Assembly (NCBI RefSeq): GCF_030408735.1
Contig: NZ_CP047204.1
Location: forward strand, 62,001 to 126,000
From: Corynebacterium faecale
GTDB taxonomy: Bacteria > Actinomycetota > Actinomycetes > Mycobacteriales > Mycobacteriaceae
Direction of reading: 5' to 3'
DNA length: 64,000 nucleotides
Made by a program: the position numbers and the translations under genes. Under the pieces are notes generated by a model that did no database searches, was not told where the DNA came from, and was given only the letters and a program-made list of their open reading frames with translations. This document shows positions 1-64,000 of this stretch, one piece after another. How positions within the stretch are numbered: position 1 is the stretch's first letter; every line of letters starts with the position of its first letter.

Positions 1-1
1 C

Positions 2-190
2 ATTGCCGGCTCCGAAGACGTATCCACCCCACCAGCCGTCGTCCAGATCATCGCCGACAACATCCCAGAAGCCAGCTTCGAAGTCATTGAAGGCGCAGCA
101 CATATCGGCAACATCGAGGCACCGGAACAGTACGGTGCCATGATTGCCAGCTTTCTCCAGCCTTCCATAAGGGAATCAGCGCGTCTGTGA
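2..190 (+). CDS. pcaD: Alpha/beta hydrolase C-terminus, probably 3-oxoadipate enol-lactonase (partial)
   Basis: Frame 2 is open from the left edge to a TGA at 188-190, giving 62 residues, so the N-terminus lies outside the window. The translation carries IAGSEDVSTPP and, about 30 residues later, EGAAHIGNIEAPEQY. This is the usual end of PcaD/CatD-type alpha/beta hydrolases, with the catalytic histidine in AAHIGN. PcaD hydrolyses 3-oxoadipate enol-lactone to 3-oxoadipate. The permease, thiolase and muconolactone isomerase that follow on the same strand fit that pathway. The last residues (QPSIRESARL) are encoded by a copy of the TCCATAAG word at 164-171. The family is fairly clear; the exact substrate rests on context. 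Confidence 0.7.
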   Translation: MAGSEDVSTPPAVVQIIADNIPEASFEVIEGAAHIGNIEAPEQYGAMIASFLQPSIRESARL

Positions 191-219
191 CGTTGCGAAT
201 CCGGTAGTTTCCTTTCCCC

Positions 220-276
220 AGAGCCGACTGTCTAGGGGATCCCTCCATAAGGGGGATCCCCTAGACAGTCGGCTCT
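220..276. terminator. 24-bp perfect hairpin with TCCATAAG word in the loop
   Basis: Arms 220-243 and 253-276 are perfectly complementary over 24 bp, and the 9-base loop 244-252 is TCCATAAGG. It lies 30 bp after the stop of the enol-lactonase fragment and before the permease. No T-run follows on the top strand, so intrinsic termination is uncertain. It could also act in RNA processing. Confidence 0.6.
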
Positions 277-442
277 ATGTGCTGGTTGCAGGACTATGGG
301 AGGTGCTGTTTTGGGTATCGGCTTCTTAGCGATCCGATATTGGACTCAAAAGTGATCTCTTGCGAGAGTATTGATAGATGTAATTCACATCACAAACAAT
401 TACCGTTGTTCCATTGTTGGATATTCCTCTGAGGGGGTCCCC

Positions 443-1783
443 ATGCAAACCTTGACCGAAACCCAGGAGCTGAAAGCAGCTCGTCGTAAAGCAATCACTG
501 CTGGCGGTATTGGAAACTTCGTTGAGTGGTTCGACTTTGCGCTCTACGCACAGTTCGCCACCATCATCGGTTTTCACTTCTTCCCATCGAATGATCCAAC
601 CGCCAGTCTTCTCGCAACCTTCGCCGTGTTCGCAGTGGGCTTCCTCGCACGCCCCCTCGGTGGCCTCCTCTTTGGCCAGTACGGTGACCGTAAAGGCCGT
701 AAGGCCGCATTATCCCTAGCGGTTCTCCTCATGAGTGGCGCGACCCTCGCCATCGGCCTAACCCCCTCCTACGCCACCATCGGCGTCGCAGCACCCGCCC
801 TGCTCCTTGTCTGGCGCATCCTGCAGGGACTTTCTGCCGGCGGTGAATACGCAGGAGCCAGTAGCTTCGTGGTGGAATACGCCCCAGTAGGGAAACGTGC
901 ACTCTTCGCCAGCATCAACCCGGTAGCAACCGCACTAGGCACCATCGGTGGCGCAATGACCGGCCTCATCGTCACCTGGGCTGTGCCCGACGATGCCCTC
1001 GAAGCATGGGCGTGGCGCATCCCCTTCATCGTCGCCGGCCCCCTCGGCATCGTAGGCCTGTACCTGCGCTCCAAGGTCGAAGAAACCCCAGAGTTCAGTG
1101 CAGTACTCAAGCAAACCGAGAACACGGGGAAACAACACGCCCCGGTAGTAGAGGCTTTCCGTACCACCAAGGGACGCATGCTCATTCTGTTCGGATGGTC
1201 AGCGCTCAATGCAGTGGCCTTCTACCTTCTGACCAGCTACATGGTTGCCTACATGACACAACGAGTTGGTTTCGAACAATCTGAAGCCCTCGGAATCTAC
1301 ATCATTGGTCTGGTCGCCTTCGCACTCGCCTGCCCCATCGCCGGCATACTCATCGACCGGTACGGACCACCCAAGGTCGCCGTCGGTTCCGCAATCCTCC
1401 TCGCCGCCCTAGTCATCCCAGCGTTCGGCCTTATGGAAACAGCAACCCTTACCTCCGCAATCATCGGACTGAGCATCTACGGCATGGTAGTAGCCTGCAT
1501 CGCAACCCTCACCCCGCTGCTCATGGTCGACCTCTTCCCAGTACACATCAGATACACCGCCAGCGCTGTGTCTTACAACCTGGCCTACGCAGTATTCGGC
1601 GGAACCGCCCCATACTTCGCCACCTGGATTGTCGCCCGCACTGACATCGGTGAAATGCCTGGCTATTACGTCATGAGTCTCTGCGTCCTTGGTGTCATCG
1701 TTGCCACGGTTGGCATGACCAAAATGTACCGAGGTAATAAGGTCCAGGATCCGGAAATCGCCAAGGTTATGGCAACCGTTTAA
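443..1783 (+). CDS. MFS transporter, metabolite:H+ symporter (MHS) family
   Basis: A 446-residue protein from ATG 443, preceded by GAGGGGG at 431-437. The upstream in-frame extension from 371 has no ribosome site and looks non-coding. The N-terminus has the MHS signature: VEWFDFALYAQF in TM1, then FLARPLGGLLFGQYGDRKGR between TM2 and TM3. Twelve membrane segments are expected. MHS permeases import organic acids such as 2-oxoglutarate, shikimate or aromatic acids with protons. Lying between an enol-lactonase and a thiolase, it probably imports an aromatic acid or a pathway intermediate. The gene contains no TCCATAAG word. Confidence 0.85.
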   Translation: MQTLTETQELKAARRKAITAGGIGNFVEWFDFALYAQFATIIGFHFFPSNDPTASLLATFAVFAVGFLARPLGGLLFGQYGDRKGRKAALSLAVLLMSGATLAIGLTPSYATIGVAAPALLLVWRILQGLSAGGEYAGASSFVVEYAPVGKRALFASINPVATALGTIGGAMTGLIVTWAVPDDALEAWAWRIPFIVAGPLGIVGLYLRSKVEETPEFSAVLKQTENTGKQHAPVVEAFRTTKGRMLILFGWSALNAVAFYLLTSYMVAYMTQRVGFEQSEALGIYIIGLVAFALACPIAGILIDRYGPPKVAVGSAILLAALVIPAFGLMETATLTSAIIGLSIYGMVVACIATLTPLLMVDLFPVHIRYTASAVSYNLAYAVFGGTAPYFATWIVARTDIGEMPGYYVMSLCVLGVIVATVGMTKMYRGNKVQDPEIAKVMATV

Positions 1784-1815
1784 ACCCTCCATAAAGGAAA
1801 GCGAAAGTCTGCATC

Positions 1816-3030
1816 ATGCGTGAAGTTGTCATCTGCGATTCAGTCCGAACCCCCATAGGCGGATTTGGTGGAAGTCTCCGAAATGTCACAGCACTGGAGC
1901 TGGGAACCACAGTTGCCCGGGCCCTTGTGGAAAGAAACGGACTCGATCCTGCAACGATTGATGAAGTGATCCTTGGTCAAGGCTATGGAACCACCGATGC
2001 CCCGTGCATCGGTAGGGCAGTGGCCCAGGATGCTGATTTCCCAGACTCCGTCACCGGACTTCACGTGGATCGCAGGTGTGGTTCCGGGCTTCAAGCCATC
2101 ATTGACGCAGCGATGCAGATTCAAACAGGCATGGCTGATGTTGTTCTCGCAGGTGGTGTTGAATCAATGAGCTCGGCACCGTTTTACTCCACCTCTGCAC
2201 GGTGGGGAGCCAACAAGAATGGTTTGGATTTTAAGGATTCCCTCGTTCACGGTCGTATCCATGCCGGTGGAGTATCCAAACCTATCGCCGGTGGAATGAT
2301 TGAAACTGCCGAAAATCTACGCCGCGAATTCAACATCAGCCGTGAAGACCAAGACGCCTTGGCACTGAGCAGCCACCAACGGGCGACTGCGGCGATGAAA
2401 GCTGGAAAATTCGATGACGAGATCGTTCCGGTGACCATAAAGCAACGAAAACACACCGTTGTTTTCGACACTGATGAGCATGTTCGCCCTAGTGCAACCC
2501 TCGAATCATTGGGCAAACTCAACCCAATGCGATTGCGTGAGGATGAACAAGCCACTGTTACGGCCGGTAACTCCTCCGGGCAGAATGATGCTGCCGCCCT
2601 CGTGATTGTGACAACCCCGGAGCGGGCTGCAGAGCTTGGACTGACCCCGAAGGTCTCCCTCGTCTCCTGGGCCCTGGCAGGCCTCGAAGGACACCGCATG
2701 GGGCTCGGACCAGTTGATTCCACGGCAAAGGCACTCAAGCGGGCAGGTCTCGAATTGAAGGATATTGACCTCATCGAGCTCAATGAAGCCTTCGCAGCCC
2801 AGGTGCTTGCCTGCACACGGTCCATGGGTCTTACTGATGCTGACCACCAGCGCATCAACGTCAACGGTTCAGGAATTTCCCTCGGCCACCCGGTGGGGGC
2901 AACCGGTGCGCGAATTTTGGCCAACCTGAGCCGGGAGATGCAGCGCCGTGATGCTCAATATGGACTGGAAACTCTCTGCATCGGCGGCGGTCAGGGCATC
3001 GCAGCGGTATTCAAGAACTTCCCTGGGTGA
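1816..3030 (+). CDS. Thiolase (acetyl-CoA C-acyltransferase, PcaF-like)
   Basis: 404 residues, the normal length for a degradative thiolase. All catalytic elements are present: nucleophile C88 in RRCGSGLQA, H358 in SLGHPVGATGAR, and C388 in CIGGGQG. Thiolases cleave 3-oxoacyl-CoA with CoA. Here the expected substrate is 3-oxoadipyl-CoA, giving succinyl-CoA and acetyl-CoA, because the neighbours are an enol-lactonase and a muconolactone isomerase. Start ATG 1816 is 33 bp after the permease stop, so they are probably cotranscribed. No 3-oxoadipate CoA-transferase is visible in the window. A general acetyl-CoA acetyltransferase cannot be excluded. Confidence 0.88.
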   Translation: MREVVICDSVRTPIGGFGGSLRNVTALELGTTVARALVERNGLDPATIDEVILGQGYGTTDAPCIGRAVAQDADFPDSVTGLHVDRRCGSGLQAIIDAAMQIQTGMADVVLAGGVESMSSAPFYSTSARWGANKNGLDFKDSLVHGRIHAGGVSKPIAGGMIETAENLRREFNISREDQDALALSSHQRATAAMKAGKFDDEIVPVTIKQRKHTVVFDTDEHVRPSATLESLGKLNPMRLREDEQATVTAGNSSGQNDAAALVIVTTPERAAELGLTPKVSLVSWALAGLEGHRMGLGPVDSTAKALKRAGLELKDIDLIELNEAFAAQVLACTRSMGLTDADHQRINVNGSGISLGHPVGATGARILANLSREMQRRDAQYGLETLCIGGGQGIAAVFKNFPG

Positions 3031-3139
3031 TTCACCCAGTGGGGCGGTGCGACTTCACCAGTCGCATCGACACAAGATCTGGCGCAATGCCAGTGAAAAT
3101 AACAACTACTTCTCCACCTATTGCGAAAGAGGACATACA

Positions 3140-3436
3140 TTGTTTTTCATGGTTCAGATGAACGTCATCCGCCCACACCACATCACTGACGAGGAGTGGA
3201 ATGACCTACGAAAGCGCGAAATGGAATACGGCCAGTCAATGATGCGGGACGGACAATTCCGCCACATCTGGCGAGTTGTCGGGGAGGTTTCCAACGTGAG
3301 CATCTTCGAAGTTGAGTCGAATGAGGAACTTCATAACCTTCTCTCAAATCTGCCACTCTTCCCCTACATGGAAGTTGATGTCACACCCCTGGCGCCACAC
3401 CCATCGGGACTGCCTGAAATGTATCAGTACGCTTAG
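3140..3436 (+). CDS. catC: Muconolactone delta-isomerase (TTG start)
   Basis: 98 residues, typical of muconolactone isomerase (about 95). The start is taken as TTG 3140, six bases after AAAGAGGA (3126-3133). This gives an N-terminus MFFMVQMNV that aligns with the family pattern MLFHVRMDV. Diagnostic segments are HIWRVVGE and VESNEELHNLLSNLPLFPYM. The enzyme isomerises (+)-muconolactone to 3-oxoadipate enol-lactone in the catechol branch, feeding the hydrolase at the left edge. The family is clear. An alternative ATG at 3149 would lose the first beta-strand. Confidence 0.85.
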   Translation: MFFMVQMNVIRPHHITDEEWNDLRKREMEYGQSMMRDGQFRHIWRVVGEVSNVSIFEVESNEELHNLLSNLPLFPYMEVDVTPLAPHPSGLPEMYQYA

Positions 3437-3457
3437 TAGAAGCACACTGTTTGGAAC

Positions 3458-3500
3458 GTAAATGCACCACCGGATCAGATTGATCCGGTGGTGCATTTAC
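3458..3500. terminator. Bidirectional hairpin terminator between catC and the LysR gene
   Basis: Perfect 20-bp arms 3458-3477 and 3481-3500 with a 3-base loop. It lies between two convergent genes, so it probably serves both. It carries no TCCATAAG word, unlike many hairpins further right. Confidence 0.8.
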
Positions 3501-3511
3501 TGGTTCAAACT

Positions 3512-4399
3512 CTAAGAATATGAGATATCCAGCACCGTTGTAAGGACTTTCTCCAGCAGCGCTGAAGGATTCTTCGTGCGCCATGCCACCGCGGATTCAA
3601 GGCCGGGAAGGGATTTATCATCGAAAGGAATAAACCGCAGATCATGACCGTAGATCTGCACACCTGTCACCGTGATACTGATGCCAATTCCACCTGCGAC
3701 ATAAGCCATGGTGATATCAGCATCGGGTGCTTCCTTGATCACCTTGGGGCTAAAATCCTCTTTATCAAAAATTGATTCAATGAGAGGGATCAAAGCTGAC
3801 CCGCTGTAACGGCGCGGTGTCACAAAACCCTCGTTCTCCAACTCTGTCGTGCGCACAGAACTACGCTCAGCGAACTTATGAGTAGAAGCAACCACAACCA
3901 CCGGGTCATGATGGGATACTGAGCGGGTACTCAAATCTGGATGCTCAAAAGGAAGCAGAACCTGGCCGAAATCGATCTCACCGTCGATAGTCGCGCTGGC
4001 GACCTGTGAGGCATTGGCGTATTTCTTGACTTCAATGTCAATCCCCGGATTTGCTTTAGTGATCGAGCGGAGAACCGCCGGCAACTGGGCAGCACCAACA
4101 GCTCCGGAATAACCCAAAACCAGGCGCCCTGCACTGCCATGATCGGCATTACGAACATTATGAACAGCCGTATCCACCGCAGAGAAAATCTGTTGAGCCT
4201 CCACCTTGAGAGCCTCACCCGCCGGTGTTAGTCGTGCACCACGGGGATGACGCTCAAATAACTGCACACCGAGTTGCTTCTCCAACTGGTGAATCTGCTT
4301 CGTCAAAGGTGGCTGAGCGATGAACAACCTCGCAGCAGCCCGACCAAAGTGGAGTTCTTCAGCCAGCACCAAAAAAGACTGTAATAATCGAAGTTCCAC
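3512..4399 (-). CDS. LysR-type transcriptional regulator
   Basis: 295 residues from GTG 4399, standard LysR length. The N-terminal winged helix-turn-helix is typical: LLQSFLVLAEELHFGRAAARL, then QPPLTKQIHQLEKQLGVQLFER and LTPAGEAL. An effector-binding domain fills residues about 90-290. It is convergent with catC. LysR proteins next to catechol or beta-ketoadipate genes (CatR, CatM, PcaQ types) usually activate them with muconate or a related intermediate, so it is a likely regulator of 443-3436. No operator was identified. The gene lacks the TCCATAAG word. Confidence 0.85.
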   Translation of the reverse strand: MELRLLQSFLVLAEELHFGRAAARLFIAQPPLTKQIHQLEKQLGVQLFERHPRGARLTPAGEALKVEAQQIFSAVDTAVHNVRNADHGSAGRLVLGYSGAVGAAQLPAVLRSITKANPGIDIEVKKYANASQVASATIDGEIDFGQVLLPFEHPDLSTRSVSHHDPVVVVASTHKFAERSSVRTTELENEGFVTPRRYSGSALIPLIESIFDKEDFSPKVIKEAPDADITMAYVAGGIGISITVTGVQIYGHDLRFIPFDDKSLPGLESAVAWRTKNPSALLEKVLTTVLDISYS

Positions 4400-4576
4400 G
4401 CAGTTTTCCTCTCGACACTCACCCTATGAAGCTCACTCACAGTGAACGCTAGATATTCATTCTCTATCTAAAAACCGTTAAATTCTCCTTTTTATGCGGA
4501 AATGCGCATATAAGTTCTTATGGGGTGTCCATAGAAACACCATCTGGGATGAAAACCGGGAAAGGGGATCGACACG

Positions 4577-5188
4577 TCAACTGCTGATCCCGAAAGCCTT
4601 CCCAATGGTTGAATCATCTTCCACAACCTCCAAAAGATAGGCCGCCAGATCCGCACGGGGGATAGTCCCACCCAGAGTTTCACCATCCGAGACCTCATGT
4701 GCCCGCCACGTACCCAAGGCATCCGCGCTCTTCAAACCAGTCGGCCGGACAATGGTCCACTCCAACCCGGAATCCTGCACCACTGCTTCCTGCTCATTGT
4801 GATCCGCTAAGGGCTTAGCCAACAGCACCTTCATCAACTGACGCAGTGGAACATGAAGTTGCTTGCCTGAATCACCAGCACCCAGAGAAGACTGGATGAC
4901 CAGACGACGGGCACCGGTTTCCTGCATTGCCTGAATGACTGACCTGGTCACCGCCGTGCGGGCATGCTTGATGCCCTTGGCAGCACCAACCGTAATAACC
5001 ACAGCATCCGCGCCCTCCACCGCTGTGCGCGCCACACCAAGATCAGTCGCACTACCCACCACCGCGGTGGCCCCAGCAGGAGCATTGCCGCTTCTCGACG
5101 CCACCGTCACCTCATGGCCTGCCTCCACAGCAGCAATAGCCAACTGCTCCCCGGTACCCTGTGACCCACCAATGATAGTGATGTTCAT
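4577..5188 (-). CDS. NAD(P)-binding oxidoreductase, atypical SDR / NmrA-like
   Basis: 203 residues from ATG 5188. It begins with a Rossmann strand and glycine loop, MNITIIGGSQGTGEQLA, followed by a basic stretch (VASRSG) that favours NADP. It continues with ADAVVITVGA and the late motif EWTIVRPTGL typical of atypical short-chain dehydrogenases (SDR_a5, NmrA, BLVRB-like). It lacks the classical YxxxK pair of catalytic SDRs. Such proteins are flavin reductases, nucleotide sugar enzymes or NAD(P) sensors; the substrate cannot be told. It is the last gene on its strand before the LysR gene. Confidence 0.75.
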   Translation of the reverse strand: MNITIIGGSQGTGEQLAIAAVEAGHEVTVASRSGNAPAGATAVVGSATDLGVARTAVEGADAVVITVGAAKGIKHARTAVTRSVIQAMQETGARRLVIQSSLGAGDSGKQLHVPLRQLMKVLLAKPLADHNEQEAVVQDSGLEWTIVRPTGLKSADALGTWRAHEVSDGETLGGTIPRADLAAYLLEVVEDDSTIGKAFGISS

Positions 5189-5232
5189 GTTGGTCCTCTT
5201 CTCCTCGGAAATGGTTTAGCCAAGCCTAGCTA

Positions 5233-5283
5233 CAGACAACCCCTCCATAAGGGAATGAACTTCCCTTATGGAGGGGTTGTCTG
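5233..5283 (-). terminator. 23-bp perfect hairpin with a TCCATAAG word in each arm
   Basis: Arms 5233-5255 and 5261-5283 pair perfectly over 23 bp around a 5-base loop. Each arm carries one copy of the word (5244-5251 direct, 5265-5272 inverted). It follows the stop of the riboflavin transporter at 5301 on the minus strand, where a terminator is expected. Confidence 0.75.
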
Positions 5284-5300
5284 CCACCCGGATACCAACG

Positions 5301-5993
5301 CTAACTAATAAGCACCGGCTGCTTCGCCTTCGCGGTTTTGCTCTGCTCTTTCTTCTGCACACGCATCCAGACGAAGAAACCCCAGGACACAAACACTCCA
5401 TAGACGAGGTAGAGCACAGCTGACGGATAGTAACCAGCGACCAGCAGCAGTGGCACACCGACGATATCCACGGCGATCCAGATCAACCAGAACTCGGTCC
5501 AACCACGAGCCATTCCATAGGTGGCGAGAACAGATCCGACGAAGATCCACGCATCCGCCCACGGGCCCCACGACCCCAGTGACTGGAAGATCCACGCACA
5601 CGTGATGGTTCCGACCACAGCAGCGATTACCAAACCGGCGCGTTCACGATTCGATGCCCACCGCGGCATCACCGCCACAGCCTCATCAGATGTCGCACCG
5701 CGTCGAGCAGCCGACCACTGGTACCAGCCATAACAACTCACGATGATGAACATCACCTGACGCCCAGCCTGTCCATAGAGATCCAGGTCCTGGGGGGTGT
5801 TGAAGAGACCGCCCATGAAGACGGTGAAAAGAAGTGCGTTTCCCACAATGCCGACTGGCCACGCCCATACGAGACGCCGCATACCACCCCACGCACAGGC
5901 GAGGCCGAAAAGATTGCCGATGATTTCACGCCATAGGATCGGAATACCGTTGATCCACAAGGTAGCGTCGAGTAATTCGGTTATAGGATTCAT
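5301..5993 (-). CDS. ribM: Riboflavin transporter RibM (PnuX), PnuC family
   Basis: 230 residues from the second of two in-frame ATGs (5993). The first (5999) is too close to the AGGGGA ribosome site. The protein is largely hydrophobic, with about seven membrane segments and a lysine-rich tail. PnuC-family features include GWYQW and, near the end, TEFWLIWIAVDIVGVPL. PnuC proteins move ribosylated vitamins; the corynebacterial PnuX/RibM branch imports riboflavin. The FMN riboswitch directly upstream on the same strand supports riboflavin over nicotinamide riboside. Confidence 0.88.
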   Translation of the reverse strand: MNPITELLDATLWINGIPILWREIIGNLFGLACAWGGMRRLVWAWPVGIVGNALLFTVFMGGLFNTPQDLDLYGQAGRQVMFIIVSCYGWYQWSAARRGATSDEAVAVMPRWASNRERAGLVIAAVVGTITCAWIFQSLGSWGPWADAWIFVGSVLATYGMARGWTEFWLIWIAVDIVGVPLLLVAGYYPSAVLYLVYGVFVSWGFFVWMRVQKKEQSKTAKAKQPVLIS

Positions 5994-6096
5994 GATCATT
6001 CCCCTTTAAAGGATGTGAGACATGGAATCCTCGGGGCTGTCATTCCGGGTTCACCAATACACCTGTGCCAAACACACCGATGCGTTGCCAAAACCG

Positions 6097-6259
6097 CGGT
6101 TCTCTTTCATCCGGACTATGACCGTCGGCTCCGGAATCACACCGGATCTGCTGACCCACCCCCTCCATAAGCGGAAGTAGTGGCGCTCGCGGGCTTGATC
6201 AGCCACATCTGGTGGATGGTCTTACCGCCGGTGGGGAGTTACACCCCGCCCTGAGAACA
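6097..6259 (-). promoter_or_regulatory. FMN riboswitch (RFN element)
   Basis: Read on the minus strand, the region starts with GTTCTCAGGGCGGGGTG and CCCCACCGGCGGTAA. It continues with AAGCCCGCGAGCG, then GATCCGGTGTGATTCCGG and GCCGACGGTCATAGTCCG, and closes with GGATGAAAGAGAAC. These are the conserved RFN blocks in order. It ends about 100 bp before the ribM start, which allows control of translation or termination by FMN. The variable arm contains a TCCATAAGCGGA word (6164-6175). Confidence 0.95.
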
Positions 6260-6444
6260 GATTCAGCTTAGCCGGATTCAGTGACAAATCAACTAAATTT
6301 CACAGGTTATCAGTGAGCACACTTAAACCGGCTCACCCTCACATGATGAATTTGGGGTGACAACCTGATGAAAGATTCCTGAGCCACCGGCCTTAATTCC
6401 TCTATGGAACTACCGTGGCCCATAAGCCACTTGAGGAGGACTTT

Positions 6445-7881
6445 GTGACCATTACCCATCCGGATTTCCTTGAAGATAAGCGCCTTCCTTCCATAAGCGA
6501 AGGAACTGGTCTGGAAGCGGAAGGGGGTGACACACAGGTATTTCCTCTCGCGCGTCGGAGACTGGCCATGGATCATGATTCCTCTATGGAAACCATCACG
6601 TATGTGCTGGATACGTCGGTGTTGCTCTCAGATCCGCTGTCGCTGACTAGGTTTGCGGAACATGATGTGGTTCTGCCGATTGTGGTGATCACTGAGTTGG
6701 AGGCCAAGCGCCATCACCCGGAGCTTGGCTTTTTTGCTCGTCAGGCGTTGCGGATGCTGGATGAACTTCGGGAGATCCATGGTGATCTGTCGAAACCCCT
6801 CCCCATAGGTGATCAGGGTGGGCACATTCAGGTGGAGCTCAACCATCAGAGCGTGGAGACCCTGCCGGTTGGTTTCCGGGTCGCGGGAAATGACACACGC
6901 ATTCTTGCTGTGGCGAAGAATCTGCAGCTTGAGGGTCATCGGGTGGTGCTGGTTTCCAAGGATCTGCCGATGCGAATCAAAGCGTCGGCAAGCGGGGTGG
7001 CCGCGCAAGAGTACCGCGCGGCGCTGGCGCGCGACCGGGGGTACACGGGTATCACCACAGCTCATATCGCCGATGGGCAGCTGCAGGAGCTCTATGACAC
7101 CCACGAAATCTCCATAGAGGAATTGGCGCATCTGCCGGTCAATCATGGCCTCACCCTGCGCTCGCCTATGGGTGGGTCGGCGCTGGGCAGGTTGACCCCG
7201 GATAGGACTATTGAACTTGTGCCCGGCGATCAGCAGGTGTTCGGGATTTCGGGACGCAGCGCGGAACAGCGGATCGCCATCGACCTGCTTCTCGACGACT
7301 CCGTCGGCATCGTCTCCATAGGCGGCGCGGCAGGTACCGGCAAGAGTGCCCTCGCCCTGTGTGCGGCTCTTGAAGCTGTTATGGAACGTCGCGTCCATAG
7401 AAAAATCATCGTTTTCCGCCCGATGTACGCGGTGGGCGGCCAAGAACTCGGTTACCTTCCTGGCGATCAGGACGAGAAAATGGGTCCGTGGGCGCAGGCG
7501 GTGTTTGACACCCTGGGCTCCATGGTGAGCCCGAACATCATTGATGAAGCCCTCTCCCGCGGCCTTCTTGAAGTCCTTCCGCTCACCCACATCCGCGGCC
7601 GTTCGCTTCACGACGCGTTCGTGATCGTCGATGAAGCACAATCCCTCGAACGAAACGTCCTCCTGACGATGCTGTCCCGCGTAGGCCAGAACTCACGAGT
7701 TGTTCTCACCCATGACGTGGCTCAACGCGACAACCTACGCGTCGGGCGGTACGACGGCATCGTCTCCGTCATCGAATCCCTCAAGAACCACGAGCTGTTT
7801 GCCCACATCACCCTGCAGCGCTCCGAACGATCCAAAATCGCTGAACTGGTTACGCGGGTCCTCGACTCACCGTCGCTATAA
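6445..7881 (+). CDS. PIN domain-PhoH ATPase fusion (PhoH2-like)
   Basis: 478 residues from GTG 6445, four bases after GAGGAGGA. ATG 6571 is a fallback start. An N-terminal PIN nuclease domain begins at [13 protein letters not shown], with acidic residues continuing in ITELE and the [10 protein letters not shown] segment. A PhoH ATPase follows, with Walker [10 protein letters not shown] (about residue 295) and Walker [14 protein letters not shown]-PhoH proteins of actinobacteria are ATP-dependent RNA-unwinding ribonucleases. The first 50 residues before the PIN domain are not typical of the family and hold two copies of the iterated word, so this extension may be partly non-coding or species-specific. 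Confidence 0.85.
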
Positions 7882-7897
7882 AATCTGGGGACATGAG

Positions 7898-7953
7898 CCT
7901 CCATAAGCAGAAAGTTCGCGATGCTGCCACAACCATCGTGGCGCTTATGGAGG
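7898..7953. terminator. Facing pair of TCCATAAG words between convergent genes
   Basis: CCTCCATAAGC at 7898-7908 and its exact complement GCTTATGGAGG at 7943-7953 form 11-bp arms around a 34-base spacer. It lies between the phoH stop and the end of the convergent dehydrogenase gene, so it probably acts as a two-way terminator. A second imperfect stem (GCTGCC / GGCAGC near 7923 and 7972) overlaps it. Confidence 0.6.
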
Positions 7954-7980
7954 GATGGCTGCGGCGGCAGCATTTCAGCT

Positions 7981-8895
7981 TTAGTAACCCTTCGCCACGT
8001 CGACCTCAGTGAGCATGCGCTCGCCGGCGATGAACCGCCGGTAGTTCTCGGCCACCACTGGTGCCAGGAGTTCATCCATAGAGGCGAGGGTGTTCGCCGT
8101 GTGTGGGGTGATGATCACATTGTCCCGCCCCCACAGGGGATGACCATCGGGTAGGGGTTCTGGATCGGTGACATCGAGTCCCGCCCCGCTTATGGAGGAT
8201 GCGTTGAGTGCGCGGACGAGTGCATCGGTATCGACCACTTCACCACGGGCCACATTGATCAGGTGGGCTCCCGGTTTCATCGCATCAAATTCTGCGTCAC
8301 TGAAGAGTCGGCGGGTGGCATCGGTTAGAGGCACGGTGACAACTACATGATCGGAGGTGCGAAGGGCGGAGTGTAATTCGCTTATGGAGAGGGTGGCGTC
8401 GAAAAGCTCATGCGGCTCCCCGGATCGGGTGACAGCCAGGGAACGCGCACCGAAAGGACGCAGCATCGTTGCGAGCTCGCGGCCGATTCCTCCGCCGCCG
8501 ATGATGGCGACGGTGGTGCCATCGAGCCAGGAGGTGCTGGCATCGAGGTGGGCGCGGGGTGACCAGCTGTCGGCACGGACCATGGTGGGATGCTTATGGA
8601 GCAGCCCGAGGAGCAGCGCGATGGCTGCTTCGGCCACCTGCCGTCCATAGACGCCGGAGGCGTTGGACCAGCGACGGTCCGGGGTGATGTGGCCGTCGGC
8701 GAAGTAGTCGTTTATGCCGGCGCTGGGCAGCTGCACCCATCGGATGTGGGGTGGCAATGCGGGGAAGTCGGTTCCGGGTGTCTGAGTGAAGACGAACCCC
8801 TCCGCTTCGCCTATGGACGAGACGAGGGTGGCGCCGGCGGCACGGAGCGCGGCGACTGTGTGGGGGTAATCGCCGAATCCAACGAAAATGCGCAT
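7981..8895 (-). CDS. D-isomer-specific 2-hydroxyacid dehydrogenase
   Basis: 304 residues from ATG 8895. The NAD-binding core has AIIGGGGIGRELA near residue 135. The catalytic arginine lies in INVARGEVVD, an acidic residue in DVTDPEPLP, and the histidine in ITPHTANT. The family reduces 2-oxoacids (SerA, glyoxylate or hydroxypyruvate reductase, lactate dehydrogenase). The protein is short and has no ACT domain, so it is unlikely to be the main SerA. At least seven copies of the TCCATAAG/TCCATAGR word sit inside this one gene, coding mostly for SIS, LME and SME tripeptides. Confidence 0.85.
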   Translation of the reverse strand: MRIFVGFGDYPHTVAALRAAGATLVSSIGEAEGFVFTQTPGTDFPALPPHIRWVQLPSAGINDYFADGHITPDRRWSNASGVYGRQVAEAAIALLLGLLHKHPTMVRADSWSPRAHLDASTSWLDGTTVAIIGGGGIGRELATMLRPFGARSLAVTRSGEPHELFDATLSISELHSALRTSDHVVVTVPLTDATRRLFSDAEFDAMKPGAHLINVARGEVVDTDALVRALNASSISGAGLDVTDPEPLPDGHPLWGRDNVIITPHTANTLASMDELLAPVVAENYRRFIAGERMLTEVDVAKGY

Positions 8896-8988
8896 GGGGG
8901 GATTCTCCTCTATGGACAGGGTGGCTGCCGGGTGTCGGTTTCTAATCCCCTGACGTTGAGCCCACCATAGAGGAATCCGCTTATGGAG

Positions 8989-10368
8989 TTATTGACGACG
9001 TATCTTCGCCCCCGCGGATCGGTTTTGCGCTGTGGTGTTGTTGAGCTCGATCTGGGGATCGGGGTTGTAGAAGTTCCGGGGTGGTCGATAACCGTAGCGG
9101 CCGGTGTCGGGATCGAGTTCGGATCGACCGCGGGTCGGGCTGTCTATGGGGGAGTCGTTGTTGGGCCTGTGGTGGGTGCGGCAGTAGATGTGCATGTTCT
9201 CAATGTCGGTGTGCCCGCCCTGTGCCCATGGGATGACGTGGTGAACTTCGCAGTTGATGGCGGACTGATCGCAACGGTGGTGGATGCAGACCCCTTCGGC
9301 AGCCATGAGTGCGATGCGTTGTTCGATGTTGGCGGTGCGTTGGGTGCGGCCGAGGTGCAGTGGCCGGCCGGAGTCGGGGTCGTGGACGATGAGGAAATCG
9401 AATTTCGCGGCGCCCAGCGCAAGGATGTCCATAGGCGTGAGTTCGCAGTGGGTGTTGGTGGGGAACCGGCTGGTGGGGGTCATTTCCTCGATATCCTTTA
9501 TGGACATGCTGATCGCGATCGTGCCGACACCCCCGTTGCGCTCCGTCTGCACCTCGTTGTGGCGCAGCAGAAGCTGGTGAAACGCATCGACGCGCCGCTG
9601 TTGCAGCCCGCGGGTGTCATCCTCCGGCTCCACCGAGCTGGCATAACCCGGGTTGCGTGCGGGCGCCAGCGTCGCCTCCAACAACGCTGACGTGGCGGCG
9701 GGCAGGTAGGCACGGACGAAGCAGCCACCATCGGCGTCGGGTTTACCGATCACGATGTGCCGCTTCCGCGCGCCCGCATGCGGGTCCCGGTCTATGGAAG
9801 CGGCATTGAGTTGTGCGACTTCGGCGCGCACCCAGGTGCGCAGGTCTTCAACAGAGCGTGTCGACGCCTCCTTCACCGCCCGGACCCTCAGCTCCATAAG
9901 CGAATCCTGCTTATGGAGCTTTTTGAGTTCGCGTTCGATTAGGGTCTGCTTCTCGGCGCTTATGGAGTTCTCGAAAAGAAGCTGCCGTCCATAGGCGCGA
10001 TCGATGTCGGCGCGGGGGTTATCTGGGTCGTCGAGTTCGCCGAAGTCGCGCTTGCCGCGGCGTAGGCGGTTGAGGGCTTCGTTGGTGGAGATGTCGAGAT
10101 GCTGTGCCAGAAAGGTTGTAGGTCGCGTGGAACCGACCAGGTTGCCCGCGCGGCTTTCCTGGATCAGGTGGGCGAGGGCGGCGTCGAAAAGCGTTTTCTG
10201 GTTGAAGGCCTTCTCGAGTGTGATGGCGGCGTCGAGGTGGGCCTGGATGAGGGGGCCGCCATCCGGCGGTGCGGGGTGGTGTGCGGCGTCGGCGAGCAGT
10301 TGGGCCAATTCGCTTATGGAGCGACTGATGATGGCGGACAGTTCGTCTATGGAGGACATGGCTGACAT
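8989..10368 (-). CDS. DUF222 / HNH endonuclease-domain protein (13E12 family)
   Basis: 459 residues. The N-terminal three-quarters match DUF222, the helical region of the mycobacterial 13E12 repeat family. A C-terminal HNH motif has CIHHRCDQSA, then EVHHVIPWAQGGHT and NMHIYCRTHH. A second in-frame ATG lies at 10359. These proteins are abundant in mycolata, are often next to mobile DNA, and have largely unknown roles; HNH implies metal-dependent nicking or cleavage. The gene is unusually rich in the iterated word, including a facing pair at 9890-9920 within the coding sequence. Confidence 0.85.
   Translation of the reverse strand: MSAMSSIDELSAIISRSISELAQLLADAAHHPAPPDGGPLIQAHLDAAITLEKAFNQKTLFDAALAHLIQESRAGNLVGSTRPTTFLAQHLDISTNEALNRLRRGKRDFGELDDPDNPRADIDRAYGRQLLFENSISAEKQTLIERELKKLHKQDSLMELRVRAVKEASTRSVEDLRTWVRAEVAQLNAASIDRDPHAGARKRHIVIGKPDADGGCFVRAYLPAATSALLEATLAPARNPGYASSVEPEDDTRGLQQRRVDAFHQLLLRHNEVQTERNGGVGTIAISMSIKDIEEMTPTSRFPTNTHCELTPMDILALGAAKFDFLIVHDPDSGRPLHLGRTQRTANIEQRIALMAAEGVCIHHRCDQSAINCEVHHVIPWAQGGHTDIENMHIYCRTHHRPNNDSPIDSPTRGRSELDPDTGRYGYRPPRNFYNPDPQIELNNTTAQNRSAGAKIRRQ
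9890..9920. repeat. Facing pair of TCCATAAG words inside a coding sequence
   Basis: AGCTCCATAAGC (9890-9901) and GCTTATGGAGCT (9909-9920) are exact complements around GAATCCT. The 12-bp stem lies wholly inside the DUF222/HNH gene, between predicted helices, and keeps the frame open. Similar pairs elsewhere lie at gene ends. Confidence 0.85.
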
Positions 10369-10579
10369 GGAAGCAGGCGGGACCGATTAGCAGAAGTGGA
10401 GGGCCGTGCGGTCTGTGGATAACTTTCGCATTTCACAGGTTGAGGGCTCTGTGGGAAAGTCACGGGAACCGGAAGGGGGTCGAAGGAAGTCTAACGGTGT
10501 TGTGTTCTGCCTTTTTCTGTCATGGGGTGTTTTCGGTACGATGGTTGGCAAGTCAACAAAATCCTTTATGGAGGGAAAT

Positions 10580-11005
10580 ATGATTATTTCTAGCGCGATC
10601 CTTCGTGGTGTATCCGGTGCATATCTGCTTCAGTCTGGTTATGGAAAGCTGGGCATGCCGGTTGAGGCAGCCGAGGGCATGCAGGGTTTTGCAGCTTCTG
10701 GTGTGCCAGCGATGGGCAAGTTGGATCCGGATACCTTCGGAAAGGTCGTCGCCTACTCTGAGCTGGGTATCGGTGCGGCTCTGGTGACCCCGGTCGTGCC
10801 GAATCGTCTGGCAGGTCTGGGGCTGGCTGCGTTTTCGGCGGGTCTGCTGTCGATTTATTTCCGCAACCCTGCCATGACGCAGGAGGATGGTATCCGTCCG
10901 TCTGAGGATGGTCTGTCGCTGTCGAAGGATCTCTTCCTGGCGGGTATGGCTGGCGCGCTGGTGTTTGGCCCGACCAAGAAGCGCAAGAAGTCCAAGAAGA
11001 AATAA
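10580..11005 (+). CDS. Small DoxX-like membrane protein
   Basis: 141 residues from ATG 10580, preceded by GGAGGGA. Three or four hydrophobic stretches are visible: ISSAILRGVSGAYLLQSG, VVAYSELGIGAALVTPVV, LAGLGLAAFSAGLLSIYF and DLFLAGMAGALVFG. It ends in a lysine cluster (KKRKKSKKK). Length and pattern resemble DoxX-family integral membrane proteins of mycolata. No enzymatic residue can be assigned and the function is unknown. It appears monocistronic between the HNH gene and the biotin locus. Confidence 0.7.
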   Translation: MIISSAILRGVSGAYLLQSGYGKLGMPVEAAEGMQGFAASGVPAMGKLDPDTFGKVVAYSELGIGAALVTPVVPNRLAGLGLAAFSAGLLSIYFRNPAMTQEDGIRPSEDGLSLSKDLFLAGMAGALVFGPTKKRKKSKKK

Positions 11006-11256
11006 GTCTTCCCCTGGGAGAAGAGCTTGGCTGGTCGCCCGGGCGGGTCACGGCACGTCGCGGCACGTTGCGTCGCGGCACGTTGCGTCGCGATCTGCCA
11101 GTAAACCGCTCCTCCCGCCGGCTGCGCTGGCGGTAATTCCCTTTCGGCCGTGCCGGTGGCAATCCCGCCAGCGGTGCCGGCTAGCCCCGTGCGTGTTTAT
11201 ATCCACCCCGGTCACCTGCGAACAACAGGTGGGCGGGGTGGTTTTTCCATACGCGA
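11006..11256. other. Intergenic stretch with short GC-rich tandem repeat
   Basis: No gene is visible. It holds repeats of GGCACGT(T/C)GCGTCGC around 11052-11090 and an imperfect hairpin near 11204-11240 (CCACCCCGGTCACCTG facing CAGGTGGGCGGGGTGG). The hairpin is followed by TTTTT and probably terminates the DoxX-like gene. Confidence 0.55.
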
Positions 11257-11271
11257 TTGAACAGCGTTCAA
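11257..11271. promoter_or_regulatory. BioQ-type biotin operator
   Basis: TTGAACAGCGTTCAA is a perfect 6+3+6 palindrome ending 22 bp before the bioB ATG. It matches the TGAAC-N3-GTTCA core known for BioQ, the TetR-type repressor of biotin genes in Corynebacterium. Its position overlapping the promoter fits repression by BioQ. Confidence 0.85.
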
Positions 11272-11293
11272 TTGCGGGTTATTGTCAATTCTT

Positions 11294-12298
11294 ATGTCTG
11301 ACAAAACTTCCATTCTCGCCACCGCCCGCCAACAGGTTCTCGATGAGGGAATCGGCCTCAATCAGGACCAGCTCGTCGAGGTCCTCAATTTGCCCGATGC
11401 CGACATCCCCACGCTTATGGAGCTTGCCCACCAGGTGCGCCTGAAATGGTGCGGTGAGGAGATCGAGGTCGAGGGAATCATCTCACTCAAGACGGGCGGA
11501 TGCCCTGAGGATTGTCATTTTTGTTCCCAGTCGGGGTTGTTCGAGTCGCCGGTGCGGTCAGTGTGGCTGGATATCGAACAGCTGGTGGAGGCGGCGAAGC
11601 AGACTGCGAAATCGGGTGCTACGGAATTCTGCATTGTGGCTGCGGTGAAGGGTCCTGATGAGAAGCTCATGGCACAGCTTGAGGAGGCTGTTGCGGCGAT
11701 CCAGCGTGAGGTGGATATCGAGGTGGCGGCATCGATCGGTTCCCTGACCGCGGAGCAGGTCACCCGCCTCGCGAAGGCTGGCGTGCATCGCTACAACCAC
11801 AACCTCGAGACGGCCCGGTCATTCTTCCCCGAGGTGGTCACCACGCACACCTGGGAGGAGCGTCGTGAGACTCTGCGCCTGGTGGCGGAGGCAGGCATGG
11901 AGGTTTGTTCCGGTGGCATCCTCGGCATGGGGGAGACCCTCGAGCAGCGTGCCGAGTTTGCCGTCCAGCTCGCCGAACTCAACCCCACGGAGGTCCCCGT
12001 CAACTTCCTCGATCCCCGCCCCGGCACCCCGTTTGCCGACCGCCCGCTTATGGAGAGCGAGGACGCCCTGCGTGCGATTGGTGCATTCCGCCTCGCCATG
12101 CCGCACACGATGATCCGCTTCGCCGGCGGTCGCGAGCTGACTCTGGGAGAAAAGGGCTCTGAGCAGGGCCTTCTGGGGGGAATCAATGCGATCATCGTGG
12201 GTAACTACCTGACCACGTTGGGTCGTCCGATGGAGGATGACCTGGACATGATGGGCCGTCTGCAGTTGCCCCTCAAGGTGCTGAACAAGGTCATTTGA
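11294..12298 (+). CDS. bioB: Biotin synthase
   Basis: 334 residues. The radical-SAM cluster motif is C70-x3-C74-x2-C77 ([14 protein letters not shown]). Other family segments include [20 protein letters not shown] and the late GRELTLG. BioB inserts sulphur into dethiobiotin. ATG 11294 is preferred over an upstream TTG (11282). No clear ribosome site precedes it and it starts only 22 bp from the BioQ operator, so the message may be leaderless. It is the first gene of a tightly overlapping three-gene operon. Confidence 0.96.
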
Positions 12299-12585
12299 TG
12301 CCCAACGCCGCGAATAAACTAGCCCGCCAATCAACCCACCTGCCCACCAGCGATGCTCTTCTCACTGCGATCCTGCTCGGCGATAAACCCGTTTATCACC
12401 CTAATACCGGGCTCCCGGCAGGGGAGAACCAGCACCTCTCACCGTCCGCCCGTGCCGGGTTGGAGGCCCCGCGATACTGCCAGATCTGTGGCCGCCGGAT
12501 GAAGGTGCAGGTCCGCCCCGACGGCTGGGATGCGGAGTGCTCCCGCCATGGCCAGGTGGATTCCTCGCTTATGGAACGTCGCTGA
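12298..12585 (+). CDS. bsaP: Biotin synthase auxiliary protein (BsaP-like)
   Basis: 95 residues. Its ATG overlaps the bioB stop (TGATG), which indicates translational coupling. The N-terminal half is variable. The C-terminal half has C61-x2-C64 (RYCQICGRR), the segment [10 protein letters not shown], then C81-SRH84. This matches the small protein that follows bioB in mycobacteria (Rv1590/BsaP), reported as needed for biotin synthase function and thought to bind an iron-sulphur cluster. The assignment rests on remembered sequence pattern plus position. A TCCATAAG word (12568-12575) encodes the last residues. Confidence 0.78.
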
Positions 12586-12845
12586 TGGGATGTCGACACT
12601 ATGACGGACCCCTCGACGTGGTCCGCAACCGCTGCGCCACGTGCGGCGACTACTGGGAATGCCATCTCTGCCACGCGGAGGCCACCGATCATCCCTTCGG
12701 CCCCATGCTTATCGACGCCCCCCACTCCACCCAGTGCGGTTCCTGCGGGGGCTTGATGCCCTATGGGCATGGGGAGTGCCCGCACTGCGGTCAGCCCTTC
12801 AATCCTGGCTGTTCACTGCATGCCCACATTTATTACGTGCTTTAG
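12585..12845 (+). CDS. CHY-type zinc finger protein
   Basis: 86 residues starting in a TGATG overlap with bsaP. The cysteine/histidine pattern is CRHYDGPLDVV, CATCGDYWECHLCH, then CGSCGG and CPHCGQPFNPGCSLH. This is the CHY zinc-finger domain (PF05495), here a stand-alone single domain. Bacterial members have no firm role; the yeast relative Hot13 handles zinc and thiols. Being the third gene of a bioB operon suggests a link to iron-sulphur or metal supply for BioB, but that is inference. Its stop overlaps the stop of the convergent gene by three bases. Confidence 0.82.
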   Translation: MGCRHYDGPLDVVRNRCATCGDYWECHLCHAEATDHPFGPMLIDAPHSTQCGSCGGLMPYGHGECPHCGQPFNPGCSLHAHIYYVL

Positions 12846-13495
12846 ACGATGATCGTGAACTGCCTGAGGAAATTCGACATCATGGCATCAGCGTCGGCAA
12901 CCTCAATCTGGCCCTGACCGAGAACCTCAATCGTTCTCATCGGGGTGGCAGGGTTGTCGCGGATGGGGCCCAGGATCGACTCCGCATCGGTGACCGGTGC
13001 GTCGGCGGTGCCACCAGAACCGCGGGCCGGCGCGGCAGAACCACCATTTTCTGCAGAGCCCGACGCAGAACCGCCACCACCACCCCCTGAAGCTCCGGCG
13101 CCGTTTGAACCGGTCGGGCTATCCGGGTCGGAGGTGGTGGCGGAGCCCCCGGCCTCGCCGGCACCAGCCGGAGTGCCGCTGCCAGCATTGCCGCCAGCAC
13201 TGCCTCCCGTGGTGCCCTTCAGTCCACACTGCTCCGCGGCGGCGTCCACACGCCCCAAAGCCGCAAGAATCTCATTTCCACGTGGGTCCATGGCAGCGAT
13301 TGCCTGCGCCTGTGCCACCTTCGCCTGATAGTCAGCATCACTGGTCCAGTGATTGGCGGCCTGGTCGCAGGAGATACCCCCGGATGGCAGCATGTTCAGC
13401 ATCTGACCGACCGCGGCATGACCTGTCGGCGCAGAGGCGAGCGCCACCGCAACCACGGCAGCGGGCAGAAGGGTGATCCTGGTTTTTTTCAGCAT
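12842..13495 (-). CDS. Secreted Gly/Ser-rich protein, paralogue of 13605-14186
   Basis: 217 residues from ATG 13495, which starts a clear signal peptide (MLKKTRITLLPAAVVAVALA, cleavage near GHAA). Residues about 30-95 form a small domain: LPSGGISCDQAANHWTSDADY, KVAQAQAIAA, AALGRVDAAAEQCGLKG, with two cysteines that may form a disulphide. A long Gly/Ser/Ala-rich linker follows, then a short C-terminal segment. The neighbour shares the domain at clearly similar spacing. No known family is recognised. It is exported and possibly envelope-associated. Confidence 0.72.
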   Translation of the reverse strand: MLKKTRITLLPAAVVAVALASAPTGHAAVGQMLNMLPSGGISCDQAANHWTSDADYQAKVAQAQAIAAMDPRGNEILAALGRVDAAAEQCGLKGTTGGSAGGNAGSGTPAGAGEAGGSATTSDPDSPTGSNGAGASGGGGGGSASGSAENGGSAAPARGSGGTADAPVTDAESILGPIRDNPATPMRTIEVLGQGQIEVADADAMMSNFLRQFTIIV

Positions 13496-13574
13496 GAAAA
13501 GAGTATGCCACCTGTTGTTGCGGTTTTGACGATCAAGCGCCGGTGCCACATGCTTACCGACGCCCACCCCTTCG

Positions 13575-13598
13575 TCCATAAGCGGATTCGCTTATGGA
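13575..13598 (-). terminator. Facing pair of TCCATAAGCG words as short hairpin
   Basis: TCCATAAGCG (13575-13584) and CGCTTATGGA (13589-13598) are exact complements around GATT. The 10-bp stem lies seven bases after the stop of the upstream minus-strand gene and before the next one. It has the position and shape of a terminator built only from two words. Confidence 0.7.
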
Positions 13599-13604
13599 AG
13601 GTGG

Positions 13605-14186
13605 TTATACCCGGATGCCGAACTGTGCCAGGAACTGCGCCACGATCTGGTACAGATCAGGCAGGGAGATGATTCCGAAACCAGGGATCTCAATGTTGAA
13701 GAACGGGACTCCGGGAGCCACGAGGGAAATCGCCGGGGTGGCTGCGGCAGGCGCTGGAGCCGGGGCGTTGTTACCGCCACCGGTGTTGTTGTTCCCGCCA
13801 GTGTTTCCGCCACCGGTGTTGTTATTTCCACCAGCATTGTTATTTCCACCAGCATTGTTGTTTCCGCCGGTATTGTTGGCTCCACCGCCCTTGAGGCCAC
13901 AGCGGTTGGCGGCCTCATCGACACGTGCGAGGGCTGCGCGGATCTGCGGGCCACGGTTATCGAAAAGCGCGAGTGCGTTGGCCTGGGCGACCTTGTTGTT
14001 GTAGTCGGCCTCGTCGGTCCAGTAGCGCTCGGCCTGGGAGCAGGAGATCTGGCCGGAGGGCAGGGCGTTGAGGACATCGTCGATGGGATCAGCGGAAGCG
14101 ATGGCGGGCGAGGCCACGGAGAAAGCTCCGATGGCTGCCACAGTGATGGCAATGCGGCGCGCGCGGGCTGTGTTGAGGAAAGTCAT
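13605..14186 (-). CDS. Secreted Asn/Gly-repeat protein
   Basis: 193 residues from ATG 14186 (ATG 14192 is also possible). The signal peptide is RIAITVAAIGAFSVASPAIASA. The domain shared with the downstream gene follows: LPSGQISCSQAERYWTDEADY, KVAQANALAL, IRAALARVDEAANRCGLKG. Then comes a low-complexity stretch made of GGNNNAGG/GGNNNTGG units (about residues 100-140) and an Ala/Pro run. The C-terminus is hydrophobic, with PGVPFFNIEIPGFGIISLPDL. It is an unrecognised exported family duplicated in tandem. It is divergent from the sirtuin gene about 70 bp away. Confidence 0.72.
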   Translation of the reverse strand: MTFLNTARARRIAITVAAIGAFSVASPAIASADPIDDVLNALPSGQISCSQAERYWTDEADYNNKVAQANALALFDNRGPQIRAALARVDEAANRCGLKGGGANNTGGNNNAGGNNNAGGNNNTGGGNTGGNNNTGGGNNAPAPAPAAATPAISLVAPGVPFFNIEIPGFGIISLPDLYQIVAQFLAQFGIRV

Positions 14187-14255
14187 ATCCATTGAGGATA
14201 CAGATGAGAGAGAAGTAAACAAGTGGGATGAAAGTGAATTCTTCGTGTGAATATC

Positions 14256-15191
14256 ATGAATGACATGTTTGATGCCCAGGCCACCCAGGCCCACCGTTCC
14301 GCATTACGTTCCATAGGGCGGGTTGTGGAGGAGACCACCCCGCCTATGGAAGAAAGGGAGGCGCTTGAGGGCGTCGTCAGGCTTATGGAACGCCGGTCGG
14401 TGATCGCGGTGACGGGTGCTGGGGTCTCAACCGACTCGGGCATTCCGGATTACCGCGGGCCGGCGGGGAGTTTGAGTAGGCACCGTCCGATGACCTATCA
14501 GGAGTTCCGGCATGATCCGGCGGCATCGCACCGGTACTGGGCGCGGTCGTTTGTGGGATGGCGGGTGATGGGGGAGGCGAAGCCGAACCGCACGCACTTT
14601 GCGATGGTGGAGTTGGAACGTGCCGGGCTGCTGACGGGGGTGATCACGCAGAATGTGGATGGGCTCCATAAGCAGGCGGGATCGGGGGAGGTGGTGGCAC
14701 TACATGGGGATCTGGCCAGCGTGGTGTGCTTGAGCTGTGGCAATCTAGAGGACCGCATCCTGCTTGACGAACGCCTGGAGGCCCTCAATCCCGGGTATAT
14801 CGCCTCGATACGTCTTGATCCCGGGGCGGTGAATCCGGATGGTGATGTCAGTCTGGATCAGGAACACGTGGCCAGGTTCGTCATGGCGGGGTGCCTGCGG
14901 TGTGGGTCGGTGATGTTGAAGCCGGATGTGGTGTATTTCGGGGAGCCGGTGCCGTCGGAGCGTAAAGCCCGGGTGTCGTCGATGCTCGACGGGGCGGATG
15001 CGGTCGTGGTGGCGGGGTCATCGTTGGCGGTGATGAGTGGGTACCGGATTGTCATCGATGCGCAACGTGCCGGGAAGCCGGTGGCGGTGATTAACGGTGG
15101 GCCGGGCCGGGCGGATCACCGCGTGGATATCCTGTGGCGCACCCGCGTGGCCCCGGCTTTTGATCAGATTCTGGATGGGTTGGAGCTTTAA
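14256..15191 (+). CDS. SIR2-family NAD-dependent protein deacylase
   Basis: 311 residues from ATG 14256 (14265 is an alternative). Sirtuin hallmarks are all present: AVTGAGVSTDSGIPDYRG, THFAMVELERAG, TQNVDGLHKQAG, catalytic histidine in ALHGDL, zinc cysteines in CLSCGN and CLRCGS, and VVAGSSLAVMSGYR. It removes acyl groups from lysines using NAD. The first 45 residues are an extra segment rich in the iterated word (14310, 14343, 14382), encoding SIG, PME and LME. The stop overlaps the stop of the convergent lipase-like gene (TTAA). Confidence 0.92.
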   Translation: MNDMFDAQATQAHRSALRSIGRVVEETTPPMEEREALEGVVRLMERRSVIAVTGAGVSTDSGIPDYRGPAGSLSRHRPMTYQEFRHDPAASHRYWARSFVGWRVMGEAKPNRTHFAMVELERAGLLTGVITQNVDGLHKQAGSGEVVALHGDLASVVCLSCGNLEDRILLDERLEALNPGYIASIRLDPGAVNPDGDVSLDQEHVARFVMAGCLRCGSVMLKPDVVYFGEPVPSERKARVSSMLDGADAVVVAGSSLAVMSGYRIVIDAQRAGKPVAVINGGPGRADHRVDILWRTRVAPAFDQILDGLEL

Positions 15192-16195
15192 GACTCTGCT
15201 GCATGTGCTACCAGTCGGGCGAGTGCGGCGCGGACGAGGGCGCGGACGCGGTGATCGAAAGGCATCGCCGGGTGGAGCACCACGGCATCGGTGTCCAGGT
15301 TCTCCACCCAGATATTGTGGACCCGATCTGCATCCTCTGGAGTGTTTGGTGTGAGGAAACAGGTTTCGGGGGGTTGGATGACGGTGTCGAAATGCGTGGC
15401 GATATTCGTATAACCCACCCCTGGGTCCAGATCCCCGCCCTCGTTGATCTTTTTAATGGTGTCATGGCCTGTGATCAGTTCCAGTCCAGCGGCACCGAAC
15501 CACGTGTGCACCACGGAGTTGGCCACCGCCTCGCCACGGTTGGAGCGCAGCAGCGGACTGACCACCCCGCCCACCGTTGTGCCGTGGTGGGGGCAGGCCA
15601 GACTCACCAGGTGTTTCACTTTCGGATACCCACCCAGGAGCCGCATCCAGTACCTCGCCACCACTCCACCCTGGGAATGCCCCACGATCACCGCCTGCGA
15701 GGCACCGGTGGCACCCAGCACTGCCTCGATGTATGCGCCCACCTGTTCCGCGGAGTCCCGCACCGGCCCCGTGGCCCGCATCCCGAAATCAGGGGCGAAC
15801 ACCGCCCACCCATCACGGCGCAGATCAGTGCCCAGTTCCTGCCAGTCACCCTTGGTGGTGCCGGTACCGTGCACCAGGATCACCGGCCAGGGGCGCTCGG
15901 CCGTAGGCCGGGTGCGCCAGTCGTCCTCAAACACACCACGGTGCTTCGCGCGGGCGAGGATGGGAAGTGAGGCGGTGGCGTCGTCGACAAGCGCTTCATG
16001 TCGGCGGGGATCCTCCGCATAGTTGGTGATGATCTCCTGAACCACCTCATCGGTCAGTTCAGTGGCGGCAGGCGCCTGATCACCGGTGGGCAGATTGCGC
16101 CAGACTGCCTTGAGCGCGGTGGTGAGCTCGCGGCGGAGATCAGCGACCGGATCCGGCCTCTGGAAGCGGGGTTGTTTGTCGGACTCAGCAGACAT
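15188..16195 (-). CDS. Lipase-like alpha/beta hydrolase (first of tandem pair)
   Basis: 335 residues from ATG 16195. The oxyanion segment is PVILVHGTGTTKGDW, and the nucleophile S174 lies in VIVGHSQGGVVARYWM. SLACPHHGTTVGGV resembles the Lipase_2/EstA family. No signal peptide is seen, so it is predicted cytoplasmic or membrane-associated. The next gene upstream (16214-17116) is a paralogue with the same order of motifs, 18 bp away and on the same strand. This indicates a tandem duplication and a shared transcript. The natural substrate is unknown. Confidence 0.82.
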   Translation of the reverse strand: MSAESDKQPRFQRPDPVADLRRELTTALKAVWRNLPTGDQAPAATELTDEVVQEIITNYAEDPRRHEALVDDATASLPILARAKHRGVFEDDWRTRPTAERPWPVILVHGTGTTKGDWQELGTDLRRDGWAVFAPDFGMRATGPVRDSAEQVGAYIEAVLGATGASQAVIVGHSQGGVVARYWMRLLGGYPKVKHLVSLACPHHGTTVGGVVSPLLRSNRGEAVANSVVHTWFGAAGLELITGHDTIKKINEGGDLDPGVGYTNIATHFDTVIQPPETCFLTPNTPEDADRVHNIWVENLDTDAVVLHPAMPFDHRVRALVRAALARLVAHAAES

Positions 16196-16213
16196 ATACC
16201 CAATCTAACGGTC

Positions 16214-17116
16214 TCACCCCAGCCGGGCCACGCGGTTGAGCTCCCCGAGGACGATCTCCATAACCCGCGGGTCGCGCACCATATCCTGATGACGGATCAC
16301 CGCCCGCGGATAGGAATCCTCCACCCAGATATTGTTCACACGATCGGGATCATCATCCTCAGTGACCTCCAGGAACGCCACCTCGGGCGGTTGGATGAAC
16401 GGATCGAAATGCGTGGCCACGCAGGTGTAGGTGACCCCCGGATCCAGGTCGGTGCCATCCGCGAGGAACTTGATGATGTCGGTGTCGCGGAGCTGCTCGA
16501 AACCCGTGGGGCCGAACATGCTGGTCATCACCTGCTCCATAAGCCCCGCGCCGCGCCGAACCTTGGTCAGAGGGTGCAGAATACCGCCCATGAGCGTGCC
16601 GTGATTGGGCACCGACAGTGAAATCATGTGCCGTACCTTCATATACCCGCCGTAGGTACGCATCCAGAACCGGGCAACCACACCACCCTGCGAATGCCCC
16701 ACCAGCACCACCTGTGCCGCGCCGGTGACCAGCAACACCGCATCAATATAAGCACCGATCTGTACCGCCGACTCCGCGATCGGCTCAGTGGCGCGGGTCC
16801 CGAAATCAGGGGCGAACACCGCCCACCCATGATGACGCAGCTCCTTGCCCATGTCCTCCCACGACCCCTTGCTGGCTCCCGACCCGTGGATCAACACGAT
16901 CGGCCACGGCCGCGCACCCGTGGGCCTTGCCCGCCAATCATCCTGGAACATCCCCCGCGGCTTCAACCTGGCAGTCAGGGGCAATGTGATATTTGTGGCA
17001 TGGTCGTAGATCTCCTGAGTGATCTCCTCCGCGATGGCTTCCCGCGGATTCCGCCGGATCTTCGCCATCCCGCGATCCACAGTGCGCCGGAACATGCCTG
17101 GTTCTTGCTGTGACAT
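16214..17116 (-). CDS. Lipase-like alpha/beta hydrolase (second of tandem pair)
   Basis: 300 residues from ATG 17116. Parallel motifs to the downstream paralogue: PIVLIHGSGASKGSW, APDFGTRATEPI, nucleophile S142 in LVGHSQGGVVARFWM, and SLSVPNHGTLMGGI. The first 45 residues differ, with an arginine-rich start and no signal peptide. Sequence divergence outside the motifs suggests an old duplication. One TCCATAAG word (16536) lies in it. Confidence 0.82.
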   Translation of the reverse strand: MSQQEPGMFRRTVDRGMAKIRRNPREAIAEEITQEIYDHATNITLPLTARLKPRGMFQDDWRARPTGARPWPIVLIHGSGASKGSWEDMGKELRHHGWAVFAPDFGTRATEPIAESAVQIGAYIDAVLLVTGAAQVVLVGHSQGGVVARFWMRTYGGYMKVRHMISLSVPNHGTLMGGILHPLTKVRRGAGLMEQVMTSMFGPTGFEQLRDTDIIKFLADGTDLDPGVTYTCVATHFDPFIQPPEVAFLEVTEDDDPDRVNNIWVEDSYPRAVIRHQDMVRDPRVMEIVLGELNRVARLG

Positions 17117-17361
17117 GGGCTCACACTATCCCCCGCAGGCGGGTTGCGCTCGGTGAGTTGGGGGAGCCTCCGCCTCACGGCAAGGGTAACGCCCTAACCA
17201 ATAAGCAGGAATCCCGGACTGGATCCCGGTGAGGCATGCGCCATCCGCTTATGGAACACCCATCGGTCAGCCTGGGTGGAGTAATCTGGATACCACCACT
17301 GCGAACCGACCTGCGGCGCCTGCTGAAGGACACCGGGATGGGATTTTAGGGATGTGAGCTG

Positions 17362-17868
17362 TTGACGGACCCGAACAGAACCGTGGATTTTGAGCACTTC
17401 ATGGATCAGGCCAAAACCAGGCTGGAGGCGGAATTCCCGGATGAGGATCTGCGACCCAATGATCTGGTGATCGCCTTGAATCGGGCGGCAGGTATTGCCA
17501 TGCGTTCCGCTGAGGGGCAGGTGCACCGACCGAAGGGCTTGAGTTGGAACGCCTTCAAGATGCTGTTCATCCTGTGGGTCAGGGGGGATATGGAACAACA
17601 TCGTGTGTCGTATCTGGGGGGAATGAGCAGGGCGACCACATCGGCAGTGGTGAAAGTGCTGGTCAGGCTTGGTTATCTGGTTCAGACGCAGTCGGAGGTA
17701 GACAAGCGTACGAATGTTCTCGCCCTGACTGAGGCGGGCAGTGACATCGCCCAGGAGATCTTCCTGGAGCAGAATGAACTGCTCCTGAGCTGGTCTGACC
17801 GTCTGACACACACGGAACAGGACATGTTGAAGATGCTGCTGGGGAAGCTGATGCGGGGTCGGGACTGA
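17362..17868 (+). CDS. MarR-family transcriptional regulator
   Basis: 168 residues. The first usable start is TTG 17362 with a weak ribosome site, so the exact start is uncertain. A winged helix core is visible: LSWNAFKMLFILWVRG, then VSYLGGMSRATTSAVVKVLVRLGYLVQ (recognition helix) and the wing VDKRTNVLALTEAG. These are typical of MarR. It is not adjacent to a divergent target; the nearest genes are the lipase pair (divergent, about 245 bp upstream) and a convergent hydrolase. The ligand is unknown. Confidence 0.8.
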   Translation: MTDPNRTVDFEHFMDQAKTRLEAEFPDEDLRPNDLVIALNRAAGIAMRSAEGQVHRPKGLSWNAFKMLFILWVRGDMEQHRVSYLGGMSRATTSAVVKVLVRLGYLVQTQSEVDKRTNVLALTEAGSDIAQEIFLEQNELLLSWSDRLTHTEQDMLKMLLGKLMRGRD

Positions 17869-18119
17869 GGGGTCGGGACTGAGGGGCCCAAGGGGCTGGA
17901 GGGGTTGAACCCTGTTTGTGATGCTCCGGTAGGCGCCTGGGGGCGATTCTGGGGGCTTCGCTTTTTGGCACTTACTCTGCGGATTTCACGGTTCAGAAAC
18001 CCAGATGTTCAGATCATGTCACGCTCGAACCAGGGTTCCGCGGTGTGATGTCTTTTGCACAAGGCGCCTCCTCAATGCTGTAACCAACTGCTAACCCACC
18101 GCTGTCCGGCCGTCTGCAC
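17869..18119. other. Intergenic, nothing recognised
   Basis: Starts with a short direct duplication (GGGTCGGGACTGAGG, twice around 17864-17884) after the MarR stop. No gene, RNA or strong hairpin seen. Confidence 0.5.
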
Positions 18120-18884
18120 TCAAGAGTTCATGAGGAAATCCATCACTGTCGATGCGAGGCTCAGTGGGTGTTCAACAATGGCGTAGTGGCCGGTGTCGGG
18201 GAGGAGTTCGACCTGCATGGAGGGATAAATCCTTCCATAGGTGGCGTGGAGTCCGTCGACAGTCACTGCGGGATCATGTTCACCGGTGAGCAGCAGGATG
18301 GGCAGGTCCTGGGTGCCCAGCTCATCGGCGAAATCACAGTCGGCCCAAGTGTGGAAGTATCCTGCGATGGCTTCCGGGGTGGAGTGGGCCATGGAATCGG
18401 CGGCGGCGTGATCCAGCCAGGAGTCCGGAAGATGTCCGCCGGTGGTGAAGTCAATGATGGCACGGCGTGAGCTCTCGCTTATGGAAGCGGATTCGAACAG
18501 GGCTCTTGTCTGGTCGTCGAGAAGCGTGCCTGAAGCCGCAACCGGTGAGATCCCCACCAGCGCCGAGGGCGCGGTGGGGGAGTCGAGGAGGGCGCGCTGC
18601 ATATGGACGGCACCCATGGAATGTCCCAGCAAGGAGAGTTTCTCGGGGGCCAACCCGTGGATATAGTCCGTGATGTCGCGTGAGGCTTCCATAAGCGAGA
18701 AGTCGCCGGGTTCATCACGACGGGTGCCGTAGCCGCGGTATTCGGGGAAGTGCCAGGTGAAGTTATCCGGGTCCAGAAAGTCGGCGAACGGACCCCAGTC
18801 ATCCGCCCGGCCGAACCAGCCGTGGAGGCAGATGACATGATGCGGGCCGGTGCCGCGGACGATGGTGGGGGAGATAATGGCCAT
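18120..18884 (-). CDS. Alpha/beta hydrolase
   Basis: 254 residues from ATG 18884, chosen because AGGAG precedes it; the open frame extends further up without a ribosome site. The fold markers are ICLHGWFGRADDW (oxyanion), FPEYRGYGTR, nucleophile in LLGHSMGAVHMQ, acid in LTGEHDPAV and histidine in PDTGHYAIVEHP. It resembles small esterases or haloperoxidase-like hydrolases of unknown substrate. It is cytoplasmic, with no signal peptide. Confidence 0.82.
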   Translation of the reverse strand: MAIISPTIVRGTGPHHVICLHGWFGRADDWGPFADFLDPDNFTWHFPEYRGYGTRRDEPGDFSLMEASRDITDYIHGLAPEKLSLLGHSMGAVHMQRALLDSPTAPSALVGISPVAASGTLLDDQTRALFESASISESSRRAIIDFTTGGHLPDSWLDHAAADSMAHSTPEAIAGYFHTWADCDFADELGTQDLPILLLTGEHDPAVTVDGLHATYGRIYPSMQVELLPDTGHYAIVEHPLSLASTVMDFLMNS

Positions 18885-18957
18885 GGGGAACTCCTGAGAA
18901 AGGGAAATGAGCTCTATATGACCTATGGCACTTATTAGCATCTATGATATGCAGGTG

Positions 18958-20343
18958 TCAGCCTCGTTGTACAGCCCCCGTGGGCAGATAACCCGTTCTG
19001 ATCTGAACCGTCCGGATCACCGCTGACCCCACCGCGAGCGCGGCCACAAGCAGCAGTGGGAGTGTGGCGCCCATGGTGGGGAGGAGTGCATCCAACAGCA
19101 CTGGCAGACCGAAGCCCAGGTAGGTGAATACGTAATAGATGCCGATCGCCGTGCCGCGACGGCCTGTGGGGGTGTAGGTTTCGATGCCGAGCAGACCCTC
19201 GCGGAGACTGATTCCATAAGCGGCACCGAGGAACAGGGAGGCCACTACGAACACCCACACCGGAACCACTTCGCCGCCGTAGGCTGCCAGACCGAAACCT
19301 GTAGCCGCCAGCAACGCGCCGATGATTCCGGAGACCCGGCTCCACTGGAATCGTCGTCCCAAAGACTGTGCCACGAGGCCCGCGCTGAACGTGATCACCG
19401 AGGCCAAACCAGGCAGCAACACGTCTTCACTGAAATGCGAGGACGCCCGTGCCGTGAGGATCACCAGGGAGGTGGTCACACAACTGAAAACCCACAGCGC
19501 CATGGGTAGTGAGACCGCCAGTGCCTTGGCCATGCGACGCTCAGGTCGCCGGGCGCCCCCATAAGCCGGGTGAGCATCACCCGCGCCACCCGCGCCACCC
19601 GCGCCACCCGGGCCAGCCGGGCCAGCCGGGCCAGCCGGGCCAGCCGGGCCAGCCGGGCCAGCCGGGCCAGCCGGGCCAGTCGGGCCACCCGCGCCAGCCC
19701 TGGCCACCGGTGCCCGCTCCCGCGCATCCCCGACCACAACCGAGTACACCACCGCGAGCAGGGAGAATACGCTGGACACCGCGAAGGGGATCGTGGCCAC
19801 CAGGTTTTCCGGAAGGGCCCAGGCGAGGAGGCCCGAGGCAATCGGGCCGATCGCAAAGCCGAGGGTGAGGATGATGCCCGCCAGGGTCACCCCGCTGGCG
19901 CCACGTAACCGGCCAGCCCAGGCGGTTCCCGCGCTCACCGCCAGACCCACTCCGAGACCCACGATGAATCTGCCCACCAGCAACCCGGCACCCTCGTGCC
20001 AGAACAGCAGACTCAGATTTCCCAGTGCAGCACCCACCGCACCGGCCAGCACCACCGGTCTGGCTCCCACGCGATCTGCCAACACGCCACCACCGAGCAG
20101 GCCGGGCAGCAGTCCGAGGGCGTAGATACCGAACGCACCGTTGAGCAGCAGGCTGGAGATCCCGAACTGCTCACGCAACACCACGATCATGGAGACAAAA
20201 TGGTTGGCGGCCCAGCCGGCGCTGAGGAGCAGGAGGATGATGCCGATGAACACGCGCGCCACGGCACGCTGAGATCGGTCTCGAGATCGGCCCTGAGATC
20301 CGTCCTCAGATCGACTTTCAGATTGGCGGTCAGTCATGGTCAC
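18958..20343 (-). CDS. MFS transporter with collagen-like repeat in the central loop
   Basis: 461 residues, twelve predicted membrane segments. MFS loop signature is LADRVGARPVVL after TM2. An Arg/Ser-rich cytoplasmic N-terminus (SESRSEDGSQGRSRDRSQR) precedes TM1. Between TM6 and TM7 the usual cytoplasmic loop is expanded by about nine Gly-Pro-Ala triplets and then Gly-Gly-Ala triplets (residues about 225-265), encoded by a 9-bp tandem repeat. The substrate is unknown. The best guess is an exporter of the DHA/CP type. Confidence 0.82.
   Translation of the reverse strand: MTMTDRQSESRSEDGSQGRSRDRSQRAVARVFIGIILLLLSAGWAANHFVSMIVVLREQFGISSLLLNGAFGIYALGLLPGLLGGGVLADRVGARPVVLAGAVGAALGNLSLLFWHEGAGLLVGRFIVGLGVGLAVSAGTAWAGRLRGASGVTLAGIILTLGFAIGPIASGLLAWALPENLVATIPFAVSSVFSLLAVVYSVVVGDARERAPVARAGAGGPTGPAGPAGPAGPAGPAGPAGPAGPGGAGGAGGAGDAHPAYGGARRPERRMAKALAVSLPMALWVFSCVTTSLVILTARASSHFSEDVLLPGLASVITFSAGLVAQSLGRRFQWSRVSGIIGALLAATGFGLAAYGGEVVPVWVFVVASLFLGAAYGISLREGLLGIETYTPTGRRGTAIGIYYVFTYLGFGLPVLLDALLPTMGATLPLLLVAALAVGSAVIRTVQIRTGYLPTGAVQRG
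19580..19700. repeat. 9-bp tandem repeat (GGCCAGCCG) coding Gly-Pro-Ala
   Basis: About nine near-identical copies of GGCCAGCCG run from 19611 to about 19690, flanked by copies of the variant CGCGCCACC. The unit is three codons long, so changes in copy number keep the MFS reading frame. Read on the minus strand it gives Gly-Pro-Ala/Gly-Pro-Ala triplets, a collagen-type pattern. Confidence 0.9.
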
Positions 20344-20423
20344 TCAGCTTATGGAACGCGACGTGATTTGGGGGCGGATCAAGCCCGCCGACACTCAGAC
20401 CGATCCGTGAATAGGCTCAAATC

Positions 20424-21821
20424 ATGGATACCAAGAATCTGCTCGCAGAGGTGGCCAAGTTCGGTTTGCCGGCACCGGATCACCGCGCTGTTCCAAGGTA
20501 TGTCACCCACCGGGAGGGATTCACCGAGTTGGCGGAGGCTCTGGCTGGTGGGTCCGTCATCATTCCGCCTCAGTTGCTCAGCGGTCGTGATCGTCGGCGT
20601 CATATCAGAAACACCATCATCGAGGATCACATCGTGCGCATGCAGTTGGTTCCTGATGCGGTGCGCAGCAAGCTTGATGATCTGGCGTCTGATCCTTTCC
20701 TCTTCTTCCGCGGCACGGCGCTGTTGTTCTACCGCGACCTGGTGGGTAGTGATTTCCATCTGCCGGGCGCGCCGGTGGTCGGTGATGTGCACCCGGAGAA
20801 TTTCGGGATCCTCCCCGGTGCCAACGGCGAACCCATCTTCAGTGTCAATGATCTTGATGAGGCCTGGATGGCGTCCTTCACCTGGGATGTGGAACGCGGC
20901 GCGGTGGGTTTCGGGTTGGCGGCGCAGCAGGCGGGTGCCAAGAAGAAGAAAACGGCCAAGATCGTCCGCGCGTTCATAGAGGGTTACTTTTCTTCCATAA
21001 GCGAGTGCGTGGACAACCCGGAGCTGGCTGAGCGTCACGTCACCGCGGAGGATGCCCCGAAGGCGATCCGCCCGTTTTTCCGCAAGGCGCAGCGCGATCG
21101 TGCTGCTTACCTGGATAAACGCATCGATTCTGAGGCGTTGACCTTCCGCGGTGACCAGCGCACGCACCGCCATCCCGAACTCATCGAGGCGCTCCTGCCT
21201 TCGCTCGAGGCCTACGCCGATGCCAAGAAGCGCTCTTTCAGAGCGCTTGATCTGGCCATCCGGCGGGGCTCGGGTACCGCGTCGCGTGGCCTGGCACGTT
21301 TCTGGGTGCTGGTGGAAGAGCTTATCGACGACCAACCCCACCACCTCATTCTCGAGATGAAGATGTCCCGTCCCTCATCCCTGGAAGGATTGGTCCCTGA
21401 TCCGGAAGGGGAGTGGATACCGGATTCACCGGCGCAGCGGATCGCCTTGGCGTTCAATGCCTTCGTGAAGGACGGTGACCCGTACTACGGGTTCACGGAG
21501 ATCGCCGGGATCAGTTTCCTGGTCCGGGAACGGGGTCCGCAGAAGGTGAATATCAGCGTCGGGGTGATGGATGATGATGACCTGAAGGACTATGCCGCGT
21601 TGTGTGGCCGGGTGCTCGGGCGCCAGCACGTGAGGGCTGACGGGGCGATGAGGGCGTCGACAAGCAGCGGTGAACCGCTGGCGGAGCGCATCATGCGCGC
21701 CGCCGCCAGCGACGTTTTCCGCGCCGACACCGAGGAATTCGCCCTGGATTACCTGGCACGGCTCAACCGGGATTTTGAACTTTTCCGGGAGGATCTGGGT
21801 CGCGGTGCGTTCGGCGTGTGA
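20424..21821 (+). CDS. DUF2252 family protein
   Basis: 465 residues from ATG 20424, full length for DUF2252. Recognisable features are DPFLFFRGTALLFYRD, VVGDVHPENFG and FSVNDLDEA, which resemble the HxxN and D motifs of aminoglycoside-phosphotransferase-type kinases. RIIMRAAAS-like and late LARLNRDFELF segments also fit. The biochemical role is not established. It lies 19 bp upstream of amn on the same strand, so the two are likely cotranscribed. Confidence 0.8.
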   Translation: MDTKNLLAEVAKFGLPAPDHRAVPRYVTHREGFTELAEALAGGSVIIPPQLLSGRDRRRHIRNTIIEDHIVRMQLVPDAVRSKLDDLASDPFLFFRGTALLFYRDLVGSDFHLPGAPVVGDVHPENFGILPGANGEPIFSVNDLDEAWMASFTWDVERGAVGFGLAAQQAGAKKKKTAKIVRAFIEGYFSSISECVDNPELAERHVTAEDAPKAIRPFFRKAQRDRAAYLDKRIDSEALTFRGDQRTHRHPELIEALLPSLEAYADAKKRSFRALDLAIRRGSGTASRGLARFWVLVEELIDDQPHHLILEMKMSRPSSLEGLVPDPEGEWIPDSPAQRIALAFNAFVKDGDPYYGFTEIAGISFLVRERGPQKVNISVGVMDDDDLKDYAALCGRVLGRQHVRADGAMRASTSSGEPLAERIMRAAASDVFRADTEEFALDYLARLNRDFELFREDLGRGAFGV

Positions 21822-21840
21822 CGTGGATAGTCTGGGGCCT

Positions 21841-23277
21841 ATGAATCCCTCTATGGAAGCAATGGCCGATATTGACGAGGCCATCCGGACACTGAATGAG
21901 ATCTACACCCACTCCACCGAACTGGCGAAGCAGACGCTGGAGAACGGGGACTACGCCGCATACGCCGACGTGGTGTACCCGAAACTCGTGGTGGAGGTAC
22001 TGCAGTGGAAACCCATCGACCGCACCGAACCCTTCGGATACGTCGATCAACCCGGGCGCTTCTCCGCCGTGTTGTCCAAGCCGCACATCATGGAACGCTA
22101 CCTGCGGGAGCAACTCGAACGACTGACCGGTAACTATCCGTGCCGCATCGAGGTGGGCCCCTCAGATATCCGCATCCCGCCGGAATATATCCGTGATGCC
22201 CCCTCTGCCACCGAGGCCCGTCGCGCCGGGGACGTCGCCGATATCATTCCGCGCCCCACGCTCGATGAGGTCCACGATGCGATCATCGACGGCGAGTGGG
22301 AGGCCTTCCACAGTGAGGAACACCCCCTGTTCCACTTCGGCCCCCAGCGTTTCGACATCGCCTGCGCCCGCATCGAGCACTACACCGGCATCGCGGTAGA
22401 TCATGTTCAGAAATACATCCTGTTCACCAACTACGCCATGCACACCACCGAGTTCGTCAGCTTCGGCCTGGGGGAGCTGCTGAAGGAGGAATCCCGCTAC
22501 ACCACCCTCACCCTGCCCAGTGGACAGGAAATCACCCGCGAGAACGTCGCCGAGGTGAATGAACTCGGTGGCATCACCACCATCGACCTGGCCAGTCGCT
22601 TCCAGATGCCCCGCTTTGACCTGGTGACCGCCGACGGTGATGGTCTCACCATCATCAACATCGGAGTGGGTCCCTCGAATGCGAAGACCATCACCGACTG
22701 CCTGGCAGTACTGCGCCCCGAGGCCTGGGTGATGATCGGCCACTGCGCCGGCCTGGATGCCCGCATGCGTATCGGCGACCTCATCCTCGGCAACGCCTAC
22801 CAGCGCGAAGATCACATCCTGGACCGCCGCATCCCCCTGGGCAACCCCATCCCGGCCATCCCCGAGATCCAGAAGGCCCTCGAAGCCAGCGTGGATGAAA
22901 TCTACGGCGATGACAACAACCTCATGCGCACCGGCACGGTCCTGTCCACCGACGACCGCAACTGGGAATGGCACACCCCCCGCAAACTATGGGAATGGTT
23001 CAACGGTTCCACCGCCGTGGCCGTGGATATGGAATCCTCCACCCTCGCCACCAACGGTTACCGCTACCGCATCCCTTATGGAACGTTGCTGTCTGTCTCT
23101 GATCTGCCCCTCCACGCGGTACCGAAACTACCCGCCCAGGCCCAGGCCTTCTACTCCAACTCGAAGGAGGCCCACGTGATGTGTGCGGTGCGTGCCATGG
23201 AATACCTCGCCGTGGATCCGCAGCGCCTACGCACCCGCAAACTGCGTCGCACGCTGGGGGAAGTGCCGTTTAGGTAG
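21841..23277 (+). CDS. amn: AMP nucleosidase
   Basis: 478 residues from ATG 21841, matching Amn length (about 480). An N-terminal AMN domain (residues 1-170, YADVVYPKLVVEVLQWKP) is followed by the nucleoside phosphorylase-like domain. The latter includes IINIGVGPSNAKTITDCLAVLRP, MIGHCAGLD, and VDMESSTLATNGYRYRIPYGTLL with the catalytic region near the end. The enzyme splits AMP into adenine and ribose 5-phosphate in purine salvage and energy balance. The upstream open frame continues into the DUF2252 gene, so this ATG is the logical start. Confidence 0.93.
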   Translation: MNPSMEAMADIDEAIRTLNEIYTHSTELAKQTLENGDYAAYADVVYPKLVVEVLQWKPIDRTEPFGYVDQPGRFSAVLSKPHIMERYLREQLERLTGNYPCRIEVGPSDIRIPPEYIRDAPSATEARRAGDVADIIPRPTLDEVHDAIIDGEWEAFHSEEHPLFHFGPQRFDIACARIEHYTGIAVDHVQKYILFTNYAMHTTEFVSFGLGELLKEESRYTTLTLPSGQEITRENVAEVNELGGITTIDLASRFQMPRFDLVTADGDGLTIINIGVGPSNAKTITDCLAVLRPEAWVMIGHCAGLDARMRIGDLILGNAYQREDHILDRRIPLGNPIPAIPEIQKALEASVDEIYGDDNNLMRTGTVLSTDDRNWEWHTPRKLWEWFNGSTAVAVDMESSTLATNGYRYRIPYGTLLSVSDLPLHAVPKLPAQAQAFYSNSKEAHVMCAVRAMEYLAVDPQRLRTRKLRRTLGEVPFR

Positions 23278-23319
23278 ACGAAACCCCACCGCGTTCCATA
23301 AGCGGGAGGAACGGACAAA

Positions 23320-23357
23320 CGCACCCCACGTCCATAAGCACATGGACGTGGGGTGCG
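23320..23357. terminator. 16-bp hairpin between amn and the PepSY gene, containing the word
   Basis: Arms 23320-23335 and 23342-23357 pair perfectly; the word TCCATAAG (23331-23338) runs from the arm into the loop. It separates convergent genes, with a GGGGTTT tail on the top strand. A second word copy lies at 23295-23302. Confidence 0.75.
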
Positions 23358-23374
23358 TGCGTGGGGTTTAAGCG

Positions 23375-23989
23375 TTAGTTCGCCTGGATGGTGACTTCGG
23401 CGAGATCGTTGCGCTCGACATCGTCGAGGTCGATCTCCCACTGGAGTCGTCCATCGTCCTCCTCGAGGGATGCTTCATCCAGAACACCATCAGGGTGGGC
23501 CTCAAGTGCCTGGGTGATGGCATCGACGACGGTGACGGTGGCGGCGCCAGCTTCGCGGATGTCCTCGTCCTCATCGTTGTCGCGGTCATCTTCACGGATG
23601 TCACCGGCAACGGTGTCCACGATGAGCTCGAGCACGTCCTGGCCGACCACAACGTCCATCTCGTAGACGACGGTGTCATCTTCACGGTCAATGTCCAGGA
23701 TCACACCATCCGGATGCTGGGCCATCACGAGATCGATCGCATCGAAGACGGGATCGCGGTCAGAGGTGGCATCCTCATCGGACACTGCGGTCTGGGTTTC
23801 GGTCTCCATTCCGTCATCATCGCCATCCTCAGCGGTGGTGGTTTCCTCAGCGGTGGTGGCTGATGCATCATCACTGGTGACCACGGTGGTTTCGGTGGCG
23901 GCGGTGTCACTGGAATCATCACCACAGGCGGCGAGGCTCAGGGACAGGCCGGTGACAGCGGTCAGGGCGAGCAGTTTACGTGAAAACAT
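23375..23989 (-). CDS. Lipoprotein with two PepSY-like repeats
   Basis: 204 residues from ATG 23989, preceded by AAGGAG. The signal peptide ends in a lipobox, SLSLAAC, so the mature protein is anchored to the membrane at Cys. A Thr/Glu/Asp-rich linker (about residues 25-75) follows. Two related units come next, DPVFDAIDLVMAQHPDG...VVYEMDVVVG and TVVDAITQALEAHPDG...LQWEIDLDD, resembling PepSY domains. It is very acidic. PepSY lipoproteins may act as inhibitors or sensors outside the cell. No partner is evident here. Confidence 0.78.
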   Translation of the reverse strand: MFSRKLLALTAVTGLSLSLAACGDDSSDTAATETTVVTSDDASATTAEETTTAEDGDDDGMETETQTAVSDEDATSDRDPVFDAIDLVMAQHPDGVILDIDREDDTVVYEMDVVVGQDVLELIVDTVAGDIREDDRDNDEDEDIREAGAATVTVVDAITQALEAHPDGVLDEASLEEDDGRLQWEIDLDDVERNDLAEVTIQAN

Positions 23990-24230
23990 GTTTTTCTCCT
24001 TCTCGTTGGAAACCAGCATAGGGATTAGATATTAAAAAATCCTTAAAACCCTTCACTGATTCCTCTGTCGGATTCCGGGGGTGACAGCATGACCGGAATA
24101 CATAATCATCGCTATGTTGGGGGCCACACTAGTCGAAACTAATGGATCCAGCTCACAGAGGGTGCCCCTGTGCCCGTCTGAATGTATACGGCCCCTCTGC
24201 CTGAGCCCACGTGAGAAGGAGCGCCGCACC

Positions 24231-27200
24231 GTGACTGCAACCGCCGATAACGCCAACACAGGCAGCACAGCCAGCACTGCCAGCACACTGCCCATCGAAC
24301 TGTCCGTGGTCACCGACCAGGCCGTGAAGAAAGTCCGTGACTGGCTGGAATACAGCAAACAGGAGAGCGTGCCCAATCCTGCGGCGGAACGGTTGGCTGC
24401 GGTGTTGCAGGACCCCAATGGTCTGGAATTCACGGTGGGTTTTGTGGACCGTGTGGTGCGCACCGAGGATCTCGATGCCGCGGCCCGTGCCCTCAATGAA
24501 CTGGGTGCCATCGCGCCGTCCACCATGTCCTTCCTGGACCGCGCCCAGATCCAGGCGGGTTCCCTCATCGGACGGGCATTGCCGAAGGTGGTGGTTCCTG
24601 CCGCGCGGGCACGGATCCGTCAGATGGTGGGCCACATGATCGTGGATGCCCGCGACAAACCCTTCGGCCGGGCTGTCGCAGAACTGCAGGGAGACGGCAA
24701 TCGCCTGAATATCAACCTGCTCGGTGAGGCGGTTCTGGGTGAGAAGGAGGCACTGAAACACCTGGAGGATGCCCAGCGTCTGCTGCGTCGCATGGACGTG
24801 GATTATGTGTCCATCAAGGTCTCCTCGGTGGCGTCGCAGATTTCCATGTGGGGTTTCGAGGAGACGGTGGATGCCGTCGTCAAGCGTCTTACACCTTTAT
24901 ATATAGAGGCCGCGGCATCAGCTGGGGCGCCGTGTGGGCGCAAGTTCATCAACCTGGACATGGAGGAGTACCGCGACCTGCGTCTCACCATGGAGGTATT
25001 TAAGCGACTCATGGCGCTGCCGGAGGTGAAGAACCTGGAATCCGGCATCGTGTTGCAGGCCTACCTGCCCGATGCACTGGCTTCCATACAAGAACTGGCT
25101 GAGTTCGGGGCGCAACGCGTCCGGGAGGGCGGCGCCCCGCTCAAGGTTAGACTGGTCAAGGGCGCCAATCTGCCTATGGAACAGGTGCGCGCGGAGATCG
25201 CCGGTTGGCCGCTGGCCACCATGCCCTCCAAGCAGGCCACGGATTCCAACTACAAGCGGGTGCTGTGGTGGGCCCTCCATAAGCAGAATATGGAGGGGCT
25301 GCGCCTGGGGGTGGCGGGCCACAACCTCTTCGATCTCGCCTTCGCCCATCTGTTGTCGGTGGAACGTGGGGTGACTGACAAGGTGGAGTTTGAGATGCTC
25401 CAGGGCATGGCCTCTGATCAGGCGAGGGCGGCCAGTAAGGATGTGGGGCAGCTTCTGCTCTATGTTCCGGCGGTGCGGCCGCAGGAATTCGACGCCGCCA
25501 TCACCTACCTGGTGCGCAGGCTTGAGGAGAACGCCGCGAGCGAGAACTTCATGTCCGCCATCTTTGATCTGGAACCGGATAATCCCCAGTTCAAGCGGGA
25601 GGAGGGTAGGTTCCGCGCTTCCATAGAGGAGCTGGTTGGACTCATCGAGGCCGAGGTGCCGGGGCCCAATGACACCCAGGACCGTGGTGCGCAGGAAGCC
25701 GATTCCCTCGAGGCCGCCGGCGATTATGCCCGTGAGCTGGAAGCTGCCCGCCCGCGGCATGCCCTGCCACTTTTTGACAATGAACCCGATACCAATCCCG
25801 CACTCCCCGCCAACCAGGCCTGGGCGCGTGAGGCGATTGAGCACAGCCAACAGGACGGATGGCTGGACGCGCAGACCGCACCCTTGTCAGTGGAGGAAAC
25901 CGACATCGATGCACTGGTGGAAGGCACCCGGGCCGCAGCATCTGAGTGGGCTACCCTCCCGCCTATGGAACGCGCGCGCATCCTGTACCGCACCGCGGAC
26001 ATCCTCGAGGCCCGCCGCGGGCACCTGGTATCCATCGCGGCCGCCGAGGTGGGCAAGGTGGTCGGGCAGACAGATCCGGAGATCTCCGAGGCCGTCGACT
26101 TCGCCCGCTACTACGCCCACCGTGCCCTGGAGCTGGATCAGGTGGATAACGCTGAATTCACCCCGGACCGGGTGGTGGTGGTCACCCCACCATGGAATTT
26201 CCCCATCGCCATCCCAGCTGGTTCCACTTTCGCGGCACTGGCAGCGGGTGCGGGTGTGATCCATAAGCCGTCCAAACCCAGCCAGCACTGTTCAGCAGCG
26301 GTGGTGGAGGCCCTGTGGGAGGCGGGTGTGCCGCGCCGGGTGCTGCATTGTGTGTACCCGGCCAACCGTGATGCGGGCCGTCAGCTGGTCAGCCATCCCA
26401 AGGTGGATCGGGTGATCCTCACCGGTTCTTCCGAGACCGCCGCGATGTTCTCCTCCTGGCGCCCTGAGCTGCAGATCAATGCGGAAACCTCCGGTAAGAA
26501 CGCGATGGTGGTCATGCCGTCTGCGGACCGTGATCTGGCGGTCTCAGAACTGGTGCATAGCGCCTTCGGGCACGCGGGGCAGAAATGTTCGGCGGCTTCC
26601 CTGGGCATCCTGGTGGGCACGATGTATGACTCGGAACGGTTCCGGAAGCAGCTCATTGATGCCGCATCCTCGCTGGTGGTGGACTGGCCGGGCAATATGG
26701 CCGCCACTGTTGGTCCGCTCACCGAACTGCCCAGTGACAAGCTCGGCCATGCCCTCACGGCGCTGGAACCGGGGGAGCGCTGGCTTATGGAACCTGAGCA
26801 GCTCGATGACACCGGCCGCCTATGGAGGCCCGGTATCAAGGAGGGTGTGCAACCGGGGTCCTTCTTCCACCTCACCGAGGTATTCGGCCCTGTGCTGGGG
26901 CTGATGAAGGCGGAGAATCTTGAGGAGGCCCTTGAATTACAAAACGCCACGGAATTCGGCCTCACCGGTGGGTTGCAGAGCCTGGATGTGGATGAGGTGC
27001 GTACCTGGTTGGATCAGGTCCAGGTGGGTAATGCCTATGTCAATCGCGGTATCACGGGTGCGATCGTGGAGCGTCAGTCCTTCGGCGGGTGGAAGAAATC
27101 CTCAGTCGGTCTGGGTTCCAAGGCGGGTGGCCCGAATTATGTGATGCTGATGGGTAAGTGGAGTGATCGTCCGGATAAGGAGGCGCCGACGAAGTCGAGT

Positions 27201-27803
27201 CCGTTGATCAACAAGTGGTCCGCCACGTTGTCACCGGATCACATCACCTGGTTGGAGCAGGCGCATGCCAGCGATGAGATGGCGTGGACCACCGAGTTCG
27301 GTGTGGCACGCGACCCCTCGGGCCTGGAGGCGGAAGCGAATATCTTCCGCTACCGCCCGGCATCGGTGGTGTTGCGCGTCGCCGATGATGCCACCGCGCA
27401 GGAGGTGGCGCGCCTGGTGCTCGCGGCCCGGCGCACGGGCGCTGAGCTGCGCGTACTGGTGAGCCCCGGGGCGGACGCCGGGGTACGGGAGGTGCTGGGG
27501 GCGGCGTCGATAAGCGTGGAGACGGTCGATGATTCTGTGTTCATCACCAACCTCCTGCGTGGCGATTATGATGACGGCGCTGGTGCGCGCGTGCGCGTGG
27601 CCGGTGGTGTCACCGGGTTCCAGCGCGAGCGGCTGGCGGTGCGGCCCGAGGTGGCGCTTATCGACGCCCCCGTCACCTCCTCCGGACGTGTCGAGCTGCG
27701 TAACTGGTTGAAGGAGCAGGCGCTGTCGATCACGCTGCACCGGTTCGGCAACCGTTCCGCGGCGTTCCATAAGCTGGCGGGAGAGCTGAAGGGGAGCCGG
27801 TGA
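24231..27803 (+). CDS. putA: Bifunctional proline dehydrogenase / P5C dehydrogenase
   Basis: 1190 residues from GTG 24231 (GAGAAGGA at 24213-24220). The PRODH domain covers about residues 90-440, with KVSSVASQ, INLDMEEYRDLRLTMEVF, VRLVKGAN and LRLGVAGHN. The aldehyde dehydrogenase domain covers about 500-1010, with PWNFPIAIPAG, base E752 in AETSGKNA and nucleophile C786 in GQKCSAASLG. A C-terminal domain of about 150 residues follows, as in long PutA forms. There is no N-terminal DNA-binding domain. The protein oxidises proline to glutamate via FAD and NAD. It carries eight or so iterated words. Only about 240 bp separate it from the divergent lipoprotein. Confidence 0.94.
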   Translation: MTATADNANTGSTASTASTLPIELSVVTDQAVKKVRDWLEYSKQESVPNPAAERLAAVLQDPNGLEFTVGFVDRVVRTEDLDAAARALNELGAIAPSTMSFLDRAQIQAGSLIGRALPKVVVPAARARIRQMVGHMIVDARDKPFGRAVAELQGDGNRLNINLLGEAVLGEKEALKHLEDAQRLLRRMDVDYVSIKVSSVASQISMWGFEETVDAVVKRLTPLYIEAAASAGAPCGRKFINLDMEEYRDLRLTMEVFKRLMALPEVKNLESGIVLQAYLPDALASIQELAEFGAQRVREGGAPLKVRLVKGANLPMEQVRAEIAGWPLATMPSKQATDSNYKRVLWWALHKQNMEGLRLGVAGHNLFDLAFAHLLSVERGVTDKVEFEMLQGMASDQARAASKDVGQLLLYVPAVRPQEFDAAITYLVRRLEENAASENFMSAIFDLEPDNPQFKREEGRFRASIEELVGLIEAEVPGPNDTQDRGAQEADSLEAAGDYARELEAARPRHALPLFDNEPDTNPALPANQAWAREAIEHSQQDGWLDAQTAPLSVEETDIDALVEGTRAAASEWATLPPMERARILYRTADILEARRGHLVSIAAAEVGKVVGQTDPEISEAVDFARYYAHRALELDQVDNAEFTPDRVVVVTPPWNFPIAIPAGSTFAALAAGAGVIHKPSKPSQHCSAAVVEALWEAGVPRRVLHCVYPANRDAGRQLVSHPKVDRVILTGSSETAAMFSSWRPELQINAETSGKNAMVVMPSADRDLAVSELVHSAFGHAGQKCSAASLGILVGTMYDSERFRKQLIDAASSLVVDWPGNMAATVGPLTELPSDKLGHALTALEPGERWLMEPEQLDDTGRLWRPGIKEGVQPGSFFHLTEVFGPVLGLMKAENLEEALELQNATEFGLTGGLQSLDVDEVRTWLDQVQVGNAYVNRGITGAIVERQSFGGWKKSSVGLGSKAGGPNYVMLMGKWSDRPDKEAPTKSSPLINKWSATLSPDHITWLEQAHASDEMAWTTEFGVARDPSGLEAEANIFRYRPASVVLRVADDATAQEVARLVLAARRTGAELRVLVSPGADAGVREVLGAASISVETVDDSVFITNLLRGDYDDGAGARVRVAGGVTGFQRERLAVRPEVALIDAPVTSSGRVELRNWLKEQALSITLHRFGNRSAAFHKLAGELKGSR

Positions 27804-27830
27804 GCTGGGTCGATGTGATAATCCAATGGT

Positions 27831-27880
27831 GATATGTCGATTTTGGCTGGGAAAATCGACATGTTTCCGGGATATGTTTA
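27831..27880 (+). repeat. Fic-flanking repeat, left copy, with 10-bp palindrome
   Basis: Fifty bases nearly identical to 29021-29070. It contains TGTCGATTTT (27835-27844) facing AAAATCGACA (27852-27861), then CATGTTTCCGGGATATGTTT. It ends 10 bp before the Fic ATG, where an operator or promoter element is expected. Confidence 0.8.
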
Positions 27881-27890
27881 TGCTTTCAGT

Positions 27891-28988
27891 ATGAAGGAAA
27901 CAGGCGCGGGGTTCGATCCGGAGATTCCCTACAATGAGCTCCCCTCACTTCCGCCTGCCACTGATCTTGAAACGGTGCGGGTGCTGAAGGCTGTCATTGC
28001 TGCGCGTGAACAGTTGGCAACTCTCAATACCGCCTGTCGCCTGATGCCCAATCCCGGCATTATCACTTCGACGATTCCGCTCCGTGAAGCACAAGCGTCA
28101 TCTGAAATCGAAAATATCGTCACCACCAACGATGAACTTTTCCGGGCTGCGTGGAGAGTTGATGTGGCACCTTCACCGGAAACCAAGGAAGCGCTTCGCT
28201 ACAATGGCGCGCTTCATGCTGCAGTTGCCTCGTTGGATGACCGGCCGATTTCAGAGCAGATGGCCATTCAGATTTGTAGTGCTCTGCAGGATTCGTCTGC
28301 ACAAATTCGATCTATCCCAGGCACATTCATTGGTAACCCTGCCACTGGAAATCGCATCTACACCCCGCCTGAGGGGAAGGATGTCATCCTTGCGCACCTT
28401 TCGGCATGGGAGAGGTTTATCTATTCTGATCATGGCCTGGATCCACTGGTGCTGATGGCGGTTACGCATTATCAATTTGAAGCTATCCACCCGTTTTATG
28501 ACGGTAATGGTAGAACGGGCCGTATCCTCAACATTTTGATGCTGATCCAGAGTGGTGTGCTGAAACTGCCGGTGCTGTATCTCTCGGGTTATATTGTTTC
28601 AACCAAATCGGTGTATTACAGGTTGTTGCGCGAAGTCACCAGTGACGGTAATTGGGAAGATTGGATCGTCTACATGATCAATGGTGTTGAAGCGGCAGCT
28701 AAGGATGCAATTCAACTCATTGATGATCTCCGTGAACTACAGGATGTGTTGGAATCGGAAATCCGCGAGGTTGGTGGGATCGCTCCGGTCCGGGAGCTCG
28801 CAGAGCTGTTGTTAGTTAATCCCTATGTTCGAATCCAGAATCTCATTGATTCTGGTTTGGTTAAACGGCAGACTGCGGCCGTATGGCTGGGCAAGCTTGC
28901 AGGTGCGGGAGTGCTTTCCGAGGTTCGCGTTGGGCGCGAAAAGATATTCATCAACGTAAAAGCGCTGGATGTGCTCTCTCACAGGTAA
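27891..28988 (+). CDS. Fic-domain protein with C-terminal winged helix
   Basis: 365 residues from ATG 27891. The Fic signature is HPFYDGNGRTGR with catalytic H200, complete. An N-terminal inhibitory motif fits (S/T)xxxE(G/N): S70-SEI-E74-N75, so it is a class II Fic whose AMPylation activity should be self-restrained. The C-terminal 80 residues (VRELAELLLVNPYVRIQNLIDSGLVKRQTAAVWLGKL) look like a winged helix, suggesting it may bind DNA and control itself. Repeats of 50 bp flank the gene on both sides. Its codons are more A/T-rich than the putA neighbour and it has no TCCATAAG word, so it was probably acquired. Confidence 0.9.
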   Translation: MKETGAGFDPEIPYNELPSLPPATDLETVRVLKAVIAAREQLATLNTACRLMPNPGIITSTIPLREAQASSEIENIVTTNDELFRAAWRVDVAPSPETKEALRYNGALHAAVASLDDRPISEQMAIQICSALQDSSAQIRSIPGTFIGNPATGNRIYTPPEGKDVILAHLSAWERFIYSDHGLDPLVLMAVTHYQFEAIHPFYDGNGRTGRILNILMLIQSGVLKLPVLYLSGYIVSTKSVYYRLLREVTSDGNWEDWIVYMINGVEAAAKDAIQLIDDLRELQDVLESEIREVGGIAPVRELAELLLVNPYVRIQNLIDSGLVKRQTAAVWLGKLAGAGVLSEVRVGREKIFINVKALDVLSHR

Positions 28989-29020
28989 AAAATCTCATTA
29001 AAATGAGCGCAATCAATGAT

Positions 29021-29090
29021 GATATGTCGATTGTGGTCCGAAAAATCGACATGTTTCCGGGATGTGTCGATTGCTTAAACATATCCCGGG
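29021..29090 (+). repeat. Fic-flanking repeat, right copy, plus hairpin
   Basis: The first 50 bases repeat 27831-27880 with a few changes: TGTCGATT faces AATCGACA again. The copy then continues into a second TGTCGATT and TAAACATATCCCGGG, the complement of the CCGGGATATGTTTA seen in the left copy. CCGGGAT (29058-29064) can pair with ATCCCGG (29082-29088), forming a terminator-like stem before the convergent MarR gene. Confidence 0.75.
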
Positions 29091-29097
29091 TTCTACT

Positions 29098-29571
29098 TTA
29101 GGAACTCGGACTGCGTGGCGGGTCGAGGCGGCTCAGGACCTTGCCCAACAGACGACCGAATTCACGGTTCTCCGCAGGCGTGAGCGCATCGAAGACCAGC
29201 TTGCGGGTGGCTTCGACATGCCCGGGGGCCGCCTGCTGGATGAAGGCGAGCCCCTCGTCGGTGAGATGGCAGATATTGGTGCGTTTGTCCTCCGGGTCAG
29301 GTGCGCGGTACACCCAGCCGCGTTGCTCCAGACGGGTGACGGTGTGGGAGAGGCGGGAGGCGCTCATGTCGGAGAGTCGGGCCAGTTCGGTCATGCTGAG
29401 GCGGCGCTCGGGGGCCATGGATACCTGGGAAAGCACGAAATAGTCCGGCAGGTTGATCTGCGCTGAGGCCTTGAGCTGTTCGTCCAGGCGTGCGGGCAGC
29501 CACGAGGTGACTGACCACAACGATAGCCAGGTCTCGTGTTCTTCCGGGTTGAGCCAGCGTGGTGAGGTCAT
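29098..29571 (-). CDS. MarR-family regulator divergent from aldo/keto reductase
   Basis: 157 residues from ATG 29571. Standard MarR elements: LPDYFVLSQVSMAPERRLSMTELARL, DMSASRLSHTVTRLEQRGWV (recognition helix), PEDKRTNICHLTDEG (wing), then the C-terminal dimer helix. It is divergent from the aldo/keto reductase with about 105 bp between starts, the usual arrangement for a repressor of the neighbour. No ligand is evident. Confidence 0.86.
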   Translation of the reverse strand: MTSPRWLNPEEHETWLSLWSVTSWLPARLDEQLKASAQINLPDYFVLSQVSMAPERRLSMTELARLSDMSASRLSHTVTRLEQRGWVYRAPDPEDKRTNICHLTDEGLAFIQQAAPGHVEATRKLVFDALTPAENREFGRLLGKVLSRLDPPRSPSS

Positions 29572-29602
29572 GATGGGGGAGTCTAGCCGATCACGAGTCT
29601 TA

Positions 29603-29616
29603 CTTGAAAATTAAAG
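29603..29616. promoter_or_regulatory. Possible MarR operator in the divergent spacer
   Basis: CTTGAAAATTAAAG is an imperfect palindrome located between the MarR and aldo/keto reductase starts, about 13 bp upstream of a TATGGT that could be a -10 box. MarR operators are often AT-rich palindromes of this size. Suggestive only. Confidence 0.4.
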
Positions 29617-29676
29617 CAACCCTGTTATGGTGGGGGGAGACCGAGAAACCCAGACACACTTTCCAAGGAGAACACC

Positions 29677-30609
29677 ATGGTCCACATCAAGGGCACCGAC
29701 TTCGACATCTTCCCGCTCAACCTGGGTGGCAACACCTTCGGATGGACCACTGATCAGGAGCAGTCCTTCGCCGTGCTGGATGCCTTCCGTGACGCAGGTG
29801 GCAACTTCGTGGACACCGCCGACATGTATTCCGCCTGGGCCGACGGCAACGAGGGAGGCGATTCCGAGAAGGTACTCGGCGCCTACCTCAAGGCCCGCGG
29901 CGGTGCCGATGATCTGATCATCGCCACCAAATCCGGAGCACTCGAACCACATACCGGCCGTTCCCGCGACGCCACCTTCGCAGCGGTTGATGCCTCCCGC
30001 GCACGTCTCGGCGTCGAGACCATCGATATCTTCTACTACCACCACGACGATGAGACCATCTCCATAGAGGATCAGATCGCAACGGCCGAAGAACTCATTG
30101 CGGCCGGGAAAATCAAGCACCTCGCACTGTCGAACTACTCCCCGGAGCGTCTGCGCGAATTCTTCGAAAAATCCGCCGACTCCACCGCCCGTCCCGTCGC
30201 CGTCCAGCCACAGTACAACCTGTTGACCCGCCATGACTACGAGACCGGCATCCGCCCGATCGTGGAGGAATTCGGCCCCGCCGTCTTCCCCTACTTCGCC
30301 CTGGCCTCCGGCCTGCTGACCGGAAAATACTCATCCAAGGAGGACCTTGAAGGTCGCGCCCGCGCAGGATTTGCTGAAGGCCAGGCCACCGATGAGGCAT
30401 TCGCACTCATCACGGAACTCCGCGCCGTGGCCGATGAACTCGATTCCGCACCCGCCACCGTCGCGCTGGCCTGGCTGCTGGCCAAGGGCGTGACAGCGCC
30501 GATCGCCTCGGCCACCAGCCCCGATCAGCTCCCCGAGCTGATGGCGGCCCCAACGCTGAAGCTTGACGACGCCCACCTCACCCGCCTCGACGCCGCCTCT
30601 GCTCCATAA
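29677..30609 (+). CDS. Aldo/keto reductase
   Basis: 310 residues from ATG 29677 with AAGGAG upstream. The AKR catalytic residues are visible: D and Y in FVDTADMYSAW, K in IIATKSGAL and H in FYYHHDDE. LALSNYSPERLREF and VAVQPQYNLL are typical barrel segments. The family reduces aldehydes and ketones with NADPH. The divergent MarR gene suggests induction by an electrophile or aromatic compound. It ends with an iterated word (30603-30610) that also forms part of the stop region. Confidence 0.88.
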   Translation: MVHIKGTDFDIFPLNLGGNTFGWTTDQEQSFAVLDAFRDAGGNFVDTADMYSAWADGNEGGDSEKVLGAYLKARGGADDLIIATKSGALEPHTGRSRDATFAAVDASRARLGVETIDIFYYHHDDETISIEDQIATAEELIAAGKIKHLALSNYSPERLREFFEKSADSTARPVAVQPQYNLLTRHDYETGIRPIVEEFGPAVFPYFALASGLLTGKYSSKEDLEGRARAGFAEGQATDEAFALITELRAVADELDSAPATVALAWLLAKGVTAPIASATSPDQLPELMAAPTLKLDDAHLTRLDAASAP

Positions 30610-30617
30610 GCGGATTT

Positions 30618-31487
30618 TCAGTCCTGTTGTTGGAAGAAGTCCCACGTCAGATCAGCTACGGACGGGGTGTAGAACCAGTCATGGCCACCGCCGGTGACTG
30701 TCACCAGCTCTGTGTCTGAATCACAGGACTCAGGGAAGAGGGATGATCTGCCGGGGTGGACGGAGCAGTGGTTCCGAGTGGCAGCTGCGTCCAATACCTC
30801 TCGCACACCCAGGTAGGTGGCCTCGTGGCGGATTCCGCCGTCAAAGTCCATGAGGCTGTCCTCGGCGCCATGGATCAGCAGGGTGGGTACGGTTTCCTCT
30901 GTGTCCGTGGTGTCACAACCAGTCACGGCCGGGTCATAATAGGCCCCGGCGACAGAGGTGATGCCATCAACCAGGTCCGGGGCATGACATCCCAGTGCCG
31001 CGGCCATGCCACCGCCGTTGGACATGCCAACGGCATAGATACGCTCGGGATCACCGCCGAGTGTGCTGACCGTTTCGTGGATAGCCGTCTCCACATAATT
31101 GATGTCCTGCTCCATGGTTGTCAGGGCATAGGGAGCACCGGCCCACGCATTACCCACCCCTTGGCCGTAGATGATGATGGCCTCGTTGTTGCTGGCCTCC
31201 TCAAGCCCCGCATAGGCACGGAAGCTGGCGGCGGAATCACCCATGCCACCAAATGCCAGGATGACCGGGTAGTTCTGGGCAGGATCATGGTTGGCAGGTA
31301 ACTTGAGCAGATATTCACGGTCCGTGCCGTCCTGGGCGAAGGAGGTGCGGATGAGGTTGGTATCCATGACATCACTGGACATGGCTGTCGGCTGGTTCGG
31401 CGCCTGTGCTGAAGCAGGTGCCATCGCCAGTGCCGTGGTGGTCGCGAGGGTGACAGCGAAGGTTAAAGTACGGAAAGGATGCTCCAT
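30618..31487 (-). CDS. Secreted esterase, LpqC / polyhydroxybutyrate depolymerase-like (copy 1)
   Basis: 289 residues from ATG 31487, which begins a signal peptide (RTLTFAVTLATTTALAMAPASAQA). An alternative start at 31511 has GGGAGG, though very close. The fold markers are ILAFGGMGDSA, GQGVGNAWAGAPYA, nucleophile in AVGMSNGGGMAAALGC, acid in LIHGAEDS and histidine in GGGHDWFYTP. It is related to feruloyl esterases and PHB depolymerases. A tandem paralogue follows upstream on the same strand. It may act on envelope or host esters; the substrate is unknown. Confidence 0.8.
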   Translation of the reverse strand: MEHPFRTLTFAVTLATTTALAMAPASAQAPNQPTAMSSDVMDTNLIRTSFAQDGTDREYLLKLPANHDPAQNYPVILAFGGMGDSAASFRAYAGLEEASNNEAIIIYGQGVGNAWAGAPYALTTMEQDINYVETAIHETVSTLGGDPERIYAVGMSNGGGMAAALGCHAPDLVDGITSVAGAYYDPAVTGCDTTDTEETVPTLLIHGAEDSLMDFDGGIRHEATYLGVREVLDAAATRNHCSVHPGRSSLFPESCDSDTELVTVTGGGHDWFYTPSVADLTWDFFQQQD

Positions 31488-31553
31488 GGGCACACCATGG
31501 TAGTGAAGCATCACCTCCCGTGCAGGAATCTAAAAAGTCGCGGGCGTAGGTGA

Positions 31554-32465
31554 TCAGCCCTGCCTGCGGAAGAACTCCCAGACCACGTCCTCTGCCTGGG
31601 GATCGTTGAACCAGGTGTGACCACCACCGTTGACGCGGACGAGCTCAGTGTCGTGGAAGCAATGGGCCGGGCGGAAAGTGGTGGTGCCGTAGTGCTCGGT
31701 GGTCTGGTTGACGATCGCGGTGGTGCAGCCGTTGCGGAACGCAAATGATTCAAAGGTCTGATAAACGCTTCTATAGGGAGCACCGTGACGGGTGCCGCCT
31801 CCATAGGCGATGGTGCCATCGTCGGTTCCGTGCATGAGCAGTGTCGGGACAGAGCTACCCATGCATCCGGTGACCGTCGGATTGTAGAAGGCCCCGGCGA
31901 CGGTTGCGATGGCGTCGACAAGCTCTGGCGCGTGGCAGCTGAGCGCTGCCGCCATCCCACCACCGTTGGACAGGCCGGTGGCGTAGACGCGGCTGGTGTC
32001 GCCTGAATGGTTGATGATGGCATCGTTGATGGCGGTGCGGATGTACTCAATGTCCTGGGACATGGTGGTGCTCGCATACGGCGCGCCGGCCCAGGCGTTA
32101 TTGACCCCCTGGGCGTAGATGATGATGGCGTTGCCACGGGCGGCCTGCTCGAGATCGGAGTAGTCACGGAACAAGGTGGCGGTTTCCTGCCAACCACCGA
32201 AACCGATGATGACCGGATAGCGCCGTGTGTGATCGAAGAACGCAGGAACAGCGATGTGATATTCCCGATTGACACCGGCCTGGGTGAAGGACCGGTGGAT
32301 GAGGTCATAGGAGGTGGAACCAGCAACAAGCTGGGACGATGACTGCTGGGTGCGAACAAAATCCGCATCCGAGCTCTGAGCCACGGTGGAGGTGGGGGTG
32401 ATCGCGATTGCTGCGGTGGCCATCATCGTGATGACCATCGACAGCACGCGGGAACGGAGCGTCAT
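31554..32465 (-). CDS. Secreted esterase, LpqC / polyhydroxybutyrate depolymerase-like (copy 2)
   Basis: 303 residues from ATG 32465. Signal peptide RVLSMVITMMATAAIAITPTSTVA. Same motif order as the neighbour: IGFGGWQETA, AQGVNNAWAGAPYA, ATGLSNGGGMAAALSC, LMHGTDDG, and histidine in GGGHTWFNDP. The two are clear tandem duplicates but diverged in the N-terminal 50 residues. Probably exported by Sec. It is divergent from the abgT gene. Confidence 0.8.
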   Translation of the reverse strand: MTLRSRVLSMVITMMATAAIAITPTSTVAQSSDADFVRTQQSSSQLVAGSTSYDLIHRSFTQAGVNREYHIAVPAFFDHTRRYPVIIGFGGWQETATLFRDYSDLEQAARGNAIIIYAQGVNNAWAGAPYASTTMSQDIEYIRTAINDAIINHSGDTSRVYATGLSNGGGMAAALSCHAPELVDAIATVAGAFYNPTVTGCMGSSVPTLLMHGTDDGTIAYGGGTRHGAPYRSVYQTFESFAFRNGCTTAIVNQTTEHYGTTTFRPAHCFHDTELVRVNGGGHTWFNDPQAEDVVWEFFRRQG

Positions 32466-32689
32466 GATCTGTAGATCGTAGATGCCCGCAGAGTGTTTCG
32501 GCAGGGGGTGGAAAGGTGTATTCCTCAGCGCTTCCGCTTATGGACGGGTGGTGGAGAAATAACGTTTGCATAACTCTTGTTGTGAGCCATAGCGAGCTGA
32601 TTGTCGATGCCCATAGTGTTCAATTCATCCATGGGGTTTCGTCTCTCATCCGGGGCGCCCCACACCTGAGCGCAGGAGTACAAGAGACG

Positions 32690-34306
32690 ATGAGTACTGA
32701 CCAGGATGCAGGATCCACCGCCGCCAACACCAGGGACCAGTCCGCCGACGCCCCCACGAGCACCGTGGGTCGATGGAGCGACAAGTTTCTCACGGGAGTG
32801 GAGAGACTGGGCAACAAACTGCCCACACCCTTCACACTCTTTCTTATATTGTTCCTGATCACCGCCCTCGCCTCGTCGATCATGGCGTGGATGAACATGT
32901 CGGTGATCGTTCCGGGATCCGATGAGGAACTGTTCATCCGGGGCCTGTTCACCGGGGAGGGGATGACCTGGCTGACGGTGAACTTGGGAGCCAATTACAT
33001 CGGCTTCCCACCGCTGCTGACCGTCCTCCCGATTCTGCTCGCCGTGGGTGTGGCGGAACGCTCAGGAATGTTGTCAGCGCTGATCCGCAAGCTGTTTGGT
33101 TCGGCGAAGAAGCTGGTGCTGCCGTATGCCGTGGGTGTGATTGGTGTGACCGCCTCCGTGATGGCGGATGCCGCCTTCGTGGTGGTGCCTCCGCTGGCAG
33201 CCATGGTGTTCAAGGCGGCTGGCAGGCATCCGGTTGCCGGCCTGCTGGGTGGATTCGCCGCCGTGGGAGCAGGTTATTCCACGGCACTGGTCCCCACCAG
33301 CTTGGATGCTCTGTTCGCCGGCATCACCAACGCTGTCATGGAGACGCTCCCGGGACTGGAAACCACCGAGGTGAACCCGGTCTCGAACTACTACTTCAAC
33401 ATCGCCTCGTCGATCGTGCTGGGTATGTTGTGTGGTTTTCTCATCGATAAGGTCCTGGAACCACGGATGTGGCGACAGAAGATCTCCACCGACTACGCCG
33501 TGGAGGATGACAGCCTCAACGACGATGACATCTCCCCGACCCTCACCGTCCATGAGAACCGTGCCCTGGCTGTATCCCTGTGGATGACCCTGTTGGTGTC
33601 CATCCTGGTGGTGGTTGTGGTGCTCATCCCGAACTCACCGTGGCGCAACGAGGGCGGTGGATTCCTACCCCAGTCACCACTACTCAGTTCCGTGGTGTTC
33701 ATTGTGTTCCTGATCTTCATGGTCATGGGAATCGCTTATGGAGCGGTTCTGGGAACGATCAAGAACATGGAGGATGTTGTCCGCATGATGGGTGAATCCA
33801 TCAAGGACATGATCGACTTCCTGGTGTTGGCGTTCATTCTCGGTCAGTTCGTTGCCCTGTTCAACTGGACCGGTATCGGAACGTGGACTGCGGTTCAGGG
33901 TGCCGCGGGGCTGGAGGCCATCGGTCTGACGGGGTTCCCTGCCATCATCGCCTTCATTCTCCTTGCTTCGTGTCTGAACCTGTTGATTATTTCCGGTTCT
34001 GCAATGTGGACGCTCATGGCTGCGGTATTCGTCCCGATGTTCGCCCTGTTGGGTTATGAACCCTCCTTCGTGCAGGCGGCGTTCCGTGTGGGTGACTCCG
34101 CCACCCAGGTGATCACACCGCTGAATCCCTACATGATCGTGATCCTCGGGCTGCTGCGACGCTATGAACCTGATGCGGGGCTGGGGACCCTGATATCCCG
34201 ATTGATCCCCTTTGTCATCCCATTCTGGCTAGCATGGGCTTCACTCCTGGCGGTCTGGTTCTACGCGGACCTGCCTCTCGGACCTGGATCCGGCATCTTC
34301 CTGTAA
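32690..34306 (+). CDS. abgT: AbgT-family transporter (p-aminobenzoyl-glutamate type)
   Basis: 538 residues from ATG 32690; the open frame upstream has no support. About eleven membrane segments. AbgT family features: RWSDKFLTGVERLGNKLPTPFTLF at the start, GFPPLLTVLPILLAVGVAERSGML, GGFAAVGAGYSTALVPTSLDALFAG, and GDSATQVITPLNPYMIVILGL near the end. AbgT proteins import p-aminobenzoyl-glutamate or export sulphonamides. The amidohydrolase 31 bp downstream fits the import and cleavage role. Confidence 0.9.
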   Translation: MSTDQDAGSTAANTRDQSADAPTSTVGRWSDKFLTGVERLGNKLPTPFTLFLILFLITALASSIMAWMNMSVIVPGSDEELFIRGLFTGEGMTWLTVNLGANYIGFPPLLTVLPILLAVGVAERSGMLSALIRKLFGSAKKLVLPYAVGVIGVTASVMADAAFVVVPPLAAMVFKAAGRHPVAGLLGGFAAVGAGYSTALVPTSLDALFAGITNAVMETLPGLETTEVNPVSNYYFNIASSIVLGMLCGFLIDKVLEPRMWRQKISTDYAVEDDSLNDDDISPTLTVHENRALAVSLWMTLLVSILVVVVVLIPNSPWRNEGGGFLPQSPLLSSVVFIVFLIFMVMGIAYGAVLGTIKNMEDVVRMMGESIKDMIDFLVLAFILGQFVALFNWTGIGTWTAVQGAAGLEAIGLTGFPAIIAFILLASCLNLLIISGSAMWTLMAAVFVPMFALLGYEPSFVQAAFRVGDSATQVITPLNPYMIVILGLLRRYEPDAGLGTLISRLIPFVIPFWLAWASLLAVWFYADLPLGPGSGIFL

Positions 34307-34337
34307 GTCACGAACGATCATCTCCTGAGGGATATCC

Positions 34338-35723
34338 ATGAGCAGTAAACAACCGCTACCACCATCAACCGTGTACCTGGATTACATGGAGGAGGGGATC
34401 GCCAAGCGGAAGATCGAGGCGGAACGACTGCTCGCCACCGCTGAAGGGGCCGTCGCTGATTACCCGGGGCAGACCGTGATGTGGCGGGACATTCAGGAGA
34501 AGGGCGAACGGCTCCGCGATGATCTGCGCGATCTCGCCTTTGATCTGCATGATCATCCGGAGGAGGCGTTCGAGGAGTTCCATGCGTGTGAGCGGATCGT
34601 CGACAAGCTCTCTTCGCACGGCTTTGCCGTGGCAACCGCCGTTTATGGCGTGGAGACCGCACTCGAGGCGAGCTGGGCCACCAGTGGTTTTGATGCGGAG
34701 AGGCACCCGACGATCGCCATTCTCGCGGAATATGATGCGCTGCCGGAGATCGGGCATGCGTGCGGACACAACATCATCGCCGCCGCGGGGGTTGGCGCAT
34801 TCCTGGCGGCCACTGCCACGCTCAGGGATATGGAACTCAAGGGCCTGGATCACCTGGGATTTGAGGGCCGGCTGGTGCTGCTGGGAACCCCGGCGGAGGA
34901 GGGGCATTCCGGTAAGGAATACATGATCGCCGGTGGTGCCTTCGACGGTGTTGATGCGGCGATCATGATGCACCCGTTCGCCTATGACCTGGCTGAACAC
35001 ATCTGGGTGGGGCGTCGCACGATGACCGCCACGTTCCACGGCGTGTCAGCCCATGCCTCCGCGCACCCCTATATGGGGCGCAACGCACTCGATGCTGCGA
35101 GCCTGGCGTACCAGGGCCTGGGTGTGCTGCGGCAGCAGATGCCGCCGAGTGACCGTCTGCATGCGATCATCACCGAGGGCGGTAACCGGCCCAGTGTGAT
35201 TCCGGATGCGGCGACCATGGCGATCTATGTGCGGTCCCTGCTCCCGGATGCCCTGGTTGATCTCTCGGCCCGGGTGAATGACGTGATGGAAGGCGCTGCG
35301 AGGATGGCCGGAGTGGGGCTGGAACTTGACTGGGACATCCACCCCGCCAGCCTGCCGGTGCGCAACAATCACGTCCTCGCCGGCCGGTGGGCCCGCACGC
35401 AGCAGCTCCGTGGCCGGACCGCGCTGCCGGAGGGGATCCTGCCCGATACCCTGGCGGCCTCCACCGACTTTGGCAATGTCTCCCACATCATCCCCGGCAT
35501 CCACCCGATGGTGAAGATATCCCCGGAAAATGTCGCCCTGCACACGAAGGAATTTGCGGAGTACTCCCGCACCGAAGATGCCGTGGATGCCGCGGTGGAT
35601 TCCGCCATCGGCTTGGCACAGGTGGCTGTGGATGCGCTGGCGGATCCGATGTTGCTTACCGCAGCCCGCGCTGAATTCGAGGCATCCGGCGGAGTGCTCA
35701 AGGTTGCTAACTACCTGGAGTAG
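34338..35723 (+). CDS. abgB: M20 amidohydrolase, AbgB-like
   Basis: 461 residues from ATG 34338. Metal-site elements of peptidase family M20 are present: ILAEYDALPEIGHACGHN, then GTPAEEGHSGKEYM with the catalytic glutamates, and MMHPFAYD. The dimerisation domain has FHGVSAHASAHPYMGRNALDA. The family hydrolyses N-acyl amino acids and p-aminobenzoyl-glutamate. The length and N-terminal region fit AbgB more than AbgA. It is a likely operon with abgT, using imported conjugates. No abgA is visible. Confidence 0.87.
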   Translation: MSSKQPLPPSTVYLDYMEEGIAKRKIEAERLLATAEGAVADYPGQTVMWRDIQEKGERLRDDLRDLAFDLHDHPEEAFEEFHACERIVDKLSSHGFAVATAVYGVETALEASWATSGFDAERHPTIAILAEYDALPEIGHACGHNIIAAAGVGAFLAATATLRDMELKGLDHLGFEGRLVLLGTPAEEGHSGKEYMIAGGAFDGVDAAIMMHPFAYDLAEHIWVGRRTMTATFHGVSAHASAHPYMGRNALDAASLAYQGLGVLRQQMPPSDRLHAIITEGGNRPSVIPDAATMAIYVRSLLPDALVDLSARVNDVMEGAARMAGVGLELDWDIHPASLPVRNNHVLAGRWARTQQLRGRTALPEGILPDTLAASTDFGNVSHIIPGIHPMVKISPENVALHTKEFAEYSRTEDAVDAAVDSAIGLAQVAVDALADPMLLTAARAEFEASGGVLKVANYLE

Positions 35724-35990
35724 TGGTGAGCGCCGTTGCGTTGCGTGCCGTCGCGGTGGGCGCAGTACGTGGTGTGCAGTACGGGGGACCCTGGGTGCTA
35801 GGCGTCAGGTGTGCACCGCACACGTCGCGCCGTGCACTCACCGGTCGTGCTGACGCGGGGTCTGCCACCGCGCCGACATCGGGTTGGTATTGGGCTGGTA
35901 TTGGGCCACACGGTACACCCCCATCAGCGGGAACTAATTTAAGCTGAGATAGACATTCTCATCCGTTGATTCAAAGGGAGCTGCCCATCC
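35724..35990. other. Intergenic, low-complexity GC-rich then promoter-like
   Basis: The first 190 bases are GC-rich and repetitive, with a short duplication TTGGTATTGGGC / CTGGTATTGGGC near 35885-35908. The last 50 are AT-richer, with AAAGGGAG before the next start. No gene seen. Confidence 0.5.
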
Positions 35991-36377
35991 ATGCCCAATG
36001 CAGATGCCACCGGTGAACGCGGTCGGTTTGCCCGGACAGTTTTTCCCGACGGGAATGAACCCGATCCACGCTTCACCCTGGCCAATGAGCGCACCTTCCT
36101 CGCATGGACACGGACCTCCCTGGCATTTCTCGCCGGTGGCATCGCCTTCGAGGCATTTCCCATTGATTCGCTCGATCCCACCCTGCGCACCGGGATTGCT
36201 GTGTTCATCATTGGTGTTGGCATGCTCATCGCAGCCGGTGCGGCAGTCCGGTGGGTGAATGTCGAGCGGGCTATGCGTACCGGAAAGCCGCTGCCCGTCC
36301 CCGCGATCGTGCCCTTATTGTCCATCTCTGCTCTGGTGGCCGGTGCAGCCGTGCTCGTTTTGTTTGTCATCGGATAA
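35991..36377 (+). CDS. DUF202 membrane protein (YidH-like)
   Basis: 128 residues from ATG 35991 (AAAGGGAG upstream). DUF202 signature: DPRFTLANERTFLAWTRTSLAFLAGGIA. Three membrane segments. Function unknown in bacteria. It overlaps into a second DUF202 gene 11 bp downstream, forming a pair seen in many actinobacteria. Confidence 0.85.
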   Translation: MPNADATGERGRFARTVFPDGNEPDPRFTLANERTFLAWTRTSLAFLAGGIAFEAFPIDSLDPTLRTGIAVFIIGVGMLIAAGAAVRWVNVERAMRTGKPLPVPAIVPLLSISALVAGAAVLVLFVIG

Positions 36378-36388
36378 GGAGAATTGAT

Positions 36389-36715
36389 GTGAAATCACAA
36401 CCGCTCCATAACGATCCGGGTCTTCAACCCGAGCGCACGATTCTATCGTGGAACCGCACCACTATTTCCATGGCAGTGTGCACTGCGGTGCTCCTGCGCT
36501 GGGCCAGTTTCTATGGTGCAGCCATCCTCGTCCCAGTGGTGTTGCTGATGAGCCTGGCCATGCTCATTCTGGTCACCCAACGCATCCGCTACACCAGACA
36601 ATCCCGTGGTCTGGCGCAGGACTATGTTTCGCCCAATGTCATCGGGGTGGCCGCTTTAACGTTCACCGCCCTGGTGTTCGGTGCCACCGGTATCTTCTTC
36701 GTGCTGGCGCATTGA
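36389..36715 (+). CDS. Second DUF202 membrane protein (GTG start)
   Basis: 108 residues from GTG 36389, six bases after AAGGAGA. Shorter DUF202 form: GLQPERTILSWNRTTISMAVCTAVLLRW, then two more membrane segments ending in FGATGIFFVLAH. The pair of unequal DUF202 proteins may form a heteromeric membrane complex, by inference from their coupling. Function unknown. Confidence 0.82.
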   Translation: MKSQPLHNDPGLQPERTILSWNRTTISMAVCTAVLLRWASFYGAAILVPVVLLMSLAMLILVTQRIRYTRQSRGLAQDYVSPNVIGVAALTFTALVFGATGIFFVLAH

Positions 36716-36971
36716 TCGACACCCTTTCCATAAGGGACGAGGCCTGCAGGCCAGCCAGTGGATAACGTGTTAATTAAGAAAATGACACGAATTCATTACT
36801 TTTGTTGCGGGGGGTTTCGCTGAAGCGATAGAAGTGCGAACATAATCGATATCACCCCGGATCGATGTGGGAATCGGTTTGGGGGGTGAGGGAAAACTCT
36901 GATTGGTGTCGCAATCTTGCTAGCGAATCGACTACTCGAGGCCCGACCTGTGTGCCCTCCAGTCAGAGAAG

Positions 36972-37018
36972 CCTCCCATCGCGGGATCCCAGTGGGATAT
37001 CGCGGTGGGAGGTTTTTA
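36972..37018 (+). terminator. Strong intrinsic terminator
   Basis: A three-part stem: CCTCCCA/TGGGAGG outer, CGCG/CGCG middle, ATCCC/GGGAT inner, loop AGT. It is followed at once by TTTTTATTT. It lies 255 bp after the nearest upstream gene, so it may end a separate short transcript. Confidence 0.8.
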
Positions 37019-37082
37019 TTTATCCCTGAACTTTAAACGTGGGGTTCACTCAAGGAACCGACATTATTTTCCACAGAACCTC

Positions 37083-37134
37083 TGTGACCTTGCTAACCCC
37101 TGTGACCTTGCTAACCCCTGTGACCTGGAGAACC
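37083..37134. repeat. 18-bp tandem repeat, 2.5 copies
   Basis: TGTGACCTTGCTAACCCC at 37083-37100 and 37101-37118 is followed by a partial copy (TGTGACCTGGAGAACC). It is non-coding as far as can be seen. Confidence 0.8.
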
Positions 37135-37422
37135 GCCTGTATGAGGCCCTGCAGCGCGCAGCGGAATTCAGCTGCTCCCAATTTTGGGGGCTGTTCTTCC
37201 CAAGTCAAACGGATGAAGCTTGAAGTCCAACGGGCCTTAGCGATCGTGGTTAATCGTGCCGTTAGGTCTCGGGCCTGGGTTTCAGGCCCGTGAATAGAGA
37301 AGACGATTAAGACCGGTTATGGCGAGCTGAGACCGTCGAAAGGTGTCAAAAACAGCGAGAGTCATCAAGAGATAAGACAGGCACAGGGTGCCGCTACAGG
37401 GAGGGAGGGCTTCAGAAGAAGC

Positions 37423-38286
37423 ATGCCAATCATGTTGCTTGTGTGCGGAATGATCGGATTTCTGGTTGCGTCCTCTATGGGGTTCAGCAATGTGCGCCGA
37501 CGGATCTTAAGGAGATTTCGCCGGGCAGACCTGCTCATTAGAGCCACGGTCGCGGTTTCTCTGGTTCTGGTGCTATTGAGTTTTGTGTCATGGGTGTGGT
37601 TCAGGACTAGTTCCATCGCTGACCTGCTCTTATGTGGATTTTTGATGGTTTCTGTGGCTGTGGGGGCTCTCGTCTTTGAACGATTCCGGATCCTTTCCCA
37701 GCCTGCGATCAGTCACCGTACCTTTCTGGTGGTGGCGGCACATCCTGGGGACGCCATCTACGGGGCGGTGGCCACGCTGGCCAAACTCCGGGACCGACAT
37801 CATGAGATTCACGTGTTCACCCTCACCAATGGTGGTTCTGATGATGAGGTGGAAATGCTTCCTGATAAGTGCGGGTCTTGGGCGCAGTTCGTCGGTTGTA
37901 GTTCCTTGACCTTGGGCAATGTGCCAGTGCAGCATGTTGCAGCCAGACGTGAGTACATCCGTGCTCTCATCCGCGAACAGTTGGAGAAATATCGTCCTGA
38001 CGCCATCCTGACCCATTCAGTGCATGACACCAATAAGGAACGGGCGATGCTTGCTGATCTGGTGATGCAGATGTCCACGGTGAGGCAGGCCGTGTACGGG
38101 TTCCGGTCACCGACCAGCGACGGGCGTTTTTCCTCGGACTGTCGCTGTGATGTGGATGCGTATCTGCTCATGAAGGATTATGTCCTCCGCGACTACCATG
38201 GCACCCGGGATCCCTGGGATCACGGTGTGCGCAAGGAGTCATTTGAGGTCATCCGTGCAGGTTCTTCCACCTCATTGCAGTGGTAA
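37423..38286 (+). CDS. Membrane-anchored PIG-L/LmbE-like protein with degenerate active site
   Basis: 287 residues from ATG 37423. The first 85 residues carry a membrane helix (MLLVCGMIGFLVASSMGF) and a second pair (IRATVAVSLVLVLLSFVSWVW, LLLCGFLMVSVAVGALVF). A PIG-L fold follows, starting TFLVVAAHPGDAIYGAVATLAKL. PIG-L deacetylases use AHPDDE; here it reads AHPGDA, keeping the zinc His and second Asp but losing the aspartate that serves as general base. A later zinc-type motif THSVHDTNKERA is also altered. It may be inactive or use another mechanism. Confidence 0.72.
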   Translation: MPIMLLVCGMIGFLVASSMGFSNVRRRILRRFRRADLLIRATVAVSLVLVLLSFVSWVWFRTSSIADLLLCGFLMVSVAVGALVFERFRILSQPAISHRTFLVVAAHPGDAIYGAVATLAKLRDRHHEIHVFTLTNGGSDDEVEMLPDKCGSWAQFVGCSSLTLGNVPVQHVAARREYIRALIREQLEKYRPDAILTHSVHDTNKERAMLADLVMQMSTVRQAVYGFRSPTSDGRFSSDCRCDVDAYLLMKDYVLRDYHGTRDPWDHGVRKESFEVIRAGSSTSLQW

Positions 38287-38604
38287 GCAGTGGTAGTCAG
38301 TGGTAGCCGTGAGGATGGAAATCATCAGCGTATTAGTTGAGAAGCAGGTCAAAGCTCTCGAGTTTTAAACCCGAAAACCGGGTGTCCATAAGAACGCCGG
38401 TGGCCAGAGAGTGGCTGATGGTGGCTGAGAGACAACCGCCAAATGCAATAAACCCATCGCCAGCCAGCAACGGTTAGACGATGACGTGAGCTGCCGGTGC
38501 GCCTCTGATCAGCCCGCAATCACGCACCGCCTAACAGCCGCCAAATAGCTGGCCGAATAGCCACTGGACAGCTACCGAATAACCACCAGGCAACCTTTCA
38601 GTTG
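38287..38604. other. Intergenic, nothing clear
   Basis: A short CAGTGGTA repeat follows the PIG-L stop (38278-38305). One iterated word lies at 38385-38392, near a small stem of ACCCGAAAACCGGGT (38369-38383). No gene or RNA recognised. Confidence 0.5.
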
Positions 38605-39150
38605 TCAGCCACGCGGAATCACAAAATCTGTGAGCCGGGCAGTACCGGTGGACAGGTCTTTCCAGGGGGTATCAAATTCCAACACTGCGATCGCACTGGT
38701 GGGGAATTTTTTATCCATCTGCGACCATCCGGGGTGATCATCCTCCGCCGCAAAATGGTGCGCCAGTTCCACCACACCCGGCCAGTGGCCGATGAACAGC
38801 GCGGTTCCCGCTGTCTCCGGGATTCGGAGAACCAGGTGCTCGAAATAGGACACTTCGGTTTCGTAGATCTCATCGTGATAGTGAACCGCCGTGCCGCCGG
38901 CCGCACCGCCGCCACCACCCGCCGCCACAGCCCCGCCAGCCTGCGCACGTTCCCAGGTCAGACGCGTGCGGGCGGCTGTGGAACATAACACGTGATCAAT
39001 CGGGCCGATGTTGTCCGCCAACCACTTGCCTGCAGCCTTGCCATCGCGATGTCCGCGCTTGTTCAGCGGGCGGTCATGATCCGGTTCGGGTTCAGCCCAG
39101 GAGGATTTGGAATGGCGCAGAATAACCAGGCGGTGATGCATGAGCCTCAT
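38605..39150 (-). CDS. sixA: SixA-type phosphohistidine phosphatase
   Basis: 181 residues from ATG 39150 (a second ATG at 39141). The histidine phosphatase core is VILRHSKSSWAEP (catalytic RHS) and FIGHWPGVVEL (second His). A Gly/Ala-rich insert (residues 71-90) is unusual. In C. glutamicum sixA follows rbtT and mtlD in the AtlR-controlled operon, the same order as here. However, 137 bp separate it from mtlD. Confidence 0.82.
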   Translation of the reverse strand: MRLMHHRLVILRHSKSSWAEPEPDHDRPLNKRGHRDGKAAGKWLADNIGPIDHVLCSTAARTRLTWERAQAGGAVAAGGGGGAAGGTAVHYHDEIYETEVSYFEHLVLRIPETAGTALFIGHWPGVVELAHHFAAEDDHPGWSQMDKKFPTSAIAVLEFDTPWKDLSTGTARLTDFVIPRG

Positions 39151-39287
39151 GATAGTCCGGAAAACGCCACCCCACCTGGCAACCAGGGAAGCTCCCCAGG
39201 CCGTGCTCGTGGCGTCCGCGCTGCTGCACGGCGGTTCACCCGCTTGACGACGACCCGCACTCCACAGTGGGGCGTCGATAAGCGTGT

Positions 39288-40811
39288 TTAAACGGTGACT
39301 TTTGCAAGAAGCATGTCCAGGGTGGCCTCAGCGCCGTGTTCATGGAGTGAGGTGAGCGCCTCGGTGTAGGCGGCGGTGAAGTCGGGTGAATCGATGAGAT
39401 CCCCGAACAGGCCACGGTCACGAAGGAAGGCGAGCACATCCTCGTGGTTTCGGGAGGCGTTCTCCCGCACACGATCCACGAGTCGGTCCACCACAGTGAT
39501 CGGCTGGCCGTCCTCGTCGATACCCTCCGCATAGCGCGCCCAGGAGGCGACGATCGCTGCGGACAATCTGATTTCACCCCCATTGGCTAGATTCTCCTGG
39601 ATCACGGGCAGCAGCCACTTGGGGATGCGGTCGGAGGATTCGGCGCACAGACGTGCCACTGTGTCCTTAACTGAGGCATTGCCGAACCTGGCAATAAGTT
39701 GGTGACGGTAGGAATCCAGGTCCACGTCAGGCAACGCCTGCAGGGTCGGGGTGGCCTCGCGTTCCATATAGGCGAGCAGGAAGTCACGGAAACGTCGGTC
39801 TGACATGACCTCGTCCACCATCCGGTGGCCAGCGAGGTAGCCAAAATAGCACAGGCCCTGGTGGGAGGCGTTGAGGAGACGAAGCTTCAGCAGCTCATAG
39901 GGTTCGACATCAGCGACCACCTGGACACCGGCCTGCTCGAAGGCGGGACGGCCGATGGTGCCATCGGGATCGGCTGTGAAAGTGTTTTCCAGTACCCATT
40001 GCGTGAAGTCCTCCGCGACCACGGGCCAGGCATCTTCATAACCGGTGGCCAGCACATCGGCACGATCCGCATCGGTGGTCTCCGGGGTGATGCGGTCCAC
40101 CATGGAATTGGGGAACCGGACATTATCCGCTACCCAGGCGCCTAGCTGGGGGGAGACAGAGTCAGCGAAAGCCATGAAGAACGTGGCCGCCAACTCACCG
40201 TTACCCTGGATATTATCGCAGCTCATGATGGTGAAAGGTGCAGTATCAGCAGCGCGTCGGGTGATCAATGCTGCAGTGATGAGTCCGAAGAAGGTCTGCA
40301 GTCCCGAATAATCACCGGCGCGGATCATGTCCCGGTCCTGCGTGATGCGGGGATTGGAATGGTCGAAGTTGCCTGTGGCGGGATCAATGTTATATCCACC
40401 CTCGGTGACGGTGAGGGAGACAATGCGGATTCGCGGATCGGCGAGGGTTTCTACGGCGGCAGTTGGATCGTCCGGTGCAAACACATAGTCAACAATGGAG
40501 CCGATGATGCGCTGTTTCCTGGAGTTATCCGGGGCTTTGGTGGTCAGCGTGTACAGGTGATCCTGTTTTTCTAGTGCATCGCGCATCCGGGCATCCGATG
40601 GCATGACACCCATGCCGATGATGCCCCAGTCCAGTGCTGTGCCCTCATTCATCAGGGAATCCAGATACATGGCCTGGTGTGCGCGGTGGAAACCGCCGAC
40701 GCCGAAGTGGACGATGCCCGGTGTGACCTGGGTGCGGTCATAGGTTGGAATGGCCACACCGGTGGCGGCTGTGATGGCGGGAAGATGAGCGGTAGTGAGC
40801 TGCAGGGGCAT
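39288..40811 (-). CDS. mtlD: Polyol (mannitol/arabitol) dehydrogenase
   Basis: 507 residues, length of long-chain mannitol dehydrogenases. Segments: IVHFGVGGFHRAHQAMYLD at the N-terminus, SVTEGGYNI, TIMSCDNIQGNGE, and the catalytic lysine region PKWLLPVIQENL. The family oxidises mannitol or D-arabitol to the ketose with NAD. The adjacent rbtT transporter and xylulokinase suggest D-arabitol to D-xylulose to xylulose 5-phosphate. It is 45 bp downstream of rbtT, so cotranscription is likely. Confidence 0.9.
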   Translation of the reverse strand: MPLQLTTAHLPAITAATGVAIPTYDRTQVTPGIVHFGVGGFHRAHQAMYLDSLMNEGTALDWGIIGMGVMPSDARMRDALEKQDHLYTLTTKAPDNSRKQRIIGSIVDYVFAPDDPTAAVETLADPRIRIVSLTVTEGGYNIDPATGNFDHSNPRITQDRDMIRAGDYSGLQTFFGLITAALITRRAADTAPFTIMSCDNIQGNGELAATFFMAFADSVSPQLGAWVADNVRFPNSMVDRITPETTDADRADVLATGYEDAWPVVAEDFTQWVLENTFTADPDGTIGRPAFEQAGVQVVADVEPYELLKLRLLNASHQGLCYFGYLAGHRMVDEVMSDRRFRDFLLAYMEREATPTLQALPDVDLDSYRHQLIARFGNASVKDTVARLCAESSDRIPKWLLPVIQENLANGGEIRLSAAIVASWARYAEGIDEDGQPITVVDRLVDRVRENASRNHEDVLAFLRDRGLFGDLIDSPDFTAAYTEALTSLHEHGAEATLDMLLAKVTV

Positions 40812-40856
40812 GGATTTCTCCTTGAAGTACCGAAGGTGTGCGGCTGATGGGTGTGT

Positions 40857-42257
40857 TTAGGGTGCGATGTTGCTGGTGGTGATGTGCTTATCCACGGTTG
40901 CTGTTTCCTCCGTGGGGTTGTTTCTCGCGAGGTCGGTGATCTCTGCGCCTTCCTTTAGGGCTGGAACACCGTCGAAACCTGGCTGGGTGCCACGCAGCTG
41001 AAGCGTCATCCAACCGGAGAGCAGGTAGAGGCCGATCATGATGAAAATGAGACCGGTGGCACCGATGAGAGGGTGGAAGACCGCCACCAGGAGCGGACCG
41101 ACAGCCACGGCTCCACCCACGCCCAGGTTGTAGGTGGCCATGGCAGCACCGGGGTGTTTCGGATCAAGCGATACCGCGATGGCTGACAGGGGAACGAAGC
41201 CTGCCAGTGAGATACCGAAAAGAGCACCCGCCGCAATGGTGATACCGAAGACCAGACCATCACTCAATCCTGCCCGGACACCGATGAGCGGGGTGAAGTA
41301 CACCAATGACAGGGTGGCTGCGCCGCCTATGGAGCCAACCCAGAAAACCGTGCGTGCCCATCCATAGCGGTCACCGAAGTTGCCGAAGAAGGGATTAAAC
41401 GGCAGGTTCACGGCATAGATGACGGTGGTGAGGATGAGAAACCACCCCAGCTGCCACCTGAGGTCTTCGGTGAAGAAGGAGGGAAAGAACACTGCCATGG
41501 CATAGGTGGGGATGGAGTTGATGGTGCGGATACAAGTGACAAAACGGGCCCGGCGATCATGGCGCAGCAGCGTGAAGCCCTGTCCGAGAGTCTGGGTGAC
41601 ATCCTCAGGGTTTGATACCAGTGGATGGCGGCCACGGCGTTCCTTCACGCCCAGCAGGGCAATGAGGGAACCGATGACCACCAGTATCAGAGAGACCCAC
41701 AGGGTTTGATAGAAACTGAGGTCCACCCACTGCATGGAAATGGTGGCTACCAGTGCGCCCAGTGTGGGCAGACCTGCCGAGAAGGCCACATAGAACCAGC
41801 CCACGCTGGTTCCCAGCTGTTGTGGGGATGCGGTGGCGGTGATCCAGACCAGGAATCCATAGGCAAAGAAGGGGTATCCGAAACCACGGAGCCCATAGGT
41901 GAGGAAGATGAGCCAGGTCTGGTCAGTGGTCAGTGCCACTGCGAGGAAGGCGAGTTCGAAGATGATCCAGATTGCCGCACCGAGGATCATTACTTTCCGT
42001 GGACCCCACAGGTCAGAGAGTGCTGCTGCGAAGAAAGCTGCAATAGCCACGGCCACACCGTAAACGGTGATTAGGCTGCCGGCCAGCGAGACACTGAAAC
42101 CATGTTCGGAGCTGAGGAAGGGTTCGAGGATGTTGGTCTCCACGCCGTCGCCGATCATGAAGATCGTGAGGCCGATGAAACCGAAGATCAGTGCCCGGGG
42201 GATGCCGAGACGGTCCAGAACGCCCGGTTGTGTCACCGGTACCTGTGGAGTGGGCAT
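40857..42257 (-). CDS. rbtT: MFS polyol transporter
   Basis: 466 residues from ATG 42257 (AAAGGCGA upstream); the open frame extends further but runs through the operator region. Twelve membrane segments, with GDGVETNILEPFLSSEHGFS in TM1-2 and AALSDLWGPRKVMILG as the MFS loop. It corresponds in order to rbtT of C. glutamicum, the D-arabitol/ribitol permease. Divergent from atlR. Confidence 0.88.
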   Translation of the reverse strand: MPTPQVPVTQPGVLDRLGIPRALIFGFIGLTIFMIGDGVETNILEPFLSSEHGFSVSLAGSLITVYGVAVAIAAFFAAALSDLWGPRKVMILGAAIWIIFELAFLAVALTTDQTWLIFLTYGLRGFGYPFFAYGFLVWITATASPQQLGTSVGWFYVAFSAGLPTLGALVATISMQWVDLSFYQTLWVSLILVVIGSLIALLGVKERRGRHPLVSNPEDVTQTLGQGFTLLRHDRRARFVTCIRTINSIPTYAMAVFFPSFFTEDLRWQLGWFLILTTVIYAVNLPFNPFFGNFGDRYGWARTVFWVGSIGGAATLSLVYFTPLIGVRAGLSDGLVFGITIAAGALFGISLAGFVPLSAIAVSLDPKHPGAAMATYNLGVGGAVAVGPLLVAVFHPLIGATGLIFIMIGLYLLSGWMTLQLRGTQPGFDGVPALKEGAEITDLARNNPTEETATVDKHITTSNIAP

Positions 42258-42369
42258 GTTGTCGCCTTTGTTAGGTTTGTTAGATGCAGTGGGGAAAAAC
42301 TGTGCCAAGTAGAGATTATTCATACTGTGGTGGTGCAGATCACGTGAATCTATCACCAATCTAACGCCA

Positions 42370-42400
42370 TTATGTTGGCAAAAAGCAATACCCAACATAA
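42370..42400. promoter_or_regulatory. Palindromic operator between rbtT and atlR
   Basis: TTATGTTGG (42370-42378) faces CCAACATAA (42392-42400), a perfect 9-bp inverted repeat with 13 bases between. It sits centrally in the divergent spacer, 51 bp before the atlR ATG, and is the likely binding site of AtlR. Another half-like AAAATGTT follows. Confidence 0.65.
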
Positions 42401-42451
42401 AAATGTTAAAAGCTGCTGGTTCTAACAACAGGGGCGTGGTAGCTTTTTCAC

Positions 42452-43294
42452 ATGGCCCACATAACCCCCGCCACCGCCCAGGAGCGGCGTCGAGAGCGCA
42501 TCATCTCCTACATCACGCGACATGGTTCCGCGCGCGTGGAACAACTGGCAGAGCATTTTGATGTCAGCGCGATGACCATCCACCGTGATCTGGAGGCACT
42601 GGCTGCGGATAATCTCCTCGAACGCATCCGGGGTGGCGCGCGCTCGGTGTCGCCGTCTATGAGTGAGCTGGCGGTGGGGCAGCGCAGACACCTGCACCGG
42701 ACCACCAAGGAGGCGCTCTGTGCCGCTGCCGCGCGTCTCATTCCCGAAGGTGCGGTGGTGGCGATTGATGATTCCACTACCCTCGAAGCCCTGGTGGAAC
42801 AACTCCCTGAACGCGCGCCGTCGGCATTGATCACCCATTCCCTCAAGGCAATGAGCGATCACCGCCGGCGCGCCGGGATGATGGATATCCGCCTCATCGC
42901 CTGTGGCGGACTCTACTTTGCGGAAACGGATTCCTTCCTCGGCACCACCACCACCGCGCAGCTCAACCAGTTATCTGCAGATATTTCCTTCGTATCCACC
43001 ACCGCACTGCGAGAGACTGGTGATTCTGCTGCATTATTTCACCCGGATATGGAGGCCGCGGACACCAAACGTGCGGTGATCGGCATCGGTGCCATCAAAG
43101 TGCTGGTGCTGGATTCGAGTAAATTCGGCTCACCCGGTGTCTTCCGTGTGGCCCCGATCGATCATTTCGATCACATCATCATTGACCAGAAATGTAGCCG
43201 TGAGCAGCGTGAACTTCTTTCACTCTGTCGCGCCCAGATCCATGTCGTCGATGTGGATGGGAATGAGACCGCCCTCCAGAAAGGGGAAAACTGA
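42452..43294 (+). CDS. atlR: DeoR-family regulator AtlR
   Basis: 280 residues from ATG 42452. N-terminal DeoR helix-turn-helix: ERRRERIISYITRHGSARVEQLAEHFDVSAMTIHRDLEALAADNLLERIRGGA. A C-terminal sugar-phosphate sensing domain has AVVAIDDSTTLEAL and VLVLDSSKFG. In C. glutamicum this regulator (AtlR/SucR) represses rbtT-mtlD-sixA and xylB and is relieved by D-arabitol. Its stop overlaps the xylB start. Confidence 0.9.
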   Translation: MAHITPATAQERRRERIISYITRHGSARVEQLAEHFDVSAMTIHRDLEALAADNLLERIRGGARSVSPSMSELAVGQRRHLHRTTKEALCAAAARLIPEGAVVAIDDSTTLEALVEQLPERAPSALITHSLKAMSDHRRRAGMMDIRLIACGGLYFAETDSFLGTTTTAQLNQLSADISFVSTTALRETGDSAALFHPDMEAADTKRAVIGIGAIKVLVLDSSKFGSPGVFRVAPIDHFDHIIIDQKCSREQRELLSLCRAQIHVVDVDGNETALQKGEN

Positions 43295-44682
43295 TGGCAC
43301 TGGTGCTGGGCATCGATAGTTCCACCCAATCGTGCAAGGCGGTGCTTGTCGACGCCGCCACCGGCCACGTGGTCGATGAAGGCCGTGCGAGTCACCCTTC
43401 CGGTACGGAGGTGGACCCTGCCGCCTGGATCGAGGCTCTTGACATCGCCACCGAGGGGCTCCTGGGGCGTGCTGATGCTGTGTCCATCGCCGGCCAACAG
43501 CACGGAATGGTGGCCCTGGACGCCCATGGCGACCTGGTGAGGCCCGCCCTGCTGTGGAACGACACCCGCTCCGCACAGGCGGCGCGTGATCTCAATGAGG
43601 AGATCGGTGGTACTGATGTTGCTGTGGACGCCACCGGCAGTGTGTATCTGGCTTCCATCACGGCCACCAAGTTACGGTGGATGAGAGACCATGAACCCGA
43701 TAATGCGCGTCGCACCGCTGCGGTGCTGCTCCCGCATGATTACCTCACCTGGCATCTGCTGGGCAAAAAGCGCATGGTCACTGACCACGGTGATGCCTCC
43801 GGCACCGGCTATTACAGCACTCGTTACCGTGCCTGGAGGCCTGACCTCGTGGAACTCGCATTCGGGCGCGGGGTGACCCTGCCTGACCTTTTAGGTCCGA
43901 ACGAGGTGGCAGGGCGCACCAGCAGTGGCGTGCTGGTTGCCCCCGGGACTGGTGATAATGCGGCCGCCGCCTTGGGATTGAGCCTGAAACCAGGGGATGT
44001 CAGTGTCTCCATAGGCACGTCCGGGGTGGCTTCAGCCACGGTGGATGACAGTGTCCACGATCCATCCGGACTGGTCACCGGGTTTGCCGATGCCACCGGT
44101 GCCTATCTGCCGCTGTCCTGCACCCTCAATGGCGCCCGTGTCCTGGAACTCGGTCGCCGTATCCTGGGGGTGGAATGGGAGGAATTTGATCGCTTGGCGT
44201 TAGCCTCCGACCCGGGCTCCGCGGGGTTGGTGCTCCAGCCCTACCTCGATGGTGAACGTACCCCGAACCGGCCTGGGGCAACCGGGGTGCTGGCGGGACT
44301 CACCAGCGCCACCACTCGGGAAGACTTCGCACGTGCCACCGTGGAAGGCCTGCTTAGCTCCATGGATGATGCCGTCACCGCATTGGTTGATGCTACTGGT
44401 GTCCCTGCGAAGCGCATTCTGCTCATCGGTGGTGGTGCCCGTTCGGAGGCGGTACGCCAGATCGCCCCGGAGGTATTCGGTACGGATGTGGTGATCCCTG
44501 AACCTGCAGAATACGTCGCACTCGGTGCCGCCCGGCAGGCTGCATGGGTGCTGTCAGGTTCGGGTAAACCACCAACGTGGGATATCGCGGGGTCTACAAC
44601 CATGTCCAGACAGAGAAATGATGAGATTGCCGTGCGCTACGCCCGCCTCCGGGAAGCGACGCGGGACTGGTGTAACCCCTGA
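43294..44682 (+). CDS. xylB: Xylulokinase
   Basis: 462 residues, ATG overlapping the atlR TGA. FGGY kinase motifs: LGIDSSTQSCKAVLVD, SIAGQQHGMVALD, LLWNDTRSAQAARDL, and VSIGTSGVASA. LLIGGGARSEAVRQI is in the C-terminal ATP domain. It phosphorylates D-xylulose, joining arabitol or xylose catabolism to the pentose phosphate pathway. Confidence 0.93.
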   Translation: MALVLGIDSSTQSCKAVLVDAATGHVVDEGRASHPSGTEVDPAAWIEALDIATEGLLGRADAVSIAGQQHGMVALDAHGDLVRPALLWNDTRSAQAARDLNEEIGGTDVAVDATGSVYLASITATKLRWMRDHEPDNARRTAAVLLPHDYLTWHLLGKKRMVTDHGDASGTGYYSTRYRAWRPDLVELAFGRGVTLPDLLGPNEVAGRTSSGVLVAPGTGDNAAAALGLSLKPGDVSVSIGTSGVASATVDDSVHDPSGLVTGFADATGAYLPLSCTLNGARVLELGRRILGVEWEEFDRLALASDPGSAGLVLQPYLDGERTPNRPGATGVLAGLTSATTREDFARATVEGLLSSMDDAVTALVDATGVPAKRILLIGGGARSEAVRQIAPEVFGTDVVIPEPAEYVALGAARQAAWVLSGSGKPPTWDIAGSTTMSRQRNDEIAVRYARLREATRDWCNP

Positions 44683-44684
44683 CG

Positions 44685-45311
44685 CTACCGGAAGTTCCGC
44701 CTAGCCTCATTGGCGGCTTCGGCACCAATGACCCAATCATCAATCTGGGTGGCCACCCGTTCGGCTGCCGCGAGGTTTCCAGAGTGCAGGGCAAATTGGG
44801 CATCGCTGACCAGCAAGTGCCATTTGGGAGCGGGAATGGGGTATCCGGATTGATGGGTGTAGTCGTGAAAGGCGCACAGCTGGTGTAGAAGTGCCAGCTC
44901 AGATGGGTCGCGGGTGTCAGTGATCAACACCGGTAGGTTCAGGTCGACGTCTTTACCCTCCCGTTCCTTCCGCGCCAGGAACCAGATGCGTCCCAGTGCG
45001 AGCGGGGTTCCCACCACAACCAGAAGCATCAGAATTCCGGCCAGAATGATAAGAGCGGTGGAATCAATCGCAGCGCTTAATACCGCCAGGACCGGGATGA
45101 GTAGACCCGCACCCATCAATCCAGCACGCGAGCGTTTCGCACTCTGAACTGCCCTGGTGGGTTGATCACTGGGAAGGAACGCTCTCAATGCGGCTCTATC
45201 CGGCACGACGATCGCGCGTGATCCGCTGCTCAACTCGGCGTTGGTGACCCGCGCCATCTGGCGGAAATCACGGTGGCCGAGGATCTCAGGGAGCAGTGGA
45301 TGCAGTGACAT
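44685..45311 (-). CDS. Conserved membrane protein downstream of panC
   Basis: 208 residues from ATG 45311. One or two hydrophobic segments (AGLMGAGLLIPVLAVLSAAI and LIILAGILMLLVVVGTPLAL) lie between soluble ends. The C-terminal part is helical (WHLLVSDAQFALHSGNLAAAERVATQIDDWV). Not recognised. It is 13 bp after panC on the same strand, as in C. glutamicum, so it is probably the third gene of the panBC operon. Confidence 0.72.
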   Translation of the reverse strand: MSLHPLLPEILGHRDFRQMARVTNAELSSGSRAIVVPDRAALRAFLPSDQPTRAVQSAKRSRAGLMGAGLLIPVLAVLSAAIDSTALIILAGILMLLVVVGTPLALGRIWFLARKEREGKDVDLNLPVLITDTRDPSELALLHQLCAFHDYTHQSGYPIPAPKWHLLVSDAQFALHSGNLAAAERVATQIDDWVIGAEAANEARRNFR

Positions 45312-45324
45312 GGTGATTCTCAGG

Positions 45325-46206
45325 TTAGCGCAGGTCCCGATCACCGGCGGGGATCAGTTCACCATTGTCGATCAGCCTGACCGCGCCGACATGGATTGCG
45401 GCGACCACGAGCGCTGGGCGGTCCAGCGCCCCGGAAACCGCAAGGGGCTCGAGGGTGGCGGCGTCGACAAGCTCCAGGTGGTCCAGTCGCACCCCGTCCG
45501 CATTGCGCAGCTGCGCACGCGCCCCCTCAATATCCAGCGGTTGGTTGCCTGCCGCGCGCTCGGCGAGCGTGCTGAGCACGCGGGGGAGTGCGAGCGCGGC
45601 CGTGCGATCGGTGTCAGAAAGACGCTGGTTGCGGCTTGATTCCGCCAACCCGTCAGCGGCGCGGATGATGGGCACGGCACGGATGTCCAGCGGGAAATCC
45701 AGATCCGCCACCAGGCGGCGGATCACGGCCACCTGTTGCGCGTCTTTTTGCCCGAAGTAGGCGCGGTCCGGTCGCACCAGGTTGAAGAGCTTTGCGACGA
45801 CCGTCGCCACCCCATCAAAATGTCCCGGCCTGCTGGCGCCCTCAAGCCGCTCGCCCATCGCACCGGTGCGCACCCACAGCAGGGGCACTCCGGTGGGGCC
45901 GTACATCTCCTCCACCTCGGGGGCGAACACCACATCCACACCCTCGGCTTCCATAAGCGAGAGATCCGCGTCGAGCTGGCGGGGATAGTTGCGGTAGTCA
46001 TCGCAGTCGCCGAGCGCCTCGAACTGCAGGGGATTGACAAAAATGCTGGCCACCACGGCATCATTTTCCTCCCGGGCTGCCGCAACCAGGGAGGCATGCC
46101 CAGAGTGCAGCGCTCCCATCGTGGGCACCAGGCCTATGGAACGGTGGTGGCTCCGGATCTCCGCCAGGGCAGCGGCCAGCTCTTTTTTGGTGCGTGCAAT
46201 CAACAT
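45325..46206 (-). CDS. panC: Pantothenate synthetase
   Basis: 293 residues from ATG 46206, one base after the panB stop region. Signatures: [17 protein letters not shown] (HxGH), [25 protein letters not shown], and SSRNQRLS. It joins pantoate and beta-alanine with ATP. The order panB-panC-membrane protein matches C. glutamicum. One iterated word each at 45950 and 46133. Confidence 0.95.
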
Positions 46207-46207
46207 G

Positions 46208-47017
46208 TCAGTAGCTCTCCGCCTCGCCGGGGAACGCGCCGGAGTTCACATCTGCGGCGTAGGAGCGGGCTGCGTCGAGGAGCTGATCACCCAGCGTGGC
46301 ATAGTCACGCACGAAACGGGGTTTGCGGCCGCGGTTGAATCCGAAGGCATCCTGCCACACCAGTACCTGACCATCGGTACCGTTGCCTGCCCCGATGCCG
46401 ATGGTGGCGATATCCAGCTGGCGGGTCACCTCGGTGGCCACGTCTGCTGGCACCATCTCCAGAACCACGGCGAAGGCGCCGGCGGACTGGACGGCGTGGG
46501 CATCGGCGATGAGCTTGTCCGCACCGACACCACGACCCTGGATCACCGGACCGCCGAGGGCATGTTCGGACTGCGGGGTGAAACCGATGTGACCACAGAC
46601 GGGGATGCCGGCATCCACGATCCGGCGGATGGTGGAGGCCATCTCCACACCACCCTCGATCTTCACGGCCGCCGCACCGGTCTCGCGCATGACACGCACC
46701 GCGGATTCCACGGCCTGCTGTTCACTAACCTCGTAGGTGCCGAAGGGAAGATCCACGATCACCAGGGACCGCTTGGCGGCGATGGTGACAGCCTTGGCCA
46801 GCACGATCATCTCATCGAGAGTGATGGACAGGGTGGTGTCCCGTCCCAGCACCACATTGGCGGCGGAATCACCGACCAGCAGCATATCGATGCCCGCCTC
46901 ATCAAAGATGGAGGCGGTCAGCGCATCATAGCTGGTGAGGACGGAAATTTTGGTTCCATTGGCCTTGGCCTCATGGATATGACGGGTGCGGATCTTCTTT
47001 GCATCAATGCCAGACAT
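46208..47017 (-). CDS. panB: 3-methyl-2-oxobutanoate hydroxymethyltransferase
   Basis: 269 residues from ATG 47017; the open frame extends a little upstream. Family segments: [61 protein letters not shown] and [18 protein letters not shown]. It makes ketopantoate from 2-oxoisovalerate, the first step of pantothenate synthesis. First gene of the pan operon. Confidence 0.95.
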
Positions 47018-47106
47018 GTCGATGAGTATAGATGTGTTCCGAAACACTCCGTCAACGGCAGTGTTACTTGATCGGTTCCGTGGTGGCTACCTCGGTCTTA
47101 TTCCAT

Positions 47107-47529
47107 CTACGAGCGCTGGATGGTCTCGCAGAGCCCGAGGACGCGGGCGTCGATGTCATCGCGGACCAGGCGCATGCGCTCGAGCCCTTGGATGCCGCGC
47201 TCAGACGGCTCATCGGTGATCCACCGATCCAGGGTGCCCCGGGCATCGGCGGGAAGTTCCAGCTGGGCATCGGCACCGAGGATGATCACGCGGTCAACGC
47301 GCTTGAGCAGTTCCGGATCAATGCCCTTGGGTGAACCCTTCGACATGTCGGCACCTGCTTCGGCGATGACCTCGACAGATGCGGCATTGAGCTTGCTGCC
47401 CGGCTTGGTGCCGGCGGAGTGGATCTCCAGCTGGTCGCCGGCGTGCTTTTCGGCGAGTGCCGCGGCCATCTGGGACTTGCCGCCGTTGCCGACGCAGACG
47501 AACAGAACGGAAAGGTTTGAGGTACTCAT
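47107..47529 (-). CDS. arsC: Arsenate reductase, low-molecular-weight phosphatase type
   Basis: 140 residues from ATG 47529. The phosphatase-like loop is [13 protein letters not shown] with nucleophile C12 (CX5KS in place of CX5RS). [27 protein letters not shown] is typical of corynebacterial ArsC1-type arsenate:mycothiol transferases, which couple to mycothiol and mycoredoxin. Its ATG overlaps the acr3 stop (ATGA), so the two are translationally coupled. Confidence 0.88.
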
Positions 47530-48656
47530 GATGTGATGGTCTCCTGATGGTTGCTGGGTTGAGTAGTGGTGGAACGGGTTGGGGGCAGGGTCGGATCACC
47601 GGGGAAGAGCTTCGGGCCCAGCCAGAGCATGACGTACACCAGACCAACGAGCACCGGGATCTCAATCAATGGCCCGATGGTGCCAGCCAGAGCCTGGGCG
47701 GAGGTCGCCCCGAAGGTGCCGATGGATACCGCGATGGCCAATTCGAAGTTATTGCCCGCGGCGGTGAAGGACACCGACGCGGACTGGGAATAACCCATCC
47801 CGGAGAGCTTGGACGCAAGCAGGGAGATGAAGAACATGCCCACGAAGTAGAGCAGCAGCGGTACCGCGAGGCGCGCCACGGTCAGGGGTTGGGAGGTGAT
47901 CTGTTCGCCCTGCAGTGAGAACAGCAACACGATGGTGTACAACAGGCCGACCAGGGACAACGGGGAGATGGCGGGGAGGAATGTCGATTCATACCAACGG
48001 CGTCCCTTGACCTTCTCGCCGATCACACGGGAGAGCACACCGGCCAGCAATGGGATGCCCAGGAACACCAGCACCGAGCTCACAATCGACCAGAAGGAGA
48101 ACTGTGCGGAGGTGGTTTCCAGGCCGAGCCAGGACGGCAGGAGCTGAAGATAGAACCAGCCAAGGACACCGAACATGATGACCTGGAAGACGGAGTTGAG
48201 GGCTACGAGCACGGCGGTGGCCTCGCGGTCACCGCAGGACATGTCGCTCCACACCAGCACCATGGCGATGCACCGGGCCAAGCCGACGATGATCAGGCCG
48301 GTGCGGAGCTCCGGTTCGCCTGGCAGGAAGATCCAGGCCAGTGCGAACATCAGGGCCGGGCCGATGATCCAGTTGAGGATGAGTGAGACGCCCATCAGAC
48401 GTTTGTCAGAGGCGATCTGTTTGGTCTTGTCATAGCGGACCTTGGCCAGCGGTGGGTACATCATCACCAGCAGGCCGAGGGCGATGGGCAGTGAGATCCC
48501 GCCGACCTCCATAGAGCCGAGGAAGGGGGCAAGCCCTGGGATGCCGCGGCCCAGCAGGAGGCCGAGCGCCATCGCGAGGATGATCCAGACGGGAATGTAT
48601 TTATCAAGGAAGGAAATGCGGGCAGGTTGTTCCCGGGTCTGGGTGGGCGCGGTCAT
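47526..48656 (-). CDS. acr3: Arsenite efflux permease Acr3
   Basis: 376 residues from ATG 48656, ten membrane segments. ACR3 family features: [41 protein letters not shown] with the conserved cysteine, and [23 protein letters not shown]. It exports arsenite using the proton gradient. Divergent from arsR, with an 82-bp spacer. Confidence 0.93.
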
Positions 48657-48689
48657 GCGTCACCTCTCAGTAGTATCGATGGTTATCGA

Positions 48690-48735
48690 TATTCAAACTA
48701 CTTCCAATATCGACGTACGTCAATATATAGTGGGG
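48690..48735. promoter_or_regulatory. Candidate ArsR operators
   Basis: The acr3-arsR spacer holds ATCGATGGTTATCGAT (48676-48691) and the near-palindrome ATATCGACGTACGTCAATAT (48708-48727). ArsR repressors bind such AT-rich dyads over divergent promoters. Exact contacts cannot be read from sequence alone. Confidence 0.6.
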
Positions 48736-48738
48736 AAC

Positions 48739-49086
48739 ATGACCGCCTCCCAGATACTTCCCCTGACTGACCTGTCCGACTGCTGCTCACTGGCCACCGG
48801 CCCCCTGTCTGATGATGAGGCCGAGCGCTATGCCACCCTGTTCAAGGTACTGGCTGAACCGGTGCGGTTGCGGCTGCTGTCACAGTTGGCTGCCGGTGGA
48901 TGTGGGCCGGTCAGCGTCAATGAGCTCACTGAATTGATGGGGTTGAGCCAGCCGACCATCTCCCACCACCTGAAGAAGATGACCGAAGCCGGCCTGCTGG
49001 AACGCACCCGTGAAGGGCGCACGGTTCTGCACACGGTGCGTCCTGAACTGTTCGCCGAGTTGCGCACCGTTCTGCAGATCGGTTGA
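48739..49086 (+). CDS. arsR: Arsenite-responsive repressor ArsR
   Basis: 115 residues from ATG 48739. SmtB/ArsR winged helix: LFKVLAEPVRLRLLSQLAAGGCG, VNELTELMGLSQPTISHHLKKMTEAGLLERTREG. Cysteines fall at 15, 16 and 55, the arsenite-binding triad described for C. glutamicum ArsR1. This differs from the ELCVCDL type. It is divergent from acr3-arsC and 8 bp upstream of the flavoprotein. Confidence 0.92.
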   Translation: MTASQILPLTDLSDCCSLATGPLSDDEAERYATLFKVLAEPVRLRLLSQLAAGGCGPVSVNELTELMGLSQPTISHHLKKMTEAGLLERTREGRTVLHTVRPELFAELRTVLQIG

Positions 49087-49094
49087 TTACACCC

Positions 49095-50099
49095 ATGGCA
49101 CAAGACGCTGACCACACCTATGAGGCGATCATCATCGGAGGCGGTCAGGCAGGACTTGCCACCGCCTATTATCTGCTCCGGGCAGGGGTTAACACCCTGG
49201 TCCTGGATGATCAGGACACTCCCGGTGGTGGATGGCTGCATGTGTGGCCTTCCCTAAAATTATTCTCCACCGCGGAGTTCTCCAATCTTCCCGGTTGGCC
49301 CATGCCCGCTTATGGAGGGTTTCCTCCAGCCGCCCACGTCGTGGACTATCTCACCGCCTATGAGCAGCGCTACCGGATCCCGGTGGAACGTCCGGTCACC
49401 GTGGATCGGGTTGATCATGACGGTGAACGTTTCCACGTCCAGGCGGGCCATCGCTCGTGGACGGCCAGGAATGTCATCGCCGCCACCGGCACCTGGTCCG
49501 CGCCCTTCGCCCCGACCTACCCTGGGACATTCAACGGAACCCACTGGCACTCCGCGAACTATCCCGGCATAGAAACATTCCGGGGCCAACGAGTGGCCGT
49601 GGTGGGTGGTGCGAACTCCGGGGCACAGATCGCAGCGGAACTGACCACAGTGGCCGAGGTGACCTGGTACACCCGGGAACAACCTCGCTGGATGCCAGAC
49701 GATGTGGATGGCCGGGTGCTGTTCCGACGTAACCGGGAGCGGGCCTTGGCTATCCAACGTGGTGAACCCGATCCGGGGGCCGATTCGGATCTGGGCGATA
49801 TCGTGGTCCTGCCTGAGGTCCGCGAGGCCAGGGATTCCGGCCGCTTACAGGCCACACCCACGTTTTCTTCCCTGGACGAGGTGGAGGCGGATCATCTGAT
49901 CTGGTGCACCGGATTCCGGCCGGCGATCAGGCCGATACGTCGCCTTCTGAAAAACGGTCGGCCGCAACACCCCGGCCTGCATGTGGTCGGTTATGGCGAC
50001 TGGACCGGACCAGGCTCAGCGACGATCACCGGTGTCGGCCCCAGCGCCAAACAGGCAGCCCGCGAAGTCGCCGCATCAGTGGGTAAAACGGTGAAATAA
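49095..50099 (+). CDS. Flavin monooxygenase-like protein of the arsenic locus (ArsO-like)
   Basis: 334 residues from ATG 49095. FAD Rossmann motif EAIIIGGGQAGLATAYYLLRAG, then NADPH-type motif VAVVGGANSGAQIAAELTTVAEVTWYTREQPRW. The end has GPGSATITGVGPSAKQAAREVA. It matches the flavoprotein family (ArsO) often found next to arsR/acr3 in actinobacteria. Activity has not been firmly defined. Directly downstream of arsR, so it should be arsenic-induced. Confidence 0.83.
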   Translation: MAQDADHTYEAIIIGGGQAGLATAYYLLRAGVNTLVLDDQDTPGGGWLHVWPSLKLFSTAEFSNLPGWPMPAYGGFPPAAHVVDYLTAYEQRYRIPVERPVTVDRVDHDGERFHVQAGHRSWTARNVIAATGTWSAPFAPTYPGTFNGTHWHSANYPGIETFRGQRVAVVGGANSGAQIAAELTTVAEVTWYTREQPRWMPDDVDGRVLFRRNRERALAIQRGEPDPGADSDLGDIVVLPEVREARDSGRLQATPTFSSLDEVEADHLIWCTGFRPAIRPIRRLLKNGRPQHPGLHVVGYGDWTGPGSATITGVGPSAKQAAREVAASVGKTVK

Positions 50100-50109
50100 C
50101 CCCCCGGGT

Positions 50110-50676
50110 TCAGAGTTTAGGCCGTCCCCGACGCACACTCACTGTTGGATCACCGGGGATCCAGAAACGCAGCGGTGCGTCGGTGTTCTTGGAAATCCCG
50201 ATGCGTGGGCCACTGACCCATTCCGGACGGTCGGTGGGTTCCTCCAAGTGAAAATCAGGACCGTTGACCGGTGCGTGATTATCGGATATCTGCAGGTTGA
50301 GGGCCTGGCCCAGGTTGCCGGGCCCCTGCGCCAGGCGGGGGAAGGGGACGGGGCCGCGGCGTCGATAAGCTTCTTCTTCCCCGGCCACCACCTCGCCCGC
50401 ACGCAGCAGGACACCCTGCCCCGTGCCCTCCGGCGCGCAGGCAATATTGCCCGCGCGGTGGATGCCATAGGAGATATAGACATACATGTGGCCACCGGGG
50501 CCGAACATTGCGGCATTGCGGGCGGTCTTGCCGCGGTGCGTGTGGGCGGCGGCGTCCTCGGCACCGAGATAAGCCTCCACCTCCGTCAGGCGGATCGACA
50601 CCCCGTCGTGGGTGAAGATACAACCCAGAAGCTGTGGGGCGACAATATCTGCGGTCTGGAGGAAATCAATGGACAT
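50110..50676 (-). CDS. mpg: 3-methyladenine DNA glycosylase (Mpg/AAG type)
   Basis: 188 residues from ATG 50676. Family segments: APQLLGCIF, RLTEVEAYLGAEDAAAHTHRGKTARNAAMFGPGGHMYVYISYGIHRAGNIAC, VLLRAGE, QGPGNLGQALNL, GPRIGISK. The glutamate in TEVEAY is catalytic in AAG. It excises alkylated purines. Convergent with ArsO. A decayed copy of its 3-prime half lies at 53505-53848. Confidence 0.9.
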   Translation of the reverse strand: MSIDFLQTADIVAPQLLGCIFTHDGVSIRLTEVEAYLGAEDAAAHTHRGKTARNAAMFGPGGHMYVYISYGIHRAGNIACAPEGTGQGVLLRAGEVVAGEEEAYRRRGPVPFPRLAQGPGNLGQALNLQISDNHAPVNGPDFHLEEPTDRPEWVSGPRIGISKNTDAPLRFWIPGDPTVSVRRGRPKL

Positions 50677-50811
50677 GGCAGCGATTGTAGGTCGGTGAGC
50701 TTGTTACGGTTCCAGGCTCGCGATTCCGGACACAGCGGTGGCAGAAGTACCTAGACTGAAAGAAAACCGCTTATGGACGACCAGCCCCACCAGTGTGGCA
50801 AGGAGGCCTGC

Positions 50812-51417
50812 ATGGCTACTTCACCCAGAACATACCTTTTTGATCTCTACGGCGTGATCATGAAAGTCGAGGGGCCCGCGCAGTTCGAGCGGGTGAACCG
50901 CGTGATCGGCGAACCTGGCAAGACCGAGCTGCTGCATGAGGTGTACCGGGAGCTGCGCCCCGATCTGAACGCCGGACGCATCACCGAAATCAGCTATTGG
51001 AACCAGGTGCAGGCCCGCGTCGGATTATTGGATTTCGACTTCGGCGAGGCCATGGCTGCTGACTACGCGGGCATCTCCGAAATGGATGAGCAGGTCAAGG
51101 CCTTCGTGGATGAACTCAAGGCCCGGGGGCACCGGATCGGGGTGCTCTCCAATATCCCCCAGGGTGTGGCGAAGAAGCTGCGTGACGTGCATGGAGACTG
51201 GTTGAATTCCCTGGATGCCGTCCTCTTTTCCAGTGAGATCGACACCGCCAAGCCAGACCCCAAAGCCTATGAACTGGCCATCGAGGCCCTTGGGGTGCCG
51301 GCTTCAGAGATCACCTTCATCGATGACCGCCAGGTCAATGTTGAGGCTGCCCGCGAGGCAGGCATGAACGCAATCCACTACTCAACTCTTGATGCACTGA
51401 AGGCGGAACTTCCATGA
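50812..51417 (+). CDS. HAD-family hydrolase
   Basis: 201 residues from ATG 50812, preceded by AAGGAGG; the upstream ATG 50773 lies in an iterated word. HAD motifs: YLFDLYGVI (motif I, DxYG in place of DxD/T), IGVLSNIP (motif II), K in DTAKPDP and acidic pair in TFIDDRQVNVEAA. The class resembles phosphatase/haloacid dehalogenase subfamily IA. Its stop overlaps the gamma-CA start by four bases. Lost from the duplicated block further right. Confidence 0.82.
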   Translation: MATSPRTYLFDLYGVIMKVEGPAQFERVNRVIGEPGKTELLHEVYRELRPDLNAGRITEISYWNQVQARVGLLDFDFGEAMAADYAGISEMDEQVKAFVDELKARGHRIGVLSNIPQGVAKKLRDVHGDWLNSLDAVLFSSEIDTAKPDPKAYELAIEALGVPASEITFIDDRQVNVEAAREAGMNAIHYSTLDALKAELP

Positions 51418-51971
51418 ACAACGGCCCCCTGATCCTCCCATTCAACGGCAAAACCCCACGCATCCATCACACAGCCTGGATCGCACCCAATGCCACCATC
51501 ATCGGCGATGTGGAGATCGGCCCGGACGCTTCAGTCTTCTATGGCGTGGTGCTGCGCGGCGATGTCAACGCCATCCGCATCGGCGCGCGAACCAACATCC
51601 AGGACAACTGTGTTCTCCATGTTGATGGCGACGCCCCCTGCACCCTCGGCGATGATGTCACCGTCGGCCATATGGCGCTCGTCCACGGCGCGACGGTGGG
51701 CAACGGCACCTTGGTGGGCATGAAAGCCGGGTTGCTCTCCCGCAGCGTGATCGGTGAAGGTTCCCTCATCGCCGCCGGTGCGGTGGTGCTGGAAGGCCAG
51801 GAAATCCCCGCGAAATCCTTGGCCGCCGGCGTGCCGGCGAAAGTGCGACGAGAGCTTGACGACGAACAATCCGCCGCCTTCATTCCTCACGCGGGACGCT
51901 ATGTCGAGACCTCCAAAAACCAGGCTTCCATAAGCGAAGCATTGTCGCTGGATGAGGTACGTTTTAGCTGA
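51414..51971 (+). CDS. Gamma-carbonic anhydrase-like hexapeptide protein
   Basis: 185 residues, ATGA overlap with the HAD gene. Left-handed beta-helix repeats: TAWIAPNATIIGDVEIGPDASVFYGVVLRGDVNAIRIG, with zinc histidines in NCVLHVD and VGHMALVHG. The tail is helical. The PaaY/YrdA/CaiE class is partly active as carbonic anhydrase or thioesterase. An iterated word (51927) encodes ASISEA near the end. The 3-prime 410 bp is nearly identical to 53849-54257. Confidence 0.86.
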   Translation: MNNGPLILPFNGKTPRIHHTAWIAPNATIIGDVEIGPDASVFYGVVLRGDVNAIRIGARTNIQDNCVLHVDGDAPCTLGDDVTVGHMALVHGATVGNGTLVGMKAGLLSRSVIGEGSLIAAGAVVLEGQEIPAKSLAAGVPAKVRRELDDEQSAAFIPHAGRYVETSKNQASISEALSLDEVRFS

Positions 51972-52065
51972 GTTCTCCGGTCATAGTGCTGTTCTCGCCG
52001 GCGTGATAGCTTGAAACAGTCAGTGGATGTCTTATCTCCACATATCTGAGGTAGGGGAGTTTCAG

Positions 52066-52101
52066 ATGGGTACACCTTTTTGTCAGCCGGACCATGGTTG
52101 A
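52066..52101 (+). pseudogene. Eleven-codon remnant of a TM2-domain gene start
   Basis: AGGGGAG followed by an ATG reading MGTPFCQPDHG and stop. The 40-bp region matches the start of the intact TM2 gene at 55642 (VGTPFYQPDNG), including the ribosome site. It is the truncated partner of that gene in a broken duplication. Confidence 0.75.
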
Positions 52102-52112
52102 GGCGGCCTGGG

Positions 52113-53342
52113 TTAATCCATCTGGATACCCAGTAAACCAACCCCCTGTGAAGTGAGGGTATAGCGCAGGGGCTTATGGGTAACGAGGTGAACCAAATCA
52201 GCTTCCTTTAGTTCCTTCAGGTAGACACTGATCGTCTTTTCCGAAAGCGCAATATATCTTTGGGCACCTTTGAGCGACAGGGTTTGATCAGCACCGAAAA
52301 GATAGATTTGGCCCAGGAGGAAAAGAAGGTTGACATGATGATCTTTCCATTCCTTCTTTTTTCTTAAGGAAGCGATGGAATCCCGTAGGTAACCCATGAG
52401 GTGGTTTCTGGCTTCGAGGTTGCTCAAGAGATCAGACTGGGCATCAATGAGGATGTTGAGCATGATCAGGGCAAATGGTGTCCCATCTCCACGATTTAAC
52501 GGGGACTCCACTTCCTGGAATGCCTTGTAATAGTTTGATTTGTCAGCATTGATCGCCCGGGAAAGAGTGAGAGCTGTAGGTGGTGACAATAACTTGCTCA
52601 ACTGGGTCCCCAGAAGATATCGCCCGGTACGTCCATTGCCATCATAAAACGGGTGGATTGTTTCAAACATGAAATGTGAGATCAGTGCTGGTACAAGACC
52701 TGGGATTTCGATATTGTGTACCGTATCCAGATAGATTTTCAGCGCACTGATAATCTTACTTTCTGGCTGAAAGCCACTGTGTACGACTTTCTGACGTGCG
52801 TCGTGGATATCCACGGACCCTTTTCGGAAGAGCTCACCATCTGGAACGTCATCCGCAGCCAATTCACCGTCCATCAGCTTGTCATACAGTTGACGTAGTT
52901 CCTCCGGTGAAGTGGGCAAAAGTCCTTCATTTCTCGCCAGGGCCAAGTAGAGGTGCGAGATTTCACGGAATCGTTTTCTGTCAGACCCGGTGTTTTCCTC
53001 CAATGCGGCTTCAATATCACGACGAGTTGAATGAACCCCCTCGATGGCATTAGTCGAAATCACTTCATCAAAGAGTAGCGATCGGAGATAGTGGTCGGTT
53101 GCTCCACCTGGGAGTGCCCGCCAGAGCTCTTGGATCTTTTGTTCTAACCGATAGATGCGCTCACTCTGGATTAATATTTCCGGGGTGATCAGGCAGAACA
53201 AAGGGTGGGGGCCGATAGGGAAATTCCAGCTGATAGTCGACTCAGAGTTAAACCTCGTTGTGTAGAGGGCTTCTGCACTGGCTGCATCATTGATATGGAA
53301 TTCTTTCTTAAGCGTACGGTAAGTCGATCTGCGCAGCATCAT
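52113..53342 (-). CDS. Second Fic-domain protein (DUF4172-free, wHTH C-terminus)
   Basis: 409 residues from ATG 53342 (53339 possible). Fic signature HPFYDGNGRTGR with catalytic H230, complete. N-terminal inhibitory motif T97-NAI-E101-G102 in DEVISTNAIEGVHSTRRDIEAALE, so class II. C-terminal region NLLFLLGQIYLFGADQTLSLKGAQRYIALSEKTISVYLKELKEADLVHLV looks like a winged helix. The DNA is clearly AT-richer than the flanks and has no iterated word. It sits inside a disrupted duplication, so it was likely inserted there. Confidence 0.9.
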   Translation of the reverse strand: MMLRRSTYRTLKKEFHINDAASAEALYTTRFNSESTISWNFPIGPHPLFCLITPEILIQSERIYRLEQKIQELWRALPGGATDHYLRSLLFDEVISTNAIEGVHSTRRDIEAALEENTGSDRKRFREISHLYLALARNEGLLPTSPEELRQLYDKLMDGELAADDVPDGELFRKGSVDIHDARQKVVHSGFQPESKIISALKIYLDTVHNIEIPGLVPALISHFMFETIHPFYDGNGRTGRYLLGTQLSKLLSPPTALTLSRAINADKSNYYKAFQEVESPLNRGDGTPFALIMLNILIDAQSDLLSNLEARNHLMGYLRDSIASLRKKKEWKDHHVNLLFLLGQIYLFGADQTLSLKGAQRYIALSEKTISVYLKELKEADLVHLVTHKPLRYTLTSQGVGLLGIQMD

Positions 53343-53407
53343 GGACTTCTTCTTTTCTAATCATGCTAAATGGTCTGAAATTGTCATATTGAAGAAAAAT
53401 TAGGGTC

Positions 53408-53443
53408 CCTAAACGGAAGAAAAGCAATTTTCTTCCGTTTAGG
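53408..53443. promoter_or_regulatory. 16-bp perfect palindrome upstream of the second Fic gene
   Basis: CCTAAACGGAAGAAAA (53408-53423) and its exact complement (53428-53443) surround GCAA. It is centred about 83 bp before the Fic start in an AT-rich spacer. It may be an operator for the Fic winged helix, or a terminator. A second small stem AAGTCTT/AAGACTT is at 53484-53500. Confidence 0.6.
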
Positions 53444-53504
53444 AACATGCTACACGGCTGCTAAAGGTGGAAATACACCAAAAAAGTCTTTTCAAGACTT
53501 GGTT

Positions 53505-53848
53505 TTAGGCCGTCCCCGTCGCACACTCACAGTGGGGTCACCGGGGATCCAGAAACGCAGGGGGCAGCGGCGTTCTTGGAGATTCTGATGCGTGGCCCGC
53601 TGACCCAGTCCGGACGTTCTGCGGGTTCCTTCAACTGGCAATTCGGGCCGCCTATGGGGGCGTGGTTATCGGATAGTTGGAAATTGAGCGCCTGACCCAG
53701 GTTGCCGGGCCCCTGCGCCAGGCGGGTAAAGGGGACGGGGCCGCGGCGTCGATAAGCTTCTTCTTCCCCGGCCACCACCTCACCTGCGCGCAGCAGGACA
53801 CCCTGCCCTGTGCCCTCCGGTGCGCAGGCGATATTGCCCGCGCGGTGA
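53505..53848 (-). pseudogene. mpg remnant (3-prime half, frameshifted)
   Basis: Minus-strand sequence equals the second half of mpg: it reads VVAGEEEAYRRRGPVPFTRLAQGPGNLGQAL, then NHAPIGGPN, WVSGPRIRISKN. The frame then shifts so the normal RFWIPGDP end is lost. Similarity to 50110-50459 is moderate, with many substitutions. It breaks off abruptly at GCGCGGTG and joins gamma-CA sequence. Confidence 0.85.
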
Positions 53849-54257
53849 CGTCAACGCCATCCGCATCGGCGCGCGGACCAGCATCCAGGACAACTGTGTT
53901 CTCCATGTTGATGGCGATGCCCCCTGTACCCTTGGCGATGATGTCACCGTCGGCCACATGGCGCTCGTCCACGGTGCGACGGTGGGCAATGGCACTCTGG
54001 TGGGCATGAAAGCCGGGTTGCTTTCCCGCAGCGTGATTGGCGAAGGTTCCCTCATCGCCGCCGGTGCGGTGGTGCTGGAAGGCCAGGAGATCCCCGCGAA
54101 ATCGTTGGCCGCCGGCGTGCCGGCGAAAGTGCGACGAGAGCTTGACGACGAACAATCCGCCGCCTTCATTCCTCATGCGGGACGCTATGTCGAGACCTCC
54201 AAAAACCAGGCTTCCATAAGCGAAGCATTGTCGCTGGATGAGGTACGTTTTAACTGA
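53849..54257 (+). pseudogene. Gamma-carbonic anhydrase 3-prime duplicate (N-terminus missing)
   Basis: Starts at DVNAIRIGARTSIQDN and runs open to the normal C-terminus (DEVRFN), almost identical to 51560-51971, with few silent changes. The first 47 codons are missing and replaced by mpg antisense sequence. No good start is seen, so it is scored as a fragment. It may still make a short product if started from the 53820 region. Confidence 0.85.
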
Positions 54258-54446
54258 GTTTTGGTTGTTGCGGGATTGTGGGTGTTCTGCGGACAGAATC
54301 CACTAATTTTCCAGCGTGATATACATAGGCCCCATTCGGGTTAGGCCACCTGGACTAAATAGTAGTTTTTGTGCTAACTGATAGGGAAATAGCAGATATT
54401 CTTCGGGGAGTTAACAGAATATTCGCCGCCTGAATGGACCCCCATC

Positions 54447-55118
54447 ATGAACTTTCTAGATGATTTCTTTTTTGCGCTGAGAAATGGCCAGATTGAGAAG
54501 GTTATTGCTCAGGTTTTGGCAATCATTGCCCTGGTTGCTTCTCTTGGTATCCTCCCGGCTATGGGATCAAGTACCTCGGATGAGGTTGCTCCCACGACCA
54601 CTCCGACGACCACCGTCACCACTACTCCGAGCACAGTGCCGACCACGACTCCAACGACGGCGCCAACCCCGGCTCCGACGACAGCGCCAACTACCTCTAC
54701 GACTCCTGTACCTTCAGTACGTTTGGTCGCCTTGGAGAGGGTTAATAGGTCCTTGATGGACACTGGTGTTTCCGTGGCTCTCAATGGCCGAGTGTACGAG
54801 AACTCACTTGCAGTGCAAAGGGGCGGGAGTACGAGCTTTGTCGAATACAACCTGTCTAGGGAGTATCAAACCTTCACCGCCACGGTAGGCATTGATGATA
54901 ATGCCAGGATCGCAGCGCAGTATGGACTGGTGAAATTCTACGTCGACGGCGTTCTTATCAGAGAGGTCCGCGCAGAACTCGGCGATCCCGTTGAGGTCTC
55001 CATCCCACTGAATCAGGGGCTCCGACTCCGCATTGAAACGGCCAGCTATAAGCCTGATAACACAGTCTTATCCAATGAAAGGGGCATTGTCATCGGAAGT
55101 CCGATGGTTCATCGTTAG
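54447..55118 (+). CDS. Membrane-anchored protein with Thr/Pro linker and NPCBM-like domain
   Basis: 223 residues from ATG 54447. One N-terminal membrane helix (VIAQVLAIIALVASLGILPA) is followed by about 45 residues of TTPTTT/TAPTPAP repeats, a wall-spanning linker. The C-terminal domain reads SFVEYNLSREYQTFTATVGIDD, VKFYVDGVLIREVRAELGDPVEVSIPL and LRLRIETAS. This resembles NPCBM/NEW2 carbohydrate-binding modules. Likely exposed and binding glycans. No iterated word; probably newly acquired with its neighbours. Confidence 0.72.
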   Translation: MNFLDDFFFALRNGQIEKVIAQVLAIIALVASLGILPAMGSSTSDEVAPTTTPTTTVTTTPSTVPTTTPTTAPTPAPTTAPTTSTTPVPSVRLVALERVNRSLMDTGVSVALNGRVYENSLAVQRGGSTSFVEYNLSREYQTFTATVGIDDNARIAAQYGLVKFYVDGVLIREVRAELGDPVEVSIPLNQGLRLRIETASYKPDNTVLSNERGIVIGSPMVHR

Positions 55119-55176
55119 ACCTAAAATGAAAGCTGGGCAATCGAGGGGCACTGCGAGCCTGCGGTGTCCTTTACTG

Positions 55177-55434
55177 CTAGTTGGCTCGAAAACCAGAATG
55201 TAGATGACCATCTTCCAAGAAGCACAGCAGTAGATCAGACTTCGTATGTGCGGACCGCTCCACGGCAGAGTATTTTTCCCTGACATTAGCAATGTGCGCG
55301 CGTACGGTTGGCTCCGCGAGGTGGAGGCGGCGTGCAGCAATCGCTTTCGAACCGGAGGCTATCCAGGTGAGGGTCACTTCGATCTCACGGGGTGTGAGAC
55401 GTGGTTGTCGGGTGTTGCTCAGTGGAATATTCAT
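55177..55434 (-). CDS. Stand-alone LuxR-type HTH protein
   Basis: 85 residues from ATG 55434. It is nearly all helix-turn-helix: LTPREIEVTLTWIASGSKAIAARRLHLAEPTVRAHIANVREKYSAV, the LuxR/FixJ type. No receiver or sensor domain precedes it. Such single-domain proteins bind DNA constitutively or with a partner. It lies divergent from TM2 and convergent with the NPCBM gene; the target is unknown. Confidence 0.75.
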   Translation of the reverse strand: MNIPLSNTRQPRLTPREIEVTLTWIASGSKAIAARRLHLAEPTVRAHIANVREKYSAVERSAHTKSDLLLCFLEDGHLHSGFRAN

Positions 55435-55641
55435 GGCTCGCTCCTCAGAGGGGGGATAAGGAAGGCTACCGGTAGCTTTTCACCATGAAAGCCTGCAGGC
55501 CAGACCCCAAAAGCAGGGGCTCGTAAATATCATGTGATCAGGTTCGGTTTTATCACGGCTCTGATCTGTTGGGTAGCAGCATGCTACTTTGATGCGGTAA
55601 GTAGTTTTCAGACTCATGTTTCAACGACAGGGGAGTTTGTG

Positions 55642-56106
55642 GTGGGTACACCTTTTTATCAGCCGGATAACGGTGCGGATGACCAGGCGGCTAATACATA
55701 TCCCCATGTGGGAAATGCCCCACCTCCGCAGTGGGCTCAGCCTCCGGCGCAGCCACAGTGGGGCGGGGGTTATGAGGCACAGTCATACAATGTGCCACAG
55801 CATCACGGGGCATCTATGCCACAGTTCCAGCAGTACCAGCCCCAACCCCAGCAGAAGAGCATGATCCTGGCAGCTCTGCTGGCGTTGTTCCTGGGCAACC
55901 TGGGTGTGCACAACTTCTACCTGGGTTATACCCGTGCTGGACTCATGCAGGTCGGGCTGACCGTGGCGGGATGGGTGTTGTCCATCGTGCTCATCGGGTT
56001 CCTCTTCCTCTTCGTGGTGGGCGCCTGGGCACTGATTGATTTCTTCCGGATTCTGCTGCGCAGTGGTCGCCTCAAGTTTGATTCCCGGGGTGTCCCGCTC
56101 CTCTGA
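55642..56106 (+). CDS. TM2-domain protein with Gln/Pro-rich N-terminus
   Basis: 154 residues from GTG 55642, with AGGGGAG at 55629-55635. The start is supported by the matching fragment at 52066. The first 75 residues are Gln/Pro/His-rich (PQWAQPPAQPQWGGGY, QYQPQPQQK). The TM2 domain follows: ILAALLALFLGNLGVHNFYLGYTRAGLMQVGL and a second helix. TM2 proteins are small membrane proteins of unknown role. Confidence 0.82.
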   Translation: MGTPFYQPDNGADDQAANTYPHVGNAPPPQWAQPPAQPQWGGGYEAQSYNVPQHHGASMPQFQQYQPQPQQKSMILAALLALFLGNLGVHNFYLGYTRAGLMQVGLTVAGWVLSIVLIGFLFLFVVGAWALIDFFRILLRSGRLKFDSRGVPLL

Positions 56107-56124
56107 CCTCATCTGGAAAGCATG

Positions 56125-56166
56125 AAGCTCCGAGTCACCACGATTGTTTGTGGGGGCTCGGAGCTT
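56125..56166. terminator. Hairpin between TM2 gene and the ROK regulator
   Basis: AAGCTCCGAG (56125-56134) faces CTCGGAGCTT (56157-56166), ten perfect bp, with a TTTGT-type tail on the top strand. It separates convergent genes. Confidence 0.7.
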
Positions 56167-56192
56167 TGTCTTTATGTATGTGTGACCAGGGG

Positions 56193-57353
56193 TTAGCTGG
56201 CTGCCTCTTCCGGCACCAGTGCCAATGGGGTGTTCAGCAACCGGTCCAGGGCTACGGCGCGGGCAGCGGCGCGGACGTTTTCGCGGTGGGTGGGGATGAG
56301 ACGGAGTTCGATATCGCGGTTGTATTCCTTCTTCAGCTCTGCGGCGAAGACGGAACGACCCTTCTGGTCTTCGGAGAATGCCGAACCGGACAGCACGAGC
56401 GTGGAGGGGTTGAGGTCGTGGGCGGCGGCAGCTGCGGCGTGGGCCAGGAGGGCGGCGCGTTCGTCGAGAAGCGTTCTGGCCTTGTTGTTCTTATCGGCCT
56501 GGGCAACCAGATCGGTGAGGGTATCGGCATAGATGCCCTGGTCGGAGACGCGGTTGAGGAAGCCCTGGGTGTTCAAGGCGTCCTCGGGGCTCATGCCGTG
56601 GGTGTCCAGCGCGGAGTTGCCGGCGGCCTGTAGCGGTCCGACGACGTGGACGCCGGTGCTGTCGCTGTAGGCGGCGCCGACGGAATCATCGGCGTAGAAG
56701 GTGAGGGTGACCGGGGTGTTTTTATCCGGGCGGGGGAGAGGGGCGGCCTGCAGTTCTGAGGCGGCGATGGCCGGAATGGCGGAGGCGATGGTGGCGGGCA
56801 CGCTGAACTGGTAGTTCATGCGTCCTGCGATATCGACAGCGTTCCACCCGAGGTTATTGGCGGTGACCACACCGGAGGTGGTGACCTTGCCGGAGGTGGC
56901 CACACCGATGCCCACGAGTGGCAGGTCGATGCCGGTGGTCAGGCGGTTAACACCGGCGATGAGATGCTCGAGGAAGGTGTCCGGATCCAGCTCGATGGCG
57001 GACTTCTCCAGGATGCTGTCGCGGAGCGTGCGGCCCCGGGTATCGAAGAGTGCGATATAGGACGACCTCGTGCCAATTGCTACACCTGCGTGGATCCAGG
57101 GGCTCGGCGCCAGTTCAAGAGGAATATTCGGTCGACCGGGGCCGGTGGACTGCGTGAGATCGGGGCGCTCACGGACAAGGCCCGCCTGCATCAGCGCGGT
57201 GACCGCACGGGTCACCGTCGGCTGGGAGAGTGCGGTCGCTTCGACGAGCTCATTGCGGATGAGCTGCTGACCGAGACGGATATGATGCATGCACTTCGCG
57301 GCCGGGGTCGACGGGCGGGCGAAGGAAGCTGAGAACTGGGCCTGATTTGGCAT
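56193..57353 (-). CDS. cysR: ROK-family regulator, CysR-like
   Basis: 386 residues from ATG 57353. N-terminal winged helix: IRNELVEATALSQPTVTRAVTALMQAGLVRERPD, GRPNIPLEL. The ROK domain follows: HAGVAIGTRSSYIALFDTRGR, GIGVATSGKVT, and GIYADTLTDLV. No kinase-type zinc cysteine cluster is seen. Two McbR-type operators directly upstream match the known control of cysR in C. glutamicum, the activator of assimilatory sulphur genes that responds to O-acetylserine-type effectors. The name rests on this combination. Confidence 0.82.
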   Translation of the reverse strand: MPNQAQFSASFARPSTPAAKCMHHIRLGQQLIRNELVEATALSQPTVTRAVTALMQAGLVRERPDLTQSTGPGRPNIPLELAPSPWIHAGVAIGTRSSYIALFDTRGRTLRDSILEKSAIELDPDTFLEHLIAGVNRLTTGIDLPLVGIGVATSGKVTTSGVVTANNLGWNAVDIAGRMNYQFSVPATIASAIPAIAASELQAAPLPRPDKNTPVTLTFYADDSVGAAYSDSTGVHVVGPLQAAGNSALDTHGMSPEDALNTQGFLNRVSDQGIYADTLTDLVAQADKNNKARTLLDERAALLAHAAAAAAHDLNPSTLVLSGSAFSEDQKGRSVFAAELKKEYNRDIELRLIPTHRENVRAAARAVALDRLLNTPLALVPEEAAS

Positions 57354-57374
57354 GAATGAAACAATAGCCAATCG

Positions 57375-57390
57375 TAGACAACACTGTCTA
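57375..57390. promoter_or_regulatory. McbR operator 1
   Basis: TAGACAACACTGTCTA matches the McbR motif TAGAC-N6-GTCTA exactly, 22 bp upstream of the cysR ATG. McbR represses methionine and cysteine genes and is released by S-adenosylhomocysteine. Confidence 0.92.
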
Positions 57391-57407
57391 ATTTCCAGGC
57401 AGCAGCA

Positions 57408-57423
57408 TAGACAGCATAGTCTA
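57408..57423. promoter_or_regulatory. McbR operator 2
   Basis: TAGACAGCATAGTCTA is a second exact TAGAC-N6-GTCTA match, centred 33 bp from the first. About three helical turns separate them, so two repressors could bind on one face. Confidence 0.92.
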
Positions 57424-57573
57424 TTTTGGGGGTGGGGGTGCTCACGTTTCCGCTGGTTGTCGGCGTGGCTCCGTTTGCCGTCCCCGTAATTGGGGGTCTT
57501 ATAAGAAAAATCTTATCAACGATCGCCCTACCCCTTACCCAACCTTGCAGGGGGTGAAACAGTGAACTTCTTC

Positions 57574-58866
57574 TCAAGATTCCGGGCCTGTTTCATCCAC
57601 TGTCGGGTGTGGTCGGCGGTAGCGCCAGAACTTGGGAACCGACACCATGCATACAAAGGTTAGTACTACTACTGCCACGCCTCCCCACAGGGTCGTCCAA
57701 CCAGCGCCCCACGGTTCGGCCAACCAACCGTGCAGCACATCCGCCAGGCGTGGCCCGCCGACGACAACGATGATCCACACTCCCTGGATCCTGCCCTGCA
57801 CATGTTCCGCGGCCGATTGTTGGAGGATGGCATTACGCACCGCGGAGCTGAACATATCCGCCATCCCCCCGATCACCATCATCAGGATGAACAACCATGC
57901 CCAGTAGGTGACCTGCCCGGGACTCATCAAAATAGCCACGCCACCCAGTGCCACCGCGGCACCCCAGGTGATGATGCACCAATACACCGCCACACCCTGA
58001 CGGCTGATCCTGGACACCCACCCGGAGAACACCCCGCCCAGAACAGCACCCAGAGCCATGGAGGAATAGAGGAAGGCCAGCATCGTTGCACCGGCTGCTC
58101 CACCGCCGAAACTCACCTCGGCAATCTCTGGATACAGGGCGCGGGGCATGCCGAAGGTCATGGCAATCAGATCCAGCAGCATCACCATCAGCAGCACCGG
58201 CTGTCCCATGAGGTATCTCAGGCCATCCACCACACTGGCTAAACCTGCCTTCATCACTTCACCCACAGGCTTCATTGACGGCAGTGCCCACACCGCCCAC
58301 AATGTCGGGGCAATGGAGAGCACGTCAATGAAATACAACCACCCGAAACCGATCAGAGGGATGAGCGCCCCGGCCAACAGCGGCCCCACGATCGCACCGG
58401 TCTGCATGAGCAGCATGTTCAAAGAAGTGCCCGCAGCCAGCTGATCAATGGGGAGCAGGCGCCGGAGAATCGCCGTGCGCGTCGGCTGGTTCACCGCAAA
58501 GAATGCCTGTTGGAGGGCGAAGTTGATCAACAACACCCAGATATTGGTGTTGCCCAGAATGGTCAACAGCCAGAAACCCGCCGTGGTGGCAATCAGGCCG
58601 ATGGTGGTGCAGATGAGCACGATGCGTTTATCAAAGGCATCGGCGATGGACCCTCCATAGAGGCCGAAGATCACCAGCGGGACCAAACCGAACATGCCGG
58701 TCAGGCCCACATAGGCCGAAGAACCGGTCATCTGATAGATCTGAACCGGCACCGCCACCACGGTGAGCTGAGCGCCCAGCACCGTTGCCACGTTTCCCAA
58801 CCACAAGCGTTTGAAGGCAGGAACCCGGAAGGGGCGGGTGTCCGCGAAGATATCTTTGAAACTCAC
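57574..58866 (-). CDS. MFS exporter, EntS-like
   Basis: 430 residues from GTG 58866 (AAGGTG upstream); TTG 58905 is possible. About twelve membrane segments: FRRLWLGN-type start (RPFRVPAFKRLWLGNVATVLGAQLTVVAVPVQIYQMTGSSAYVGLTGM), then GGSIADAFDKRIVLICTT. It resembles the MFS_3 class, which includes enterobactin and drug exporters. The substrate is unknown. Ends near the cysR promoter region. Confidence 0.82.
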   Translation of the reverse strand: MSFKDIFADTRPFRVPAFKRLWLGNVATVLGAQLTVVAVPVQIYQMTGSSAYVGLTGMFGLVPLVIFGLYGGSIADAFDKRIVLICTTIGLIATTAGFWLLTILGNTNIWVLLINFALQQAFFAVNQPTRTAILRRLLPIDQLAAGTSLNMLLMQTGAIVGPLLAGALIPLIGFGWLYFIDVLSIAPTLWAVWALPSMKPVGEVMKAGLASVVDGLRYLMGQPVLLMVMLLDLIAMTFGMPRALYPEIAEVSFGGGAAGATMLAFLYSSMALGAVLGGVFSGWVSRISRQGVAVYWCIITWGAAVALGGVAILMSPGQVTYWAWLFILMMVIGGMADMFSSAVRNAILQQSAAEHVQGRIQGVWIIVVVGGPRLADVLHGWLAEPWGAGWTTLWGGVAVVVLTFVCMVSVPKFWRYRRPHPTVDETGPES

Positions 58867-59111
58867 GCGCCACACCTTAGCCCCATCTGGCTGGAGTGTT
58901 GCCAAGGTGGCGCTGGTCAGCCAACCGTGGCGGGCGGCCCGCGCCGGCGGGAGGGGCGGGGCGGAGCGTCGATAAGCATTGTCTGGTTACGGCATGCCTT
59001 CGATAAAACCGGTTATGCGCCACCCCGATTTCGACTCTTTTCTGAAGGTGTTAGCACAGTTATAATCTCTGGGGTGAGAAGCCGTGCGCTTTGGAAAAAT
59101 AAGGAGAACCC
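58867..59111. other. Divergent spacer, no gene
   Basis: GC-rich near 58930-58970, with a TCGATAAGC related word at 58969, then AT-richer with a possible TATAAT (59060-59065) and AAGGAGAA before the next start. Confidence 0.5.
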
Positions 59112-61082
59112 ATGCCATTTTTGAAGGGATCCATCCGCAGGGCCACTGCTGCACTGCTGGCGGGCGGATTATTAATGGCATCGTCAGCGGTTGCGCCGGC
59201 GACAGCCCAGGAGACAATTATTTCCACGGCGGATCTCGGATTGGGTGACACCGCTGTATTTCTCGGGCGCAGCGCAGAAGTGCCCTTCACCATCGCCGTC
59301 CCGGCCGGGACCACACCTGAGGTACTGACCGGAACTTTTCAACTTCCCACCGACTTCGACGGTGGTGTCATTGAGTTGTACAGCGGTGATCGGCTCCTGG
59401 ATTCTCAGACGCTGGAGGTGGAGGGATTCCTCGCCGATGTGGAGATCCCCCTTGCGCAGGTCCCGGTGGAGGAGGGACTGGCGGGATTCACCCTGCGCGC
59501 AGTGATGAATGTGACAGGCGACCAGTGGTGTCGTGAGATTCCCGAGTTAACTTTGATCAATGGTGAAGTCCGCTATGCCGGGGAGTCCACACGGCCAGAG
59601 GTGGTCGCAGATTTTCTTCCACCGATCCTTCGCACCCTCAGCATCTATGTTCCGGCAGACCCATCTGAGGCTGTGCAGCAGGCGACTCTTGAGCTGGCGA
59701 CATCCATGGCCTCCGTGTACCGAGCAACCGGAGTGGAGGTGCAGGTGATCGGCCTGCCGGAGGGCAGCACCCAACCGAGTGCCCCAGCCGGGAGCGGTGA
59801 ACGAAATATCGTACTCAGTGACACCGGCACCGCCGGAATCGAACTGATCAATCCCGGCAGCGATGATGTATTCCTCCGTATCAATGGAGAGGATCAACGG
59901 ATCTTTGATCAAGCCCGTCTTCTCACTGATTCCCTCCTCCCGCTTGCTGCGGATGACCAGGTCACAGGCAGCGGATTCGGAGCGATCCCCGATGTCTCCA
60001 CCGACATGGCCACCCTGACGGCGTTGGGAAATTTCAACCTGACATCGGAATCCGTCGCCAGGACTGCTGTTTTCGTGGGAATCGAACGGTCACAATTGAG
60101 GCCTTTCGTGGAATCCTTCGATGTTCACCTCACCGGCAACTACACCCCTCTGCCTGCCAATAACAGTGGCCAGATCACCACGCGGATTGGAGATACGGTC
60201 CTGGATTATTTCACCGTGGATAATTCCGGTGTCATTGACCGCACTATCTCCGTCCCCGGTGAACTGATCGATCGCTTCACGCAACTGGTGGTGGAGTATC
60301 ACACCACCGGCGAGATCACCTGTGGCACCACCCAGCCGGTGGGTTTGACCATTGATGGGGACAGTCTGGTCACCACACAGCACACCGATGTTCCTATTCT
60401 GACCGGATTTCAATCACTACCGCAGGCCTTCCAACCGACAGTCGATGTGGCGATGACCAACGGCGATGTGGCGGATCTGTCTCGGGCGGCCAGCATCCTG
60501 ACCGGAGTGCAGTCCCTCAGCAACGTCCGTGTCCGCCCAGAGCTGGTTTCCTGGGAGGATGCAGTGACCAGTACCCGTGCCACCCTGTTCATTGATGCAG
60601 AAGGCGAACGGGTTGAGGACCTGCCACGATATATTGCCGAAGCCGGCATCAACATGACCGTGGTCACGCGCGATGGTTCCGGCGGGGTATCCGGGGAGCC
60701 GACACCGGAGGATCTGGAATACGCCCGACAGCTCACCCTCAATAGGGATATTGCGGCCGGTGGCATTCAGGCTGTCTGGGACGCTGAGGTGAACCGTATG
60801 ATCCTGGTGGCATCCTCCAACCAGAGTGCGCGCCAGCTCGATGGTGTGATCAGCTGGTTGGCTGAGGATGATTCCCGCTGGGCTCAGCTCCGGGGGGATG
60901 TGATCGCCCAGGTGTTGGATCGGACTCCCGTTGATTTGGAAGTGGCAGGACGCCCTGATCAGCCATCCAACCGGGCAACCGTCTGGATGGCGGTGGCGGT
61001 GGCCGCGGTGGTTATCGCGGTGGCCGTGGCAGCATCTCTCCTTGTCTCCCGCAGGTCACGGAAGCCTGCCGCACATGAGTAA
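59112..61082 (+). CDS. BcsB-like exported protein with C-terminal membrane anchor
   Basis: 656 residues from ATG 59112 with AAGGAGAA upstream. Signal peptide RRATAALLAGGLLMASSAVAPATAQ. The large exported region has segments that recall cellulose synthase subunit BcsB: GTFQLPTDFDGGVIELYSGDRLL, LSIYVPADPSEA, and later FQSLPQAFQPTVDVAMTNGD. It ends with a membrane helix (VWMAVAVAAVVIAVAVAASLLVSRR) like BcsB. First gene of an operon with a GT2 synthase, which supports a role in moving a polysaccharide across the envelope. Confidence 0.68.
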   Translation: MPFLKGSIRRATAALLAGGLLMASSAVAPATAQETIISTADLGLGDTAVFLGRSAEVPFTIAVPAGTTPEVLTGTFQLPTDFDGGVIELYSGDRLLDSQTLEVEGFLADVEIPLAQVPVEEGLAGFTLRAVMNVTGDQWCREIPELTLINGEVRYAGESTRPEVVADFLPPILRTLSIYVPADPSEAVQQATLELATSMASVYRATGVEVQVIGLPEGSTQPSAPAGSGERNIVLSDTGTAGIELINPGSDDVFLRINGEDQRIFDQARLLTDSLLPLAADDQVTGSGFGAIPDVSTDMATLTALGNFNLTSESVARTAVFVGIERSQLRPFVESFDVHLTGNYTPLPANNSGQITTRIGDTVLDYFTVDNSGVIDRTISVPGELIDRFTQLVVEYHTTGEITCGTTQPVGLTIDGDSLVTTQHTDVPILTGFQSLPQAFQPTVDVAMTNGDVADLSRAASILTGVQSLSNVRVRPELVSWEDAVTSTRATLFIDAEGERVEDLPRYIAEAGINMTVVTRDGSGGVSGEPTPEDLEYARQLTLNRDIAAGGIQAVWDAEVNRMILVASSNQSARQLDGVISWLAEDDSRWAQLRGDVIAQVLDRTPVDLEVAGRPDQPSNRATVWMAVAVAAVVIAVAVAASLLVSRRSRKPAAHE

Positions 61083-61118
61083 CTGGGACAGCCCGGGGAA
61101 AAGCTGTGGCAACCGCGC

Positions 61119-62693
61119 ATGGACAGGTTCGCGACCATGACTTCTGAAAACAAAGACCCGCAGGCCAAACCGCCACTGGAATCCGCATCAGTTGAGCCGG
61201 GTGTCCAGTTCGCTACGACCGCTGCTGCTGATCTGTCTGTTCCAGACTTCCCGGAGAAGAAACCGGACATGGGCCTTTACACCCTGCGTGGACTCGTGCT
61301 GTTTGTTGGTCTTGTGGTGGCCTTCCATGACACTTTCGCCAGAATTTTCGAGGTGGGGTTCATCGGATTCGAGCACGATATCCTCCTCGTGCTGCTCATG
61401 TCCATTGTGCTTTTCATCGGGCTCGACAGGAAACGGGCGCGGGCTCTGAATATCCATGACCGCGAGGTGGACTACATCATCGGCGGCATAGCGTTGATCA
61501 TTGCCGTCACGATCAAAACCCTCCTTTTGCCGAGATTTGTGGAATGGGATGCGCTCCTGCGACTGGATATCCTCGCCATCCTGGTCTATATTTTCGGCGC
61601 TTCAGGTCTGCTCTTCGGGATGCGTTCCACACTGCACTTCGCACCCGGATGGGCGGTGTTGTTCCTGTACAATCCACCGGTTCACCTCATAGTGAGCACG
61701 GTGGTGGGTGGTGGTTGGTTGGGCATGGCGGTAGCCAATGTTATCGGCATGTCACTGGCAGTGACGGTAGCGCTGAACCGTGATCTGGTTCAGAAGATCT
61801 ATTTCGGACTGTTCACACTGGTGCTGGGGCTCATAATCACAGTTGTCATGCGGTTGATCGTCCTCCCACCGACGTTTCTCACACATGTTCCGGGAATCGT
61901 GGCCACCGTGGTTGTCGTCTACAACACCTCTCGCGGTGTGCCCGGGCAGTGGGCACTGTTCAGACGACGCAACCCCACCGTGAAAAACGCCCGCTTGGCC
62001 ACAATCCTCGTTGTGGTTGCCGCGGTGATACTCGCATTAAATCCTGTTCCCCGTAGCCCCTGGGATCCGGACCTCCTGCCAGATGGCCCCTCGAGGACAC
62101 CCACTCCGGGAATTTCCGTACCTCCAGACTGGGAGATCACCGGTTACCAGGATTATGAATGGGCAAGCCGATACTTCGGACCGGGATCCTCCTTGATCAG
62201 GCAGCAACTCACCTCCCGTGAGTACAACGCCGACTGGAATAGATCAGGACTGGTACGCACCGTCATGGTGGATACCCTTCTGGCCACTGATTACTACCAG
62301 GCCAGAGCTTTTGGGGATGAGACTCTCTACTCCACACTGACCGGTAGGCGCTCGGAACCGCTCGAGGTGGATCTGGGTTATGGCATCCAGGGTCGGGTTT
62401 ACACCGTCCTGGATGAATCAGACTTTCTCACCTATACCAAGTTGGTGTTCTCGTGGATCAAGGAAGACAACGTGGTGGAGAACATCAGCATCATCGCCGT
62501 GGATGATCACCGTCCAGAGGCCCGCTTTCCACAGCTGGCACCGTCACTCGCAATGATGCTGACCCAGGTGATCACCATCCTGCTCCGGGGTAATGCGGTG
62601 ACCGTGGATACGGAGACGGAATACAAGGACTTGGATCTGGTCACGGAGGCTGCCCGGGATATTGTCAGCTGGCAGATGGAGAGGAAGCGATGA
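61119..62693 (+). CDS. Polytopic membrane protein, exosortase-like region plus exported domain
   Basis: 524 residues; start ATG 61119 or 61137. Residues about 50-310 hold around eight hydrophobic helices, including FEHDILLVLLMSIVLFIGLDRKR and FGASGLLFGMRSTLHFAPGWAVLFLYNPP. The layout recalls exosortases, but there is no cysteine anywhere in the protein, so the transpeptidase nucleophile is absent. A soluble C-terminal domain (about 320-524) recalls EpsI-type domains in length and position. Sandwiched between BcsB-like and GT2 genes, with the stop overlapping the GT2 start. The family assignment is tentative. Confidence 0.5.
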   Translation: MDRFATMTSENKDPQAKPPLESASVEPGVQFATTAAADLSVPDFPEKKPDMGLYTLRGLVLFVGLVVAFHDTFARIFEVGFIGFEHDILLVLLMSIVLFIGLDRKRARALNIHDREVDYIIGGIALIIAVTIKTLLLPRFVEWDALLRLDILAILVYIFGASGLLFGMRSTLHFAPGWAVLFLYNPPVHLIVSTVVGGGWLGMAVANVIGMSLAVTVALNRDLVQKIYFGLFTLVLGLIITVVMRLIVLPPTFLTHVPGIVATVVVVYNTSRGVPGQWALFRRRNPTVKNARLATILVVVAAVILALNPVPRSPWDPDLLPDGPSRTPTPGISVPPDWEITGYQDYEWASRYFGPGSSLIRQQLTSREYNADWNRSGLVRTVMVDTLLATDYYQARAFGDETLYSTLTGRRSEPLEVDLGYGIQGRVYTVLDESDFLTYTKLVFSWIKEDNVVENISIIAVDDHRPEARFPQLAPSLAMMLTQVITILLRGNAVTVDTETEYKDLDLVTEAARDIVSWQMERKR

Positions 62694-64000
62694 TTCTCAC
62701 ACTCGATTCTCCCGAGAAGGATAAGCGGGCAGCACTGATTGATGCCATCGACGGCCTCCGCCTGAAGGCACCCCTGGAATCTGCAGCCATGGCATTCACC
62801 CGAAGCCAGAAAATCATTTTCATCATCCTGATCGTGGTGTTCGTCATACTCATGGTGTTCGCGCCCCTGGTGGCGTTGATTACCCTCACCGGTGTATGCA
62901 CCCTGATATATGTGGTCACCCTGACGGACAGATTCATCATGTTCCGTAAAGGGCTCCGCGCGGATGCCATCATGAGAGTTACTGATGCGGAGGCCCGTGC
63001 GGTCCCACTGGAGAGGTTGAAGTCCTACACCATCCTGGTGCCCGCCTATGGAGAACCGGAGGTGATCGCCCAGCTGGTTACAGCCATGAACGCCCTTGAC
63101 TATCCACGACACCTCCTCCAGGTGCTCCTCATGCTGGAGGAGGATGATCTACCCACCATTGAGGAAGCCGAACGTGCCAACCTGGGGGAGATCTCCACGA
63201 TCATCAAGGTGCCGCCGGCTCAACCACGTACTAAACCGAAGGCCTGCAATTACGGGCTGCATTTCGCCACCGGTGAGATCGTGACCATCTTCGATGCTGA
63301 GGACATTCCCGATCCCCTGCAGCTGCGCCGGGTGGTGGTGGCTTTCGAACGGTCCCCTGGGAACACGGCGTGTGTTCAATCGAGGTTGTCCTACCGAAAT
63401 GCCCGGCAGAACCTCCTCACCGGGTGGTTCACCATCGAATATGATGTGTGGTTCAACTTCCTGCTCCCCGGCATCATGCGCATGAATGCACCTGTTCCCC
63501 TCGGCGGGACATCTAACCACCTGGTGACGGATGTACTGCGGAAACTGGGAGCGTGGGATCCCTATAATGTCACCGAGGATGCTGATCTCGGTGTCCGGAT
63601 CAAGGCCCATGGTTATAACACCGCGGTTCTGGATTCAGTTACCTGGGAGGAAGCCAACTCCGACACCATCAACTGGTTGCGCCAACGTTCGCGCTGGTAC
63701 AAGGGGTATCTGCAGACGTGGTTGGTGTACATGCGACGCCCCGGCTGGTTGGTACGCGAACTTGGTATGTTGCCTGCCCTCCGGTTCACCTTCCTCATGG
63801 CTGGCACCCCGATCGTTGCCGTTTTGAATCTGCTCTTCTGGTATTTGTCACTGACATGGATACTGGGCCAACCAGCCACGATCGCCGCGATTTTCCCGCC
63901 ACTGGTCTACTATCCAGCTCTCATCTGCCTCATCCTTGGAAATGCAGCAACCATGTACATGAACCTCATAGGATGCAGGGAGGGACGTGATCCGCTGTTG
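62690..64000 (+). CDS. GT2 family glycosyltransferase, cellulose-synthase-like (partial)
   Basis: 437 codons are open to the right edge; the gene continues beyond. ATG 62690 overlaps the upstream stop (ATGA). Two membrane helices at residues about 43-85 precede the GT2 domain: YTILVPAYGEPE, TKPKACNYGL, FDAEDIPDP (DxD-type), TEDADLGVRI (catalytic TED) and QRSRWYKGY (QxxRW). More helices follow. The motif set is that of processive synthases such as BcsA, chitin and hyaluronan synthases. With the BcsB-like gene it probably makes and exports a polysaccharide. Confidence 0.88.
   Translation, partial: MILTLDSPEKDKRAALIDAIDGLRLKAPLESAAMAFTRSQKIIFIILIVVFVILMVFAPLVALITLTGVCTLIYVVTLTDRFIMFRKGLRADAIMRVTDAEARAVPLERLKSYTILVPAYGEPEVIAQLVTAMNALDYPRHLLQVLLMLEEDDLPTIEEAERANLGEISTIIKVPPAQPRTKPKACNYGLHFATGEIVTIFDAEDIPDPLQLRRVVVAFERSPGNTACVQSRLSYRNARQNLLTGWFTIEYDVWFNFLLPGIMRMNAPVPLGGTSNHLVTDVLRKLGAWDPYNVTEDADLGVRIKAHGYNTAVLDSVTWEEANSDTINWLRQRSRWYKGYLQTWLVYMRRPGWLVRELGMLPALRFTFLMAGTPIVAVLNLLFWYLSLTWILGQPATIAAIFPPLVYYPALICLILGNAATMYMNLIGCREGRDPLL

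Follow-up and report, generated by a model that had tools for sequence, protein, structure and literature searches.

Why does one octamer, TCCATAAG, occur 48 times in a 64,000-bp stretch of the Corynebacterium faecale chromosome, where a first-order model predicts 0.95 copies? The stretch (C1:62001-126000 of genome G000, 3,147,058 bases in all; hereafter the window) had been taken, in a sequence-only reading, to carry a genome-wide signal, possibly of the uptake type.

The word and its distribution along the chromosome

Among the 8-mers of the window TCCATAAG ranks first, with 24 copies on each strand, in agreement with the approximately 47 copies (24 and 23) first counted. The recount likewise confirmed about 34 copies of TCCATAGR, as TCCATAGG and TCCATAGA together amount to 34 (17+17), and the form TCCATAAGCG occurs 12 and 16 times on the two strands. 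Comparison of 106 CCATARG sites from C1:44-140 kb revealed the consensus [CT]TCCATARGCGRA, which allows A or G at the seventh base and C or T preceding the core and has no longer common flank. The copies occur in unrelated genes and share only ~10-12 bp of sequence; restriction of the information to this length rules out a REP/MITE element or one expanded repeat family, the alternative raised together with the original observation. A 76-bp direct repeat that contains two copies of the word is the one exception.

The equal orientation claimed from the window is also found over the entire genome, where TCCATAAGCG has 30 forward and 35 reverse copies, and relative to genes. Among 92 [CT]CCATARG sites in C1:44-126 kb, 29 follow the coding strand and 33 the opposite one, giving 62 within the selected ORFs (those having a match in a relative), in addition to 30 outside them. 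Chi and KOPS are likewise abundant short chromosomal words, but they are polar, and a signal of this type is ruled out by the balance of strands in the window, in the genome and against genes. Close pairs are also present: the 142 sites in C1:44-140 kb include 16 neighbouring pairs at most 45 bp apart, of which 5 are facing, 6 diverge and 5 run in the same direction. One facing pair belongs to a long perfect inverted repeat (5233..5283) in the spacer between the genes at 4577-5188 and 5301-5999, and has counterpart words in a related MAG locus (L010). Two facing words make up the perfect 24-bp palindrome TCCATAAGCGGATTCGCTTATGGA (13575..13598). In addition, one TCCATAAGCG (6164..6173, plus strand) falls in a variable loop of the FMN riboswitch encoded at 6095-6262 on the minus strand (RF00050). 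This riboswitch is the sole RNA family match in the window at Rfam gathering scores, which rules out a known RNA family as the explanation of the word.

Conservation was assessed in the alignable portion of a 140-kb region, which amounts to 65.5 kb with G136 (which we take to be C. efficiens YS-314) and 22.5 kb with G129. CCATAR is kept at 82/117 aligned sites in G136 and 86/119 in G145 (taken as C. gallinarum), compared to fractions of 0.33 and 0.38 for composition-matched 6-mers; the corresponding values are 39/53 versus 0.30 in G069, and 27/65 versus 0.20 in G195 (taken as C. pacaense). The first three relatives, namely G136, G145 and G069, keep 70-74% of the aligned sites, compared to 30-38% of the matched controls. 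In the aligned DNA of two C. glutamicum-like genomes, a kind of comparison suggested with the original reading, 7/50 sites in G153 (presumably C. glutamicum ATCC 13032) and 4/48 in G129 are kept, which does not exceed the controls (0.20 and 0.18). The excess persists outside the DUF222 gene described below in each of the four word-bearing relatives. Outside the selected ORFs, CCATAR is kept at 11/18 sites in G136 and 12/19 in G145, against 0.25 and 0.23 for the controls; the small numbers for G069 (4/9) and G195 (2/4) are not significant. Altogether, these observations support a selected, non-polar DNA word.

The word is mainly local, being concentrated in ~100 kb round one gene, as judged from the clustering of TCCATAAGCG, the genome total of TCCATAAG next to that of its reversed control, the density profiles given below, and the top words of chromosomal bins. 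Of 65 copies of TCCATAAGCG in the genome, 46 lie within C1:22,953-142,724 (120 kb), 10 form a weaker group at C1:2,685-2,736 kb and 9 are elsewhere. A full-genome count gives 141 copies of TCCATAAG versus 95 for the reversed word. When the four top words with p below 10^-4.5 were listed for each 10-kb bin over 1.11 Mb of own sequence sampled, the word appeared only in the bins at 50-90 and 130-140 kb; thus, the claim of a genome-wide signal does not hold. The word domain occupies 164..54220 of the window and extends beyond it to about C1:44-143 kb. Other bins list other words, and parS-like 8-mers cluster at C1:2,920-2,930 kb.

A DUF222/HNH gene under the word hill and the genomes that carry it

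The peak of the hill covers a gene for a 459-residue protein with a DUF222 (PF02720) and an HNH endonuclease domain (8989..10368, minus strand), plus the next kilobases. Both domains score above their cut-offs (PF02720, E 4.5e-14; PF01844, E 4.6e-05), and the HNH residues C361, C366, H376, H377, N391, C396 and H400 are invariant among 15 aligned sequences, which makes an active nuclease plausible. By its domain content and intact HNH residues, the protein belongs to the DUF222/HNH family, an actinobacterial family for which we know of no established role. Searching solved structures with the sequence returned four marginal matches, three of which are HNH proteins. The AlphaFold model is poor (mean pLDDT of 68.1), its comparison with PDB folds gave nothing at E <= 0.001, and PADLOC gave no match for the protein. 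Close homologues were not found on plasmids or phages, where only 3 and 1 records matched, partially and at <60% identity.

Nine TCCATA words are located in the gene (9428..10354), on the plus strand at 9428, 9893 and 9988 and on the minus strand at 9499, 9793, 9912, 9961, 10315 and 10348; the facing pair CTCCATAAGCGAATCCTGCTTATGGAG (9892..9918) lies within the coding sequence. Directly past the 3' end (8911..8987) are the word TCCATAGAGG (8911, minus strand) as well as two facing words, CCATAGAGGAATCCGCTTATGG (8965-8986). The density of [CT]CCATAR within the gene is 7.3 sites per kb in G000, 8.8 in G145, 8.0 in G136, 8.9 in G069 and 3.0 in G195, compared to a background of 0.17 per kb in 500 kb of distant stretches. 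The adjoining kilobase, which holds the left neighbour, a D-2-hydroxyacid dehydrogenase-like gene (7981..8895, minus strand), is equally dense, with 8 sites each in G000, G145 and G136. In the 10-kb bins to the left and right of the DUF222/HNH gene, the density of [CT]CCATARG is 3.4 and 1.5 per kb in G136, 3.3 and 1.9 in G145, 1.7 and 1.8 in G195, and 2.2 and 2.2 in G000. In these four genomes it drops, more steeply on the left side, to 0.1-0.7 per kb at a distance of 20-50 kb to the left and to 0.6-1.0 per kb at 20-40 kb to the right; in distant stretches it is 0.06 per kb.

The right neighbour is a DoxX-like gene (10406..11005, plus strand), assigned at 21.5 bits against a Pfam cut-off of 23.6. 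A PhoH2 RNA helicase gene (6415..7881, plus strand), which contains conserved words, is also found in G153 and G129. Family searches, which covered ~48 of the 92 listed ORFs of >=150 aa, matched among others thiolase, PhoH2, bioB, sirtuin, AMP nucleosidase, PutA, panB, panC, xylulokinase and arsenic genes.

A survey of 242 Corynebacterium genomes showed TCCATARGCG to be far in excess of the reversed word in four of them: 91 versus 18 copies in G000, 60 versus 14 in G136, 59 versus 14 in G145 and 144 versus 13 in G195. The copies listed in G136, G145 and G195 are mostly in the syntenic region, those of G195 being more widely scattered. The fragmentary G069 has a total of 20 versus 17, yet it contains 16 copies of TCCATAAG within 10 kb locally, and was counted as a word genome by this local density alone; G143, with 17 versus 16, was left out. 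A search at E <= 1e-70 found DUF222/HNH orthologues with >=60% identity in 5/242 genomes, and these are the five in which the local word occurs; the best match in the other 237 reaches 50% over part of the length.

Among the ORFs compared at the centre, the DUF222/HNH gene is the one that the five word genomes all share and that has no match at the syntenic site of G153 and G129. In these two genomes, 62 bp separate the matches of the flanking dehydrogenase and DoxX genes, no DUF222 match lies in between, and 80 kb of each contain no copy of TCCATAAG. G258 (3 copies in 80 kb) and G192 (1 in 100 kb) are not counted as empty sites, the fetched stretch of the former not spanning the DUF222 site and the flanking genes of the latter being apart or not found. 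Four of the five word genomes are close relatives, and the placement of G195 in a seven-genome tree is weak, with a support of 62. As four of them are so closely related, the five genomes do not represent five independent events, and the link between gene and word may be one of descent only. A 10.5-kb block, seen at this locus in G195 only, separates the DUF222 gene of that genome from its DoxX gene; the two are direct neighbours in G000, G136 and G145. The block encodes proteins with ABC-transporter, MFS, PALP, NAD-binding and decarboxylase domains, and contains 19 word sites, 8 of which are TCCATAAGCG.

A hill of such words is not a property of every DUF222 gene. Three other 33-kb DUF222 loci, including that of the second DUF222 copy of the G000 genome, contain 0-2 copies of TCCATAAG, and a comparable word was not seen at 18 short loci (L035-L052), which have little power at ~4 kb each; a hill at every DUF222 gene is ruled out by these two sets. 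One reservation concerns G084, where GGCGTCGA-type words are frequent at the 33-kb DUF222 locus.

A genus-wide, possibly uptake-type word

The word CGTCGAYAAGC has a different distribution, with 439 copies in the C. faecale genome versus 2 for the reversed word. It reaches >=40 copies in 54/73 genomes examined of the genus; 48 genomes of other families contain at most 45 copies, roughly the control level, with a largest ratio of 16 to 3. The two chromosome strands carry 223 and 216 copies. Relative to genes the word is unbalanced, with 14 copies on the coding strand, 31 on the opposite strand and 16 outside heuristic ORFs (61 sites, 500 kb). Its 5' flank is rich in G and hints at a three-base rhythm. 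The second dialect, GCATCGGCAAGC, reaches >=40 copies in 14/242 genomes.

In Neisseriaceae, DNA uptake sequences (DUS) number thousands per genome, and their dialects differ between species, as stated in PMC3630211. The distribution of CGTCGAYAAGC and GCATCGGCAAGC resembles that of such dialects (compare PMC3630211). The local word also shares features with the DUS described there, as a short conserved word in both genes and spacers with related words that vary among species; however, it forms a hill round one gene and has 65 copies of TCCATAAGCG in the genome, compared to the thousands given in PMC3630211. Judged by what characterizes DUS and USS, the local word shows the lack of strand polarity but no genome-wide excess. 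The uptake-type idea is thus not supported for TCCATAAG, which is local, and is better suited to CGTCGAYAAGC; this word, with its second dialect, supports the broader notion of an uptake-like word in the genus.

Genomes with and without this word also differ in their DUF222 genes. Among 61 genomes of the genus, at least three DUF222 matches were found in 45/46 of those with >=40 copies of CGTCGAYAAGC and in 5/15 of those without (Fisher test ignoring relatedness, 3e-7), and two of these five exceptions (G006 and G076) carry the second dialect GCATCGGCAAGC. ComEC (PF03772) is present in all 72 Corynebacterium genomes examined for it, whether or not they carry the genome-wide word, and is therefore ruled out as a marker of word-bearing genomes. 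DUF222/HNH proteins might be readers of a whole family of Corynebacterium words, with TCCATARGCG as the local member and CGTCGAYAAGC and GCATCGGCAAGC as genome-wide members, which together would constitute a nuclease-based marking or gene-exchange system; we regard this extension, whose support outside the local case is correlative, as doubtful.

A candidate recognition word and its alternatives

Because the word is non-polar and selected, forms a hill over one gene and occurs in the same genomes as that gene, we tentatively propose, with somewhat less than balanced confidence, that it is a cis-acting, double-stranded recognition element of the centrally encoded DUF222/HNH protein, and that its use is likely on the donor side. 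The protein would bind the word and probably nick it. Nicking or marking at nearby words might then make the surrounding tens of kilobases, the DUF222/HNH gene included, more readily transferred and recombined. Words linked to the gene would spread along with it, which could explain why their density declines with distance. A signal read on the recipient side would favour words anywhere in the genome, and this does not match the local hill. Against a recognition site, the peak over the dehydrogenase gene is as high as that over the DUF222 gene, the other DUF222 loci examined are without a TCCATAAG hill, and no DUF222 gene was found in the fetched sequence at the weaker C1:2,685-2,736 kb cluster.

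A peak wider than the DUF222 gene fits the main rival, in which a nucleoid or segregation protein would use the words as its sites in organizing a chromosomal domain, with the DUF222/HNH gene as a bystander. The sites matS and parS likewise form local clusters of a conserved word that mark a chromosome region; the word described here does cluster locally as conserved sites, and local, non-polar, conserved sites across ~100 kb are compatible with such a domain, as are the parS-like 8-mers clustered separately at C1:2,920-2,930 kb. However, the local word differs from matS and parS in extending across a nuclease gene and the genes beside it and in being found only in genomes carrying that gene, and its density is higher than that known for matS or parS. 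Word presence tracks the DUF222/HNH gene among the 242 genomes, and C. glutamicum-like relatives keep the neighbouring genes without the words, so this rival appears rather unlikely from our analysis. That the local word is a dialect of CGTCGAYAAGC, read by the competence machinery during DNA uptake, seems improbable. TTCCATAAGC and GTCGATAAGC are identical at 8/10 places, and the word is non-polar with some facing pairs; against this, it is local rather than genome-wide, it lacks the G-rich 5' flank of the genus word, and ComEC does not tell bearers of the genome-wide word from other genomes.

We see only a slim chance that the domain is a segment introgressed from a donor with TCCATARGCG throughout its genome. 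G195 might point to such a donor, as it has the highest count and some of its 144 copies lie in other stretches of its contig C12; but 144 is the maximum among all 242 genomes, the gene order and neighbours are largely common to C. glutamicum-like genomes, and the words also occur in the block found only in G195. An RNA-level signal such as a terminator or regulatory hairpin would suit the facing pairs that form inverted repeats in spacers, yet just 5 facing pairs within 45 bp occur among 142 sites and 62/92 sites are inside selected ORFs. The ratio of 29 to 33 against genes, that is, the lack of strand preference, rules it out as the main role, and its overall probability is very small.

In PMC10589994, the REP13E12-type DUF222/HNH family of Actinobacteria is named among the repetitive elements of mycobacteria. 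No report of a DNA word associated with the DUF222/HNH family was found in the open-licence literature searched, nor was a TCCATARGCG-type word or CGTCGAYAAGC found described there; earlier reports may exist. A word hill round a lineage-specific nuclease gene, together with their co-occurrence, would represent a site-and-reader pair of a kind not found in that literature, and offers a directly testable function for DUF222/HNH proteins. Distribution alone separates such gene-linked words from genome-wide, uptake-like ones, and the genus-wide word suggests that Corynebacterium may possess a sequence-guided system of DNA exchange or marking.

Genome-wide words in Corynebacterium

The word CGTCGAYAAGC occurs 439 times in the whole C. 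faecale genome (G000), compared to two copies of the reversed control, in which the word is read backwards. Of 73 Corynebacterium genomes, 54 contain it 40 times or more; in each of 48 genomes from other families, it has at most 45 copies. A second dialect of the genome-wide word, GCATCGGCAAGC, is present at 40 or more copies in 14 of 242 Corynebacterium genomes.

Words in a riboswitch and a direct repeat

A PnuC-like transporter gene (5301-5999) is preceded upstream by an FMN riboswitch (window 6095-6262, minus strand), whose variable loop contains a local word. A Fic-like gene (52113-53342) is flanked on both sides by an exact 76-bp direct repeat (51891-51966 and 54177-54252), each copy of which carries TCCATAAGCG once.

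Other features of G000 and a relative

Nine copies of TATCCACA, a DnaA-box-like word, are found in G000:C1:20001-30000 (0.5 expected). The 8-mers ATGTTTCA, CGTGAAAC and GTGAAACA, which are parS-like, have seven copies each in C1:2920001-2930000. Very strong local words of different types, CCAGTTAC, ATTATGGA/AAGCCATT and CAACCACG, mark the 10-kb bins C1:2670001, 2700001 and 2740001, and are perhaps local repeats.

In G195, a relative carrying the local word, 19 local words fall within a block (C12:434749-445262) encoding ABC transporter, MFS, PALP, NAD-binding and decarboxylase domains. As a guess, this block may be a metallophore operon.
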